Positions 1-64,000 of a stretch of 64,000 bases of DNA are shown in pieces. The translations under genes and the position numbers were made by a program. The stretch is from Lactifluus volemus (lineage: Eukaryota; Basidiomycota; Agaricomycetes; Russulales; Russulaceae). Where the stretch lies: contig WTXI01000093.1 of the NCBI GenBank assembly GCA_022376515.1, forward strand, positions 62,001 through 126,000, written 5' to 3'. Under the pieces are notes generated by a model. That model worked only from the letters and a program-made list of their open reading frames with translations. It did no database searches and was not told the origin of the DNA. The first letter of the stretch is position 1, and each line of letters begins with the position of its first letter.

Positions 1-1278
1 GTACACGACTGATAAATGCGTTCCAAAGCAATAGAATCGCATTAACTGACTGAATTCTCGGGTTGCGAGCAGCCATCGTGTGGCTAGGCAGCAGCGTATA
101 GCGGTCAGTGGTCGCGACGGGCCGGTGATTGATTAAAAATCATCACGTGCCATTTCTTTTAGGAGGGGCTAGGCCTCAGGCTTCAGAGAGCACAGCGCCG
201 CCAAGGCGCGCAAAGCGATAGAGTAGCCTGTATACACAACACGAAAAACAAAAATGATGAGCGACAGACAACCCTTCGAATCGAACTCATCAGTGGTTGT
301 AAGCGAGGTTCCAGCTTTCTTGAAAGGCCAGTCACTGGATCCGGGAGGAACACGATATGAGAGAGAAGAGAAAGATCCCGCCTCCCTGTGGTGTACACCA
401 AAGGTTGGTGGACAGTTTGTTCCCCATTGATTGTGGACGGATGATGATGCGTGGACGTTACAAACCCCCTCTTGTGTCGTGATTTTCCTATCATCTATGA
501 TCGTTAGCTTGTACTTTGGAGAAATTGAGTCGAAAATAGTACCGACCGTATTGAAGCTTCGCTTGTGGACATAACAAGGCCAGTCTGGACTTTCTGCGTG
601 ACTGGTGACTGGCTGCTTTGTAGTGGAAGAGCACATGTTCTACTGCAACATTCGGCTCCACTGACGAGACGTATCATGCAAACCTTAGCCTCGAAGGGCC
701 CGGAATGGGGGCTTTGATATGCCAAGAGGTTCGATGTTGATATGTTTGATGAAGATTATATAGAAAAGGATAGGATGACTTCAACTTACGACTGCATGCT
801 ACTGCATCTTCAAATACAACTTCGTACCGATACGGTGTGACAGCTACAGAAGGAGGAATGGGACGGAGGTTGCAACCGCTTAGCTAAGAAAAAAGGAAGA
901 GGGGCAGAGAGACGTACATCCCACCCAACCAAAAGGAGCAGACCAGGAATAACAATAACTCGGCGTGGCACAGCGAGCGACACACTCGACGTTGAAGAGC
1001 GGAACGAGGCTGATTTCAGGGCTGAATCAATGGGCCCCCCGGTAAGGAGTGGAAAACGGGCATGGTCTCCAGTATTGTGACGAGCGGGGGGAAAGAGATT
1101 AGCGCGGTGGCAAGAACGTGCACAAGCACTGTCGTGGGCGACGAGCCGCTCGAGCAGGGGAGATGATGCCAATTCGGGAAGGTGCACTTCATCGTGGGAA
1201 TTTCGAGATCAGGTGCGTGAGCGATCCTCCCGCCGCCGCCGGGCTGACTGGGCGCAACATTCCCGCGCCTTTCTCCCA

Positions 1279-1690
1279 ATGCCCGACGACAGTCCTCTGC
1301 CAGTTGTTTTCACTCCGAAATTTTAGAAAGACATTCCAGAATATTTCATTTCATAAACAAATCTATGTCTTTCAATAAACTTTTCATCTGCAGAAGCGAA
1401 CAGTCACTTCACAGTTTGCAGAGTGCATCTTGGCTTATTTTACCGAGTTGTTTCTCAAGTTTTGTCCAGCGCAAACTCGTGTGGAGAGGCATCTAACTAA
1501 TTCATGGATTACCTCAACCGACACGACTAGTACGACCATGACAAATGTCGATCTTTTCCAGGCCTACTGCGACTGCAAGAAAGCGTCGGTTGGTCTAATC
1601 GCTCCCTTGTATTCGTCGCATGCCAGCTGCTTCTTGAGATAGAGATATGCAAGGCCGACTGCCCCGCCGGTAGATATTAATCATCAACGC
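1279..1690 (+). pseudogene. COX23: COX23-like (CHCH, twin CX9C) gene relic in U0
   Basis: The relic keeps the conserved start region (MPDDSPLP) and, further on, a frame matching the second helix of the COX23/CHCHD7 family: the DLFQAY..DCKKA stretch at about 1546-1600. COX23 proteins are small CHCH proteins of the mitochondrial intermembrane space. Here the frame is broken by a TAG in the middle of the CHCH domain, by altered cysteine codons and by indels in the first exon, so it cannot make a functional protein. Family assignment rests on the CX9C helix and on the better preserved copies at 5145 and 28974. Confidence 0.6.
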
Positions 1691-1699
1691 TACTATTGT

Positions 1700-2470
1700 C
1701 TTCTGCCTATCCTCAGAAACCCCACCGTTCATGCAGTAAGTTCCATTCACAATCCCAACCAGGGGTCAGCACTCGGACGATCGCGGTTACCACGTCAGAT
1801 CAAATGACACGTGAGGACGGGATGTGTAGTTTCTCCACCATTGGACCACCAGTCGGCCTGCGTTCATTGCGTTTACAGCACATGGGCGTTCATATCGAAA
1901 GCGATCGGAACATTAAGCCGCAATTTCCAAAGAATTTGCTAAAAGGAAGGGAACTAATGGCGGGTGTCACCGGACAGACGAGCGCGGTCGCAATCTCGCA
2001 TCCAAAGACATGTGAGGTTTGGACACCCGAACATTTCAAATCGTTCCATAGGAGTGGTGAGGCTTGTACAAGTCCAGAAAGACTCCTTCAGGTTCCTGAT
2101 GGCTCATTGCCTAGCTAACGCCAAGGTTGCTTGATCCAGGTTCTCGCACGACACTCGTCCCCTATGCTCGGGAACGCTACATTGAGAACCACAAGATAAT
2201 GTCTGCGGTGGACAAGTTGCACAAGGCTGTACGCGAGCACGGCACCTCCCATCATGTGGGCGTGAGTACTGGTCTCGAAGTTCTCAGCGAGCTCGACGCG
2301 TTCAAGGCGGGCATCCTAGGTGCCCCAGGTGGACAACCCAGTGCCCCTAACCGCCCGGGATTCTTATGTGCCGGGACACAGTTGCCAGAGGTGTGGAGAC
2401 GGTCGTTAGTGGGGCTCAGATTGCCGAGGCTGTGGGGAGCGGTTTGAAGTCGTCCGCGGGGCGCGTGCTA
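1700..2470 (+). pseudogene. Module A relic: unknown two-exon gene, copy 1
   Basis: I do not recognise this protein. A plus-strand frame can be followed through all four copies: a segment around VHIE(N/S)DRNIKPQFPK, then GVARL, then a canonical intron (GTAAGATTC ... TAGCTAACGCAAAG, about 49 nt), then a charged helical segment (MSAVDKLHKAVREHG) and an Ala/Gly-rich helical tail. In this copy exon 2 reads furthest (2197-2380, through TGLEVLSELDAFKAG) before a frameshift near 2370. Its upstream part has lost about 30 bp relative to the others, and the phase is lost near 2155. It follows the COX23-like relic directly. Confidence 0.5.
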
Positions 2471-3390
2471 CAGCGGCTTGCGCCATGATGGGAGCTATTT
2501 TTTTGCCCTGGGAGATGGCTGGGCGTGAATGTAACTTGCCATTCGAGAAACCACCCATCCTAAATGCATTTAAACCTGATAGCATGGGGTTTGATTAGTT
2601 GACCGCGCGATTTCTTTTTTGGATTCCGCATTATATGGCGCTTGATATTGGCAAAAACAAAGACGCGCTCGGCAACATAAGCCACAGGACAAAGTGAGGG
2701 TAGGGTGTGAGGTTTGATGTGAGATGTTGTGGCTATGGCCTGATGGGCATGCGGCACATGACAAGACTGATACTCCAGGTGATGCAACACCTTTTTAGAT
2801 TTAATCAAGAGTGTTTGCAAATCTACACAAAGGTAATCTGCAACTTGTACTCGTTACCGTGAGAAGAAGAGACATACACCCGCCGGGTTACAGTTTGAAA
2901 GTATACACGGTACGTACTGGGTTGGAACCACCCGTTCCTCCCAAAGCTTTGAACTGCACTACCGGAATTTCCAAGATATACATTTTTTTTGCTCTCCACC
3001 ACAGGCGCCCCTCCTCAACTTCATCTCCGGCCTCAACTTCGCCAATTTTTCATTCGACAGTTAGGGGACACAGGCACCATCATAATTTATCCATTCTTAA
3101 ATCTCATCATCCTCATGCTTGCCTCGCACCCCCCCAGTTATTAGGATTACGAATATAACTTCCGGGGTCCATGTGCGTCAATGTGACTTCCGGGGTCCAT
3201 GTGCGTCACTCCGTCCCCGCTGTTTCAGGTAAAATTTATCGCGGGGTTTGCGAACAGGGGAAACATGAGGCATCGCGATATTGACTTCTTAAAGTCTCCA
3301 GCTAGCTCACCCTATTAAATGTCCCGCTCATCCCATCTCATCAACCAAGCCCTCAAATCACCTACCATATCCCCAACATTCATAGAGCCC

Positions 3391-3679
3391 ATGCCATCCC
3401 AACCTCACCCAAGGACTAATGTCGCACGTATGCCCCTCTCCAATAAGTCTACACACATGCACATGGGTTAACTGCCTTATAGGAAGGGCCCTGTCTTTCT
3501 TCCACTTCTTTCGAAAAGCCAGATCCCACCAAAAGCCAAGCGAGATAACTCAGAAAACTCGGTCAGAGCCGCAAAATGGCAAAGCTAGCGGTTCCGTCGT
3601 CGCGGAAATTCCGACAAATACCGCCGAACGGAATCTTACGTGGAAGGAATGGCGTCAGATGTGGGAGGGCCGACGATGA
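3391..3679 (+). CDS. S1: small two-exon array gene, unknown function
   Basis: Model: exon 1 3391-3427, intron 3428-3482 (55 nt, GTATGC donor, GTTAAC branch point, TATAG acceptor), exon 2 3483-3679; 77 aa. The N-terminus is MPSQPHPRT, followed by an aromatic stretch (LSFFHFFRK, residues 16-24), a polar Ser/Thr/Gln middle and a Trp-rich C-terminus (AERNLTWKEWRQMW). There is no signal peptide or membrane helix, and I recognise no family. The start was chosen because this ATG and the codons after it are the same in all nine copies and place the splice in frame. An unspliced 86-codon frame (3419-3679) is also open, but it is broken in other copies. Against its paralogues this copy has substitutions around residues 44-50 (NGKASG in place of IGQTEG). 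Confidence 0.8.
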
Positions 3680-5144
3680 CCGAGATACAGTGAAAGGTGG
3701 AGGTTGCCCCCAAAAGGGGGACCAGAAGTCACCATTCCCCTAGCACCTCACCTATTCCCTCACACTGTCGCTCGGCCTTTATCTCAATGTACCTAGTTCT
3801 GATGTTGCGTTTTGACCCTTCTATACGTGTCTAATTGTTATAACTATCGCCGTTGATTAGCAGTGTGACCGTCTTATGCACGGTGCTGAAAAAACTGATA
3901 CATGCGTCCCAAAGCCATGTTTCAATCGAGTCGCTTTAGGTAATTGAACTCTCGGGTTGCAAGCAGCCATCTGTCGACTAGGCAGCAGGGTAGAATTTAG
4001 CGGTCAGTAGTAGTACTGCGCCTACCCTATGGAAAGGAGGTGTCAAGAGGGTCAACAAAATTCCGGGCTTGGTGATTGGGTAATAACGTCACGTGCTATT
4101 TAGTCGTCGGTCGGAGTGGTATGGAGAATTTCTTCCACTATTTTTGCTTCTAGTTGCAAGGGTTGTGTTTCATGAAAGGCTGTGTTCGCAGCGCCGCCAG
4201 GGGGTTGTAAGCGAGGTTCTAGAAGTCAGTCGCTGGCATGTACACCAAAGGTTGGGGGACAGTTTGTTCGCCATTGATTGTTGACGGATGATAACGCCGA
4301 TGTTAGAAACTCCCTGTTGTGTCGTGATTTTCCTATCGTCTATGATAGTTAGCTGGCACTTTGCCGTGATGGTGTTGAAAACAGTACCAACCGTATTGAG
4401 GGTTCGCTGGTGGCACATTACAAGGGTCCCCCAGTCTGGACTTTCGGCGTGCCTGGCCGATTTTGTGTGGTAGGAGAGGGGGCAGTGGAAGAGCACATGT
4501 TCTACTGCAACCTTCGGCTGCACTGACACGAGACGTAGCATGCAAGTCCTCATGCCTCAGAGGGCCAGCAAGGGGGGGCTTTGATGTGGTTCGATGTTGA
4601 TATGATGATGGTGATTATAAAGAGAAGAATAAGATGCCATTGACTTTTCGACTGCATGCTACTGCATCTTCAATCACAAGTTCGTACCGACACGGTGTGA
4701 CAGTTATAGTAGGAGGAAGGGGACGGACGTTGCAGCCGCTTAGCAGCTTAAAAATAGGAAGAGGAGACAGCGAGATGTACATCCCACCCAATCCAAAGTA
4801 GCAGACCAGGAGTAACTCATCGCGGCACAGCGAGCGACGTATTCGACGGTGAAGAGCGGAATGAGGCTGGTCTCGAGGCTGAATCAAAGGGCCCCCACGG
4901 CAAGGAGTGGAACACGGGCATGGTCACCAGTATGGTGACGAGCAGGGAGAAAGTGATGAGCACGGTGCCAAGAACGTGCACAAGCACCGCCGTGGGGGAC
5001 GAGTCGAGCAGGTTGTAGGGGAGATGACACATGATGTGCGAATCAGGAAGGTGCTCTTCATCGTGGGAATTTCGAGATCGGGAGTCCGTCGTGAGCGACC
5101 CTCCCGCCGCAACACACTGGCTCTGGGCGCAACCTTTACTCCCA

Positions 5145-5485
5145 ATGCCCGACGACAGTCCTCTGCCAGGTTTCATTCCGAAAAACTACAAAGTGACAAA
5201 CGAATCTATGTCTTTTCAACAAACTTTTCATCTGCCGAAGCGATCAGTCATTTCACAGTTTGCAGAGTGCTTCTTGGCTAGGCTTGTTTTACCGAGTTGG
5301 TCATTCCCAAGTTTTGTCATGTGGAGAGGCAAACACATTTACGGATTACCTCAACCGACACGACTAGTACGACCGTGACAAATGCCGATCTTTTCCAGGC
5401 CTACCACGACTGCAAGAAAGCGTGGGTTGCTCCAATCGCTCCCTTGTATCCGTCGCATGTTAACTGCTTCTTGAGATAGAAACCC
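5145..5485 (+). pseudogene. COX23: COX23-like relic in U1
   Basis: The start segment is preserved (MPDDSPLP), with an indel soon after. The CHCH part at about 5330-5425 keeps the second CX9C helix (DLFQAYHDCKKAW). It carries an internal TAG, and the first helix is shortened by a deletion near 5330. The boundary after KKAW looks like an intron (GTTGCTCC ... GCATGTTAACTGC ... GATAG), as in the other copies. Not functional. Confidence 0.6.
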
Positions 5486-5489
5486 CACC

Positions 5490-6300
5490 GTTCATGCAGC
5501 AAGTTCCATTAACAATCTCAACCGGAGACAGCACGCGGACGATCGCAGTTGCCACGCCAGATCAAATGACATGTGAGGACGGGATGTGCAGTTTCTCCAC
5601 CGTTGGACCAACAAGTCGGCCTGCGTTCGCTGCGATTTCAGCAAGCTCATACTCATTTGTGGTGCGTCGCCCCACGTGGGCGTTCACATCGAAAACGATC
5701 GGAACATTATGCCGCACTTACCAAAAATAATTACCAAGATAAAGGAACGAATGGCGGGTGTGTCACCGACAGACGAGCGCGGTCGCAATCTCGCATCCAA
5801 AAACATGTGAGGTTTGGACACCCGAACATTTCAAATCCTTCGTGAGGAGTGGCGAAGCTTGTAAGATTCCTTCGAGTTCCTGATGGCCCACTACTGCCTA
5901 GCTAACGCAAAGGTCGCTCGACTCAGGTTCTCGCACGACACTCGCCCCGTCCCGTACGCTCGGGAATGCTACATTGAGAACCACAAGCTGATGTCTGCGG
6001 TGGACAAGTTGCACAAAGCTGTACGCGAGCACGGCACCTCCCATCGTGTCGGCACGCAGTACGGGTCTCGAAGTTCTCGACGAGCTCGACGCGTTCAAGG
6101 CGGGCACCCTAGGTGCTGCAGGTGGATAATCCAGTACCTCTAGAGGCCCGGGATTCTTATGGGACACAGTTGCCAGAGGTGTAGAGACGGTCGTTGGTGG
6201 GGCTCAGGTTTCCGAGGCTGTCGGGAATGGTTTGAAGTCGGCTGCGGGGCCACGCTACAGCAGCTTGTGACAACATCCGCGCCTGCCGCTGATCGAAAAT
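5490..6300 (+). pseudogene. Module A relic, copy 2
   Basis: Same unknown gene as at 1700-2470. The intron is preserved (GTAAGATTCC ... GCTAACGCAAAG, about 5859-5908), and the exon 2 start VAR.RFSHDTRPVPYARE..YIENHK is in frame. The frame shifts at the GGCACGCAGTAC junction (about 6050), where copies 2-4 all have one base more than copy 1. A one-base loss at 5768 breaks exon 1. Non-functional as it stands. Confidence 0.5.
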
Positions 6301-7465
6301 CCTGAGTTGATTTTGCAAAGATGGAGCGTAGATTGAGGTCGCCATGATGCGAGCTATTTTTTGCCCTGGTTGGGAGTGACTGTGGCTTACCATTTCGAGG
6401 AACCACCTTCCTAAATGCATTTTAATCTGATACCATGACCTTGACCGCGCGATTTTGTTTTTGGAATCCGCATTTATATAGCGCGTGATGTTGACAAAAA
6501 CAAAGACGCGCTCGGCAACACAAGCTACAGGACAAAGGCATGCTCGGCCATGTAAACTACGGAAACCTGGGTATGCGTTATATAGTGCCTGTCTCTAAAC
6601 GTAAAGAAGTGTGGGTAGGGTGTGAAGATTGGTGTGAGGTGTGATAGTGGGGCGTGCGCTCCATTGACTACGCGATCGTTTGGTACGTCTCAGTCAAAGA
6701 TAAGCTACTAACCTCAGTTGGACGCTCGAACAGCCGACGAGGGCCAGAACCTTCCTGTCGGGCTCCCGAGTACGGGGGTGATGGTTTATATTTGTCAGTC
6801 GTCCGACATGTTGAATCCTAATATCATTAGTTATGTCATAGGTCGGATGAATAATGACTCGACGCGGAAAGCGGGGGATAACGATCTGTGTAGGCAGGGT
6901 ATGGTATGATACATTATGGTATAGTATGGGGAGAAGACGGACACGTTGGCCGTTGTTAGCCTTTTCAGTGCACCGGCAAGAGCCGACGGTGTACTTTACG
7001 GGGAATGAACCTGAACATTAACACTGCTTGGGTTTACGCTATAAAATTCCCGGAATCGATTTCAAGGCTGGCGCCGGCATGTTCTCTGTTGTGGTATTCA
7101 TCGAGTTGATTCCGAGGAAACTGCTCAAAAGGAATCATTATTATAAATTTATTGATAACTGTATTACTGTAACCTAATTGGCCCTACCTGGAAACAGGGA
7201 GACGTGCTAAGGAACGCGAGAGTGCAGGCCGAGGCTAAAAGCCCCCCGAGAGCATAAATTTGCGAGTGCCACGAGAGGTGACAATCAATAACTGTATTAC
7301 GGTAACTTGATTGACACCGGCAAGTGGCTGTCATTTATTTGTAGATATTTGTTAATAGAATAGATGCCCGAAATTACCAAATTGAGGAGGTGCCCCTCGA
7401 TCCGGATCGGGCAATGGATCAAAGACAAAGAATCCTCCTAATCGTTATCGGGGGCTGCCAAGCTC

Positions 7466-7483
7466 TATTTATATATGAAGTCC
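7466..7483 (+). promoter_or_regulatory. TATA box and core promoter of S2
   Basis: TTTATATATGAAGTCCCC lies about 110 bp upstream of the S2 ATG. The same element is found before S5 (19052) and S7 (24434); S4 has GGATATAAGCC and S6 TCTATAAGAG at the equivalent place. A pyrimidine-rich segment (CATCTCATCTCA...CCAAGCCCT) follows in all copies and may hold the transcription start. Confidence 0.6.
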
Positions 7484-7581
7484 CCAGCAGGGTCCCTACT
7501 AATTTCCCATTCATCTCATCTCAGAGACTCAGACCAACCAAGCCCTTATAACAACTACCTATCCCCAATAATTCATAGCCC

Positions 7582-7867
7582 ATGCCATCTCAACTTCACC
7601 CAAGGACTAATGTCGCACGTATGCTCGTCTTCAGCAGGTCTACTACACATATGCACATGGGCTAACTGCCTTATAGGAAGTGCCTTGTCCTTCTTCCACT
7701 TCTTTCGCAAGACAGACAGATCCCACAAAATACAAGGTCCGATAACTCAGTCAGGGTCGCAAATTGGCCAGACTGAGGGCTCTGTCACCGCAGAAATCCC
7801 GTCAGATACAGCTGAACGGAATCTAACGTGGAAGGAATGGCGTCAGATGTGGGATGGGCGACTCTGA
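7582..7867 (+). CDS. S2: small two-exon array gene, unknown function
   Basis: Exon 1 7582-7618, intron 7619-7676 (58 nt, GTATGC donor, GCTAAC branch point, TATAG acceptor), exon 2 7677-7867; 75 aa. It belongs to the subgroup with MPSQLHPRT and KTDRSHK, together with S8, S5 and S7. Relative to S5 and S7 it lacks three codons in the middle, an in-frame change. The intron is three nt longer than in S1, and it contains no in-frame stop in the unspliced frame, so read-through also appears open here. The C-terminus is TWKEWRQMWDGRL. Confidence 0.8.
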
Positions 7868-8671
7868 CTTCCCGGGATCCAATCAAAGGAGGGGGTTGCC
7901 TCCAATAGACGGGCCAGAAGTTACCATTCCCCGAGTACCTTACCTTTCCTCCAGAACGTCGCTGTCTTTATCTCAATGTACTTTGATGCTGCGTTTCGAC
8001 CCTTCTTTACCGAATTGTGTGTTTAATTGCTACATCTATCACCGTTGGTTAGCAGAGTCAGCGTCTCATTACAGTGCAGTGGAAGTACACGACCGATACA
8101 CGCATCCCGAAGCCATGTTTCAATCGAATCAATTTAGGATTTTAAGTTCTCACGTTTCAAGAAACCATCGGTCTGTGACTAGGCAGCAGGGTAGAATTTA
8201 GCGATCAGAGGTATGTTGTCACTGACGGGGTGAAGAAGTCACGTGCCATTTCGGCTGTTGGAGGGCGTCCAGCGTTTGAGACAAGCCAGGCTAGAGTCTA
8301 GTCCCCGGCAATATATGGGTATGCGGTCTGCTGGGTCGGTGTGGAATGGGAAATCTTGCTTTCTCCGTGACTTTGCTCCTCTGCCTTGAAACAGTTGTTT
8401 GTGCTAACTCGTCGTGGCATAGTAGCAAGCAACATACTCGGCATTGAAGAGCGACACGAGGCTACTCGAGGCTGAATCAAAAGGCCCCCGCTGCAAGGAG
8501 TGGAACACGGGGGTGGTCTCCAGTATGATGAAGAGAGGAGAGAAAGTGATGGGGCAAGAACATGCACAAGCACCGCCCGTGGGCGACGAGTGCTCTTTAT
8601 CGTGGGAATTTCAAGATCGGGAGTGCGATCGTCCCTCCGACTCCGGGCGCAACATCCCTGCCTTTCTCCCA

Positions 8672-9060
8672 ATGCCCGACGACAGTCCTCTGTCAGTTTT
8701 CACACCGAAAAACTACAAAGAGATTCCATGCCTGCAAGATATATCATTTCATAAACGAATCTATGTCTTTTCAACACAACGTTTCATCTGTCGAGGATCA
8801 GTCACTTCACAGTTTGCAGAGTGCGTCTTGGCTTGTTTTGCCGAGTTGGTCGTTCTCAAGTTTTTTCCAGCTCAAGCTCATTGTGGAGAGGCATATAACG
8901 CATTCATGGATTACCTCACCCTGACTAGTACGACTGTGACGAATGCCAATCTTTCCATGCCATTGCAAGAGAGTGTATTCGTCTAACCGCTCCCTTGTAT
9001 CCGTCGCATGCTAACTGCTTCTTGAGATAGAGATATGCAAGGCAGAACTGCCTCGCCGGT
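8672..9060 (+). pseudogene. COX23: COX23-like relic in U2
   Basis: The start MPDDSPL and the following KNYKEI are conserved. The first CX9C helix region reads C-GEAYNAFMD-Y in the CHCH frame (about 8880-8913), so the second cysteine of the pair is replaced. The second helix is damaged by a deletion near 8950-8965, where the QAYRDC codons are lost. A chance open frame of 180 codons (8444-8986) runs across this block and is not a gene. Confidence 0.55.
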
Positions 9061-9109
9061 AGATATCACCCAACGCTACTATTGCCTTCTGCCTATCCTC
9101 AGAAACCCC

Positions 9110-9900
9110 ACCGTTCATGCAGCAAGTTGCATTAACAATCTTAACCGGGGACAGCACGCGGACGATCGCAATTGCCATGCCAGATCAAATGACATGTGAG
9201 GACGGAATGTGCAGGTCCTCCACCGTTGGACCAACAAGTCGCCTTTGCGTTCGTTGTGATTTCAGCAAGCTCATACTCATTCTTGGTGCGTCGCTCCACG
9301 TGGGCGTTCACATCGAAAACGATCGGAACATTAAGCCGCAATTTCCAAAGATAGTTACCAAGATAAAGGAACGAATGGCGGGTGTGTCACCGGACAGACA
9401 AGCGCGGTCGCAATCTCGCATCCAAAGTTTAGACACCCGAACATTTCAAATCGTTCGATAGGAGTGGTGAGGCTTGTAAGATTCGTTCAGGCTCCTGATG
9501 GCCCACTGCCTAGCTAACGCAAAGGTCGCTCGAACCAGGTTCTCGCACGACACTCGTCCCGTACGCTCGGGAACGCTACTTTCACAAGATGATGTCTGCG
9601 GTGGACAAGTTGCATGAGCTGTACACGAGCACGGCACCTCCCATCGTGTGGGCACGCAGTACTGGTCTCGAAGTTCTCAACGAGCTCGAGGGGTTCAATG
9701 CGGGCATCCTAGGTGCCACAGGTGGACAATCCAGTACCCATAGCAGCCCGGGATTCTTATGGGATACAGTTGCCAGTCGCTCGTTGGTGAGGCTCAGGTT
9801 GCGCAGCTGTGGGGAGTGGTTTGAAGTCGGCCGCGGGGCCCGTGTTACAGCAGCTTGCGACAGCAGCATCTGGACCTGGCACTGACCGAAAAATATGAGT
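9110..9900 (+). pseudogene. Module A relic, copy 3
   Basis: Same unknown gene. The intron is at about 9475-9523. The MMSAVDKLHEL segment starts at 9589, but about 12 bp are missing just before it and KAVREHG is altered. The frame shifts at about 9648, as in copies 2 and 4. The Gly/Ala tail is recognisable to about 9880. Confidence 0.45.
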
Positions 9901-10845
9901 TGATTATGCAGAGATGGTGCGTTACCATGATGCGAGCTATTGTTTCTCTGGGAGATGGTTGGGCATGAATGTGGCTTAAGGGCCGTCCTAGATGCATTTT
10001 TATCTGATGGCGTGACCTTGATCGATTGACCGCGCGATCGTGTGGTATTGATCAAGATTAATACTGAGTGGGCTGGAAGTAATGCACTACCTTTTTAGAT
10101 TTGATTCTAGCTTAGATTTGAGTCAGGAGATTCACTTACAAATATTTTATAACTTATACGGCATACGAAGAGTTCGCGAGCGAAGGCCCAGGCACGGTGT
10201 ACTTTACGAGCATACGCAAGGCGCGCGGAGAACCTTTTACGACGCATCATCGTTCATTGACCACCATGTCTATTTGTAGTGAACACATGTAAATACATTA
10301 CTAACAGCTGATTGCAATGTATTAGACCATATTTTGTCCCGCTCTGCTTACAGTCTTTGTTTATGTGTTTTCCGCACCTAAGATGATGAAAACGGTGGAT
10401 ACTCCGCTGTCCCACCGTGATTAGTAATGTAGATGTGTGATTTATACGCTGAGGCTAGTGCTGCGGCCCAATATACCGGACCAGCATCAATCCCAGCAGA
10501 AATCTGCATTTGGGTACAAACAAACTATGCCTCATCAATGATTGTCCTATTTTGGTTACATTTATTTGGAGATTTTTCGTAAAGCTTGCGCGATGAGAAA
10601 TTTCGTGTTGCTGGATCGGGCTTAGTGATTTGTGTTTCTTGTTGCGGTTCTTGTTGCCGTTCACTTACAAAACGCCACTTACCGAATAAGGAAGGAGACA
10701 CCAGTTGCCCCGTCCCTGTTGTAGCTGAGATGCGTGTTATAGTTAAGGATCCAGTTCCCAGCATTGCCTTATCATCTTTTCCCTCTCACCTCATACCATA
10801 CTAACCAAACCCTCACAACACCTTCCCTAACAATTCATAAAACCC

Positions 10846-11108
10846 ATGCCATCGCAACCTCACTCAAGGACTAATGTCGCGCGTATGCCCCTCCTTCAAT
10901 GGGTCTACACACATGCACATGGGTTAACTGCCTTATAGGAAGGGCCCTGTCTTTCTTCCATTTCTTTCGCAAAGCCAGATCCCACCAAAAGCTAAGCGAG
11001 ATAACTCAGAAAACTCAGTCGAAGCCGCAAATTGGCCAGACTGGGGATACCGCCGAACGGAATCTCACCTGGAGGGAATGGTGTCAGATGTGGGAGGACC
11101 GACGCTGA
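10846..11108 (+). CDS. S3: small two-exon array gene, shortest copy
   Basis: Exon 1 10846-10882, intron 10883-10938 (56 nt, GTATGC, GTTAAC, TATAG), exon 2 10939-11108; 68 aa. A nine-codon in-frame deletion removes the segment after QIGQTG (SVIAEIPS-like in the others), so the protein goes straight to DTAERNLTW. The reading frame stays intact. No TATA box is obvious upstream. The unspliced frame starting at ATGTCGCGC hits a stop within the intron, which supports the spliced model. The nearest relatives by sequence are S1 and S9. Confidence 0.75.
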
Positions 11109-12549
11109 CTTCCGAAGATTCAGTCAAGGGAGGGGGTTGCCCCAAAAGGACCAGAAGTCACCATTTCCCGAGCTACCTTACCTATCCTCACACTATCGCT
11201 CGGTCTTTATCTCAATGTACCTATACACGATTCCTGATGCTGCGTTTTGATCGTTCTAGACCGAATTGCGTGTCTAATTGGTATAACTATTGCTGTTTGT
11301 TAGCCGAGTCACCATCTCATTTACTGTGATGAAGAAGTACATGACCGATAAGTGCGTTTAAGCAATTGAATTCTTGGGAGTTGCGCGCATTTTTAGCGGT
11401 CCGCGACGAGCCGGTGATTGGGTAAAAAACATCACGTGCCATTTCTTTAGGATGGCTAGGCGTCTCGGCAATCGCGGTCTGCTGGAACGACAGTTTCTTC
11501 TCCGCTATTTTTGCTTGCAAGGGCTGTGCATCATGAAAAAGCTGTATTCGGAGAGAGCGCAGCGCCGCCAAGGTGCGCAAAGCGATGGAGTAGCCTGTAT
11601 ACACAACATGAAAAACAAAAATGATGAGCGACAGACAACCCTTCAAATCGAACTGATGGGTGGTTGTAAGCGAGGTTCCAGCTTTCTTGAAAGGCCAGTC
11701 ACTGGATCTGGGAGGAACACGATATGAGAGAGAAGAGAATGATCCCGCCTCCTTGTGCTGCATATAAAAGGTTGGGGGACACTTTGTTCGCCATTGATTG
11801 TCGACAGATGATGACGCGTGGACGTTACAAACACCCTCTTGTGTCGTGATTTTCCTATCATCTATGATCGTTAGCTTGTACTTTGGTGGAATTGAGTTGA
11901 AAACAGTACCGACCGTATTGAAGGTTCGCTTGTGGACCTTACAAGGGTCCCCCAGTCTGGACCTTCTGCGTGACTGGTGACCTGCTGCTTTGTAGTGGAA
12001 GAGTGCATGTTCTACTGCAACCTTCGGCTACACTGACACGAGACGTAGCATGAAAGCCCCCAGCCTCAGAGAGCCCGGAAGGGGGGCTTTGATATGCCAA
12101 GTGGTTCGATGTTGATATGGTGATGGAGATTATATAGAAAAGGATAGGATGTCTTCGACTTCCGACTGCATACTACTGCATCGTCAATCACTAGTTCGTA
12201 CCGATACGGTGTGACAGCTACAGTAGGAGGAAGGGGACAGACGCTTAGCTAAAAAAAATAAAAAGGAAGAGGGGACAGAGAGACGTACATCTCACCCAAC
12301 CAAAAGAAGTAGACCGGGAATAACTCGTCGCGGCACAGCGAGCGACGTCCTCGACGGTGAAGAACGGCACGAGGCTGGTTTCAGGGCTGAATCAAAGGGC
12401 CCCGGCAAGGAGTGGAACACGGGCACGATCTCCAGTATGGTGACGAGCGGGGGGGAAGAGATGCGGTGGCAAGAACGTGCACAAGCACCGCCGTGGGCAA
12501 CGAGTTGGGCCGCTCGAGCAGGTTGTAGAGTTCTGGAGGGGAGATGACA

Positions 12550-12990
12550 CATGGACGTGCGAATCGGGAACGTCAAGAAGCCCATCTTCTTCACCATCTC
12601 GCTGGCGGCGGCACTCGCCATCGTACTCTCTGCGTGACCAAGAGCGAGATCGTAGAGGTAGAGGTCGTGACAGTCGCAGTCCCCTGGCACTTCGGAGACG
12701 CCTTAGTCCTTCAACACGTGGCCGTACCCCCAGTCGAAGCCCAGATCCACCCATCGGAGACGCAGTCCAAGCCCGTGTCGGAGATATCTTCCAGGATGCT
12801 CGAGATGGCCCGTGGGACTGGGTGGAATAAGGGCTTGGCCGAGATCTGGGACTTCTCCTGCTAGGACTTGATAGAGCGAATGAGGGGACGCTTCGCCGCT
12901 GCCTGGTTCCGGTGGTTGGGGAGTACCAGGAGGGGTACTGATCAGCTCGGGGGCTTCTAAGAGTGTGTAGAAGAGCTGATCCACTTTTCT
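12550..12990 (+). other. Inserted Arg/Ser-rich coding-like fragment
   Basis: A plus-strand frame (about 12565-12830) is rich in Arg, Ser and Pro with RDRRGRGRDSRSP-like content, then DIFQDARDGPWDWV before a stop. It resembles low-complexity RS-type or gag-like segments, but I do not recognise a family. The minus strand is also open for over 200 codons, which is expected for such GC-rich repetitive sequence. It is absent from all other units. Confidence 0.3.
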
Positions 12991-13129
12991 TCTCTTGAGC
13001 CCAGATAGGGTATTGGTTCGGGAAGAAGGTGGAACATGTCAGCAACATGAGTTTGTATAAACCTGTGCTTCATAGTCAATAATAAGCAACGCGGAAGTGG
13101 GAAGAGGCTGAGTCTGAGCCCAAGTCCGA

Positions 13130-13480
13130 GTCCGAGTCTGAGTCCGAAAGGGGTGGGGGAAGCGGTAGAGGAGAGGGGGCCATGCCACGCCTGTCAAGTC
13201 CGAGTCCGAGTCCAGAAGCGGTGGGGGAAAGCGGTATAGGGGAGGAGGCCATGCCACATGCCGCTCACAGGCGTCAGGCACTCGGGTGGTCGCAATGGTG
13301 CCGCCAGCACGATCCTGATGCCAAGGACATCGACATGGTGGGAGTCCGAGTCCGGAAGTGGCAAGGGAAGCAATAGAGGGGAAGAGGCCGTGCCACACAT
13401 CGGTCGCAGGCATCAGGCGCTCAGGCGGTCGCAATGGCGACACCAGCACGATCCTGACACCAAGGACGTCGACGCGAGGC
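13130..13480. repeat. Tandem repeat of about 145 bp, roughly 2.5 copies
   Basis: Copies start at about 13186 and 13341, and a truncated copy precedes them from 13130. Each begins with GTCCGAGTCCG-type triplets, continues through GAGGAGGCC(A/G)TGCCACA and ends in CCAAGGACRTCGAC. The repeat creates a chance 231-codon minus-strand frame (13039-13734), which I do not call a gene. Confidence 0.7.
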
Positions 13481-14144
13481 CATCCCTCATTGAAGGGGAC
13501 GAGGGGGAATGAAGGGGGAGCCAGGAAATAGATTCTGAAGAAGAAACCTACACAAAAGTCAGAAACGTCAGTGAGGTGGAAGAGTGGGGGCAGTATACCT
13601 AGCAACGCCTGATGGGAAGCACCCTTCAGGCGTTCCAACATCGCTCCAACATGATCATCACGAGAGGCTGGGGCAGAGGAGGAGAAGGAGAAGGAAGAGC
13701 ACCCCGCAGAGAGGCTCTCTGACAGACCATACACAGGATATCACATATGCCAATGGTGGCAACGGCAGTGGCAAGGCGAGAGGGGCGAGCTGTGGGTGAG
13801 CTACTCCCGATAGTTGCAGAAAACAGTGACAGACACATGATAGAGGAGAGGCAACAGAGGGGAGGCAACACTAGCAGAGGGAACTTGAAGGCGACAGCGA
13901 CGACGAGACAATTCACACGGTTTGTTCAATGACGAAAATTATTAGCCTAGGCTAGTAAGCCGTTCCGGAGCTGAACTGAGCCGAGCCGGAGTCGACTGTG
14001 AGCCAATCAACGGCTCAGCTCGTTGAGCCTGAAAGTGGAGAGCCGCAATGAGCCGAGCCGAGCTAGCTGGAGCCGAGCCGTGGCAACACTAGCTAAGTCG
14101 AGGAAGGCCTAGGCTTATTCACCCCAAGGGGGTGAAATCTAAGA

Positions 14145-14330
14145 TCAAACTTTTACGACCAAGCCAAAAAGGGAAAACTTGTAGATGAACAGATGGGTAG
14201 CATATTCGATAAGTAAGGGGCGGTCTGGAAGGGCCTCCTCCTTGACGAGCTTGCACTGCTCAAAATAGAGTTCTATCACCGCTTTTTGTAAGTAGCGTAC
14301 ATCTCCATGTACGAGCTTCGTCGATTTAGA
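14145..14330 (-). pseudogene. Protein-like minus-strand fragment, unknown
   Basis: A minus-strand frame reads KLVHGDVRYLQKAVIELYF and then (K/E)-rich helical sequence ending with EYATHLF. It looks like a piece of a real protein but is cut on both sides. It abuts the promoter of S4, so it may mark the right border of the U3 insert. No function is assigned. Confidence 0.25.
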
Positions 14331-14348
14331 TGACGTCCCTGCGGGTAC

Positions 14349-14361
14349 GAATTGGAAATTC
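14349..14361 (+). promoter_or_regulatory. Conserved upstream element GAATTGGAAATTC of S genes
   Basis: The near-palindromic 13-mer GAATTGGAAATTC lies about 25-45 bp upstream of the TATA-like box of S4. The same or a one-base variant occurs at 19013-19025 (S5), 21061-21073 (S6, GAATTGCAAATTC), 24399-24411 (S7) and 26685-26697 (S8, where an insertion of about 350 bp separates it from the gene). Conservation beside otherwise diverged sequence suggests a regulatory site. Confidence 0.5.
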
Positions 14362-14481
14362 TCCTCCGAGGTACTCTGGATATAAGCCCCCAGCCAGCTC
14401 ATCCTATTTATTTTCCCGCTCATCCCATCTCATCAACCAAGCCCTCACAACACCCTCTATCCCCAACGGTTCATACAGCCC

Positions 14482-14761
14482 ATGCCATCCCAACCTCACC
14501 CAGGGACTAATGTCACACGTATGTCCTTCTTCAACAGGTATACACACATGCACATAAGTTAACTGCCTTGTAGAAAGGGCCCTGTCTTTCTTCCACTTCT
14601 TTCACAAACACAGATCTCACCAAAATCCAAGCGAGAAAACTCAGTCAGAGCCGCAAATTGGCGAAACTGGGGGTTCTGTCGTCGGGAAAATTCCGTCAGA
14701 TACGGCCGAACGGAATCTCACGTGGAAGGAATGGTGTCAGATGTGGGAGGGCCGACGGTGA
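14482..14761 (+). CDS. S4: small two-exon array gene, unknown function
   Basis: Exon 1 14482-14518, intron 14519-14573 (55 nt, GTATGT donor, GTTAAC branch point, TTGTAG acceptor), exon 2 14574-14761; 74 aa. The junction codon becomes Gln (Arg in most copies). Two short in-frame deletions shorten the middle (SEKTQSEPQIGETGG). The unspliced frame starting at ATGTCACAC stops inside the intron (ACA TAA), so only the spliced form can be translated. The C-terminus is TWKEWCQMWEGRR, as in the S6/S9 subgroup. Confidence 0.8.
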
Positions 14762-16159
14762 CTTCCCGAGATTCAGTCAAAGAAGGGGGTTGCCTCCAAC
14801 AGGAGGGCTAGATGTTACCATTCCCCGTGTACCTTACCCGTCCTCCACGCCGTCGCTTTGTATTGGTATAACTATCGCCGTTGGTTAGCAGAGTCAACGT
14901 CTCATTACGATGCTGAAGAAGTACACGACTGATACACACCCCGAAGCCATGTTTCAATCGAATCACCTCATGTATCTGATTTCTCGCGTTGTGAGTTTGC
15001 CATCTATCTGTGACTACGTAGCAGGGTAGAAGTTAGCGGTCAGAGGTACGGTCGCGTACCGTAATGCATACTGAAAAAGCTTTTGAACACCCAGACGAGC
15101 CAACAAGATCAGGGTGCACCTTTGACAACTTTCCCTCTGGCTGTTTTTTTAAAGAATCTCCGTTGTGTGAAGACGGCATCATCTCGTTGTCGTTTGCGTC
15201 GGTACGACGGACCGGACGGGTAAGGACGTCACGTGCCATTTCGGCTGTGAGAGAGGGCGTTAAAGGTGGTTGTGCGTCTCCAGCGTTTGAGATAAGGGTT
15301 GTAACGATGGTGCACCTCCGGGTAGCCGATAAAAACACCAGCTCAGGCTAGAATCTAGTCCCCGGCAGTATATTGGTATACGGTTTGCTGGATCGGTGTG
15401 GATCCTCGTCCTTGAAACGGTTGTTTGTGCATTACGGCTGTCTTCAGAGAGAGTGCAGGGCTGCCAAGGGGGGGAGGGGGTTGTAAATGGGTCTCTTTAC
15501 AAGTCAGGCAGCTTAGCTTGGGCAAGTAGGTATCTGGAAGGAACACGATGGATGATGTTGGTCGGACAGCTTGTAATTTGTCATGGTGGTGTCGAGAACA
15601 GTACCGACCATGTTGACGGTTTGATGGTGGCATCATTACAAGGCCAGGAGTGGAAAACAGGCATGGTCTCCAGTATGGTGACGGGCATGATGTTCCGCGG
15701 GCTCAAGCGTGAGTGACAGGGATGTTCAATGACTCGGTGTCCTGAAACTTGGGCAAGGACTGTGTTGTAGGGTGAGGAACAGGGTTCCGTAACCGAAGCG
15801 ACGGTCCTGCACGCTATCGGGCGCGCGACGGACGATACGGGACTAAGTGGCACGAATAACCCCACGCAGATAGCGCCGCAGAAAGCGCGCCCGCCCGGAC
15901 ATTACGCATTCATGAGCCCAAATTGGTCAGGTATGCGATGCGGAAATGTGCCACCTCTCCAGTTCCGGCCGCGTGCAGGAGCTGTGGTAAAAAGTTTCAA
16001 GAGAGCACCGCTTGTCTCGCAAGAATGCGATAATTGGCGCACGTTTCAAGAACCACCGAGATGATGGCCTGTTCTTCCCTGTCACATGATGTACAGGTGT
16101 TCTTCGTCGTGGGAATTTCGAGGGTCTGGGCGCGGTAGATTCCCTCGGACTCTGGGCGC

Positions 16160-17000
16160 AACATACAGTACAGTACCCGCCGTTCTACGACCGTCCTCTA
16201 TATATTTTCAACAAACTTTTCATCTGCAGACATGAACATTCACTCCCAATTTGCAGAGTGAGTTTTACCGGAGTCGGTCTTTGTCCAACTCAAGCTCATG
16301 TCGACCAGTCCTATTGCCACATCCCGCATGCGAATTGTGCAATCGTCTGAGGCCGATGCAATACGCTGTCCGTCCAGCGAGAATGCGATGTCGCGTTATA
16401 TCAACCCTTCCGCAATTCCCTTCGATCACCGAGCCAGCTGGTTCGACTACCAACCCTGACGTTTCACCTCATGGGAAGGAGGTGTCAAGAGGGTCAACAA
16501 AATCCCGTGCGTCATGATTCCCCCCTCTTCCCTTGAATGAAAGGGCAGCAGCTTACTTTTGGTGGCTTGGTTTGGCACTGCGCCGACTAGTTGGACAACG
16601 CGCGTGCCGCGCTAGACTTACTGTATATCGTTCACACGCGACTGAGTGGGGACCGCGATCCGTGACGGTCAGTGGCCATCCGCACTTCCGCCCAGCACGT
16701 TTTCCCGTTGCTACCTCTAAGAGGGCGAATAAAAAAAATTAAGCGAAAAACGGACATTAGAGACACCCCGTCCGCCCCAGGTATCTAACGCATTCGTGGA
16801 TTGCTTTTGTCAATTGACACAACTAATATGACTGTGACAAATGTCTCGATCTTTTCAAGGACTACCATGACTGCAAGAAATCGTGGGTTCGTCTAATCGC
16901 TCCCTTGTATCCGTCGCATGCTAACCGCTTCTCGAGATAAAGAAACGCAAGGCCTACAGCCGCTCCGGTAGATATTAACCAACGCTACTGTTGCCTTCTG
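16160..17000 (+). pseudogene. COX23: COX23-like relic in U4, split by an insert
   Basis: The left part (16195-16302) and right part (16780-17000) match the COX23-like relic of the other units. About 470 bp are inserted between them at the point where the others read CTCATGT|GGAGAGGC. The right part keeps a segment after the CHCH helix, KKRKAYSRSG (about 16938-16968), that resembles the basic tail of COX23 proteins. Several stops are present. Confidence 0.5.
16303..16390 (-). pseudogene. Single WD40-blade fragment of an NLR
   Basis: The minus strand reads DGQRIASASDDCTIR followed by a decayed strand d (MRDVAIG where the intact NLR has VWDATTG). It matches the repeated blades of the NLR at 38,693-43,570 at nucleotide level over about 80 bp and in the same orientation. 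It lies inside the insert that splits the COX23-like relic of U4. Just downstream (about 16470-16505) is a short match to 4033-4075. Confidence 0.75.
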
Positions 17001-17019
17001 CCTATCTTCAGAAACCCCA

Positions 17020-17770
17020 CCGTTCATGCAGCAAGTTGCATTAACAGCCCAAATCGGGGTCAGTCGGGACCGCCTCTCCGCCTTTACCTCTGCCGTGTGC
17101 CAGGGGTACTACGAGCAGACACCCCCTCTACCGCAGCCTCAGGGTCATCTAGCTACCACGCTAGGTCAAGCCCTCCTCATGTTACACAGCTGGCCAGGTG
17201 TCATCCTTCGTGGAAACCTCGTTGATACCACCAATCCCTTCTTTCAGCACATTGTCGGAATAAGCCTGCCCACAGCGGATGTCCGGACCAGCCCGGTACC
17301 CCAAGGAGACCGCTGGCTCACATTGCAACATCCCACTCCCCGAACCCACCGGGCCGCACCCAACGATCCTCCATGCCAGCCAACGACATTTTCATGTCAT
17401 AATACCCTTGGAGACACCCAGGAAAGAATGGACTAGACCCCCTGTTTTCTTTACGACTGCCCTCCGGACGTTTTGACTGAGTTGTGACTGGCAACCCTCT
17501 AATACATATGATTGACTTCTTGCCTACCCCTCATGCCGCCTTCAATCATGTTCCTGCAGGAACCGTGTCTTTGTCATAGGTACACGTTGTGGAATATACA
17601 CGTAGACAAATACGTGACGATGCTCCGAACCAATCAACTACATTTCCGACTCCCCCCCCTCCGCCTCTTACAATCCCATTTTTCCAGAAACCATTTCTTT
17701 GAATAAGATACATGTATTGATATATAGATGCAGACTGAAAGAAACAAATAGCTGCCGGGGATTGAAAAAC
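17020..17770 (+). repeat. Module B, copy 1 (U4)
   Basis: Begins at the shared ATGCAGCAAGTT junction where modules A and B diverge. A plus-strand frame of 136 codons (17026-17436) is open and reads RDRLSAFTSAV and LGQALLMLHSWPG, but it is broken in the copies at 29420 and 37890, so its coding status is unclear. The segment from 17390 to 17770 is the 3' flank of the NLR and is shared with 38310-38690. Confidence 0.6.
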
Positions 17771-17784
17771 AAAGTATGCTCAAC

Positions 17785-18137
17785 CTATTTAGATAAATCG
17801 TGATCATGTACGGTAGCCCAATTTGATCCATACACAAACTTTGAGAAATCAAGCCGGGTCTCGTGTTCGCCTGCAATCCAGATGGTGCTAGGTCTATGAA
17901 GGCACGGCCTATGAAGCCCAGGAATCCATAAAATACGTTCTTTCTCTTCTCCGTATATCCAATCGTCCGAGTAACAATCAAACATGGTTTGGTCCGTAAA
18001 ATGATTTTGAATATCTTCCGTCGTGATCTCCATCACATCAATTCTGCCGTCTTCGGAGGCTGAGATTGTATCATGCCCGTCTAATGAGAATGCAACAGAT
18101 TTGACCAGATAAGGGTGTCGAGTAAACGGTGGAGTGG
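17785..18137 (-). pseudogene. NLR C-terminal relic (last WD blade and tail)
   Basis: The 117-codon frame corresponds to the end of the intact NLR: the degenerate last blade (VKSVAFS.DG), then TTEDIQNHFTDQT, WIYG.EKE.ILWIPG and the tail FVYGSNWATV.DH.LSK with stop. It is open and well conserved, but the rest of the protein is absent: homology ends at 18137 and unrelated sequence follows. It lies in U4 at the same position and orientation relative to module B as the intact NLR does in U9. Confidence 0.9.
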
Positions 18138-18628
18138 GGGATAAGGAAGAGGCGTTACCTTGCTTGCAAGGTATCAATGCGGGCGTAAGGACTTACATCC
18201 GATTTCACATGCTTTTTTTTTTCCCTTTTGTCAGTCAAATAACCGAGAGCAGGAACACGAAACGAGGCGCTACCGGATCACGCCAGCCAGGAGCGATGAA
18301 AGTGTGGCGGGTCCGTCTAAAACTCAGACAAAGATGTCCAAATTCGAGGTTCCCCGAGGTAGTGCGGAAGAAGGCAAAGAGGAGCAAGTACTAGTGGAAT
18401 TCAAGTTGAAGGATGTCACATTGTGTAGAGTAAACGCCACGTTTGTGGACGTGTAATGTTACCGTAGCGCTTATTTCGTCTCTCAAACTGGTCAGCTCTC
18501 TATCATAGTCCTACTTTGTGATAAACACATCACTGCCATCACATACTGTGCCACCCGCAAGCAAGGTTTGGGCCAACGGCGTTGGCATTTCTAGTACGTA
18601 AGCCGGTCGGTTGACGACGATGCATGCC

Positions 18629-18975
18629 GACCAATCAAATCAGACTGACGTCAGCCTTCCGCAGTTTTCCGCAATCCTGCCACCGACCAATCACAGCTGA
18701 CTATTGTTGCCGACCAATCACAATTGTCTATCCGTCATCCGCAATCAGCCGCCTGCAGCCGACCAATCACAATTGTCTATCCATCACCCATATCAGCCAC
18801 CTGTCACCGACCAATCACAGCTGACTATTGTTGCCGACCAATCACAATTGTCTATCCATCACCCGTAATCAGCCACCTGTCACCGACCAATCACAGCTGA
18901 CCATTGTTGCCGACCAATCACAATTGTCTATCCGTCTTCGGCAATCAGCCACCTGCCGCCGACCAATCACAGATG
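18629..18975 (+). repeat. CCAAT-box minisatellite upstream of S5
   Basis: Nine repeats start with CCGACCAATCA (18629, 18684, 18711, 18759, 18808, 18835, 18883, 18910, 18959). They alternate between a short form of 27 bp (...CAGCTGACTATTGTTG) and a long form of 48-49 bp (...CAATTGTCTATCC...). Each contains a CCAAT pentamer on the plus strand. The block ends about 80 bp upstream of the S5 TATA box. It is not a CRISPR: there are no unique spacers, and this is a eukaryote. Confidence 0.85.
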
Positions 18976-19171
18976 ACTTTTGACATCTCTTATAATGACA
19001 GTACTCTAGTTCGAATTGGAAATTCAGAATGTGATTCAAGTTGGCAGGCAATATTTATATATGAAGTCCCCACTGGGGAATCCCCAGCAAGCTCGCCCTA
19101 TCAATTTTCCCGCTCATCTCATCTCAACCAGGCCCTCATAACAACTACCTATCCCCAACAATTCATAGCCC

Positions 19172-19458
19172 ATGCCATCCCAACTTCACCCAAGGACTAA
19201 TGTTGCACGTATGCCCTTCTTCGACTACACGCATGCACATGGGCTAACTGCCTTATAGGAAGGGCCTTGAACTTCTTCCACCTCTTTCGCAAGACAGACG
19301 GATCCCAGAAAAGACCAGGTTCGATAACTAAGAAAACTCAGTCAGGGTCGCAAATTGGCCAGACTGAGGGCACTATCATCGCCAAAATCCCGTCAGATAC
19401 AGCTGAACGGAATCTAACGTGGAAGGAGTGGCGTCAGATGTGGGATGAGCGACTCTGA
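19172..19458 (+). CDS. S5: small two-exon array gene, unknown function
   Basis: Exon 1 19172-19208, intron 19209-19258 (50 nt, shortest of the nine; GTATGC, GCTAAC, TATAG), exon 2 19259-19458; 78 aa. Its promoter is the best preserved, with TTTATATATGAAGTCCCC at 19052 preceded by GAATTGGAAATTC and by a block of nine CCAAT boxes. The unspliced frame stops in the intron (GGC TAA). The middle contains KKTQSGSQIGQTEGT and the C-terminus is TWKEWRQMWDERL. It shares subgroup features with S7 and S8. Confidence 0.8.
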
Positions 19459-20721
19459 CTTCCAGAGATTCAATAGAGGAGGGAGTTGCCTCCAATAGAA
19501 GGGCCAGAAGTTACCATTCCCCGAGTACCTTACCTGTCCTCCACACCGTCGTTCTGTCTTTATCTCCATGCGCCTATACACGAGCCATGATGCTGCGTTT
19601 CGACCCTTCTAGACCGCATTGCGTGTTTAATTGCTATAACCATCGCCGTTGGTTAGCAGAGTCAACGTCTCATAACAGTGCAGCAGAAGTACATGACCGA
19701 TACACGCATCCCGAAGCCATGTTTCAATCCAATCCCTTTATAATTCTCGCGTTGCGAGCAACCATCGGTCTGTGACTAGGCAGCAGGGTAGAATTTAGCG
19801 GTCAGTGGTATGGACGCGTACCGTAACGCACACTGTCACTGCGCGACGGACGGGTAAAGAGGTCACGTGCCGTTTCGGCTGTGAGAAAGCGCCTTAAAGG
19901 TGGTTGTTCCTCTCCAGTGTTTGAGACAAGCCAGGCTAGAGTCTAGTCCCCGGCAATATATGGGTATGGGGTCTGCTGTCTGCTGGGTCGGTGTGGGGTG
20001 GGCAATCTTTTTTTCTCCACAACTTTTGCTCTTCGTCCTTGTATGGGTTGTGCATTACGGCTGTCTTCAGAGAGAACGCACCGTGTAGAGGGTTCGATGG
20101 TGACATCATTACAAGGCCAGGAGTGGAACACGGGCATGGTGTCCTGAGACTTGGGCAAGGACTGCATTGTAGGGTCAGGAACAGGGTGCCGTAACCGAAG
20201 CGACGGTCCTGCACGCCATCAAGCGCGGACGGATGATACGGGGCTAAGTGACACGAATGAGCCCACGCAGAAAGCGCGCCCGGACATTATGCATTCATGA
20301 GCCCAAAGAATGGGGTAGTTGGTCTCTCCACTTGCAGGAGCTGTGGTAAAAAGTTTAGAGCACCGCTTGTCTCCCAAGAATGCGATGATTGGCGCACGTT
20401 ACAAGAACATGCACAGGCACCTGACACCGAGTTGATGATTGGCCTGTACAGTTGCGGGAAAAACCCCCCGGGCCGGTAAGTTACCGGTAAGTTACTGTAA
20501 CTTTGATCACGTGATGGTTTTCACGTGACCATTCTGAGCGAAATTGTGAAGCTCGCGCTCGAGCTGATCCCCGCAAGACACATCAATCGTATTTTCCAAC
20601 TATGTACAACAAAATTACGAAATTTCCATAGTCTGTAAAAACTATGGTCTGACTGAATAAGTTATCCATGGTGAAATCATCAGACTATGGTTTAAGACAT
20701 GCATGGGAGAACAATGATATT

Positions 20722-20853
20722 GGCTTGGATGGCTTAATGGTAAAACTTACACGAAGTCCTATTTTTTGTGTGCACTAGTCGAGAGTTCGAACCCGCGTTG
20801 TGTAATTGTCAAAAGTCGGTGTAATTAATTAATTTACTGATTATTTTTTAACG
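20722..20853 (+). other. tRNA-like element, possible SINE
   Basis: An A-box-like TGGCTTAATGG (20730-20740) and a B-box-like AGTTCGAACCC (20784-20794) have tRNA-like spacing. A T6 run that could terminate polymerase III follows at about 20845. The T-arm and acceptor stems do not pair well, so it is not a working tRNA gene. A tRNA-derived SINE or tRNA relic fits best. Confidence 0.35.
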
Positions 20854-21198
20854 AACCGGGCAAAATGGGTAGCCCTGGCCCCGGACAGTCCAATCAACGA
20901 TGATTTACATATTCACGTGACACACGTGACTTTATCCATCATTGTTTTTTATGTAATACATACGGGTGCAGTGTCGGAGGCGAAGTCAATGTTTAACTTA
21001 AAACTGTTCTTTATGCAATACATACGGGTGCAGTGTCGAAGGAAAGTCAATGTTTCACATGAATTGCAAATTCTCCTCTCTCTCTCTCGGGAGCTCTGTC
21101 TATAAGAGCCAGCTCATCCTTTTAATTTTCCCGCTCATCCCATCTAATCAACCAAGCCCTCACAACACCTACCTTATCCCCAACAATTCATACAGCCC

Positions 21199-21487
21199 AT
21201 GCCATCCCAACCTCACCCGGGGACTAATGTCACACGTATGCCCTTCTTCAACAGGTCTACACACATGCACATTGGTTAACTGCCTTATAGGACGGGTCCT
21301 GTCTTTCTTCGACTTCTTTCACAAAGACGGCTCCCACCAAAAGCCAAAGGGGATAACTCAGAAAACTCAGTCAGAGCTGCAAATTGGCCAAACTGAGGGT
21401 TCTGTCATCGCGAAAATGTCGTCAGATATGGCCGAACGGAATCTCACGTGGAAGGAATGGTGTCAGATGTGGGAGGGCCGATGCTGA
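21199..21487 (+). CDS. S6: small two-exon array gene, unknown function
   Basis: Exon 1 21199-21235, intron 21236-21290 (55 nt, GTATGC, GTTAAC, TATAG), exon 2 21291-21487; 77 aa. The aromatic stretch is LSFFDFF and the middle is ITQKTQSELQIGQTEGS. The C-terminus is TWKEWCQMWEGRC. A TATA-like TCTATAAGAG lies at 21099. It differs from S9 at a dozen or so residues without any frame disruption. The unspliced frame is open in this copy. Confidence 0.8.
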
Positions 21488-22962
21488 CTGGGGGTTGCCT
21501 CCAACAGGAGGGCCAGAAGTTACCATTCCCCAAGTACCTTACCTGTCCTCCACGCCGTCGCTCTGTCTGTATCTCAACATACCTATACACGAGTCTTGAT
21601 ACTGCGTTTCGACCCTGCTAGACCGCATTGCGTGTCTAATCGCTATAACCATCGCCGTTGGTTAGCGCAGTCAACGTCTCATTATGGTGCTGAAGAAGTA
21701 CACACCGACACACGCATCCCGAAGCCATGTTTCAATCGAATCACTTTAGGTATTTGAACTCCCGCGTTGCGAGCAGCCATCTGTCTGACTAGGCAGCAGG
21801 GTAGAATTTAGCGGTCAGTGGTATGGTCGCGTACCGTAACGCACAGTGTCACTGCGCGACAGACAGGACGGATGGGTAAAGAAGTCACGTGCCATTTCGG
21901 TGAGAGAGCGTTTGAGACAAGGGCTGTACTGTAACGATGGTGCACCTCCCGGCCCTGTCAGTAGCCGATAAAATCACCAACTCAGGTTGTATCATCCTAA
22001 GCCAGGCTAGAGTGTAGTCCCCGGTAATATATGGGTATGCAGTCTGCTGGGTTGGTGTGGCATGGGCAATCTTTCTCCACGACTTTTGCTCCTCATCCTT
22101 GCAAGGGTTGTGCATTGCGGCTGTCTTCAGAGAGAACGCAGGGCTGCCAAAGGGGGGGGGGCGGATTGTAAATGGGGAGGAGCGAGGTTCCAGCTTTAAA
22201 GGTCAGGCAGCTCAGTTTGGGGAAGTAGGTATCTGGAAGGAACACGATGGTGGTCGGACAGCTTGTAACTTACCATGATTACAGTACCGACCGCATTGAG
22301 GTTTCTATGGTGGCATCATTACAAGGTCCCCTAGTCAGGACTGTCGGCGTGGCTTTGCCTTTGTGTGGTAGGAGGAAGAGCGCATGTTCTACTATAACTG
22401 TCGGCTGCACTGACACAAACTGTAGTATGCAAGCCCTCATGCTTCAGAGGTTGGGAAGTGGCTTTGATATGCCATGTGCACTTGTTTTCACTGAATCTGG
22501 TGTGATGTGGTTATGGTTATCGAGATTGTATAGAGAAAACTAAGATGTCTTCGACTTACGACTACATGCCACTGCATCGTTAATCATAAGTTCGTACTGA
22601 CAAGGTGTGACAGCTACAGTAGGAGGATGTCGCAGCCGCTTAGAGGCCTAAAAAAAGGAAGAGGAAGCGGAGAGACGTACATCCCACCCAACCAAAAAAA
22701 CAGACCAGGAATAACTTGTCGTGGCACAGCGAGCGACATACTCGACGTTGAAGAGCAGCACGAGGCTGGATCAAAGGGCCCCACGGCAAGGGGTGGAACA
22801 CGGGCATAGTCTACAGTATGATGAAGAGAGGAGAGAAAGTGATGAGTAGGTGCCAAGAGCATGCACAAGCACCGAGTCGAGCGCTCTTCATCGTGGGAGT
22901 TTAGAGATCGGACTCCCGCCCGGCAGACTGACTCCGGGCCCAACATACCCGCCTTTCTCCCA

Positions 22963-23165
22963 ATGCCCGATGACAGTCCCCTGCCAGTTTTCACTCCGAA
23001 AAACTATAAAGGGATTCTAGGTCCGCAAGATCTTCATCTCATAAACGAGTCTATGTATTTTCAACAAAACGTCTCATCTGCCGCATTTCACTGTTTGCAG
23101 GGTGCGTCTTTGCCGAGTTGGTCATTCTCAAGTTTTGTCCAACTCAAGCTCATTGTGGAGAGGCA
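22963..23165 (+). pseudogene. COX23: COX23-like relic in U6, 3' truncated
   Basis: Keeps the conserved start (MPDDSPLPVFTPKNYK) and the segment up to GTGGAGAGGCATC. The rest, including the second CX9C helix, is replaced from 23166 by the array tail. Assignment is by nucleotide similarity to the other copies. Confidence 0.5.
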
Positions 23166-24559
23166 TCCAAGGTATGGGTTATATAGTTCCTGTCTCTAAT
23201 GTAAAGAAGTGTGGCTAGGGTGTGAAGATTGGTGTGAGGTTGCATAGTGAGATGGGCGTGCGCTCCATTGACCACGCGATCGTGCGGCACGTCGCAGTCA
23301 AAGATAAGCTACTAACCTCAGTCCGTGAAAGCGAAGACTGGGGCACAAACACAGACAATGCGATCCGAATTACCTCGAGAACTCCAGCTCCGAGTTGGAC
23401 GCCCGAACAGCTGACGAGGGCCAGAACCTTCCTGGGGGGGGGGGGAAGGTTTGCATTTGTCAGTCACGGTTGATGTTACGACGTCCGACGTCTTGAATCC
23501 TAATATCACGGGCGCTTGCAACAGCCACGGCCTAATGTTCAAAGGCTACATCGCCCTGCACGTTTAAATATGATAAATCGTCGTAACTGTGTGGTAGTTC
23601 TGTCGAGTATGCACAGGCCTTTTCCTCCTTTGCGGTTCGACCTTCAGAAAGGTGCCAGAACTAGAAGAAAATGAGTAGTCTGCGAATTGAGTGATTGCTA
23701 GTGATCATTTCGATCCTAGGACAAGGACAACAGTACGCAGTATAAAGAAGTCTCATCACCCGTCCCACCGTACGTGATCAAGGCTGATACTACTAGTAAT
23801 TATTTACACTTGTAACTTTGGACCAGTGTGAACTCGATTTTTCAGTCCGGTCCAAGTTGATGAAAATACAGGCAGTGCACCGGTGAGGCGGCAACACTAA
23901 ATACTACTCAAGGTCTTGGGTTTCAGGCACATCCCCTGGCGCTTCCCAAGCTTCACACCTCGGCCATATTGCTCCAAAGTCGACATCCCCTGTCTTTATA
24001 AAACCCTCGAGTGTTGCTCGAGCAGGGAATCTCCGTCCGAAACATGATGACAACTTCATGCATCACCTTTTTCAATTGTACTTCTAGCTTAGAATTCGAG
24101 TCGGGACAACCACTGACAGATATTGTATACACGATATATACGATTTCAGTTCGAAATATCCATTTATATACACCACTTGGGTCGAATTAGGGTGGAGGGC
24201 TAGATGGTACTGCAGTACCGTAAGGTCATTGTCAGCGAAGTTTGGATACGCCCATCGAACGGGATCGAAATTGTGACAGCCAGTGTCAGGGACCATGACG
24301 CAGAAGTTATTGATGCTGCACAAATGAGGAACTACAAACTATCCCAGAAAGAACAAAGGTGCTAAACGCCAGTGAGCGCCGACCGTAATTACCAGTTCGA
24401 ATTGGAAATTCAGGTGAAACGTCTCAGGCAATATCTATATATGAAGTCCCTACTGGGGACTCCCCAGCAAGCTCACCCTATCAATTCTCCCGCTCATCTC
24501 ATCTCAACCAAGCCCTCATAACAACTACCTATCCCCAACAATTCAACATTTCATAGCCC

Positions 24560-24853
24560 ATGCCATCCCAACTTCACCCAAGGACTAAAGTCACACGTAT
24601 GCCCTTCTTCAACTATACACATGCACATGGGCTAACTACCTGACTTATAGGAAGGGCCTTGTCCTTCTTCCACTTCTTTCGCAAGACAGACAGATCCCGC
24701 AAAAGACCAGGTCCGATAACTCAGAAACCTCAGTCAGAGTCGCAAATTGGCCAGACTGAGGGCTCTGTCATCGCAAAAATTCTGTCAGATACAGCTGAAC
24801 GGAATCTAACATGGAAGGAATGGCGGCAGATGTGGAATGACGGACTACTCTGA
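24560..24853 (+). CDS. S7: small two-exon array gene, unknown function
   Basis: Exon 1 24560-24596, intron 24597-24650 (54 nt, GTATGC, GCTAAC, TATAG), exon 2 24651-24853; 79 aa, the longest copy. The ATG of the alternative unspliced frame is AAG here, so only the MPSQ start works; the change is a harmless Asn-to-Lys (TKV) in the spliced frame. The C-terminus is altered to QMWNDGLL by an in-frame insertion and nearby changes. The promoter has GAATTGGAAATTC and CTATATATGAAG. A repeat element is inserted 17 bp after the stop codon. Confidence 0.8.
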
Positions 24854-24869
24854 CTTTCCGAGATTCAAT

Positions 24870-25259
24870 CAAGTGTTGAGACACGACCCGGATCCTACCG
24901 ATCTAGCGGACCGGACACCGCGGATCAGCACGGACCCACTGTTATGATTACGACAATTTATGTATTGGAGTAGCTCCCTGGACACTTAGATAGACGATTA
25001 TGGGTAGCATAATAAACACTATTATTCTGGACTTTTCTATCGAGTTTTGACAGTATAAACGTGTCTAGTATTCGACGCGTTCACTTCAATCTTGTTGCCT
25101 ACGACTGCAGTGAGTATCGATCGCTTACATGATCTCTTACTATATTTGGCTTACCTGTCTCTTAGCGCTCTCACAGGTACTTATGATCTACTGTATGCAA
25201 TATAGTCTTGTTGCCTATGGCTGAATACTATCTAATCTCACCTAAGCCATTATCTAGAC
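24870..25259. mobile_element. Probable solo LTR
   Basis: About 390 bp interrupt the conserved S-gene 3' flank, which other units read continuously as ATTCAATCAAAGGAGGGGGTTGCC. The insert begins TGTTGAGAC and ends near TCTAGACA, the TG...CA termini typical of LTRs, with an AAG(G)-like sequence on both sides. It contains an AATAAA-like segment (AATAAACAC) and no coding frame. A precise target-site duplication is not clear. Confidence 0.5.
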
Positions 25260-25379
25260 AAGGAGGGGGTTGCCTCCAATAGAAGGGCCAGAAGTTACCA
25301 TTCCCCGAGTGGGAATGTTGCACCCCGGAGTCGGTCCGCGCGGCGGGAGGATCGCACTCCCGATCTCTAAATTCCCACG

Positions 25380-26120
25380 ATGAAGAGCACTCGGATGATC
25401 GCAGTTGCCACGCCAGATAAAATGACATATGAGGACAGGATGTGCAGTTTCTCCACCGTTGGACCACCAAGTCGGCTGGCTTTCGTGGAGATTTCAGCAA
25501 TCTCATACTCATTTGTGGTGCGTCGCTCCACGTGGGCGTTCACGTCGAAAACGATCGGAACATTAAGCCGCAATTTCCAAAGATAATTGCCAAGATAAAG
25601 GGGACGAATGGCGTGTGTGTCACAGGAAAGGCGAGCACAGTCGTAAGTCGTTCGATAGGAGTGGCGAGGCTTGTAAGATTCGTTCAGGTTCCTGATGGCC
25701 CACTGCCTAGCTAACGCAAAGGTCGCTCCACCCCAGGTTCTCGCACGACACTCGTCCTGTCCGGTACGCTCGAGAACGCTACTTTGAGAACCACAAGATG
25801 ATGTCTGCAGCGGACAAGTTGCACAAAGTTGTACGCGAGCACGGCACCTCCCATCGTGTGGGCGCGCAGTACTGGGCTCGAAGTTCTCAACGAGCTCGAC
25901 GCGTTCAAGGCGGGCATCCTAGGTGCCAGGTGGACAATCCAGTGTCCCTAACCGCCCGGGGTTCTTATGGGAAACAGTTACTGGAGGTGTGGAGACGGTC
26001 GTTGGTGGGGCTCAGGTTGCCCAGTCTGTGGGGAGCGGTTTGAAGTTGGCCGCGAGGCGCGTGCTACAGCAGCTTTTGACAGCATCCGTGCCTGGCGCTA
26101 ATCGAATAACACGAGTTGAT
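25380..26120 (+). pseudogene. Module A relic, copy 4
   Basis: Same unknown gene, joined on its left to an inverted piece of the COX23-like 5' region at about 25395. The intron is preserved (about 25672-25721). The MMSAADKLHKVVREHG segment starts at 25798 and the frame shifts at about 25865. Exon 1 has lost about 20 bp near 25640. The minus strand here is open for 68 codons (25367-25573) with a protein-like sequence, which leaves the true coding strand of the upstream part uncertain. Confidence 0.45.
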
Positions 26121-27157
26121 TATGCAGAGATGGAGCGTGGGTTGAGGTCGCCATGATGCGGGCCTTTTTTTTCCTTGGGGGATGGCCAGGCGTAAACGTG
26201 GCTTACCATTCGAGAAGCTAAATACATTTAAACCTGATGGGATGGCCTTAATCAGTTGACCGCGCGATTTCACCTTTGGAATCTGCAATTATATAGCGCT
26301 TGATGTTGGCAAAAAGAAAGACGCGCTCGGCAACATAAGCTACAGTGACAAAGTGAGGGTAGGGTGTGAGGATTGGTGTGAGGTGGGATGGGCACGCGCC
26401 CCATTGACCACGCGATCGTGCGGTACGTGATCAGACTGATACTACTAGTAATGCAACACCTTTTAGATTTACTTGTAGCTTAGGATCGAGTCGGGACATC
26501 CACTCAAAAAAAATTTAAAATTTTTTTATGCAATATACGAATTCAGTTCGAAACGTCCACTTACATACACTACTTGGGCCGAATCAGAGTGGAGGGCTAG
26601 GTTGTACTGCAAGGACATCGTCAGCAGAGTTTGGACGGGGCAGTGTCAGGAACACTGAGGCGGCGACGGAAAACAGGTCCAGATGAATTGGAAATTCCCT
26701 GAACGAGGCGCTTTGTCTATACCTCATGAGGTGATTAAAACGACGGTCTGTCAGGAGATATACTATCATGGGGGGGTAGTGGACCACGGCGGGTGTAACG
26801 GATCAGTCACGCTTGTCCCCAGCCATAGTTCAGACTCCGTAGCGATTAGGCGTGACTCGCGTGACAAACCACCTTTTTTTTGTTTTTCGATATAACACAA
26901 TTCTACCCAAGAAAACACACGGAATATGCTTGCATGTGGTACAGGATGTCATATGTCAATTTTTGTGGTGATTGAGCAAGAATTGGATGAGAATTTGAAG
27001 TGATCCATTACCCCCGCCGTGGTCCATTACCCCCCCCATGATAGTATATGTAGGTCCCCCAGCGTCCCCAGGAGGGTCACCCTATTAATTTTCCTCATCT
27101 CATCTCATACCAACCAAGCCCTTATAACAACAACTTATCCTCAATAATTCATAGCCC

Positions 27158-27441
27158 ATGCCATCCCAACTTCACCCAAGGACTAATGTCGCACGTATGC
27201 CCCTTCAGCAGGTCTACTACACACATGCACATGGGCTAACTGACTTATAGGAAGGGCCTTGTCTTTCTTCCACTTCTTTCGCAAGACAGACAGACCCCAC
27301 AAAATACAAGGTCCGATAACTCAGTCAGGGTCGCAAATTGGCCAAACTGAGGGCTCTGTCACCGCAAAGGTTCCGTCAGATAGAGCTGAACGGAATCTAA
27401 CGTGGAAGGAATGGCGTCAGATGTGGGATGAGCGACTCTGA
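27158..27441 (+). CDS. S8: small two-exon array gene, unknown function
   Basis: Exon 1 27158-27194, intron 27195-27250 (56 nt, GTATGC, GCTAAC, TATAG), exon 2 27251-27441; 75 aa. It is the closest relative of S2 (same KIQGPITQSGSQIG middle) with AKVPSDRAERN near the C-terminus. Indels in the intron destroy the unspliced frame (stop at GGC TAA), while the exons are intact. A weak TATA (GTATATGTAG) lies at 27042. Confidence 0.8.
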
Positions 27442-28973
27442 CTTCCCGAGATTCAATCAAAGGAGGGGGTTGCCTCCAATAGAAGGGCCAGAAGTTACCA
27501 TTCCCCATGTACCATTACCTTTCCTCCACACCGTCGCGCTGTCTTTATCTCAATCTACTTTGATGCTGCGTTTCGACCGTTCTAGATAGAATTGCGTGTC
27601 TAATTGCTATAACTATCGCCGTTGGTCAGCAGAGTCAACGTCTCATTACAGTGCAGCAGAAGTACACGACCGATACATGCATCCCGAAGCCATGTTTCAA
27701 TCGAATCAATTTATGATTTTAAGTTCCCGCATTGCGAGCAAGTATCCGTCTGTGACTAGGCAGCAGGGTAGAATTTAGCGGTCAGTGGTATGGTCGCGTA
27801 TCGCTATCACTGCGCTACGGACGGGTAAAGAACTCACGTGCCATTTCGGCTGTCATTAAAGGTGGTTGTGGTTAGTTGTGCGTTTGAGAGAAGGGCTGTA
27901 ACGATGGTGCACCTCCCGTCCCTGTTAGTAGCCGATAAAAACACCAGCTCAGGTTGTATCACCCTAAGCCAGGCTAGAGTCTAGTCCCCAGCAATATATG
28001 GGTATGCGGCCTGCTGGATCGGCGTGGAATAGCAATCTTGCTTTCTCCATGACTTTTGCCCCTCTTCCTTGCAACGGTTGTCTGTGCATTACGGCAGTCT
28101 TCCACAGAGGACACAGGGCTACCAAGGGGGGGGGGGGGGTGGTTGTAAATGGAGAGGAGCAAGGTTCCAGTTCTCTTTACAAGTAGTTTGAGGGAGTAGG
28201 TATCTGGAAGGAACACGATGGATGATGTTGGCCGGACAGCTTGTAATTTGCCATGATTGTCGAGAACAGTACCAACCATATTGAGGTTTCGATAGTGGCA
28301 CCATTACAAGACCCCCCTAGTCAGGACTGTCGGCGTGGGTCTGCTTTTGTGCGGCAGGAGGAAGAGCGCATGTTCTACTGTAACCGTCGGCTGCACTGAC
28401 ACAAGATGTAGCATGCCAGCCCTCATGCCTCAGAGGCTGGGAAGGGTGACTTTGATATGCCATGTGCACTTGGTTGTGGAGACTGTATAGATAAAAATAA
28501 GATGTCTTCGACTGCATGCTACGGTATCTTTAATCATAAGTTCGGTATGACAGCTACAGTAGGAGAAAGGGGACGGACGTTGCAGTCGCGTAGCAGCCTA
28601 AAAAAGGAAGAGAAAAGGGAGAGACGTACATCCCACCCAACCAAAAGATGCAAATCAGGAATAACTCGTCGTGGCACAGCGAGCGACATACTCGACTGGA
28701 CTCAAGGCTGAATCAAAGGGTCCTCCCCCCGGAAAGGAGTGGAACACGGGCATGGTCTCCAGGCTGAGGAAAGAGAGAGAAAGGTTGCAAGAACATGCAC
28801 AAGCACCGCCGTGGGCGACGAGTTGGGCCGCTTGAGCATGTTGTAGAGGTGCGGAGAGGAGATGACCGATATCGATGACTCCCTAGTGGGAAGGTTGTCT
28901 TCATCGTGGGAATTTCGAGATCGGAAGTGCGATCCTCGCGGACTCCGGGCGCAACATACCCGCCTTTCTCCCA

Positions 28974-29400
28974 ATGCCCGACGACAATCCTCTGTCAGTT
29001 TTCACACCGAAAAACTACAAAGAGATTCCATGTCCATATTTCATTTCATAAACGAATCTATGTCTTTTCAATAAATTTCTCATCTACAGAAGCGGGCAGT
29101 CACTTCACAGTTTGCAGAGCGCGTCATTGATTTATGTTACCGACTTGGGACGTTCTCAAGTTTTGTCCAACTCAAGCTCAATCTGGAGAGGAATATAACG
29201 CATCCATTGATTGCTTCAACCGACGTAACTGGTACGACCGTGACAAATGTCTTGATCTTTTCCAGGCCTATCGCGATTGCAAAAAAGTGTAATCGCTCCC
29301 TTGTATCAGTCACATGCTAACTGCTTCTCGAGACAGAGAAACGCAAGGCCTACAGCCGCGCCTGTAGATATTAACCAACGCTATTGTTGCCTTCTGCCTA
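28974..29400 (+). pseudogene. COX23: COX23-like relic in U8 (best CHCH region)
   Basis: The best view of the gene. At 29206-29292 the frame reads IDCFNRR, then YDRDKCLDLFQAYRDCKK, containing a perfect CX9C (C-LDLFQAYRD-C) and the YRDCKKAW-type signature of COX23/CHCHD7. A stop follows directly (KKV-stop), and one extra codon (Trp) sits between the helices. The C-terminal basic segment reappears after a probable intron (EKRKAYSR-like, about 29333-29360). The first CX9C cysteine is lost. Confidence 0.65.
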
Positions 29401-29419
29401 TCCTCAGAAGCCCCACCTA

Positions 29420-29830
29420 CCATGCAGCAAGTTCCGTTAACAGCCCAAATCGGAGTCAGTCGGGACCGCCTCCCCGCCTTTACCTCTGCCCAAGTGCCAC
29501 GTGGTACTACAAGCAGACGACCCCTCTACCGCAGCCTGGGGGTTATCTAGCTACCACGCTGGGTCAAACCTTCCTTAAGCTACACTGCTGACCAGGTGTC
29601 ATCCCTGTTGGAGGCCTTCGAAGGCCTGTTGGCACCATCAGTCCCTTCTTTCAGCACGGAACCTACATTGTCGGCATCACTTAGACCACAGCAAGGCCGA
29701 AGCCCGGGCCTGCCCACAGCGGATGTCCGGATGGGCCCGGTACCCGAGGGAGACATCCCTACTCCCCGGACCCACGGGCCGCACCGAACGATCTTCCATG
29801 ACAGCCAGCGACATTTGGTCATTGGTGTAT
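29420..29830 (+). repeat. Module B, copy 2 (U8)
   Basis: Starts at ATGCAGCAAGTTCCGTTAACAG and matches 17026-17390 and 37901-38290 with many indels. The frame that is open in U4 is broken here. Homology to the NLR 3' flank ends at about 29830. Confidence 0.6.
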
Positions 29831-29869
29831 ACAGCTCGGGTTGGCATCGACTCGGAGGTTTGCCTAGAA

Positions 29870-30110
29870 AGTAAATGCTATGTCCTAGTACCACCCTCAC
29901 ATCGTCTCTACGAAAGCTCCATGATTGCTACGTCTTGTAAATTTTTAGCTAGTGTTCCGATGGTAATTACGTTGTCCATGCCTTCTTACTGCGACGCTTC
30001 CAGATCGATGTCTTGTGCTGTGGAGCCTGGTTCTCGCCTCAGGTATTCGCGCATGTGCAACGATCAATACTTAGAGCACAAACAACTCCCAGAGGCACAC
30101 ACGCATTATG
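29870..30110 (-). pseudogene. Relic of unknown gene R, copy 1
   Basis: The minus strand reads REYLRREPGSTAQDIDLEAS, a stop, then MDNVITIGTLAKNL and a decayed continuation with VVLGHSIYF. Two more copies lie at 46080-46300 and 48300-48520. Comparing the three shows a once-continuous protein; each copy has stops. I do not recognise the family. Confidence 0.45.
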
Positions 30111-31026
30111 ATTCCCCCCATTTTACGAAATGGAGCTCGTTCCTGTCGGCCAGGGCAGCTGCACGTATTCAAGTCAGAGGCGAACGATGTCTACTGCGTG
30201 ATACCCACCGCCATAGTGTGTTGAATTCCGATTGTTGTCCGTTGATGCCCTCTGATGGCAGATGCAATTAAGACCCTTTAAATCTAGTCGGCAAATACGA
30301 GGCGGGATCCCTCCCAAGTCATGAGACCCGTGTGTCCTTACCACCGACAGGAGCGCCGGTTACCCCGAGCTAGCAGCTTGTCATTGAACAGGTGAGTGGA
30401 GATACAGGTATCAAACCAGAGAAAGGAAGAAGCAGCTACAGCGACAAAATCTCCGCAATGGCGAACTGGGACTGGGCCCCCTTATTTGTAGTCTATGCTC
30501 TTTGCCACCGAGGAGTCAGCCAGCCTCAAATACGTCAATTGGAATTGAGAAGGTGATGCAGCGATGGTAACACAGAAGTCAATTCGACGGTGTCATTAGT
30601 GTGGCTGTACATTGAACACGCAAAGGAGGCCCGAATAGACGTAGGAACAGCGCGCCCATGATATTGAGACATAGATAGTTACGTGACGGATAAATCTTCC
30701 ACTGGCAAGACGATTGTGCGCTAGTCTAATCGGCCCGACCTTGAGATGGGGGGACGTGCGAAGGGAGATGAGATGAAGGCCCGATCGGGAGCTGAAATCA
30801 GCCCCCAGAAAAACATGAAATTACAGAGCACCGCGAGACAGGCGTAGTCACCCACCGAGTGAGGTGAAAACAAAGCAATCTGTGGTCTAACGAGTGAGGC
30901 ACAGATAGGAGGAAGCGAGGCAGTCACCCACCGAAGCAGGTGAGCCAATTAGGCTTATGTAAACTCAAGTTTAAAGTCGATCAAGTGTCGCCTGAGCTCG
31001 CGCGGAAGACCTTTCCAGCCTTGAGA

Positions 31027-31927
31027 TCAGTCTACATGCGATGAAACCCGCAGTTGCTCACCAACATTGTTTGTGCCGAACGGAACCAAAAAGTAGGAGG
31101 CACCCACCATCGCTTCGACATTCGCTGATGCTGGATACTTGACATGCTGGGCCACACGCCGAATGAACCTGTCATGGGCCAAGGCCATTGCGACGGCGAA
31201 GAAGGAGGGGGGCAAAAAGCACGTGACGCCGAAGTCGAGTGCTACGATCTTACCCTCTGGGCGTTTTATGAAGTTGGTACGATTTATGTCGCAGGGGCAA
31301 AGACGTAGGCCATCGCGAACTTCATCTTTGAAGCTGACCCGTTCGGACACACCCTTGTATGCGAGGATCTGTCATTCTTCCGAGTCAGCAGCAACGCATA
31401 TGAAAATGACAATACAAAGTTACTCCATTGATGTGCTTTTCTAATGCTTGGACCGTGTCATACGTAACGGATGATTCCCCATCGACGAAGAAGCGGTGCG
31501 GGATGGGACCTCCACCGACAGGTCCGGGTGCAGTGGTCGGACCTATGACGCGGATAAGACACTCCACGGCAGCAGCAACCTGCAGGACATCGGAGTCATC
31601 GCATAGTGAACCATCAATGTACTCCATGACGATATAGCCATTGTGACCGTGTTTGAAAGCCTGATAGACGGTAGGGATTCGCACCAGGGCATCGGGGTTG
31701 GGGTTAAGGACTTTCCCAACCCAGTCCTGTGTGAGGGCCTCACTCATCGTCACCGTCAGGCCGTACTTGACCCAGGCAGAGGTAACCCCACGAGACTGGT
31801 CGATTATTGGAATACCGCGGACATTATAATCATACCCGGCGTCTCGACAGAGTTGCACGATATCCTCTGCAAGAGGCAGGTTGGCGGGTCTATTTTCTGC
31901 GAGAATGACGGACCTGACCTGTGACAT
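31027..31927 (-). CDS. APH/choline-kinase-like phosphotransferase (intact copy)
   Basis: Two exons: 31927-31424 and 31353-31027, with intron donor GTAACT and acceptor ACAAG; 276 aa. Features of the fungal aminoglycoside-phosphotransferase-like (APH, protein-kinase fold) family: WVKYG with the candidate ATP-binding Lys, followed by SEAL with the helix C Glu; IPTVYQAF; the hinge GYIVMEYIDG; the catalytic loop CDINRTNF, with Cys in place of the usual His before the catalytic Asp; and LDFG for metal binding. The substrate is unknown, and fungal members are rarely true antibiotic kinases. It is divergently arranged with gene H at 32196. The start is the ATG before SQVRSVILAEN, which is conserved in the right copy. 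I am fairly sure of the fold, less sure of activity. Confidence 0.8.
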
Positions 31928-32195
31928 GTTGAGGCTCAATTCATGGCGCGTCTAGAAGGTTAGCACCGGCCCGGGTTGACGCGTTGACGCGTTGACTCAT
32001 CGCGTTATCCTCCAACACCGTTCACCCCCGCAGTCCACGTTGGCCCAAGGTTACTAGTACCAGTTACTACTATGTGGCCAGAAGCCCGAGCTCTACGCAC
32101 GTCTATAACACGGCGTCAGATGTCAACCATCATCTCAACTCGAACAGCCAGCCCCACATCCTCTTAACAGCTTCGCCACTCAAACTGGTTATAAA

Positions 32196-33150
32196 ATGTC
32201 GTTTCTTCTACCCCGTGCTCACCATCTCTCTCTTGCTTTTCCTATTCCGTCCTCTTTCCAGATCCGCCACTCAAACATCTTATATAAAGTTAACCTACCG
32301 TATGTTGTCGTCATCTCGTTTCCTCTACCCGTGCTCACCATCTCTCTCTATTCCTATTACGCGTGGATGCATGCAAAATTCACGCCTACAAACGTTCCCG
32401 ACGCCCTCTTGCAGAAGGTCATCATAAATTTGCAGATCTATGCCCACATTCTCAAAGGGGGTGCCATGGTTGGCACGAGGCAGTCGCCCTGACCCCGACT
32501 TTGTACCCGACGAAGTATTTAGCGACATTGGCAGCATCAACAAGCCCCCGCTTGTCGACGGCCAGGGCAAGCCGGTCGTCGTCAGCAGCAGTGGCAACGG
32601 CGACACCAGCAACGACAGCGAGCCAGCCAAATTTAGTGACGCTGGCAGCCAGGACATTCCGCCAAGCATTCGCTCTAGCGGCGGTGGTGTCATCTAACAG
32701 CCCACTGAGGACGCTTCAATCCCGGGCGTCTTCGCCATCCGCACCTTCGCGCTCGCCGCCGGCACCACGTTTGGACAGCTCCTTCATGCTCTTACGTCCC
32801 GCGGCATGGAACCATTTCATTTCTGCAAGATCGGAGCGGCGTATTTGGGTTGCCTTGACTCTATGTGCGTCGTTCGGCAATCTTCAGCTACTTATCCCCT
32901 GATTTTATTCTCTTCGTCTTTACAGTAGTCAGGCCGCGGCCGCGTGAATCTCGGACGGCCTCATATTGACTGGCCTTTGCAGTGAGACGCCGGTGCAAGA
33001 CATCTTCGTTCTATTGGAATGGCGCTACACCCGACCTCGCGTCCCATGCAACCGCGACGACACGACCACAGAAGAAGGCGTGTGCCGCACTCCCAACTAC
33101 ATCGATCGCGCCGAACTGCTGATTATAAGCTTAATCAGCATTTTGTAATC
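32196..33150 (+). pseudogene. Gene H, left copy: unknown protein, probably broken
   Basis: Coding-like segments occur in order: 32196-32492 (YYAWMHAKFTPTNVPDALLQ), 32440-32696 (a polar Ser/Asp-rich segment around EVFSDIGSINKPP and AKFSDAGSQDIPPS), then AAGTTFGQLLHAL (about 32757-32790), and a segment around 32990-33150. The second ends in a TAA at 32694-32696 where the right copy has CAA, a probable nonsense change. Splicing could join some parts, but I cannot fix a full model. No family is recognised. It is divergent from the APH-like gene with about 270-510 bp between starts. Confidence 0.4.
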
Positions 33151-34924
33151 TCAATCAACGCCTACTTTTAATTTCTGGCACGTACTGTACTACATAGATC
33201 CTGGGCTTCTATTATATTTTAGAGTTTAGTGGTGACTCTGATGAGTTTGTAAACGCCGATCTCGGGACTTGGAGAAACGTTCTGTTTTTCGAATTTCTCG
33301 GCCAAGCTAGGCTTCCAGCTTCAACTTGTATCATTCAGTGCTATGTTTTCGTTTCCTGCAATAACCTCAGCGTCGGCACCTGAATTTTTCAGCTGTGAGA
33401 CCATGGACTATCGTCACGGTGTCAAAGACATTTTTTTGTTTCCCCCAATAACCTTGGTCTTGATTGTTGTTGCACCTAGCCTCAAAGTTCCTCGACAGAA
33501 ATGCCATGTACGGGTTGCTCATTTGATGTGCACGTTTTCTGCATTGTCGAAACTAACCCGATGTCTTTGTGACTACTGCCTTAGTGTCGTACAAAATTCC
33601 AGATGACTTCGGCACACACAAATTAGTATAAAACGAGGTGTCGTCACGGTAGTGACAAGACGCCACTCCAATTGAAGGGCAAAGCTGTAGGAGGCGATAG
33701 TGCGTATAAGCTATTTCAGCAGATCTCACGTGTCATAAATGTAGAGTGTCTAGGTGGGCATGAATTTGGGAAGAAGTAGCGATGTACAGGATCTGTAATG
33801 TAATCACGTAACTACCAATAAACGAGTCAGCGAAATGTAGCATTTGCATAGGGCATATACGACAACAAGTACGCATCCAATTAACCATTTCTAGCGCGTC
33901 ACGAACTGAAGGACAATAACCTGAGATTTGTGCTATAAAGAAGTCAGATCAGATCATGCGTGCGTATGAATACTCAGAAACTTTGGTGGCGCACCATATT
34001 GTTCCGGAAATTGCCGGCTTAGGTGCATAAAGTACACATGATACGTAGTGTCGTCATTTCATGAGCGCGCAGCATGAACAACCTCTAAAGGGTATTTACC
34101 AAAGACCTGACACTTTCGCGTTGGGATTTTCACTCCGTCCCCAGTCGTGGTTCCTTCCAACATAGCACGGACACTGTTTGGACTGGCCTCTCGTTGCATG
34201 CCCCCGATGCTTTATTTCACACCGGTACAACATCGCCATCACTTGTACCCTCATCGTGGGCCGCGATAGCGTACTGCATGCACATCATGCGTCCCCGTCG
34301 CCAACTCCTGTCTTTCCAGTGTAGCGCTCATTCTCGCATCATGGGACATCGCTCAATGGTCCTGTACCACACTCTGGAAGGAGGAGGACACGCAGTGCAT
34401 TAAGTGTACCGAGCGCGTCACCATCTTCACCATTACAAGCATCAGCATCACCGCGGCAGCGGCGTTGAGGATGACGTTTTCGCCGCTGCTCCTGCTCCTC
34501 CCATAGCTAGTCATGTTCCATTGAGTACCCCTGCTGCGCCGGCTAGACCGTTTGAGATGGACTCTGTGAATGATGACAGTCTGAGGTCTGGTCTGTGCGG
34601 TATCAGAAGGACTACTGTAATTCGAATGCGGACTCAGAGATGGGGAGAGGCACAAGATGATGAAAATGGAGGTGCTGCTGATGACGCGTGGGTAGATACA
34701 GATACAAAACCGGACGGGGGCGATGGTGGCTGGCAGCCACAGCCACCATCATGAAGTGCGATTAAGCGCGGAGCGCTGTGCTTCAAGTTTGCGGGTTTCC
34801 GAAGACCTTCTTCCTAGGAGACTGGACCGTTTCCTAGTAGCATTACATGGCTGTTATTGTTTTTGGCTCCAAAGTCGAGAATCCCTAGAGTGTCAACTTG
34901 AAGTTCTTTGCAGAGAAACCTTTA

Positions 34925-35207
34925 TGGCACGCAAAAGCAAATTCTGCCAGTATTGCTGGACTTCATAATAGGGAATGTATCATGCATATGTCTGCTTTGT
35001 TCAGTCTTTTTCCCTTTAGATAGTTTAGTGATATCCTGTTGGCAGCAAAAGTTGGCGATGTTGCAGTGGAGATCGGTTATAGCACACAAAAGTAAATTTT
35101 GCCAGCTGGACATCACGATAGAAAATGTGTTATGCATGTCTGCTTTGTTCAGTCCTTTTCCCTGTAGATAGCAGCAATATCCTGTTGGCTGCAAAAGTTG
35201 GCAAGGT
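34925..35207. repeat. Tandem duplication of about 140-150 bp
   Basis: Two copies (34925-35062 and 35080-35207) share GTCTGCTTTGTTCAGTC, TTTTCCCT(T/G)TAGATAG and ATATCCTGTTGGC.GCAAAAG. Copy 2 is shortened by small deletions. No coding function is seen. Confidence 0.7.
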
Positions 35208-35509
35208 TGGACACCCGTGTGGCAAGATCCTCAACCGCTGGGCACTTTGGCCTACACTTCAGCCAACATAGTCCGAGTGGTGAGTAAACACCTGTAAATA
35301 CATTACTTATAATCGTAATGGGGTCCTTCATAGCAGATGAAAGCGCCGCTTTCCGGGGTGCTTTCAAAAGTGATTTGGACCTTGATTTGGACTCGAGAGC
35401 TTGCTCGAGAGGTGTCCTTCTGATCAGTCACGCAAGGTCACATGCCAAATTTCAGACTCTGTTTGGCGTAGGTCACAAATAACACAATGAGGACATTCTC
35501 TATATGGGA

Positions 35510-35597
35510 AATATGGGGAACAATGTGGGGAACAATATGGGCAACAATGTGGGGAACAATGTGGGGAACAATATGGGCAACAATATGGGCAACATTC
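35510..35597. repeat. 12 bp minisatellite
   Basis: About seven tandem copies of GGGAACAATGTG with variants GGCAACAATATG. It lies about 330 bp upstream of S9. Confidence 0.8.
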
Positions 35598-35654
35598 ATC
35601 TAATAACCCTGCCAGTGAGGCCCAGGGCCCGAGGAAGTTTCCAATCTTGGCGAC

Positions 35655-35678
35655 AGTCCTACTAGTACTAGTAGGACT
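35655..35678. other. Perfect 24 bp palindrome
   Basis: AGTCCTACTAGT is followed immediately by its exact reverse complement. It could form a cruciform or be a dimeric binding site. It is located between the 12 bp minisatellite and the S9 promoter. Confidence 0.75.
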
Positions 35679-35921
35679 TGTCCGACTTGAGCGCCACGGC
35701 GGTGCCTGTAGGGTCTCGGGCCTACCAAATCAGGATGTTTCGTTCGGCTTCAATTCAGTGATAAAGTCTCAGTGATAAAGTCTCAAGATTCCCTCAGTTT
35801 CGATCAGTGATAATTTTCCCAACATCACCCTATTATTTTTTTCCCGCTCACCGCCAACCAAGCCCTCAAGTCACAACACCTACCCCGCCCCCCAACAATT
35901 CATAGACAATTCATAGAGCCC

Positions 35922-36210
35922 ATGCCATCTCAACCTCATCCGAAGACTAATGTCGCACGTATGTCCTTCTTCAACATGTCTACACATATGCACATTGGTT
36001 AACTGTCTTATAGGAAGGGTCCTGTCTTTCTTCCACTTCTTTCATAAAGACAGATCCCACCAAGAACCAAGGGAGATAACTCAGAAAACTCAGTCAGAGC
36101 CGCAAATTGGCCAAACTGGGGGTTCTGTCATTGCAGGAATTCCGTCAGATACGGCCGAACGGAATCTCACGTGGAAGGAATGGTGTCAGATGTGGGAGGG
36201 CCGACTCTGA
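35922..36210 (+). CDS. S9: small two-exon array gene nearest the NLR
   Basis: Exon 1 35922-35958, intron 35959-36013 (55 nt, GTATGT, GTTAAC, TATAG), exon 2 36014-36210; 77 aa. The N-terminus is MPSQPHPKT, the aromatic stretch LSFFHFFHK, the middle EPQIGQTGGSV, and the C-terminus AERNLTWKEWCQMWEGRL. It is the S copy closest to the intact NLR: the two genes face each other 3' to 3' with 2.5 kb between stops. The unspliced frame is also open in this copy. No clear TATA box; the conserved TTTCCCGCTCA element lies at about 35851. Confidence 0.8.
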
Positions 36211-37633
36211 CTTCCCGAGATTTAGTCAAAGGCAGGGATTACCCCCAAAGAAGGGCCAGAAGTCACCATTCCCCGAGCACCTTACCTATCCTCACACCGT
36301 CGCTCGGTCTTTATGTCAATGTACCAATACACGAGTCCTGATGCTGCGTTTTGAACCTTCTATATCACATTGCATGTCTAATTGCTATAACTATCACCAT
36401 TGGTTAGCAGAGTCACCGTCGGTGTACACGACTGATGCACGCATCCCAAAGCCATGTTTCAATCGAATCACCTTAGGTAATTGAATTCTCGGGTTGCGAG
36501 CAGCCATCGGTGTGTGACTAGGCCGAAGGTAGAATTTACCGGTCAATGGTAGTAACGCGAAGGGGTGATGATTAGATTAAAAAGGGTCACGTGCATTTCC
36601 ATTTTCCTAAGCCAGTAAGCCACATATAGCCTGGCAATCGCAGTCTGCTGGGTCGGACATTTTTTTCCTCTTCCTTGCAAGGGTCGTGCGTCATCATGAT
36701 GCTGTGTTCAGAGAGAGCGCAGCACCGCCAGGGGGTTGTAAGAGAGGTTCCGGCTCTCTTTAAGGCCAGTCGATTTAGGCGGTGGATAGTTTGTTCACCA
36801 TTGACTGAGGTCTGTTCGACGAATAATGCGTGGACGTTAAAAAGTCCCTGTTGTGCCGTGGCTTTCCAATCATCTACGATAGTTAGCTTGTACTTTGAGT
36901 CGAAAACAGTACCGACCGTATTGAAGGTTCGCTGGTGGCACCTGACAAGGACCCCCCAGTCCAGACTTTCGACGTGACTGGCTGCTTTTGTGTGGTAGGA
37001 GAGGGAGCAGTGGAAGAGCACATGTTTTACTGCAACCTTCGGCTGCACTGACACGAGACGTAGCATGGGAGCCCATGCCTCAGAGGCTGGGAAGGGGGGC
37101 TTTGATATCCCATGTGGTCAGACGTTGATACGATAATGGAGATTATATAGAGAAGGATAAGATGTGTTCAACTTACGACTGCATGCTATTCCATTGTCAA
37201 TCACAAGTTCGTACCAACACAGTGTGACTGCTACAGTAGGAGGACGGGGACGGACGTTGCAGCCGCTTAGCAGCCTAAAAAAAGGAAGAGGAAACAGACG
37301 TACATCCCACCCAGCCCCCCCCCCAAAAAAAGCAGATCGTCGCAGCACAGCGAGCGACCTACTCGACGGTGAAGAGCGGAACGAGGCTGGTCTCGAGGCT
37401 GAATCAAAGCCCCCGCAAGGAGGAAAACGGGCATGGTCTCCAGTATAGGGAAGAGAGGAGAAAGTGATGAATACGGGTGACAAGAAGGTGCACAAGCGCC
37501 GCCGTGGGCGACGAGTTGGAGGGGAGATGACACATGGATGTGCGAATCGGGAAGGTGCTCTTCATCGTGGGAATTTCGAGGTGTAAGGGAGCGCGATCCT
37601 ACTCCGCGTCATACTTAAGGGGCAATATACTCA

Positions 37634-37870
37634 ATGCCCGACAACAACTCTATGCCTTTTCAACAAACTTTTCATCTGCAGATGCGAACCATTTTCAGAG
37701 TGCGTCTTGGTTAATTTTACCGAGTTGGTCGTTCTCAAGTTTTGTCCAACTCAAGCTCATGTGGAGAGGCATCTAACGCACTGCCTTAACTGACGCAACG
37801 TGACAAATGTCTCGATATTTTCCAGGCCTACCGTGACTGCAAGAAAGCGTGGGTTCGTCTAATCGACGCT
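37634..37870 (+). pseudogene. COX23: COX23-like relic in U9, shortened
   Basis: Keeps the start ATGCCCGAC and, after several deletions, a DNA match to the CX9C helix region (about 37800-37850, with CCTACCGTGACTGCAAGAAAG). It is the most deleted of the copies that retain both ends. Not functional. Confidence 0.5.
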
Positions 37871-37889
37871 ACTGTTGCCCTCTGCCTAT

Positions 37890-38690
37890 CCTCACCGTTC
37901 ATGCAGCAAGTTCCATTAACAGCCCAAATCGGGGTCAGTCGGGACCGCCTCTCCGCCTTTACCTCTGCCGTGTGTTACGGAGTACTACAAGCAGACAACT
38001 CCTCTCGCACAGCTTCAGGGTCATCTAGTTACCACCCTAGGTCAAGCCCGCCTCATGCTACACAGCTGGCCAGGTTTCACCCCTCGTAGAGGCCTTCGAG
38101 GGACCCGTTGAAACCGCCAATCTAGCACGGAAGCTGCATTGTCGGAATCACCTAGACCACAGCAAGACCGAGCCTGCCCACAGCGGATGTCCGGACCGGC
38201 CCAGTATCCCAGGAGACCGCTGGCTACTGCAACATCCCTACTCCCCGAACCCACCCTGGCCACACCCAACGATCCTTCATGCCAGCCAACGATACTTTCA
38301 TGTCATAATACCCTTGGAGGCACCCAGGAAAGAATATATTAGACCCCCTGTTTCTCTTTACTACTGCCCTCCGGACGTTTTGACTGCGTTGTGACCGACA
38401 ACACTCTAGTACATATGATTAAGTTCTTGCCCACCCCTCATGCCGCCTCCAGTCATGTTCCTACAGGAGCCGTGTCTTTGTCATAGGTACACGTTGTGGA
38501 ATATACATCTAGTCAAAAAACGTGATGATGCCCCGAACCAATACAACGGCGTTTCCGACTCCCCCCCCTCCGACCCTTCCAGTCCCATTTTTTCAGAGAC
38601 CATGTCTTTGAATAAGATACATGTATTGATATATAGACGCAGAATAAAAGAAACAAATAGCTGGGGGGAATTGAAAACAAAATATGCTGA
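37890..38690 (+). repeat. Module B, copy 3 (U9), with the NLR 3' flank
   Basis: Starts at ATGCAGCAAGTTCCATTAACAG. Matches 17026-17770 almost to the NLR stop codon, including CCTCCGGACGTTTTGACTG and AATAAGATACATGTATTGAT. The frame that is open in U4 is broken here. Confidence 0.65.
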
Positions 38691-38692
38691 TT

Positions 38693-41600
38693 CTACTTAG
38701 ATAAATTGTGATCATATACGGTAGCCCAATTTGATCCATACACAAACTTTGAGAAATCAAGCCGGGTCTCGTGTTCGCCTGCAATCCAGATGGTGCTAGG
38801 TCTATGAAGGCACGACCTATGAATCCCAGGAATCCATAAAATAAGTTCTTTCTCTGCTCCGTATATCCAACCGTCCGAGTCACTATCAATCACGGTTTGG
38901 TCCGTGAAATGATTTTGAATATCTTCAGTCGTGAGCTTCGTCACATCAATTGTGCCGCCTTCTGAAGCTGAGGTTGTATCCTGCTCGTCTGGTGAGAATG
39001 CAACAGATTTGACGGGATTGGGGTGTCGCGTAAACGGGCCTGCTACGACCGGCCCTGTTGTGACATCCCACATCCAAATCGGGTCATCGTCCGAGGCTGA
39101 GGCTGATGCGATCCGCTGCCCGTCAGGCGAGTATGCAATACAACGGATCAAAGAGGCATGCTGGTTAAATGGGCCCGCTACAACCTGTCCCGTTGTGGCA
39201 TCCCAAACCCGAATTATGCAATAGCTCGAGGCCGATGCGATATGCTGCCCGTCCGATGAATATGCAACAGATATGACCATAGAGGCGAGTCGTCTAATTA
39301 ATGGGTTCGCAACAACCTGTCCTGTTGTGGCATCCCACACCCGAATCGTGCCATCGTCCGAGGCTGATGCGATACGCTGCCCGTCCGGCGAGTATGCAAC
39401 ACATGCGACCCAATCTGTGTGTCCAGTGAGTGGGCCCGCTATGATCTCTCCTGTTGTGGCATCCCACACCCAAATCGTGCGATCTCTCGAGGCCGATGCG
39501 AAATGCTGTCCATCCGGCGAAAATGCAAGAGATGTAACCGACATAATGTGTCCAGTAAATGGGCCTACGGCCTGTCCTGTTATGGCATCCCACGCCCAAA
39601 TCGTGCAATCGTCGGAGGCCGATGCGATACGCCGCCCGTCTGGTGAGAATGCAACACGTGTGACCAGTGTGACCGAATCGGTGTGTCCAGTAAATGGGCC
39701 TGCTACGACCTGTCCTGTTGTAGCATCCCACACCCGAATTGTTCCATCTCCCGAGGCTGATGCGATACGCTGCCCATCCGGCGAGAATGCAGCAGATGTT
39801 ACCGAATTGGTGTATCCAGTAAGTGGGCCCGCTACGACCTGTCCTGTTGTGGCATCCCACACCCGAACTGTGCCATCTCCCGAGGCCGATGAGATATGCC
39901 GCCCGTCCTGCGAGAATGCAACAGATCTTACTGAATAAGTCTGTCCAGTAAATGGGCCCGCCACCTGTCCTGTTGTGGCATCCCACACCCGAATCGTGCC
40001 ATCGTTCGAGGCCGATGCGATATGCTGCCCGTCTGGCGAGAATGCAACAGACATGACCCAGCTGGTGTGTCCAGTGAACGGGCCCGCTACGACCTGTCCT
40101 GTTGTGGTATCCCACACCCGAATCGTGCGATCCCCCAAGGCAGATGCAACACGCTGTCCGTCCGGCGAGAATACAACAACCATGACCGAATGGAGATGTT
40201 CAGTGAACGGATTTGCTACGACCTGTCCTGTTGTGACATCCCACACCCGAATCGTGTAATCGTCGGAGGCCGATGCGATACGCTGCCCGTCTGACGAGTA
40301 TGCAACAGATAAGACCGAATCGGTGTGTCCAGTAATTGGATCCGCTACGACCTGTCCTGTTGTGGCATCCCACACCCGAATCGTGCAATCGTCCGAGGCT
40401 GATGCGATATGCTGCCCATCTGGTGAGTATGCAACAGAACTGACCAAATCGGTGTGTCCAGTGAACGGGTCCGCTACGATCTGTCCCGTTGTGGCATCCC
40501 ACACCCGAATTGTGTGATCGTCCGAGGCCGATGCGATATGCTGCCCATCTGGCGAGTAAACAACAGATCTGACCAAGTCGGTGTGTCCAGTAAGTGGGCC
40601 CACTACGACCTGTCCTGTTGTGGCATCCCACACCCGAATCGTGCCATCGTCCGAGGCCGATGCGATACGCTGCCCGTTTGGCGAGTATGCAATACACGTG
40701 ACCAAACCAGTATATCCAGTAAACGGGCCCACTACGGCCTCTCCTGTTGTGGCATCCCACACCCGAATCGTGCAATCGAACGAGGCCGATGCGATACGCT
40801 GCCCATCTGGTGAGAATACGACACAAACGATCGGGCTGTCATGTGCCGGAATCGTCATTTCCAATGCTGGCCAATGTGACAACTGCCCGCGCTCCAACGC
40901 CAATATGTGAGGAAATTGGTAAAGGTATTGATTCAGGATTTGGGATGAGGTCGGTGTGAATGGGAGGGCCGAGATGTAGATATGCGGTGCACTTCTCGCC
41001 ACTGCCATCCCGAAATACCGCACAAACGCGGATGCATCCTTCACCAATGTCAATAAATTCTTCACCTCCGTTTGTGAACACTATTGTACCCAAAAATCAA
41101 TACATATCATATAGAATCATGGGGTGTACCTACCTCTAGTTGCAGCCATATTGACAAAGATGACAATGCTGGTAAAGCAAGGGCCGCACGACTTTCGAGA
41201 CTAAGCACCTCCAGCCAAAACAGAAACTTTGTCTCGAACAGCGACCGAAGCTTCACAAACAGGTCGCGCTCGAAAGCGACATGCTCTAGATGGTTGCTCC
41301 AGAAAATGCACGCATACGATAGAGCAGGTGGTATGTATCTTGCAAGCCGAGAGTCCATGTCTGGGACATCGTTGTTGGCAAGAAATGACGACTCGAGTTT
41401 GCAAATGTTGAATTTGAGATCACCGAGCATCAAACCAAAGCAAGCGTGTGCCAACTGATGGTGGGAATCAGCAAGATCCACATAAAATACATTGCTCGTC
41501 TTGTTGGTCAGAAAGTCGCGGAATGAAGTATGGAGAGGAACGATGGGACGTGTTTGATCAAATGAAGTGACGTTACTCAGAAGCGAGCCAAGGTGACGGA

Positions 41601-43570
41601 GAATTCCAACAACGGGTTCTGAATCCTCGGGGTCATCAACGGGTGCGTGCCGTCGCAGAGCAATCAACGATTCGATCGACAGGGGCTCGGACGCAGCAAA
41701 AAGCTGTCCCATGATGGACCGAAATAGACTTTGTGCTCCATCTGTTCTGAAGTACTCTTTGAGAACTTCTTCGTACAAGTTATCCAACAGACCTTCTCCG
41801 TTGAGACTTCGAGGTTGTCCCAACAGGTGCTGTACGCGCTTTTTCATGCCAAGGCCGAGACTGGCAGGGCCACCATTTATGAACCCACTTGCAACTGCTG
41901 CCCACTGAAACAGGCCCTCTGACGCCTTTGCCAGTTTGATGCCATGCTCTTTGAACACGTCCGGAGGGAGCTCCTTCTGAAGGTATACGCTGATATCTTG
42001 CTCCGTCTTGGAAGCCAGTTTGACATCATTCATGTAGAGGGTCTCGACAGATGACGCATTTATAAACGCAGGTTCGATACCGTCCTCAGGCCTTGAGGTA
42101 ACGAGGATGCGAAAATTTGATGGGAGGTCGACAAGATGTTGTGCCAAAAACGTGTGTAATCCGAATTTGCTATTTGTATCTCCGCTCTCGTCCAATGCGT
42201 CGATGACAATTAGGATCGGAAAGGGAAGTGATAGGGTGCTGAGGGGTTCAAGAAGGAGGTGTTCAAAAAGTGTACGATAGTCTCGGCTACCACGAAGAGC
42301 CGAATTATCTTTAATGACCTTTCCGAGCGCGCGTTTAAATGTAGGATGTTGATCGGAGAGATCACGTGCAAGTGTCGTGAAGAGTTGGTAAGCATCATAT
42401 TTGGGGTTTTCCCTCCGCAGAAAAGCGAAGTAAGAGCCAAGACACCTGTTATGGAAACGACGTGCGACCTCGTGTGCGATTGAGGACTTTCCTGTGCCTG
42501 CTTGGCCGAGGAGAACGAGCCCACACTTAGAATTCGGATTCTCGACCCATTGGACAATGTGACTCAAGAAGTCTTCGCGTGTACCCTCGAGACAGCGCTT
42601 CTCATCGCCGAATCGCCAGCCTCCCTTGTAAGGCAAGTCTCTGATTAATGCACTCAATTCTTGTGCCTCTTGTCAGACTAACGATACGACGACCCTCTAA
42701 ATATTAGAATTACTCACCAGCATCGAGCAAGTCTAGCACAGCAGCCTCGGTGATGACAGCAGCACGATCGTGGAAATTATCTCGCAGTCGAATGAGCTTG
42801 GTGCGGAAATTTTCGACCTTTTCATTGACGTCATGGAGTTTATTCTTCAAAATTCGCTTTCCTAAAAACATAATTTTACAATGGATGGCCGATGAGATAA
42901 GTCAAGACGACGTACCAACGTGCCCATCCTCCCCATATGATATGATAAATGTGGCACATTCGGAGACGCACTCCAGCATCTCATCAAGGATTTTTACCTG
43001 CGTAGACGCTGGCTCCATGTTCCTCAAAACATCCGCCTCTATTATAAATTCGAACGCATCCCGGATGGCCTTGAGTAGAGTTCGGACGTTGTCGTCGCGC
43101 TCATATTGGCTTAGCAAAGCCTGGAGGAGAGATGAAAGGAGTGAATTTCCATATCCTCCGACAAGGCATGGAGACGCACTTCTGGAATCTTTGAGAGTAG
43201 GTCCCATGCTGGTTTTGCATGGGGAAGTAACTGAAGAGGGGAGATCAGCAGGGCGAAGCATAGATAAAAATGATGTTAAACAAACTTTTACAATCGGACC
43301 AATAGTTTCCATGACCTGCTTGATAACACCAACTGCACCCTTCCACGTTTTCAAGATATCCATAGCGTCCGCGGCGCAATCGAGGGCGCGGGACATCTCC
43401 ATCTGGTTCTCCGTTACTGCTCCCACAGAAGAACCGGCCTCGATGGGGAGATCACCCGTCTGGGATGAAAGAGATCGCGGGTTGGTAACTTCCGTAGATC
43501 GCATAGTTTCGTTTTGGGCGTTGACTGCCACAGTCGCTGAGGAACTCGCGTTTGCTGACACGGCAATCAT
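38693..43570 (-). CDS. NACHT-WD40 NLR (STAND protein), intact
   Basis: Six exons: 43570-43286, 43230-43180, 43120-42916, 42861-42718, 42668-41134 and 41080-38693; all junctions are GT-AG and in frame; 1,535 aa. The N-terminus is Ser/Ala/Thr-rich, then helical, with no recognised effector domain. NACHT: P-loop GQAGTGKS at residues 283-290 and Walker B LIVIDALDES at about 381-390. A linker is followed from about residue 816 by 14 canonical WD40 blades (two seven-blade propellers) and a degenerate fifteenth; the tail ends FVYGSNWATVYDHNLSK. Blades share long identical stretches (DGQRIASAS, TIRVWDATTGQVV). Fungal NACHT-WD40 proteins such as HET-E sense non-self and trigger cell death; that role here is inferred. 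The region upstream of the ATG is open to a TGA at about 43710 but has no in-frame ATG, so an extra 5' exon is possible. Confidence 0.9.
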
Positions 43571-44584
43571 TAATGAGAGAGTGGTCGGCTCCGCTGAATG
43601 TGTACAATGTTCATCAGCATTGTTAAGAACAATATCAAGTTCTAAACGTAGAACGCTCAGCCAGATGAAGCGTAAGAATTCAAACAGATAGACGGACGGT
43701 TGTGGGGTTCACAATCTAACTCCTGGTTTCCAATAAGGATATCTTTCTGCGTCGTCTTTTCCGCATAAAGTGATACTGTTATATGAGAGGATGATTGTAC
43801 AAAACTGGAGGGGATTTAGTCGTACATAGGAATAAGAATAAAGAGATTTCTCACAATGCATCAATGCTCTCATTCCATTCTACGCGTTGTGCTACGCTCC
43901 GCACAGATCGTGACCGCCATGTGCTCTCCCCATATATCACAGAAGCGTAAAATCGTCTTTTTTTCCCAAGGAGGGTTTTGAGACGGGGAAGGTTGTATGC
44001 CCTAAGGACTGAAAAGGGAAAGATAAATTACTTATCAGAACATGACATTAAAGATACGTGCCAGTGACCTGGAGTGTGAGCAACGTTGGTTGCGTTTCGC
44101 CCATCTGAGAACTACTGATAAGCCCTATTTCGTGTTGAAGATTTGGGCTGTAGTAATGGTTAACATCGGGGGACGTCAGGTGTGAGGACATTGGAATACG
44201 AGTTTGGGACCAACTACTATGAGTTCGCAGTGGGTTGGGTTTATCAGACGTTGATCTGAACTCAGACTGAACTCAGACAGTTGGGTCACTCAATTAGGCG
44301 CCGTTCGCAAGATCAAAAAACAATTCGCAAGCTGTCCAGACATAACCACCGGCAATATCGACACTGTACGAATGCGAGTGGCTTAGACGACCTGCACTCG
44401 TTTCCAAGCCGGTCACAAGGGCGAGGCATAGGTCTGATGTACACGCCTACGTCTGTATCGAATTCGAATGCATACCTTCTTATTCTCTTTCGACCACCAT
44501 TTCTGAACGTGTGAAGAATGTTGACAGCTCAGAGCCATGGCTCACACTAGCAATCTTGCAGAACAAGTTTCCGGAAACGCTCGC
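43571..44584. other. NLR upstream region, no gene seen
   Basis: About 1 kb between the NLR start and the 3' end of the methyltransferase gene, both on the minus strand. It should contain the NLR promoter. No TATA box is obvious and no gene is visible. The segment 44250-44280 has two AACTCAGACTG/AACTCAGACAG repeats. Confidence 0.6.
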
Positions 44585-45800
44585 TCATGTTCCTCCATCC
44601 ATGGAGACCTTGCCCTCGTGCCAGGCGACCCACATCCCCCAGCGTGCACCCAAAAGGCCATCAGCGATGCTCCACACCCGCCACCCGAGTCCGATCCATT
44701 CCTCCAGAAACTCCCGCAACACATCCTCCGCGCGCAGCTCAGCCACGACAAGCGCGACGGTGTGCCGCGGCACAGCGAGCGCGGTCATGGTCGCGAGCAA
44801 TGGGCGCACGAGCGTCGGATGGTAGATGCAGTCCACGACGAGAAGCATGTCTGGTGAATCGGCGCGGACGTCGATTTGGCGTAGCGTGGGTAGTGTCCAC
44901 TCGAGTGCGGTTACTGTCACGGCGGTGGTTGAGGACCGCGAGAGTAGGTTTTTGCGGAGGAGCGGAATGAGCGCGGGCATGTCGGTCGCTGTGTATTTTC
45001 GCGCCAAAGGGCCGAGTGCGAGTGCGAGTAGTCCTGTTCCGGCCCTGTCCTCCATGCGGAAACGAGGTGAGATTGACGAGAAGTGTTTCTTATTTTTGGT
45101 AGTACACACCCCAATTCAAGAATATGGGCCTGACTGAGCTTCGAATAGTCGAGGAGACGACAGTCTATCGGCTCCGGGAAGTATAGCTGTCGCATTACCA
45201 AAGACAGGAACTCGACGCTGTAAACAGGCGTAGGACAATAGTAGTGGTGAGACGGGCTTCGGAATGGGAAAGATCGGCTGTGGGAACGCACCTAAAAACC
45301 AGATTATTTAGGGTGACGAAGCGCAGATGAAAATACCAGGCCTACCTTGTTTTCCATAGAACGCTCCCGGTATCGCCGCTACGACTTCTCAGAGCCGTTT
45401 TATCCTGGAATAGCTCGTATTCGAGTACCACGGGTTCAGGCCTGAGCTCGGGTTCCTCGATCGTAGCACCACCTGTCCCGCTGACAGAAGTACCCTTCCG
45501 TTTCCTCCCCCGATTCCTTCTGCTAGCGCCTCCGTTCCCCGACTTGCGGCGCGAGGACTCGTGCGTCCTCCCAGCCGGGGGTTTCAGCTCAAGGCGGACG
45601 ACCAACGAGTCCTCCTTCGAGTTCTCGAATCCAAGACCATGGAAATGGCCTGCGTCTGTGCTGTCGGCGGGCTTGAGCGCTGCCAGACGAGTGTAGAGAA
45701 GGAAAATTTCCTCGTCGGCATCGGAGACGAAAGTAGCACTCGCTGGAAGAGTAATTGGCCCGGGTGGGACGTCTACCGAGCGCGTTGAGCTCGCTTCCAT
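44585..45800 (-). CDS. METTL21-like protein lysine methyltransferase (Methyltransf_16)
   Basis: Three exons: 45800-45346, 45217-45110 and 45044-44585 (introns of 128 and 65 nt); 340 aa. The SAM-binding motif I, ILELGAGTGLLALAL (about residue 184-198), is created exactly by the second splice. Upstream is GSVLWKTS, the conserved 'W' motif of this family. Downstream are TATDMPALIPLL (motif II) and VVDCIYHPTLVRPLL (the D..Y motif), then VAELRAEDVLREFL. These proteins methylate lysines on translation factors and chaperones; the substrate here is unknown. The N-terminal 110 residues include a basic Gly/Arg/Lys-rich linker (about residues 85-105). The first intron is long for this genome and might hide a small alternative exon (another TAG acceptor lies at about 45290). 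Confidence 0.85.
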
Positions 45801-48280
45801 TGATCAGTCAGATCGTTTGGTTTTCAATCATCACGTCGCACATACGAGCTGGCGGTGACTCGGATGCAAGCTCCAGTCCAACTGTGGCACCGCCGCTGTC
45901 GGGCCGACTCGCCGCTCCGTTTCCGACTCGGAATTCCTTCTTCCTAGAGTCCATCATCATCATCCATCATATCGAAGTTCTTCAGTGCTGTGAGCCTTGA
46001 ATCAGATGGCCGATGGACAGGCAGACTCGGATTTGTCGGTCTTTGATCGTTGTTGTATACTGTGACACCCCAGGTTGTCATCGAATCGGGGGTTTATCGA
46101 AATCAAATGCTATGTCCTAGTAGCAACCTCACATCGCCTCTACGAAGTAAAATTTCATCGAGTGTTCCGATGGTAATTACGTTGTCATGTCTTCTTGCTG
46201 AGAAACTTCCAAATCGATATCTAGTGCAATGGGGCCGTCTCGGGTATTCGCACATGGCAGGTGCAACAATCAATAATCACAAGAGCACCGTTGCGAACAA
46301 CTCCTTGAGGCACGCATGATGGTGCCCATTTCACGAAATGAAGCCCTGTTCCTGTCTCTCAGGGCAGCTGCACGTATCCGAGACAGAAGCGAACGATGTC
46401 TAGTAGACACCGTTGTGATACCCGCCGCCATATTAATAGTGTGTTGAATCTCGATTGTCGTCCACTTGAATATCCGCTACGTCCGCGTCGCAACTTGACA
46501 GAGACCTGCGCAACAACTTCCCAGAAACCCTTCTGTTTACGTGATTATCATGATGTGCTGGAGTTCACCTGACGCCATCTCGGGCGTTTGCCGCCATCAG
46601 CACAGGGCCAAGGAAAATCAGCAACTGAACTTGAAGATTTCCGATCATCCCCTTTCTGATGGGATACAGTAGTGGTGTCCATATTGAATCGACCCACCAA
46701 CCTCCATTGGGAGACCCAGCAGCCAGTCTTTGCGGAAAGAATTGTCTGTCTCGACGATCTTCGAGCTGCCCATCATGAAGACCTAGTCGGCAACTCCGAG
46801 ACGCCAGGATGGTGCAAGGGACCTGACATTACTGTTACATGCCTAAATTGTCCAAGGTAGGGAGAAATAGCTGAACCCCTCTACCGCTAAACGTTAAACT
46901 TCCGTCTAGGTTATCCAACCCGTGGAAGGGAATTAGCTTCGTGGAGGGTAGCATCACTCGACGGGCTCTAGACTGGGAAAACTCCGAGTCGTACCGGGCT
47001 CACCGGCATGGATGTACTGTAGTCAATCAGGTGCCAGTGGGTCATCAGACATCGTTTCGTCATGGAACTCTGATTCTCCTCCGCAGGAGCTCCTTTGAAC
47101 GTTTGAACGGTTGTGATCAACATTCTCGGTGACTGCGGTGTCCACTTTTGAGCGGTCTGGGGGATCGACCGATCCACACTCAGAGTTGCCGTCTTACCCG
47201 ACTCGTTTTTGCTTTCAAGTTGCTCCTGCAATCGCACTGGTATAGAAGCACTTCAAGCTTAAGTTTCTATCATAACGTTAGAATGGGGATTACAGCGGGG
47301 TCAGGCTGACAGCGTGGGAAGCGTAGCGGACATTGTACAGTTACCCGACGCTGAGATAAGCACAGACAACGCGGCTTCATCCCCAACCACTGCACCCTCG
47401 AGGCAGCACCCGACCCTCCAACGTACAACAGACAATATGGGGCCAAAGGCATACTTTCGACCTTCTCAATGCATAACCATTATGATTTACTCATCTCGAC
47501 CCAAGTTGTTGGAGGTGACACTTGCTTACGTTGACCTCGAGCCATGTCTACCTTGTATTCGAAGGGTTGATGTTCAACTGAGGATGACTGGTGGTGCATA
47601 GATGACCTACGCCTCTCCTGTCGTCCTGGGTCCGACACTACTACTCTTGTTCCTCTGACGCTTCTTTCTGTGTTTCTTTTCAGCCACCTCCGGCAAATAG
47701 TGGGACATTCTCAATCATCTAGGTTGTCAACTCGGACAGGAAATACTGCAAGGATTGGCGAACGGAGGCCCTGGTAAGAAGCTTGCTATGGGTATTCGCG
47801 CTCAAGGAGCTGACGAGATGTAAGGCACCGTCTTCGCCACTACCTCCCCCCATCCGAAATATTTTGAATGATTAGCCTGGGACACTGGGAGAAACAACTT
47901 GAATACACCTTTGGCGTGAAAGTACTTTCATTTTTTTTTTATCTAAACCCGCAATAGCAATGGGATACCATTCTTCGAATATCACAATCTTATGGGCATG
48001 CATGGCGCGGATGTGGATGACTGGGTCGATTCGACATGACACCACCATCAGAAAGAGAATGCTCGGAAATCTTCAAGTTGCCGGGCCCTGGGCTGATGCA
48101 AATGCCCGAGATGGTGTCAGGTGGACTCCAGTACATGATCTGGCATCAAAAGATTTTTGGAAGGTTGTTGTGCAGGACTTTGTCAAGTTACGACGCGGGC
48201 GTGAATCCCCGAGCGGACGACAATCAGGAAGCAACACCGTTTCGGCATCGGATACCACAACGCAGACGTTGGTCGCTTCT
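45801..48280. other. Intergenic region without a convincing gene
   Basis: Only short frames. 46672-46860 and 47314-47601 are open, but neither shows a recognisable motif or intron structure. The gene R relic (46080-46300) lies within it. At 47955-48030 a frame reads IPFFEYHNLMGMHGADVDDW before a stop, followed in another frame by WTPVHDLASKDFWKVV (to about 48170). Confidence 0.5.
46080..46300 (-). pseudogene. Relic of unknown gene R, copy 2
   Basis: The minus strand reads NVITIGTLDEILLRRGDVR and LLLGHSI before a stop. Upstream, CEYPRR and a shifted remainder match the copies at 29870 and 48300. A frameshift lies near 46195. Confidence 0.45.
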
Positions 48281-48290
48281 CTCAAAAACG
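47960..48290 (+). pseudogene. Unidentified coding-like fragment, frameshifted
   Basis: One frame gives GIPFFEYHNLMGMHGADVDD with WVDST then a stop (about 47960-48035). A second gives GPWADANARDGVRWTPVHDL and SKDFWKVVVQDFVKL (about 48095-48200). Both look like protein but do not join in frame, and I recognise no family. Confidence 0.3.
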
Positions 48291-48299
48291 TGCGAGTGC

Positions 48300-48520
48300 C
48301 CTGGGCGTCTCTCATATTGATTGTAGAACACGTGCGAATACTCGAGACGAGCTTCAGAACCGGGCTCCACGGCACTAGACGTCAATTCAATTAGCGTGGA
48401 CAAGAAAACTCTTCCGGATATCATTGAAACTCAATTAAAGATATTTCTGGAAGCCTCTCAGCAAGGAGACATGACAACGCAATTACCGTCGGAACATTAG
48501 ATGAAATATTACTAAGGACG
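48300..48520 (+). pseudogene. Relic of unknown gene R, copy 3
   Basis: The plus strand reads CEYSRRASEPGSTALDVN, then TLPDIIETQLKIFLEASQQ, and after a 1-2 bp shift DNAITVGTLDEILLRT. This copy carries about 20 codons absent from the left copy. It is opposite in orientation to copies 1 and 2. Confidence 0.45.
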
Positions 48521-49260
48521 TGCGATGGGATCAAGGGTCGGCGGCGGGCTGGTTAGATTAAGCCTATGGTCCTCGTGGTGCACGTAGTCCTTGGGACAGA
48601 CGGCGCGACAGATGTCGTTGGGAGTGCAGCCCGTGCCTTGCCGGTAGTCTCTGTCGGAGAGGTTGCCCGGGAAAGAGGTCGGGTGTAGCGCCATCCCAAT
48701 AGAACGAAGATGTGCTGCACCGGCGTCTCACTGGCAAGCCGGTCAACATGAGGCCGTCCGAGATCTACTCGGCCACGGCCTGGCTACTGTAAAGACGAAC
48801 AGAAGAGAAATTCAGGGGATAGGCAGCTAAGGGTTTCAGAACGACGTAAGGGTGTGCAGGAGCTGACTGAACGTGGTGCCGGCGGCGAAGGTGACGGCGT
48901 AGGCGCTGTGGACCTTGATGTCGAAGATGCCCAGGACTGGAGCGCCCTCCGTGGGTTGTTGGATGGCACCGCCGTCGCTAGAGCAGATGCTTGGCGGAAT
49001 GTCCTGGCTGCCAGCGTCACTAAACTTGGCTGGCCCGCTGTCGTCGCTGCTGCCGCCGTTGCTACAGCCGCTGGCGATCACAGGCTTTCCCTGGCTATCG
49101 ACAGCCGGGGGGCTTGTTGATGCTGCCAATGTCGCTCGTCAGATGCGGAGTCGGGGTCAGCGCGACTGCTACCCGCGTACCGCCCCTGCATGTAGTCGAC
49201 GCTCGGGACTTGCCAGGTTTAGCCCGGCGTCGCCTTCGATGAGGACATGTCATATCCAGT
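48520..49260 (-). pseudogene. Gene H, right copy: unknown protein, broken
   Basis: Counterpart of 32196-33150. The AKFSDAGSQDIPPS segment, then IQQPTEGAP and AAGTTFSQLLHTL, are open at 49129-48836. Upstream, an 8 bp deletion in the EVFSDIG region and an extra C in KPP shift the frame relative to the left copy. A separate downstream frame (48694-48512) reads DRDYRQGTGCTPNDICRAV and could be a last exon. The gene is divergent from the kinase copy at 49540. Confidence 0.4.
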
Positions 49261-49539
49261 GATTCTTGGTGAGCCCTTCGTCGGCGGCCGCATGGAGAGT
49301 GTGTGTGTGCCGGCCATGGGACCGGTGTCGAGAATCCAGACTCGAAGCTCGCGTGCGGCAAAATGCAACCGTAACGTGACTGCGTCAATGCGGTCCGGTG
49401 CAAACCTCAGGCACTTGGACAGTCGTCCGCCAAATAAAAAGAGGCGCCTAGGCAAAGTCCTTGCTCGTCGTTCGTTGCATCTCATCGATTACATGTGTGA
49501 TTTTACCTGTGGCTGATAACCTCCGCTAACTTAGTCAAC

Positions 49540-50417
49540 ATGTCACAGGTCAAGTCCGTCATTCTCGCAGACGATAGACCTGCCAATCTGCCCCTTCCCG
49601 AGGACATCGTGCAACTCTGTCGAGACGCCGGGTATTGGGTCCGCGGTATTCCCATAATCGACCAGTCTCGTGGGGTTATCCCTGCCTGGGTCAAGTATGG
49701 GTCAGTGAAGATGGGTGAGGCTCTCACACAAGACTGGGTTGGGAAAGTCCTCAATGACAGCCCCGATGCCGCCGTCCGAATCCCTAAGGTCTATCAGACT
49801 TTCGAACACGGCCACAATGGCTATATCGTCATGGAGTACATCGATGGTTCACTATGCGACGACTCCGATGTTCTGCAGGTCGCTGCTGCCGTGGAGTGTC
49901 TTATCCGCGTCATAGGTCCGACCGCTGCACTCGGACCTGTTGGTGGAGGTCCCATACCCCACCGCTTCTTCGTCGATTGGGAATCATCCGTTACGTATGA
50001 CACGGTCCAAGTATTGGAAAAGCACATCAATGGAGTAACTTTGTATTACCTTTTTCACATGCCTTGCTGACTCGGAGGAATGATAGATAAGGGTGTGTCC
50101 GAACAGGTGAGCTTCAAAGATGAAGTCCGCGATGGCTTACGTCTTTGCCCCTGCGACATAAATCGTACCAACTTCATAAAACGTGCAGACGGTAAGCTCG
50201 TGGCACTCGACTTCGGCGCCACGTGCTTTTCCCCTCCTTCGCCGTCGCAATGGCCTTGGCCAGTGACAGGTTCATTCGGCGCGTGGCCCAGCACGTCAAG
50301 TATCCAGCATCAGCGAATTATCATGTCGAAGCGATGGTGGGTGCCTCCTACTTCTTTGTTCCGTTCGGCAAAAACAATGTTGGTGAGCAACTGAACATTT
50401 CATCCCGTGTAGACTGA
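49540..50417 (+). pseudogene. APH-like kinase, right copy, frameshifted
   Basis: Exons 49540-50034 and 50092-50417, with the same intron position as the left copy (donor GTAACT, acceptor ATAAG). It retains WVKYG, GYIVMEYIDG, CDINRTNF and LDFG. A 7 bp deletion at about 50228-50240 relative to the left copy shifts the frame, so the last third reads in another phase and ends at 50394. The original C-terminal sequence (RFIRRVAQHVKYPAS) is still present out of frame. A short product with an intact catalytic core cannot be excluded. Confidence 0.75.
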
Positions 50418-50880
50418 TCTCAAGGCCGGACAGGTCTTCCGCGCGAGCTCAGGCGCCAGTTAAAATAACGCACAATCGTCTTGGAAGATTTGTCCGTCAC
50501 GTATCTATTCATGTCTTGCTCTATTATGAACACGCGTTTATTCGGGCCTGTTTTGCGTGTTCACGACCTCCATCGTACAGCCACACAAGTGTACACCAGC
50601 GTATCATCGGTATTCATGGAATAGACTTCTGCGTTACCACCATTGCATGACCTTCTCGATTCCAATTGACATATGTGAGTGGCTAACTCCTCGGTGGCGA
50701 AGAGCGTAGACTACAAATAAGGGTCGAGCAGCGGCACCCAGTTGGGCATTGATTGCGGCGATTTCGTCGCTGTGACTACTTCTTTCTTTCTCTGGTTTGA
50801 CGCCTGTGGCTACATGTTCAATGGCAAGCCCGGTAGCTAGGGGTAGCTGACGCTGCTGTCAACGGTACGGACATACCGGT

Positions 50881-51371
50881 CTCAGAATTCCGGGCCGTCG
50901 CTTCGCCCAAGTCCGAGTCCTTCCCTCCAAGTGCACCGCTTTCCTTTCTCGTTTCCGAAATGAGGCAGGGAGTCATCGGAGAGAATTTCGGACTGTCTCG
51001 CCTGACGGAGTCTTTGTCACTAATAATATATTGTCAGAGTACATCCTTTTCAAGGCCTGACGCAAGTCTCATGCAGTCTCTGCGGGTAATTTGTGGGGTG
51101 CCCTCCGCTCGGCAGTGGTACCCTTTTGAAGAACACGTCACGAATGCGAACTTTGTGATGAAGGTGAAACCAATAATTCGTCTGCAGTCGATAGTGGCCA
51201 CTGGGGCGCGTTTCACTCTTCGTGTTCTTCCATAAAGTTCTATTACTGGCCACTTGATGGCTACAGCGACACTCATATGGTCTGTCCTCCTGAGCGATTT
51301 TCAGGTTCAATGGAAGCTTTTAGTATGGCCAAGACTTGCTTTGCCACTCGTGAACAGTATTTGCGTCAGCG
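50881..51371. other. Intergenic, no gene seen
   Basis: Contains only short frames without recognisable features (for example 50960-51235). Confidence 0.5.
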
Positions 51372-51848
51372 ATGCTGCTTTGTGACACGTTTCATGAAGG
51401 CGAACTAACTACTGCCCAACCAGTCCCCTCCGACGCCCCCTCGTCGATCGCGGCATTACGCAACAATGCCAAACACAAGGCCCTCGCTGACTGGGAACAA
51501 GTTTGGCTCAACGACCCCCGCCGTAACCCGGCTTATTGGGCCCTACACCATCCGCCTTCGGGTCAACCCCCAGAGTTCATGACAGGAATCTCCGGTTTTG
51601 CTCGACCGGTTTTTTGCACTGCCATCAGACTTCTTACTGAGCACGCTTTCACAGGAGGATACAACGCTAGACATCGGCCAAGGGCCCCTGACCCCTCACA
51701 GCTGCCAATGCGGCCAGACAACACAAACGTGAGTCCGACCCCGGAGACAGCTCCCCATCCCCTGTCCAGCCCCCTTCCCTCCGTCCCCCACACACCTCTA
51801 AAATTTATATACATTGTATTCCCCCCCGTCACCAGGTCGCTTAGATAG
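51372..51848 (+). pseudogene. LINE-type retrotransposon C-terminal fragment
   Basis: The frame reads ALADWEQVWLNDPRRNPAYW, then a Pro-rich linker, then SGFARPVFCTAIRLLTEHAF and TGGYNARHRPRAPDP. This is the pattern after the RNase H domain in reverse-transcriptase ORFs of basidiomycete non-LTR elements (RL.TGHA....Y..R), followed by a damaged Cys motif (PMRPDN). Reverse transcriptase itself is absent. An isolated fragment. Confidence 0.65.
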
Positions 51849-52957
51849 TTAACGCAGCCAAGCGCGTCTTTGTTCCACGTAAACATGTAGTGCTATATAT
51901 ATGCAGATTCTAAAAAAAATGGTCACTCCATTCTATCATAGATATTAAGGAATGACTTTTTTAGAATATGACGTTCGCTCTGTACGTCTGGTTGGACCTG
52001 CAGACTGTAAGATATCATCGGTTCGACCCAGCTAGAGTGAAGGAACCCTATGTAGGCGTCCACAGCGAGTGAGCCGTGAGCGCTCTCAGCCTGTCTGTGG
52101 CAATGACAACGACGGTGCTCACTCGCCAGTTACTATGGACTACGTCTCACTACTCGAAAGGCTGCGTCATGAAAATTGCCAGTGATGTTCCCTAATGCGG
52201 CTTGCCGTCTCCGCCGGAGACGACAAGTAATATCACAATCACCCTCATTTCAGTTGGACAAACTTTACGCGCGCTCTGCAAGCTTGTCATATAGCCTCGT
52301 CAATTTTATCCATGTTATATTCGATCGTATACTTAATTTCCTCGCTACAGAATGAGAAGTCGAAGTTCGTTACGGTTGTTGAACACCCTTTTTTTTTTCA
52401 GCATGCTATTCGAACCCTTAATGTATTGTTTTTTACTCCACATCAGTGAGATTCAAAGCAAGATGAAAGTATCCACTGTAGTAAGTGAGTCTAGGGGTGT
52501 ATCACTTTAGCGTTGCCATACAATGTATCATGATCGTTGTCGCGTAGAGTGACGTAGTAGTTGTAGGAACAGCGAGTAGTAACGACTGAAGAGATCGAAG
52601 TCATTATCACTGTGATAACGAACGTGTATGAGAGCATATTCGGTGATAGAAGCATCATGTTGATAATAAAAATAGCTAAGTCAAATATAAGCATTCTGTG
52701 AGCAGATGACATAATCCTAGTCAAAAAGACTAAGTAGACTCAACCTCTAAGTTAGCGCTAGCTTCAAGTTCGCCTCAGTGGGCTCCACTGGAATAATTTG
52801 CTCACGCTCGGCTCAGTAACTAGTTCATCTCGCCCGACCTTGTTTGCGAACTTATCTCAATTACCTTCCGCAACAAATCGCTATGATTCGCCGCAAACCG
52901 GCGATAGTCCCATGCCTCTGGAATAGTCACACTACTAGTAATAACTCGTGACAGGTG
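51849..52957. other. Intergenic, no convincing gene
   Basis: A minus-strand frame at 52724-52491 is hydrophobic (MLIFDLAIFIINMMLL) and could be a decayed membrane-protein fragment, but it has no start context or intron support. AT-rich 3' part. Confidence 0.45.
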
Positions 52958-52965
52958 TATAAAAG
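52958..52965 (+). promoter_or_regulatory. TATA box of the secreted repeat protein gene
   Basis: TATAAAAG lies 51 bp upstream of the ATG at 53016, followed by a CA-rich leader (CAACACCAACAACCACAACAGC). Confidence 0.7.
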
Positions 52966-53015
52966 CCTGAGGCAGGGCCAACAGGAGGCAACACCAACAA
53001 CCACAACAGCCAGCG

Positions 53016-53921
53016 ATGAAAGCAACTCTCATTTTCATCGTATTCTCCTCTCTGGCAGTTGCTGTTCAAGGCGCCGCGTATAAACGCGAAGTGGACTTGG
53101 ACCGTAGACATCATAAACATAAACAACAGCCCACTTCGAGTCACGCTACTACTACTTCAAGTTCGCCGCACGTTTCCACTGCCATTACCTCGACCACATT
53201 TCACTTGCCGTTCCCCAGCGGTGACAATGTCTTGACCACGCTCGGTGGCGTTTCCCCGTCCACATTGCCTATTATCGCTCTGACCCCTTTGACCACTGGC
53301 ACCAGCGGTTCCGCAACGCCTGTTTCGACCCCCAGCGGTTCCTCGACCACTGTCTGTCCCGGAGTGCCTTATTCTACCCCCAGCGGTTCCTCGATCCCTC
53401 TCTGTCCCGGAATGCCTTATCTTACTTCCTCGACTGATGGCGGTTCCGGAACTCCTGTTTTGACCCCCAGCAGTTCCCCGACTGATGGCAGTTCCGGAAC
53501 GCCTGTCTTGACCCCCAGCAGTTCCCCGACTGATGGCGGTTCTGGAACGCCTGTCTTGACCCCCAGCAGTTCCCCGACTGATGGCGGTTCCGGAACTCCT
53601 GTTTTGACCCCTAGCAGTTCCCCGACCGATGACGATGGCGATGACGACGACGACGACGATGATGACGATTCCGGAACGTCTGCTTCGACTCCCAGCAGCG
53701 TCCCGACCGATGTCAGTTCCGGAACACCTAATTTTTCCCCCACCAGTTCCCCGACAGTCGGCGGTTCCGGAACGCCTGCTTTGACCTCCAGCGGTTCCCC
53801 GACCGGCGTCAGTTCTGTACCACCCACCATAACCTTTCCCAATGTCAGTTCTGTACCACCCACCATATCCTTTCCCAATGTTCCAACCGTTCCAGTAATA
53901 ACGGCCACAAGTGTGGGATAG
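53016..53921 (+). CDS. Secreted Ser/Thr/Pro-rich repeat protein with Asp tract
   Basis: Single exon, 301 aa. The signal peptide is residues 1-20 (ATLIFIVFSSLAVAVQG), followed by a KR site suited to Kex2-type processing. The rest is Ser/Thr/Pro/Gly-rich and likely O-mannosylated. It includes four near-identical 16-residue repeats (SSPTDGGSGTPVLTPS, 48 bp units at about 53440-53630), then an Asp tract of more than ten residues, further divergent repeats and two SSVPPTI.FPNV units. No GPI anchor signal is evident at the C-terminus (VPVITATSVG). Probably a cell-wall or secreted mucin-like protein; function unknown. The open minus frame across it is a by-product of the repeats. Confidence 0.8.
   Translation: MKATLIFIVFSSLAVAVQGAAYKREVDLDRRHHKHKQQPTSSHATTTSSSPHVSTAITSTTFHLPFPSGDNVLTTLGGVSPSTLPIIALTPLTTGTSGSATPVSTPSGSSTTVCPGVPYSTPSGSSIPLCPGMPYLTSSTDGGSGTPVLTPSSSPTDGSSGTPVLTPSSSPTDGGSGTPVLTPSSSPTDGGSGTPVLTPSSSPTDDDGDDDDDDDDDDSGTSASTPSSVPTDVSSGTPNFSPTSSPTVGGSGTPALTSSGSPTGVSSVPPTITFPNVSSVPPTISFPNVPTVPVITATSVG
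53440..53632 (+). repeat. 48 bp coding tandem repeat in the secreted protein gene
   Basis: Four units encode TPVLTPSSSPTDGGSG with few base changes. In-frame length change is expected between strains. Confidence 0.8.
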
Positions 53922-54483
53922 TCAAAGTAAGTGCTTTTCCTTTCCATGCAGCAATTTGGGTTTATATAAGCATCAGCCCCACCCCAATGGCCCGGAAAAG
54001 TGCTGTAGAATTTGAAGGTTAAGGTCGATGCGAGATTTGGAGGTGGGAGATGGGTTGGACGTAATAATAAGTAACACTAGAAATCGACAAGGGGTAATAC
54101 TGTTGTCATGCCGATTACGAGGAACGTCAGGCCTGCGTCAGGGCCGACCGCTTTCGAATCACAATGCCAACACGCCGACTCGGACACGGGCAACAACTCG
54201 GAGGACGCTCGAAGTGTCTAGAAACACGGTCTAGATGTGTTTTACTTCAATATTCTTTTCAAGTCCCTTTACTGTAATTTGATATGGAATAAGTATATTC
54301 GTGTGATAGTTGAGATGTACATAAAAACGAGCCAAAAGGGTTTCGAATAGCAGTAACGAGTGGCCGTCTCCTTTTCGTGCCCACAACTGCTGCTCCTACT
54401 TCCTAAAAAAAATGACATTGCTGTTTATCCATCTTCAAAATAATTATGGGTGACAAACTCAGCGTCACCAAAACGCGGGGTGC

Positions 54484-54960
54484 AGATTGACCCATCGCGT
54501 TACAGCAATCGTGTCGGATGTCATTACCGCAGCGTACCAGAACGCCGGAGTTATTGGTAGTCTGGATGCCAACAAGCGTTGGCAACTTGATGAGGTTGCT
54601 GTTAAGCAGCTGATCGCGGCGTCAGTGCCGGACACAGTCTTCAATCAAATCAAAGGTGGTCCGAACGCGAAGGCCGTCTGGGGTGAATTGAAGACACTGT
54701 TTGTAGGACACACACACAAAAAATTGATCATTGTCGAATTGGGAAGAAAAAATATAGAGTACACATGGCGAGGAGGATGATAACATACTATGTTACACAC
54801 TTCGATCAGCTCGCTAATTTGCGTGAGCAGCTTTGCTGCGATGGGAGAGATGATCACAGAAGAGGAATGTTGCCTATATTTCGTTAGGGACCGCTTTCCG
54901 GCATCGTACGAAAGCGTTGTGAACGTGATAACCGCCCTCCCCCTCATGTTTCTGCGCTAT
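54484..54960 (+). pseudogene. Ty1/copia gag (UBN2-type) relic
   Basis: Frame 54487-54780 reads LIAASVPDTVFNQIKGGPNA then KAVWGELKTLF and ELGRKNIEYTW. After a frameshift come THFDQLANLREQL and, in another frame, AAMGEMITEEE, then DRFPASYESVVNVITALP. This order is typical of copia gag polyproteins (W..L...F, L...LA..G..I.DEE, LP.SY). There are two frame breaks (about 54778 and 54835) and no protease or reverse transcriptase after it. Confidence 0.7.
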
Positions 54961-56288
54961 TCTCCGTCCCACTCACTGCACTGCTAACGCATCTTGCCAT
55001 CCGCCATCGCAGTGGCCGCAGGTACCTGGAAGTATCGTCGCCAGCTTTCGCAGAGGTCCGGTTGACGCCCCGGCTAGAGGAGCTCACGCGTGTGGATGAT
55101 TGGGGTTGAATCCTCGGGGACGAAGGGTAGTGGTTTTGACGCCGTTCGGACCTTGCTTTCCCAACAAGATACGGGGATTGTAGTCGCACATTGTTCAATG
55201 AGAGAGAAGATCCTCAAAACATTTCGGCGTTTGTGGACGTGATGGATTTCAGTTGCTGGCGGCTGTGTACGCGCCAGGACTTGACTAATTCGTTCCCACG
55301 CGAGAGACGCTGGCTGTCTTCGCTGTGCCCGCTTGTGATTCGAGGGGCGGCGTTAGTGGATAGCGATGCCCCCCTTACCATCAAAGTTGTGAGAGGACCG
55401 TGCACAACAATCTCGCCAGATAGATATTAGGGGTTCTCATTTCCCACCCCCCCCTCCGATCAAGAGATACGAGACCGTCTGTCCTTCTGACGACTACTCC
55501 CACCCCCGGTTTCCGACTAGTCAGGTACGCCCCCCGTTTCATCTTTTTGTTTATCACTTGCATAGCCCGTTTTTTTCCCTACGTCTCACCTCCGTTGATG
55601 CTCATCCTTTCGTTTCATCTTTTTGATTTGAATAATATGACAACTCGCACGAGCCGACGGGTCACCCGATCCCTTCCCTCCGCTCACCCTCGAGAAACAT
55701 TTTGCTACCCTAGGTGTGATGCTATAGCGCTGTGCAGTACAATCATTCTCCCATATCATGGTATCTCTTTACGTCAATATGTGTGGAAGACACCCTTGCT
55801 GGAAAGACAGAAGTAACACTGTGAGCCCCAATTATTTCGAGCAGTACTGCCAGATGTGCTGGTCATCCCAATGAGAGCTGATTACACTCTTCCCAATGAT
55901 CCACCTTATCAACGAAACGAATGGGTGTTTCTGCGATTGCTGCAGTCAACACCGCTGATCCCACTGGGGGTTCGGATTGTCCAGATCAGCCACTTTGGAC
56001 AACCCGGTTGCTTGCGGTGTTGCGCATCCTGCTTTTCAAGGTAAGCCACCCGACAATCTTGGGAGCACCACTGGTCTCGTGTCGCGTGCCATTGGTAACA
56101 AGATGTCTCGATGACTTCAATAATTCAAGTGCGAAAGCTCAGCGCTCAGCGCTCAGACACGGGACAGCACTTGGAGGGGTCGAATGTCGGGCATAGCTGG
56201 GTACTATATGCGACTGAACTTCACATAAACGACAGTTCGTACAGCTGATACTTAGGCAAATTGATTGAGCCAAAAAAGGTTCTAATGA
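54961..56288. other. Intergenic, no convincing gene
   Basis: Several short frames on both strands without motifs. The 55860-56200 region has a few weakly protein-like stretches in different frames. Confidence 0.5.
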
Positions 56289-57034
56289 TCACCCGTCCGA
56301 TATCTCCATTCCTTCATCGCGCGGTCCTTCGTCATGCGGGGTCCCATTCCGCCGCTGCCCGTCCCGTGCACCATTAACCCGAGCTCGTGAAGTATCTTCC
56401 TCAACTATACGTGCCAAGTGGTTGTTCCCCAAATCGCGATCAGGACAACACAAAAGTGAGGTAAAATGGGAGAAAAACTCTTTTTACCTGTAGCAGTATC
56501 GCCTCGAGACCGTGATGATGATGACCGCCGTAAGAGTACGAGGCTCTCCGCATGTTTACGTATACCAGATACGAACTCTGGATCGGCGAGAGCAGGTACG
56601 TCCGCTACTGCACGTTCGACGAGCGGAAATCTAGCAAACAAAAAAAAGTTTTTGGTGAAAAAAAAAAGAGAGAGAGAGAGTACCGTACCGATCGAGTTCC
56701 TGTAATAGCTCCCGATGAAGGGTATCCGCCGCCTTGAGATGTAACTTGTTATCCTCCGCCGCATCGAGACGTGCACGCGCAATATCGTCAACGCGCGCCC
56801 AGAACGCTTCCGCTCCTGCCTTTTTCCCGCCCCCAGAGTTAACGTTCTGAATGATCAAGCCAAGTTGGCGCACCGTACTCCATTTTGGAATTGTGTGAGA
56901 AGTTCACGGCGGAGACGGTCGAATTCGCCTGATTTTTTGAATCTGAATATTGTTTATTTTTTTATCCTTGGGCAAGTAGAAAAGACGATTCACTCTTTGA
57001 CGAGATCATCAGGTGTCCTTATAGGATCTGGCAT
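56289..57034 (-). CDS. SHG1: Shg1/BOD1-like COMPASS subunit
   Basis: Five exons: 57034-56994, 56942-56879, 56819-56689, 56630-56488 and 56404-56289, with introns of 51-83 nt; 164 aa. The N-terminal domain has the Shg1/BOD1 signature: DDLVKEFKKSGEFDRLRREL (residues 9-28), followed by WARVDDIARARL and LDRFPLVERAVADVPALADP. A Ser/Arg stretch (RRSSSSRSRGD) and an acidic C-terminal tail (EGPRDEGMEISDG) follow. Shg1 is a minor subunit of the Set1/COMPASS histone H3K4 methyltransferase, and BOD1 relatives share the domain. The reading frame closes only with all four introns removed; the third exon uses an AAAAAG acceptor, similar to other AAG acceptors in this window. Confidence 0.8.
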
Positions 57035-57319
57035 GTCTCATGTCAGGGTGAGGGGTCGTCGCTGCTGATTTACGTTATTTTACGGCTCGGCAATTGGGAC
57101 ACGTGATATTCTATGGTAACCGCGAAAATCATCTATACCAATCACACATACTATACTAGCTAGGCAGACTAGAAGAAAAAGATAGCTGGGAGGAGGGATG
57201 ATTTTGGATATATTAGCCAGGTGTATGTTGTCATAACAGTCCTCTAGTAAAGGTCAAAAATGAGTACATACAACGTGGGGACATCATCACGCAGCAGATA
57301 ATTTTGATTGGGTATGACT

Positions 57320-58489
57320 CTACTTGCCACCAGTCGTGCCCATTCCCATTGAGGCCTTGAAGGAATCATAGATCCACCATTGGAAGCCTATACGCAAAAA
57401 TCCCGTCAGTGATAACATCGCGTCTAATTGGACAACGCGGACATACCAGTAAGGGTACCAATCATAATCACACGTGTGCCGAGGCCTCTTGTCGCGAGGG
57501 TGCCGAGGCCAACCTCGCTAACAATCGCGCCGAGGCTCTTGCCCTTGTTCTGGGGCTTGCCAAGTTGGGACACGAGCGAGTCGGCCGGATGCGAGACAAT
57601 AGCACAAATGATGCCGGAGAGGTAACCCGACGCGAAGGTAATTCCAAGCTGTGTAGGCTTGCTGTACGTTTCCTTCGGCTGGGTGAAGACGTGCGTATAG
57701 AACTGCTGGACAATCTTCTCAAAGAAGAAGAACTTGGCCATCGTGTAGGGGATCTGCAAGAGTAAGTCAGAGGGATTAATAATAGGCGCAGATGAACACG
57801 AAGCGACTTCACCTGACGGGACCACAGAGGGATGATAGAACCGAAGGGGAAGCGGGTCTCAACTTTGGTGCGGCTCATTTCCGCCCAGGCAGCACCGAAG
57901 GGGACGGGGAAGGTACCGGCGGGGCTAGTCTGGATCTTGACCTTGGTCATTTCAAGCGGGCAAAGAGCAACGTCGGCGAAGAATTCAGCGCTTGCGGAGC
58001 CAGCGAGCCAGATGGCACCCTTGTACTTCTCGGACGCCTCTTCACCGGCCATATTCATGTAGGTATCCTTGAATATCTCGTACAGGCCATACTTGAACAT
58101 GCCCTGGAGTGAGTATCCAACCAAAGTCGGACCAAAGCCTTTCCAGACACCCTTTGTGCCTTCCTCTCCAACGATGGTTTTCAGGGAATTAAAAGTACCC
58201 GAGTACTTAGCAGGGTTGACCTTTCAGTGCCAAGTGAGCGTGAATCTTCGTGCGAGGTGACGGCACTTACCTGCATGTTGCATTTGGCAACGTCGAGCGG
58301 GGTGATCCCGGCATGGGTGAGACCACACGCAAGAACACCACCAAGCATACACTTGGCATAGTAGGAAGAATCATGGGGGACCGGACCAATGTATCTGCCA
58401 ACGGAACATCAGGGTGGGTCCCAGGGAAGAGAGTAAAAAGTGACAGCTCACCGGGCGTCCCACATGCCAGACGGGGCGAGATTCGACAT
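57320..58489 (-). CDS. MIR1: Mitochondrial phosphate carrier
   Basis: Five exons: 58489-58452, 58394-58271, 58220-57813, 57753-57447 and 57387-57320; all GT-AG; 314 aa. It imports phosphate (with H+) across the inner mitochondrial membrane for ATP synthesis. Three carrier repeats are visible: repeat 1 with TPLDVAK (44-50), repeat 2 with CPLEMTK (141-147), and repeat 3 with the PiC-type HPADSL (245-250), which lacks the final basic residue as in other phosphate carriers. The family signature PLWSRQIPYTMAKF is at 185-198. The N-terminus begins MSNLAPSGMW with no long presequence, as in fungal MIR1. The first exon is only 38 nt. The gene appears intact and is a good housekeeping reference for codon usage. 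Confidence 0.95.
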
Positions 58490-61400
58490 GAAGGTGTAAA
58501 TTAACTTGGAACGAAGATAGGTCTAGAATAAAAGAAAATCTATAGCCTGCTTGGATGGCCCACAGGTGTGTGTAGAAGGTTGAGGCGACGGTGCAAGTGG
58601 GTTGCGGTTGAGAATGACACAAAGCGCGGAATCCGAAAATTGTCCCCGGCTCGAGCCCTTCCGAAATCCGCCGTGGCACCTCTTCATGTTTTTCCGTCTT
58701 TTGTTCTGTCTCTTTGCTATCTTGCACTATTTTTCTTCTCTCTATACCAAATACCGGAATGTTATCACTCTAACCCTCAGCGGGGTACCAGGCCAGCCTG
58801 GTCAGTTGTTGGCACCTCTCGCACGTGTCACCCACGAACGTGACATTGTTGAGATGATGTGATCGGTGGCGGGTACTTTATAAAGTGTGAGTGCGCCATT
58901 TGACCAAGTAGGACGTTGTTCTATCCTGTGTTGTTGTTACGCGATGCAATGTTTAGTTTGTTTCAACGTTCGGCGCCCTTGGCGAACCAACACGACATCA
59001 GATTTAAACTTCCACCTGATATTCAAGTTGGTATCGCGGCGACCAACTTACAAGTCGCCGTGATTCTGGTGCTGCCCTGCTGGATCCCATCCATGCCACG
59101 CAACTGCCACGCGTGATGCCAGTCCAATTTGCGGCTGAACACCATTTGCGCAACTCTGTCTCGCGAGCCGAGTCACTCGGCACTCTAATACCGACAACCG
59201 TGTCAAAGTGATGACATGCGGGCACGCCGATGGCTTGCCTAGAGCCGTTGGTGTGACAGAGCCCAGAGAGCTGAGGGCTTGACAACGGTACGCATCATTG
59301 TCTCAATTGTCTACTTTAAATTCTTCTACGGGCTGTTGGTCGACTAGGCTGGAATATCACAAAAATCGTTCTTCCTTGCTACCTTTCTGATTTTGCCAAT
59401 CCATCGTGGCCCTGTTTGATCTACCCTCTCACACGACCTCCCAATCCGGCTGTCATCGTTGGCACCCCAGTTGTCACGACCTCTACTGTGTGATTCACCA
59501 CGCTAGAATGGGATTACCCGGTCGCCCCTCACCGATTCCCCTGGCACCACACTGCGTATTTGCAAGCTTGTGCGACGTATTCACGGATAGGGCTGGGAAG
59601 TGGTACGTTTGGAGTGCCCAATTAGGATTGAACTCGTCCGTTACTCCTTTTGGTAGTTCTTCATAGGCATGGTACGGGTGCAGTGCACCTTACCCTGTCC
59701 GGCCTCAAGGTGCATCCGATGCTCCTTACACACGCTGAGGCCTTTTTTTTATCTTCGCCAACCCTCCCCATCCTCAATCCATCATTCTTCTTCAATCATT
59801 ATGTGCGATCGCTGAATTCTTTTGTATCGATTCTGGCTCACAATCGCCACCTCGCCGTGTGTCCCCGGTAGTCGTGACGGCTGGTCAACGTTCCAGTTAG
59901 AGGTGTCTTTTTTTTTTCCTTTTGTAAGAACGGATATCCCACACAATGCATCTTAGTTTCAGTGTCGTTCAATAGCCAATATCCTTCGCAACTACCATGA
60001 TTGTGACCATCAGCTACGAGGTAATGACTTGACAAGCAGTCTGATGTGAATTTGTTACACTGGCATGAGCAGTCCTGGTTCGTCCTGTTTCGCTTCTTGT
60101 ATTTTTCTAAGTTATTTGTTCGCAGGTATTCCCCATGGTGATGTTCGTTCTCCGTTGATGTTTGATTATTGGACTCATTAGGGAACTTGGCTGCTTGTCC
60201 GTGTCACTCCATGCGGGTCATGTACCATTCTGAAGCTTGTGTGGCGTGCTACTTTCCAGGGTGATGGGTTCTTCATGAGAATGTTCTACATCTGCATCTA
60301 CTTTCTCCGGTGGGGCGCAAACTCAAAGGACACTTGTCGCAGGATTATTACTGTATGTCCATGAACCCTGCCACATTCACCGACGCCGATGCCGATGGAT
60401 AGTTGACCCTTCATACTTTGCAGACCGGCTTCATGGAAGGTCACCAGGCAAATGACTCGTTCGTTACCTGTGGCCCTCGGCCGCCCTCCTGATTCACCGC
60501 CCGCAAAACGTTCCTAATGACTTTTATCTGCCTTGCCAGAAGTACTGACTCCAAACGACGTTTCTTCCCCTCTATCCCACGGCCTTCAGCAAGACAGTCT
60601 CATCACCCCACTCGCTGGCGAGATCTAGTTTTTCTCCTCAAATATGATGACCGTAATCCTCCTTATATTTGGCTTCGCCATCTTTTTTGTATTCGGCTTG
60701 CTGCCACCTTGGTTCAAGGTGTACAAGAACCTCAATGAGACCCTTGAATGTCAGTGTCCGCTTTTCTCGCACCGATTGATTACTTGTCTGATTTCCGTTT
60801 GCTTTCCTGTCGTAGTTTGGGATGTGACATTCCCAAATGTGGGCTGGATGGCTGCGCGTCCCCGGTGACGCATGGTCAGGGCCGTCGTGGCTGTTCTTGC
60901 TGACAGCCCTCGCGCTCAACCACGGTGAAAAATATTTCTCGTTGCAGAAATAGATGTTCTCAAAGACAAAACAAAGTGTTATCAGCGAGGCGACCGTTAG
61001 AATGCCGTCCATATGCTATCTACCTCATCTTTTCTTTTTTTTTTTTTTCCTTCATCAACTGGAAGCCATCTTATTTTTTGTAATATCTTTTTCTAAAGTT
61101 TATAATCCACCATGATGTTGATGTGAATCGTGAAACATGACATTTGACACTGAATCAATCAGAGTATAATAATCAAAACATTCTGGCCAGCTTGTAGGCT
61201 GTTCAACCTGGAGCATCAAAGGGTTTCAAGTGGGAGAGTTGCGGCGAAAACGGCCCGTGGCTGGCCATTTAAGGCAATCGGGGCTAGGCGAAACCCCGAA
61301 GAGAAGAAGCTGAAGGGTGCCATCGCTGTAGCTGTGTAGCTAGGATTAGACACAACACTCGGCATCTGTTGGAGGTAAATGAACAGGTTGATTTCATGTG

Positions 61401-64000
61401 GGGTTGGCAGCGCGTCACGGTGCAGCAAGTTGGCCGACTCTATCGGAGTATAATCGGTGGCGTGAACAAAAGTGGGGAAGGCGTGGAAATTGCGTCGCCG
61501 GCGTCGGTCGTTAACGCGTTTTTTTCCATTTCGACTTGCGACAATTCAATTCAAACAGCGCCATCAAGCGCTCGTACCTAAAATCAATTTTTGGCAGTTC
61601 ACGGTAGATTACTGAGTCCGACGCCGTGATGCGAAGCAAGGTTATCGTTGTTGTGTAGTAGTAATAGAACCCACATCTCCCCCCGCTCCGCAACTACTAA
61701 GCCCGAGGTGGGTTAGTTGGTAGGTGGGGGTACAGCATGGTGTTTCAAAGTTGTGCATGCTATGGAGATGTCACGGAAGGGTGGCCGTTATACACAAAGA
61801 GGTAGGGGGTTTTGACGGAATTCTTATTTTTTTTTTTAAATTACGAGCATTTTCTTTGGAAACGTGCTGGCAGTCTTTGCAACAACCAGCGCACAAACTC
61901 CAATGTACGGCCTCTGGTAGTAGCCCGATGTTGCCGTTCATACCCAAATTCGACTTAACACAATGACCACGTCTTTTAGGTTCGCGTATGCGTTGTTCCA
62001 GAGAAGAAAGGTGTCAGTGAACAGCCGGTGACCATCGCTGATGGCCCTTCGTGTCTGACCCTTGGTAGCACACGATGCGAGCTTCTGCGGCACCCGTGAG
62101 AGCTCCAAAGGGTGTTGCACATGGAGAATAAGCGGACCAAGTCGAAAGAGAGTGATTTGAGCGCGACAGCTCGAGCGTGGCGGTTGGACTAATATTAAGG
62201 GGGAGTCGGGGGACTTAGCTGTAAGCCAAAGAAAGGCCTGGGTTCACATACCGTTTTCCCGGAAAGTGTTCAGCGTCGGCAGTTTTGACCGTCGTGTCGA
62301 TGGAATAAATACAACTGCACCAGACTTTGCCCATTTACCTAAAACAGTATCGTCAGTCGGCATAACGTCACCCAAAGCCGAGAAACTTGTTCTCAGCTGC
62401 CAGTTGGTATGCTGGTCGCAAGAGAGGGAGGGATGTGTAGCAAAACCAGAGCTCGAGAGTTGCTAGTAGTCTCCATGGTAATGTCTGAATAAAAGCAGAA
62501 ACGCGAGCAGGAAGCTTGAGCACTGCAGGGTTCAGCGATTTGAGATAAATGCCATCTCGAGGACGCTCTCTTTACCACGTACGTTTGTCGTTTTAGTTCG
62601 GCGGAGATGGCGTGCAATATTTGCGAGATGAAGTGGGGTTTGGCTCTGAGTATCCGATTTTTTTAGTTGCCGGGTGTCGTACACAACAAGGGTCGCGAGA
62701 GAGAATTTAGCATAGTTCTTGCCACCCTTTCCAAGTAGAATCCATCGACAATTCATTATTAATAAACACGCAGACCTAGCCAAGGCCAAGGGGAGTCGCG
62801 CGCAAAACCGAGGTGAAGGATCGAGGATCTCGCAGATTATGAGAGCTACTTTATCCTTTTGTGCATCCAGAATATACTTGGGGTCTTTGGTGAGCGGCAT
62901 CAACCTTTCTCATGGGCGCATAGTAGTAGCATTTCCCATTACTACCTGCAAGTGGCAGCTGCGCCCGGATCGGGGGAAAATGCTGGCTAACTTGTACACC
63001 TACTGTGATATCAGTCCAACAGATCCACTTCTGACTAGACGGTACTCGGGAACCAGTAAGGTAGTGACATGCTACGCGCCAGTGGCAGCAATCACCTGTG
63101 TAGAACCATGTGTGCCGGAGATTACGAAGCAAGATTTCTCCACACATCTTTTGTAGGAATAGCTTCGGGGGATGCCACTGAGGCGAGGGGCGACGACGTC
63201 CTCAATGATGTCAGCTGTCAACCTCGTTGAAAACCGGAAACGATTGTCCCAGAGCCCCATTCGGCGGATTTAAAAAAAAAAGTAGGTTTTGCTGCTTTCA
63301 TCTCTCCAACTTTAGCAAGCTAATAAATGATCCGGGGTTGAAAGGTAGTAGGGTGGGATAGAACCAAACGTGGAATCTATCTCTCTCAGTTTAGTGTATC
63401 TCGAGGGCTACACATGCTTGAAGGCGATTGTGCAAATAGCCGGCGATCGGGGTTTCGCACAGCGTTGCACCCTTCAGAAATTGGAAATTATGTAACAGTC
63501 GTACTTTTGCGGCGTTGCGATCCTGAATCATGATTCTGATCCCGGCCCTTACAGTGGCATTTGCCCTGAGATTTCCACGTTACGGGACTGACCTTTGCTG
63601 GCTTTGCGCCCGAAAGGAGTAGTAGAGTGGCGCGGGATGACATTCATCCCTTATCGTTTCATCCTTCCGATATCCCACGCTAAATTTGGTTTACCTGACG
63701 CTCAGCCCCGTTGCAACTCGAAAGCAGGCGAAACTGCAGGTTGTCACACATCCTCCTCAGGCCTCAGTGCTAAATTTCTGGTCCTTCGAACACGTTGAGT
63801 CGAGCCAAGTCGAGTTGGGTTAGGTCCAATCGGCAAGTAACTTAAGTCCGTCACCACGCGGCGTCACGTAGCCACGTGCCTGGGTAGTGGTTACTAGTAC
63901 ATGTGAAATGATCGAAAGGAACGAGGTTATAGAATTGCAAACTTAAGCTAGGTAGAAGTTATAGCATTGCCTTTCTATGGGTTATCTTCAGAGATTGTCT
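58490..64000. other. Right-end region without a convincing gene
   Basis: Many short frames, none with recognised motifs. The longest (62719-63156 plus, 145 codons) and its antisense partner lack intron signals, domain motifs and plausible composition. Oligo-T/A runs (59757, 59908, 61031, 61829, 63271) are frequent. One tentative small membrane-protein frame is listed separately. Confidence 0.5.
60644..60868 (+). CDS. Tentative small single-pass membrane protein
   Basis: Starts MMTVILLIFGFAIFFVFGLL, a strong membrane helix, then PPWFKVYKNLNETLE. An optional intron (60750-60815, GTCAGT ... CTGAT ... GTAG, 66 nt) would join it to FWDVTFPNVGWMAARPR; unspliced, the frame is also open. No homologue is recognised. 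It could be a chance frame. Confidence 0.25.
   Translation: MMTVILLIFGFAIFFVFGLLPPWFKVYKNLNETLECQCPLFSHRLITCLISVCFPVVVWDVTFPNVGWMAARPR

Follow-up and report, generated by a model that had tools for sequence, protein, structure and literature searches.

What kind of gene is repeated through the 64,000-nucleotide stretch of Lactifluus volemus DNA analysed here (the window), and is it kept for what it encodes? Nine copies of a small two-exon gene, which we call S, lie on the forward strand. S gene 1 (3391..3679, 77 aa) has exon 1 at 3391-3427, an intron at 3428-3482 and exon 2 at 3483-3679. With exon 1, intron and exon 2 given in the same order, the others are gene 2 (7582..7867, 75 aa; 7582-7618, 7619-7676, 7677-7867), gene 3 (10846..11108, 68 aa; 10846-10882, 10883-10938, 10939-11108), gene 4 (14482..14761, 74 aa; 14482-14518, 14519-14573, 14574-14761), gene 5 (19172..19458, 78 aa; 19172-19208, 19209-19258, 19259-19458), gene 6 (21199..21487, 77 aa; 21199-21235, 21236-21290, 21291-21487), gene 7 (24560..24853, 79 aa; 24560-24596, 24597-24650, 24651-24853), gene 8 (27158..27441, 75 aa; 27158-27194, 27195-27250, 27251-27441) and gene 9 (35922..36210, 77 aa; 35922-35958, 35959-36013, 36014-36210). 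As a preliminary description of this DNA had proposed, all nine are intact between 3391 and 36210: exon 1 is 37 nt long, and removal of introns of 50–58 nt that begin with GTATGC or GTATGT and end with TAG yields nine stop-free frames of 68–79 aa. Gene 3 belongs to a short clade lacking nine codons. Gene 4 could alternatively be spliced to a 103-aa frame; we adopted the homologous 74-aa model. The start signature of S occurs nine times in the window, at these sites, versus a mean of 0.29 in 100 shuffles (maximum 2).

Copies across the assembly were modelled with a scan that required an ATG, a phase-1 GTATG donor and a W-K/R-E-W motif, and the longest reading was kept; the acceptors of two models (C115:3407 and C2:286926) were afterwards re-set to the homologous one. 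Since the scan required them, the donor, phase and motif common to the S models are so partly by construction. The search for copies gave forty-three matches, one of which (on C618, E 3.6) was discarded as chance. Four of the remaining forty-two have no full gene model: C79:299860 is broken, the C301 match is a fragment, C2:288535 lacks exon 1 and C2:292314 lacks the C-terminal motif. This leaves thirty-eight models, alleles included. One of them, C2:273678, has a shifted or altered exon 1, a lost stop and E instead of Q71, and was excluded from codon work and from the alignment of thirty-seven proteins.

The array extends past the window, with three further copies just upstream (C622:53471, 57863 and 61560). 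There are twelve array copies on C622, the window's haplotype, versus sixteen on the allelic C79, and the flanks of the two are 97–99% identical. Across both haplotypes together, twenty-seven of the twenty-eight array copies are intact, as is an outlying copy at C46/C152. Divergent relatives occur at three more loci (C2, C26 and C112/C115, where both C112 and C115 carry a pair of S genes); divergent copies at 47–57% identity retain the start, intron, motif and stop. The family had been called rapidly expanding, and copy number does differ between the haplotypes, but gain or loss alike could explain this.

Tests of selection used twenty-nine intact array-type genes (the twenty-seven from the array plus C46 and C152); because intact genes were taken, broken copies enter the counts only where named. 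In 1000 neutral simulations of substitutions along the tree of these genes, a mean of 20.6 of the twenty-nine tips carried a stop (minimum 5), whereas one of thirty observed copies is broken (2/31 if the C301 fragment is counted). Omega is 0.70 for the twenty-nine genes and 0.72 for thirty-seven, only moderately below 1; fixing it at 1 costs 3.3 log units at whichever of seven kappa values fits best. From the N to the C end, regional dN/dS is 0.36, 0.79 and 0.27 over 406 non-independent pairs. Seven residues at the C end are invariant in 37/37 aligned proteins, while the excluded C2:273678 deviates at one (Q71 to E), and synonymous changes are seen at L64, T65 and E68 among these fixed residues. 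Judged from these alignments, the frames are under selection at both ends of the protein, as the preliminary description had supposed, and its term 'functional' holds in the evolutionary sense given by intact frames and selection. Gene conversion could be an alternative way to purge broken copies. Chance open frames were rejected as an explanation of the S genes by the shuffles, the neutral simulation and the number of nonsense changes expected on terminal branches (below).

The preliminary description also held that S belongs to no recognized family. Pfam offers no credible match: one S protein had none at E 0.01, and eight subfamily members searched at E 10 matched four families with chance-like scores (best E 0.052), none above its curated cut-off. 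Searches of solved structures (PDB) and of plasmid sequences gave no match. A viral origin is unsupported: one pattern compared with viral contigs gave twenty-two matching stretches and zero relatives. The family is undescribed in part. A literature search, conducted largely outside subscription journals, found no paper on the family, the array or the selection, but one copy is already annotated: a 77-aa hypothetical protein of L. volemus in nr (P0001, BGW80DRAFT_243682) is identical to our model of C79:335091 and has exactly its splice model. Five further proteins (P0002–P0006) are JGI-sourced and come from contigs of 1.6–5.9 kb that are probably metagenomic. P0002–P0004 and P0006 resemble S in the C-terminal motif and the middle, P0005 in the middle, and P0006 is 94% identical to C2:273678; all five are nearest to the C2 subfamily. 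The family appears limited to Lactifluus and close relatives.

An AlphaFold model, poor overall (mean pLDDT 56, pTM 0.24), places helices at residues 10–28 and 66–76. The first twenty-four residues are free of D and E in thirty-four of the thirty-seven models and include an acidic residue in the other three. The N terminus carries two to seven K or R and has a best helical moment of 0.23–0.70, charge and moment being the sole mitochondrial criteria applied. In the array copies the first fourteen residues, as judged from the sequence, are polar and basic and are followed by a hydrophobic run of about eight. By eye the proteins have no recognizable secretion signal, and S is probably intracellular.

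With moderate confidence, we read S as a spliced coding family in birth-and-death evolution, whose protein would attach to a membrane by its N-terminal helix and bind a partner by its C-terminal one. Gene structure, intact frames, selection at both ends and the copy-number difference between haplotypes are established at the level of sequence; the biochemical role we infer. Tandem duplication and loss would drive the family's evolution, with a copy occasionally escaping to a new site. The product would be a small intracellular peptide in which a basic amphipathic helix (about residues 10–28) attaches to a membrane, most likely as a mitochondrial import signal. A disordered and freely changing linker would lead to a short tryptophan-rich helix, E-R-N-L-T-W-K-E-W-x-Q-x-W, through which the peptide binds a single conserved partner, and the array would contribute dosage and linker variation. 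Ectomycorrhizal fungi have lineage-specific orphan families of small secreted proteins, which are, like S, short, taxon-restricted and multi-copy; unlike them, S shows no convincing signal peptide by eye.

Among the alternatives, S might be a selfish family, either a poison-antidote spore killer like the wtf genes of fission yeast or a short mobile segment that seeds further copies of itself; we regard this as unlikely. Its narrow distribution in the database searched, the difference of 12 versus 16 copies between haplotypes and the arrival at C46/C152 of a block, intron included, that measures some 770 bp and reaches from roughly 90 bp upstream of the ATG to roughly 677 bp downstream of it would all suit such an element. 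The wtf genes, too, are multi-copy, lineage-restricted and variable in copy number. Against this, the wtf genes make dual transcripts and encode proteins that cross the membrane several times, while no transmembrane segment is apparent in S by eye. Nor do the edges of the C46 block carry direct repeats of at least 10 bases or inverted repeats (shorter target-site duplications would escape this search); the sole inverted pair, of 11 nt, is not at both edges, and at that repeat length S as an evident transposon is not supported. The divergent loci, moreover, share mostly the gene or coding part with the window at the DNA level.

A second alternative joins S to its neighbour. On the reverse strand, an NLR gene (38696..43708) begins about 2.5 kb past the last S gene, with a WD40 frame at 38696-41080, a NACHT frame at 41110-42672 and a presumed N-terminal frame at 42905-43708 that has no Pfam match; its NACHT has a counterpart in the corresponding position of C79. 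S could be an adaptor, effector or guarded decoy of this receptor, its array supplying self/non-self variants, and we consider this doubtful. The array contains a reverse-strand copy (16976..18129, 85%) of 37860-39037, a segment that runs into the NLR 3' end, so array duplications formerly reached the NLR. The S genes on C112 and C115 also lie 15–17 kb from NACHT genes. However, at E 1e-5 no NACHT frame like the window's was found around S at C46 or C152 (20 kb each), C2 (34 kb) or C26 (10 kb), and S matches are absent from C412, the contig that carries the closest sister NLR (89%). The NLR class is very large, with 821 loose candidates in 62.4 Mb (the best 150 were scored and all 150 matched); given that frequency, two of five S loci within 20 kb would be unremarkable. 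The NLR N terminus has no detectable S motif, since an S profile run at E 0.1 over frames of at least 30 aa in the window and in stretches L036–L055 matched S exons alone. Pfam searches of twenty selected frames neighbouring S loci gave no neighbour common to the loci. A link between S and NLRs is not supported: the adjacency is probably incidental, and the NLR probably stands outside the family. In one account of fungal NLR/effector pairs that use amyloid signalling motifs, partner genes are encoded near NLRs, and the N-terminal motif of the NLR recurs at the C terminus of the partner (PMC9815663). S resembles these pairs in lying near an NLR, but it has no detectable NLR motif and a C end modelled as a helix; for S, neither a common motif nor a stable NLR neighbourhood was found.

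S might also be a dying family, once selected, whose array is now a young neutral repeat. The broken or incomplete C79:299860, two C2 copies and C301 fragment, the altered exon 1 and lost stop of C2:273678 and the middle-region dN/dS of 0.79 lend themselves to this, but recent branches make it improbable. Counting terminal branches only, neutrality would predict 10.1 nonsense changes, and the twenty-nine genes show none; adding the broken array copy (the one in thirty) gives one copy with a stop versus the same 10.1. Nine haplotype pairs, matched from the tree, have a pooled dN/dS of 0.51, although in one of them dN (0.127) exceeds dS (0.083). Among twenty-eight copies (C79:291658 was excluded for its short flank), 300 bases of 3' flank hold sixty-five distinct gap intervals, fifteen of them a multiple of three, versus seven in exon 2 (four a multiple of three in the nucleotide alignment, with the net frame kept) and none in exon 1.

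More speculatively, S could represent a novel type of fungal peptide for recognition or drive, with 12–16 haplotype-specific variants, one fixed tryptophan helix and a common intracellular partner. We think this quite unlikely; if true, the two haplotypes of a dikaryon would differ in both the dose and the linker variants of S peptides. Finally, that an RNA or DNA element is what is conserved, the open frame being incidental, is highly improbable: conservation of the intron roughly equals that of the exons (0.80–0.90) and nearly 400 bp of 3' flank are well preserved among five close copies, but conservation sits at the protein level, the 37-, 46- and 52-nt versions of exon 1 fit one phase (itself imposed by the scan), and the window has no Rfam match at gathering thresholds, by which a known RNA family was rejected.

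Returning to S as a spliced coding family, it is a clear example of a micro-gene family with a restricted taxonomic range, in which one assembly holding both haplotypes reveals selection, the birth and death of copies and differences between haplotypes. Such micro-genes are easily missed, since protein searches gave one annotated L. volemus protein versus thirty-eight S models. Should the tryptophan motif have a definable partner, it would open a way to study how novel small proteins of ectomycorrhizal fungi come to have functions.

Between the S genes the array repeats a companion module (an example copy is 4239..6530, with no strand assigned) that has little protein-coding signal. The remainder of each unit had been called decayed. 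Stops are indeed present, but there is little sign of a former protein gene: the thirteen C622 copies of it that were examined have stops in all six frames and a longest open stretch of 177 aa (introns left unmodelled), and lengths divisible by three make up 32 of 140 and 13 of 49 gap intervals. Along the twelve aligned C622 units, identity is highest inside the S gene.

The preliminary description placed nine two-exon genes of the S family between window positions 3391 and 36210, and all nine are present. Their start signature was matched nine times against 0.29 expected, and removal of an intron of 50-58 nt (GTATGC or GTATGT, ending in TAG) leaves nine open frames of 68-79 aa. Across the twelve copies on C622, the contig of the window, the intron (e.g. 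window 35959-36013) shows roughly the same conservation as the exons do (0.80-0.90 identity), which would seem to exceed what the splice signals alone need.

C622 is 129,666 bases long, with the window covering its bases 62001-126000, in an assembly of 62.4 Mb and 628 contigs. A DNA search of this genome returned thirty-four S matches: twelve array copies on C622 (53.5-98.2 kb), sixteen on a second contig, C79 (240.7-335.4 kb), and, outside the array, single matches on C152, C46, and C301 plus three short ones on C2. The protein search returned forty-three, with divergent S genes on C112 (two), C115 (two), C2 (five), C26, and at 471 kb on C79. A splice-aware scan yielded thirty-eight full gene models. 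All of the array copies on C622 are intact (12/12), as are 15/16 on C79; the one broken copy, C79:299860, has gained 4 nt within exon 1 and carries a stop codon in exon 2.

The flanks of the two arrays are 97% identical at window 57-59 kb and 98% at 42.8-43.7 kb, and at the NACHT of the NACHT-WD40 gene beside the last S gene (window 38696..43708, reverse strand) the protein identity is 99%. Left of the array the contigs agree at 97-99%, with C79 about 2 kb longer there. With flanks and NACHT agreeing at 97-99%, the two contigs appear to be allelic haplotypes. The S tree contains several clades with members from both haplotypes, so the array predates the haplotype split and copies have been gained or lost since. 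The copy on C46 and C152 is nested inside an array clade and has in common with the array only a block from ~90 bp before the ATG to ~677 bp after it; it is thus probably an array copy that escaped.

The analysis shows that S is a spliced gene, that selection acts on its protein, and that the array evolves by birth and death of copies. Using the GY codon model on the twenty-nine intact array-type genes, we obtained an omega of 0.70, in line with the selection that had been proposed; seven kappa values were tried, and with the best of them an omega fixed at 1 costs 3.3 log likelihood units. In 1000 neutral simulations with twenty-nine tips, in which substitutions started from the majority sequence, stops arose in 20.6/29 tips on average (minimum 5), against 0/29 in the real genes. 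The rival reading of a dying family has to be set beside these counts, which become 1/30 with the broken array copy and 2/31 with the C301 fragment as well. If only terminal branches are counted, neutrality would still give 10.1 nonsense changes, and the twenty-nine genes have none, so selection continued past duplication, unless gene conversion is the cause. Taken together, the evidence of selection is clear for a gene of this size. Mean dN divided by mean dS is low toward both ends of the gene (0.36 and 0.27) and 0.79 in the middle. Nine haplotype pairs, paired by us from the tree, give a pooled dN/dS of 0.51, with one pair above 1. Among twelve aligned C622 units, gene identity is 0.70-0.94 per 25-base bin, with one gap-rich exception at 0.42, and flank identity does not exceed 0.65 on the upstream side or 0.75 on the downstream side. 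Divergent subfamilies, 47-57% identical to S9 (the last S gene in the window), retain a start, an intron, the C-end motif, and a stop; at their loci DNA similarity to the window is mostly limited to the gene, with one extra 81-bp match elsewhere on L048, a stretch read around one of them.

As the preliminary description supposed, no recognized family accounts for S: Pfam gave no match above chance, and PDB gave none. For the rival that S is an RNA element, Rfam gave no match in the window at gathering thresholds. The protein search found one annotated relative, BGW80DRAFT_243682, a hypothetical protein of Lactifluus volemus identical to the S model at C79:335091. In a 5.8-billion-protein database, searched by common five-residue words, the relatives found were the same hypothetical protein and five JGI-sourced ones, the latter on short contigs; small genes that are not annotated in other species would escape this search. 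Among the literature search results examined, none is a study of the family. S is a genuine small-protein family and appears to be restricted to one lineage; the family itself is new, and tandem orphan genes are a kind already known.

Seven C-end residues (E61, T65, W66, E68, W69, Q71, and W73) are identical in 37/37 aligned S proteins, and the first twenty-four residues lack an acidic residue in 34/37. In C2:273678, outside this alignment, E replaces Q71. AlphaFold predicts two helices, 10-28 and 66-76, at low confidence (mean pLDDT 56). We infer that S may be an intracellular peptide whose N-terminal helix would seat it on a membrane, perhaps mitochondrial, and whose conserved tryptophan helix would be presented to a partner, leaving the linker between them at liberty to vary. 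C2:273678 also has exon 1 in a shifted frame (MANTTSKASKVTR) and has lost the usual stop, giving a 167-aa reading; the JGI-sourced protein P0006 has the same long tail at 94% identity.

Alternatives to such a membrane-seated peptide are a selfish driver and a partner of the neighboring NLR. An NLR association had been suggested for S, and the array does lie beside the NACHT-WD40 gene, but that gene belongs to a very large class, and the stretches read near the S genes of C2, C46/C152, and C26 yielded no frame resembling its NACHT; on C112/C115, the distance from S to NACHT genes is 15-17 kb. Among twenty neighboring frames scanned, those matching Pfam vary by locus: a tnp2 transposase-like frame (C112), aldo/keto reductase and TruB (C115), seryl-tRNA synthetase (C152), two DUF6535 frames (C26), and an endonuclease-type frame (C2). 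Given the size of the class, the lack of a NACHT match in those stretches, and these differing neighbors, we treat the NLR as incidental to S. The tnp2 frame (L044:1785-4505, a stretch of C112) lies under 1 kb from an S gene, and the DNA immediately 3' of that gene differs on C115 (L045), which suggests a haplotype-specific insertion. Within the window NLR, fourteen WD40-repeat copies of 129 bp each (38981-40804) are 78% alike in DNA; amplified WD40 repeats also occur in other fungal NLRs.

The array had been called decayed. In the thirteen C622 copies examined, however, the companion module repeated between the S genes is interrupted by stops in every frame, and most of its gaps break the frame, so it looks non-coding rather than like a decaying gene. 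Of 103 candidates for this module the best 40 were scored; nearly all of these fall in the two arrays or, in inverted orientation, 13-20 kb ahead of them, while C412 and C284 carry parts of it and C1, C31, C135, and C203 short pieces. On C412, a sister NLR (166224-166790, 89% to the NACHT query) has companion module pieces (173079-174028) on the same relative side, with no S match there. The module may accompany the NLR; S does not.

Two inverted copies elsewhere in the window (30322-33113 and 48601-50884; 72-88% identity over four pieces) carry a frame of ~188 aa with MSQV(R/K)SVILA close to its start, one of which has a sub-threshold ABC1-kinase match (E 0.015). Finally, a frame at 52971-53918, for which the Pfam search gave no match, has 48-bp tandem repeats and a hydrophobic start (MKATLIFIVFSSLAVAVQG), and is apparently a secreted repeat protein.
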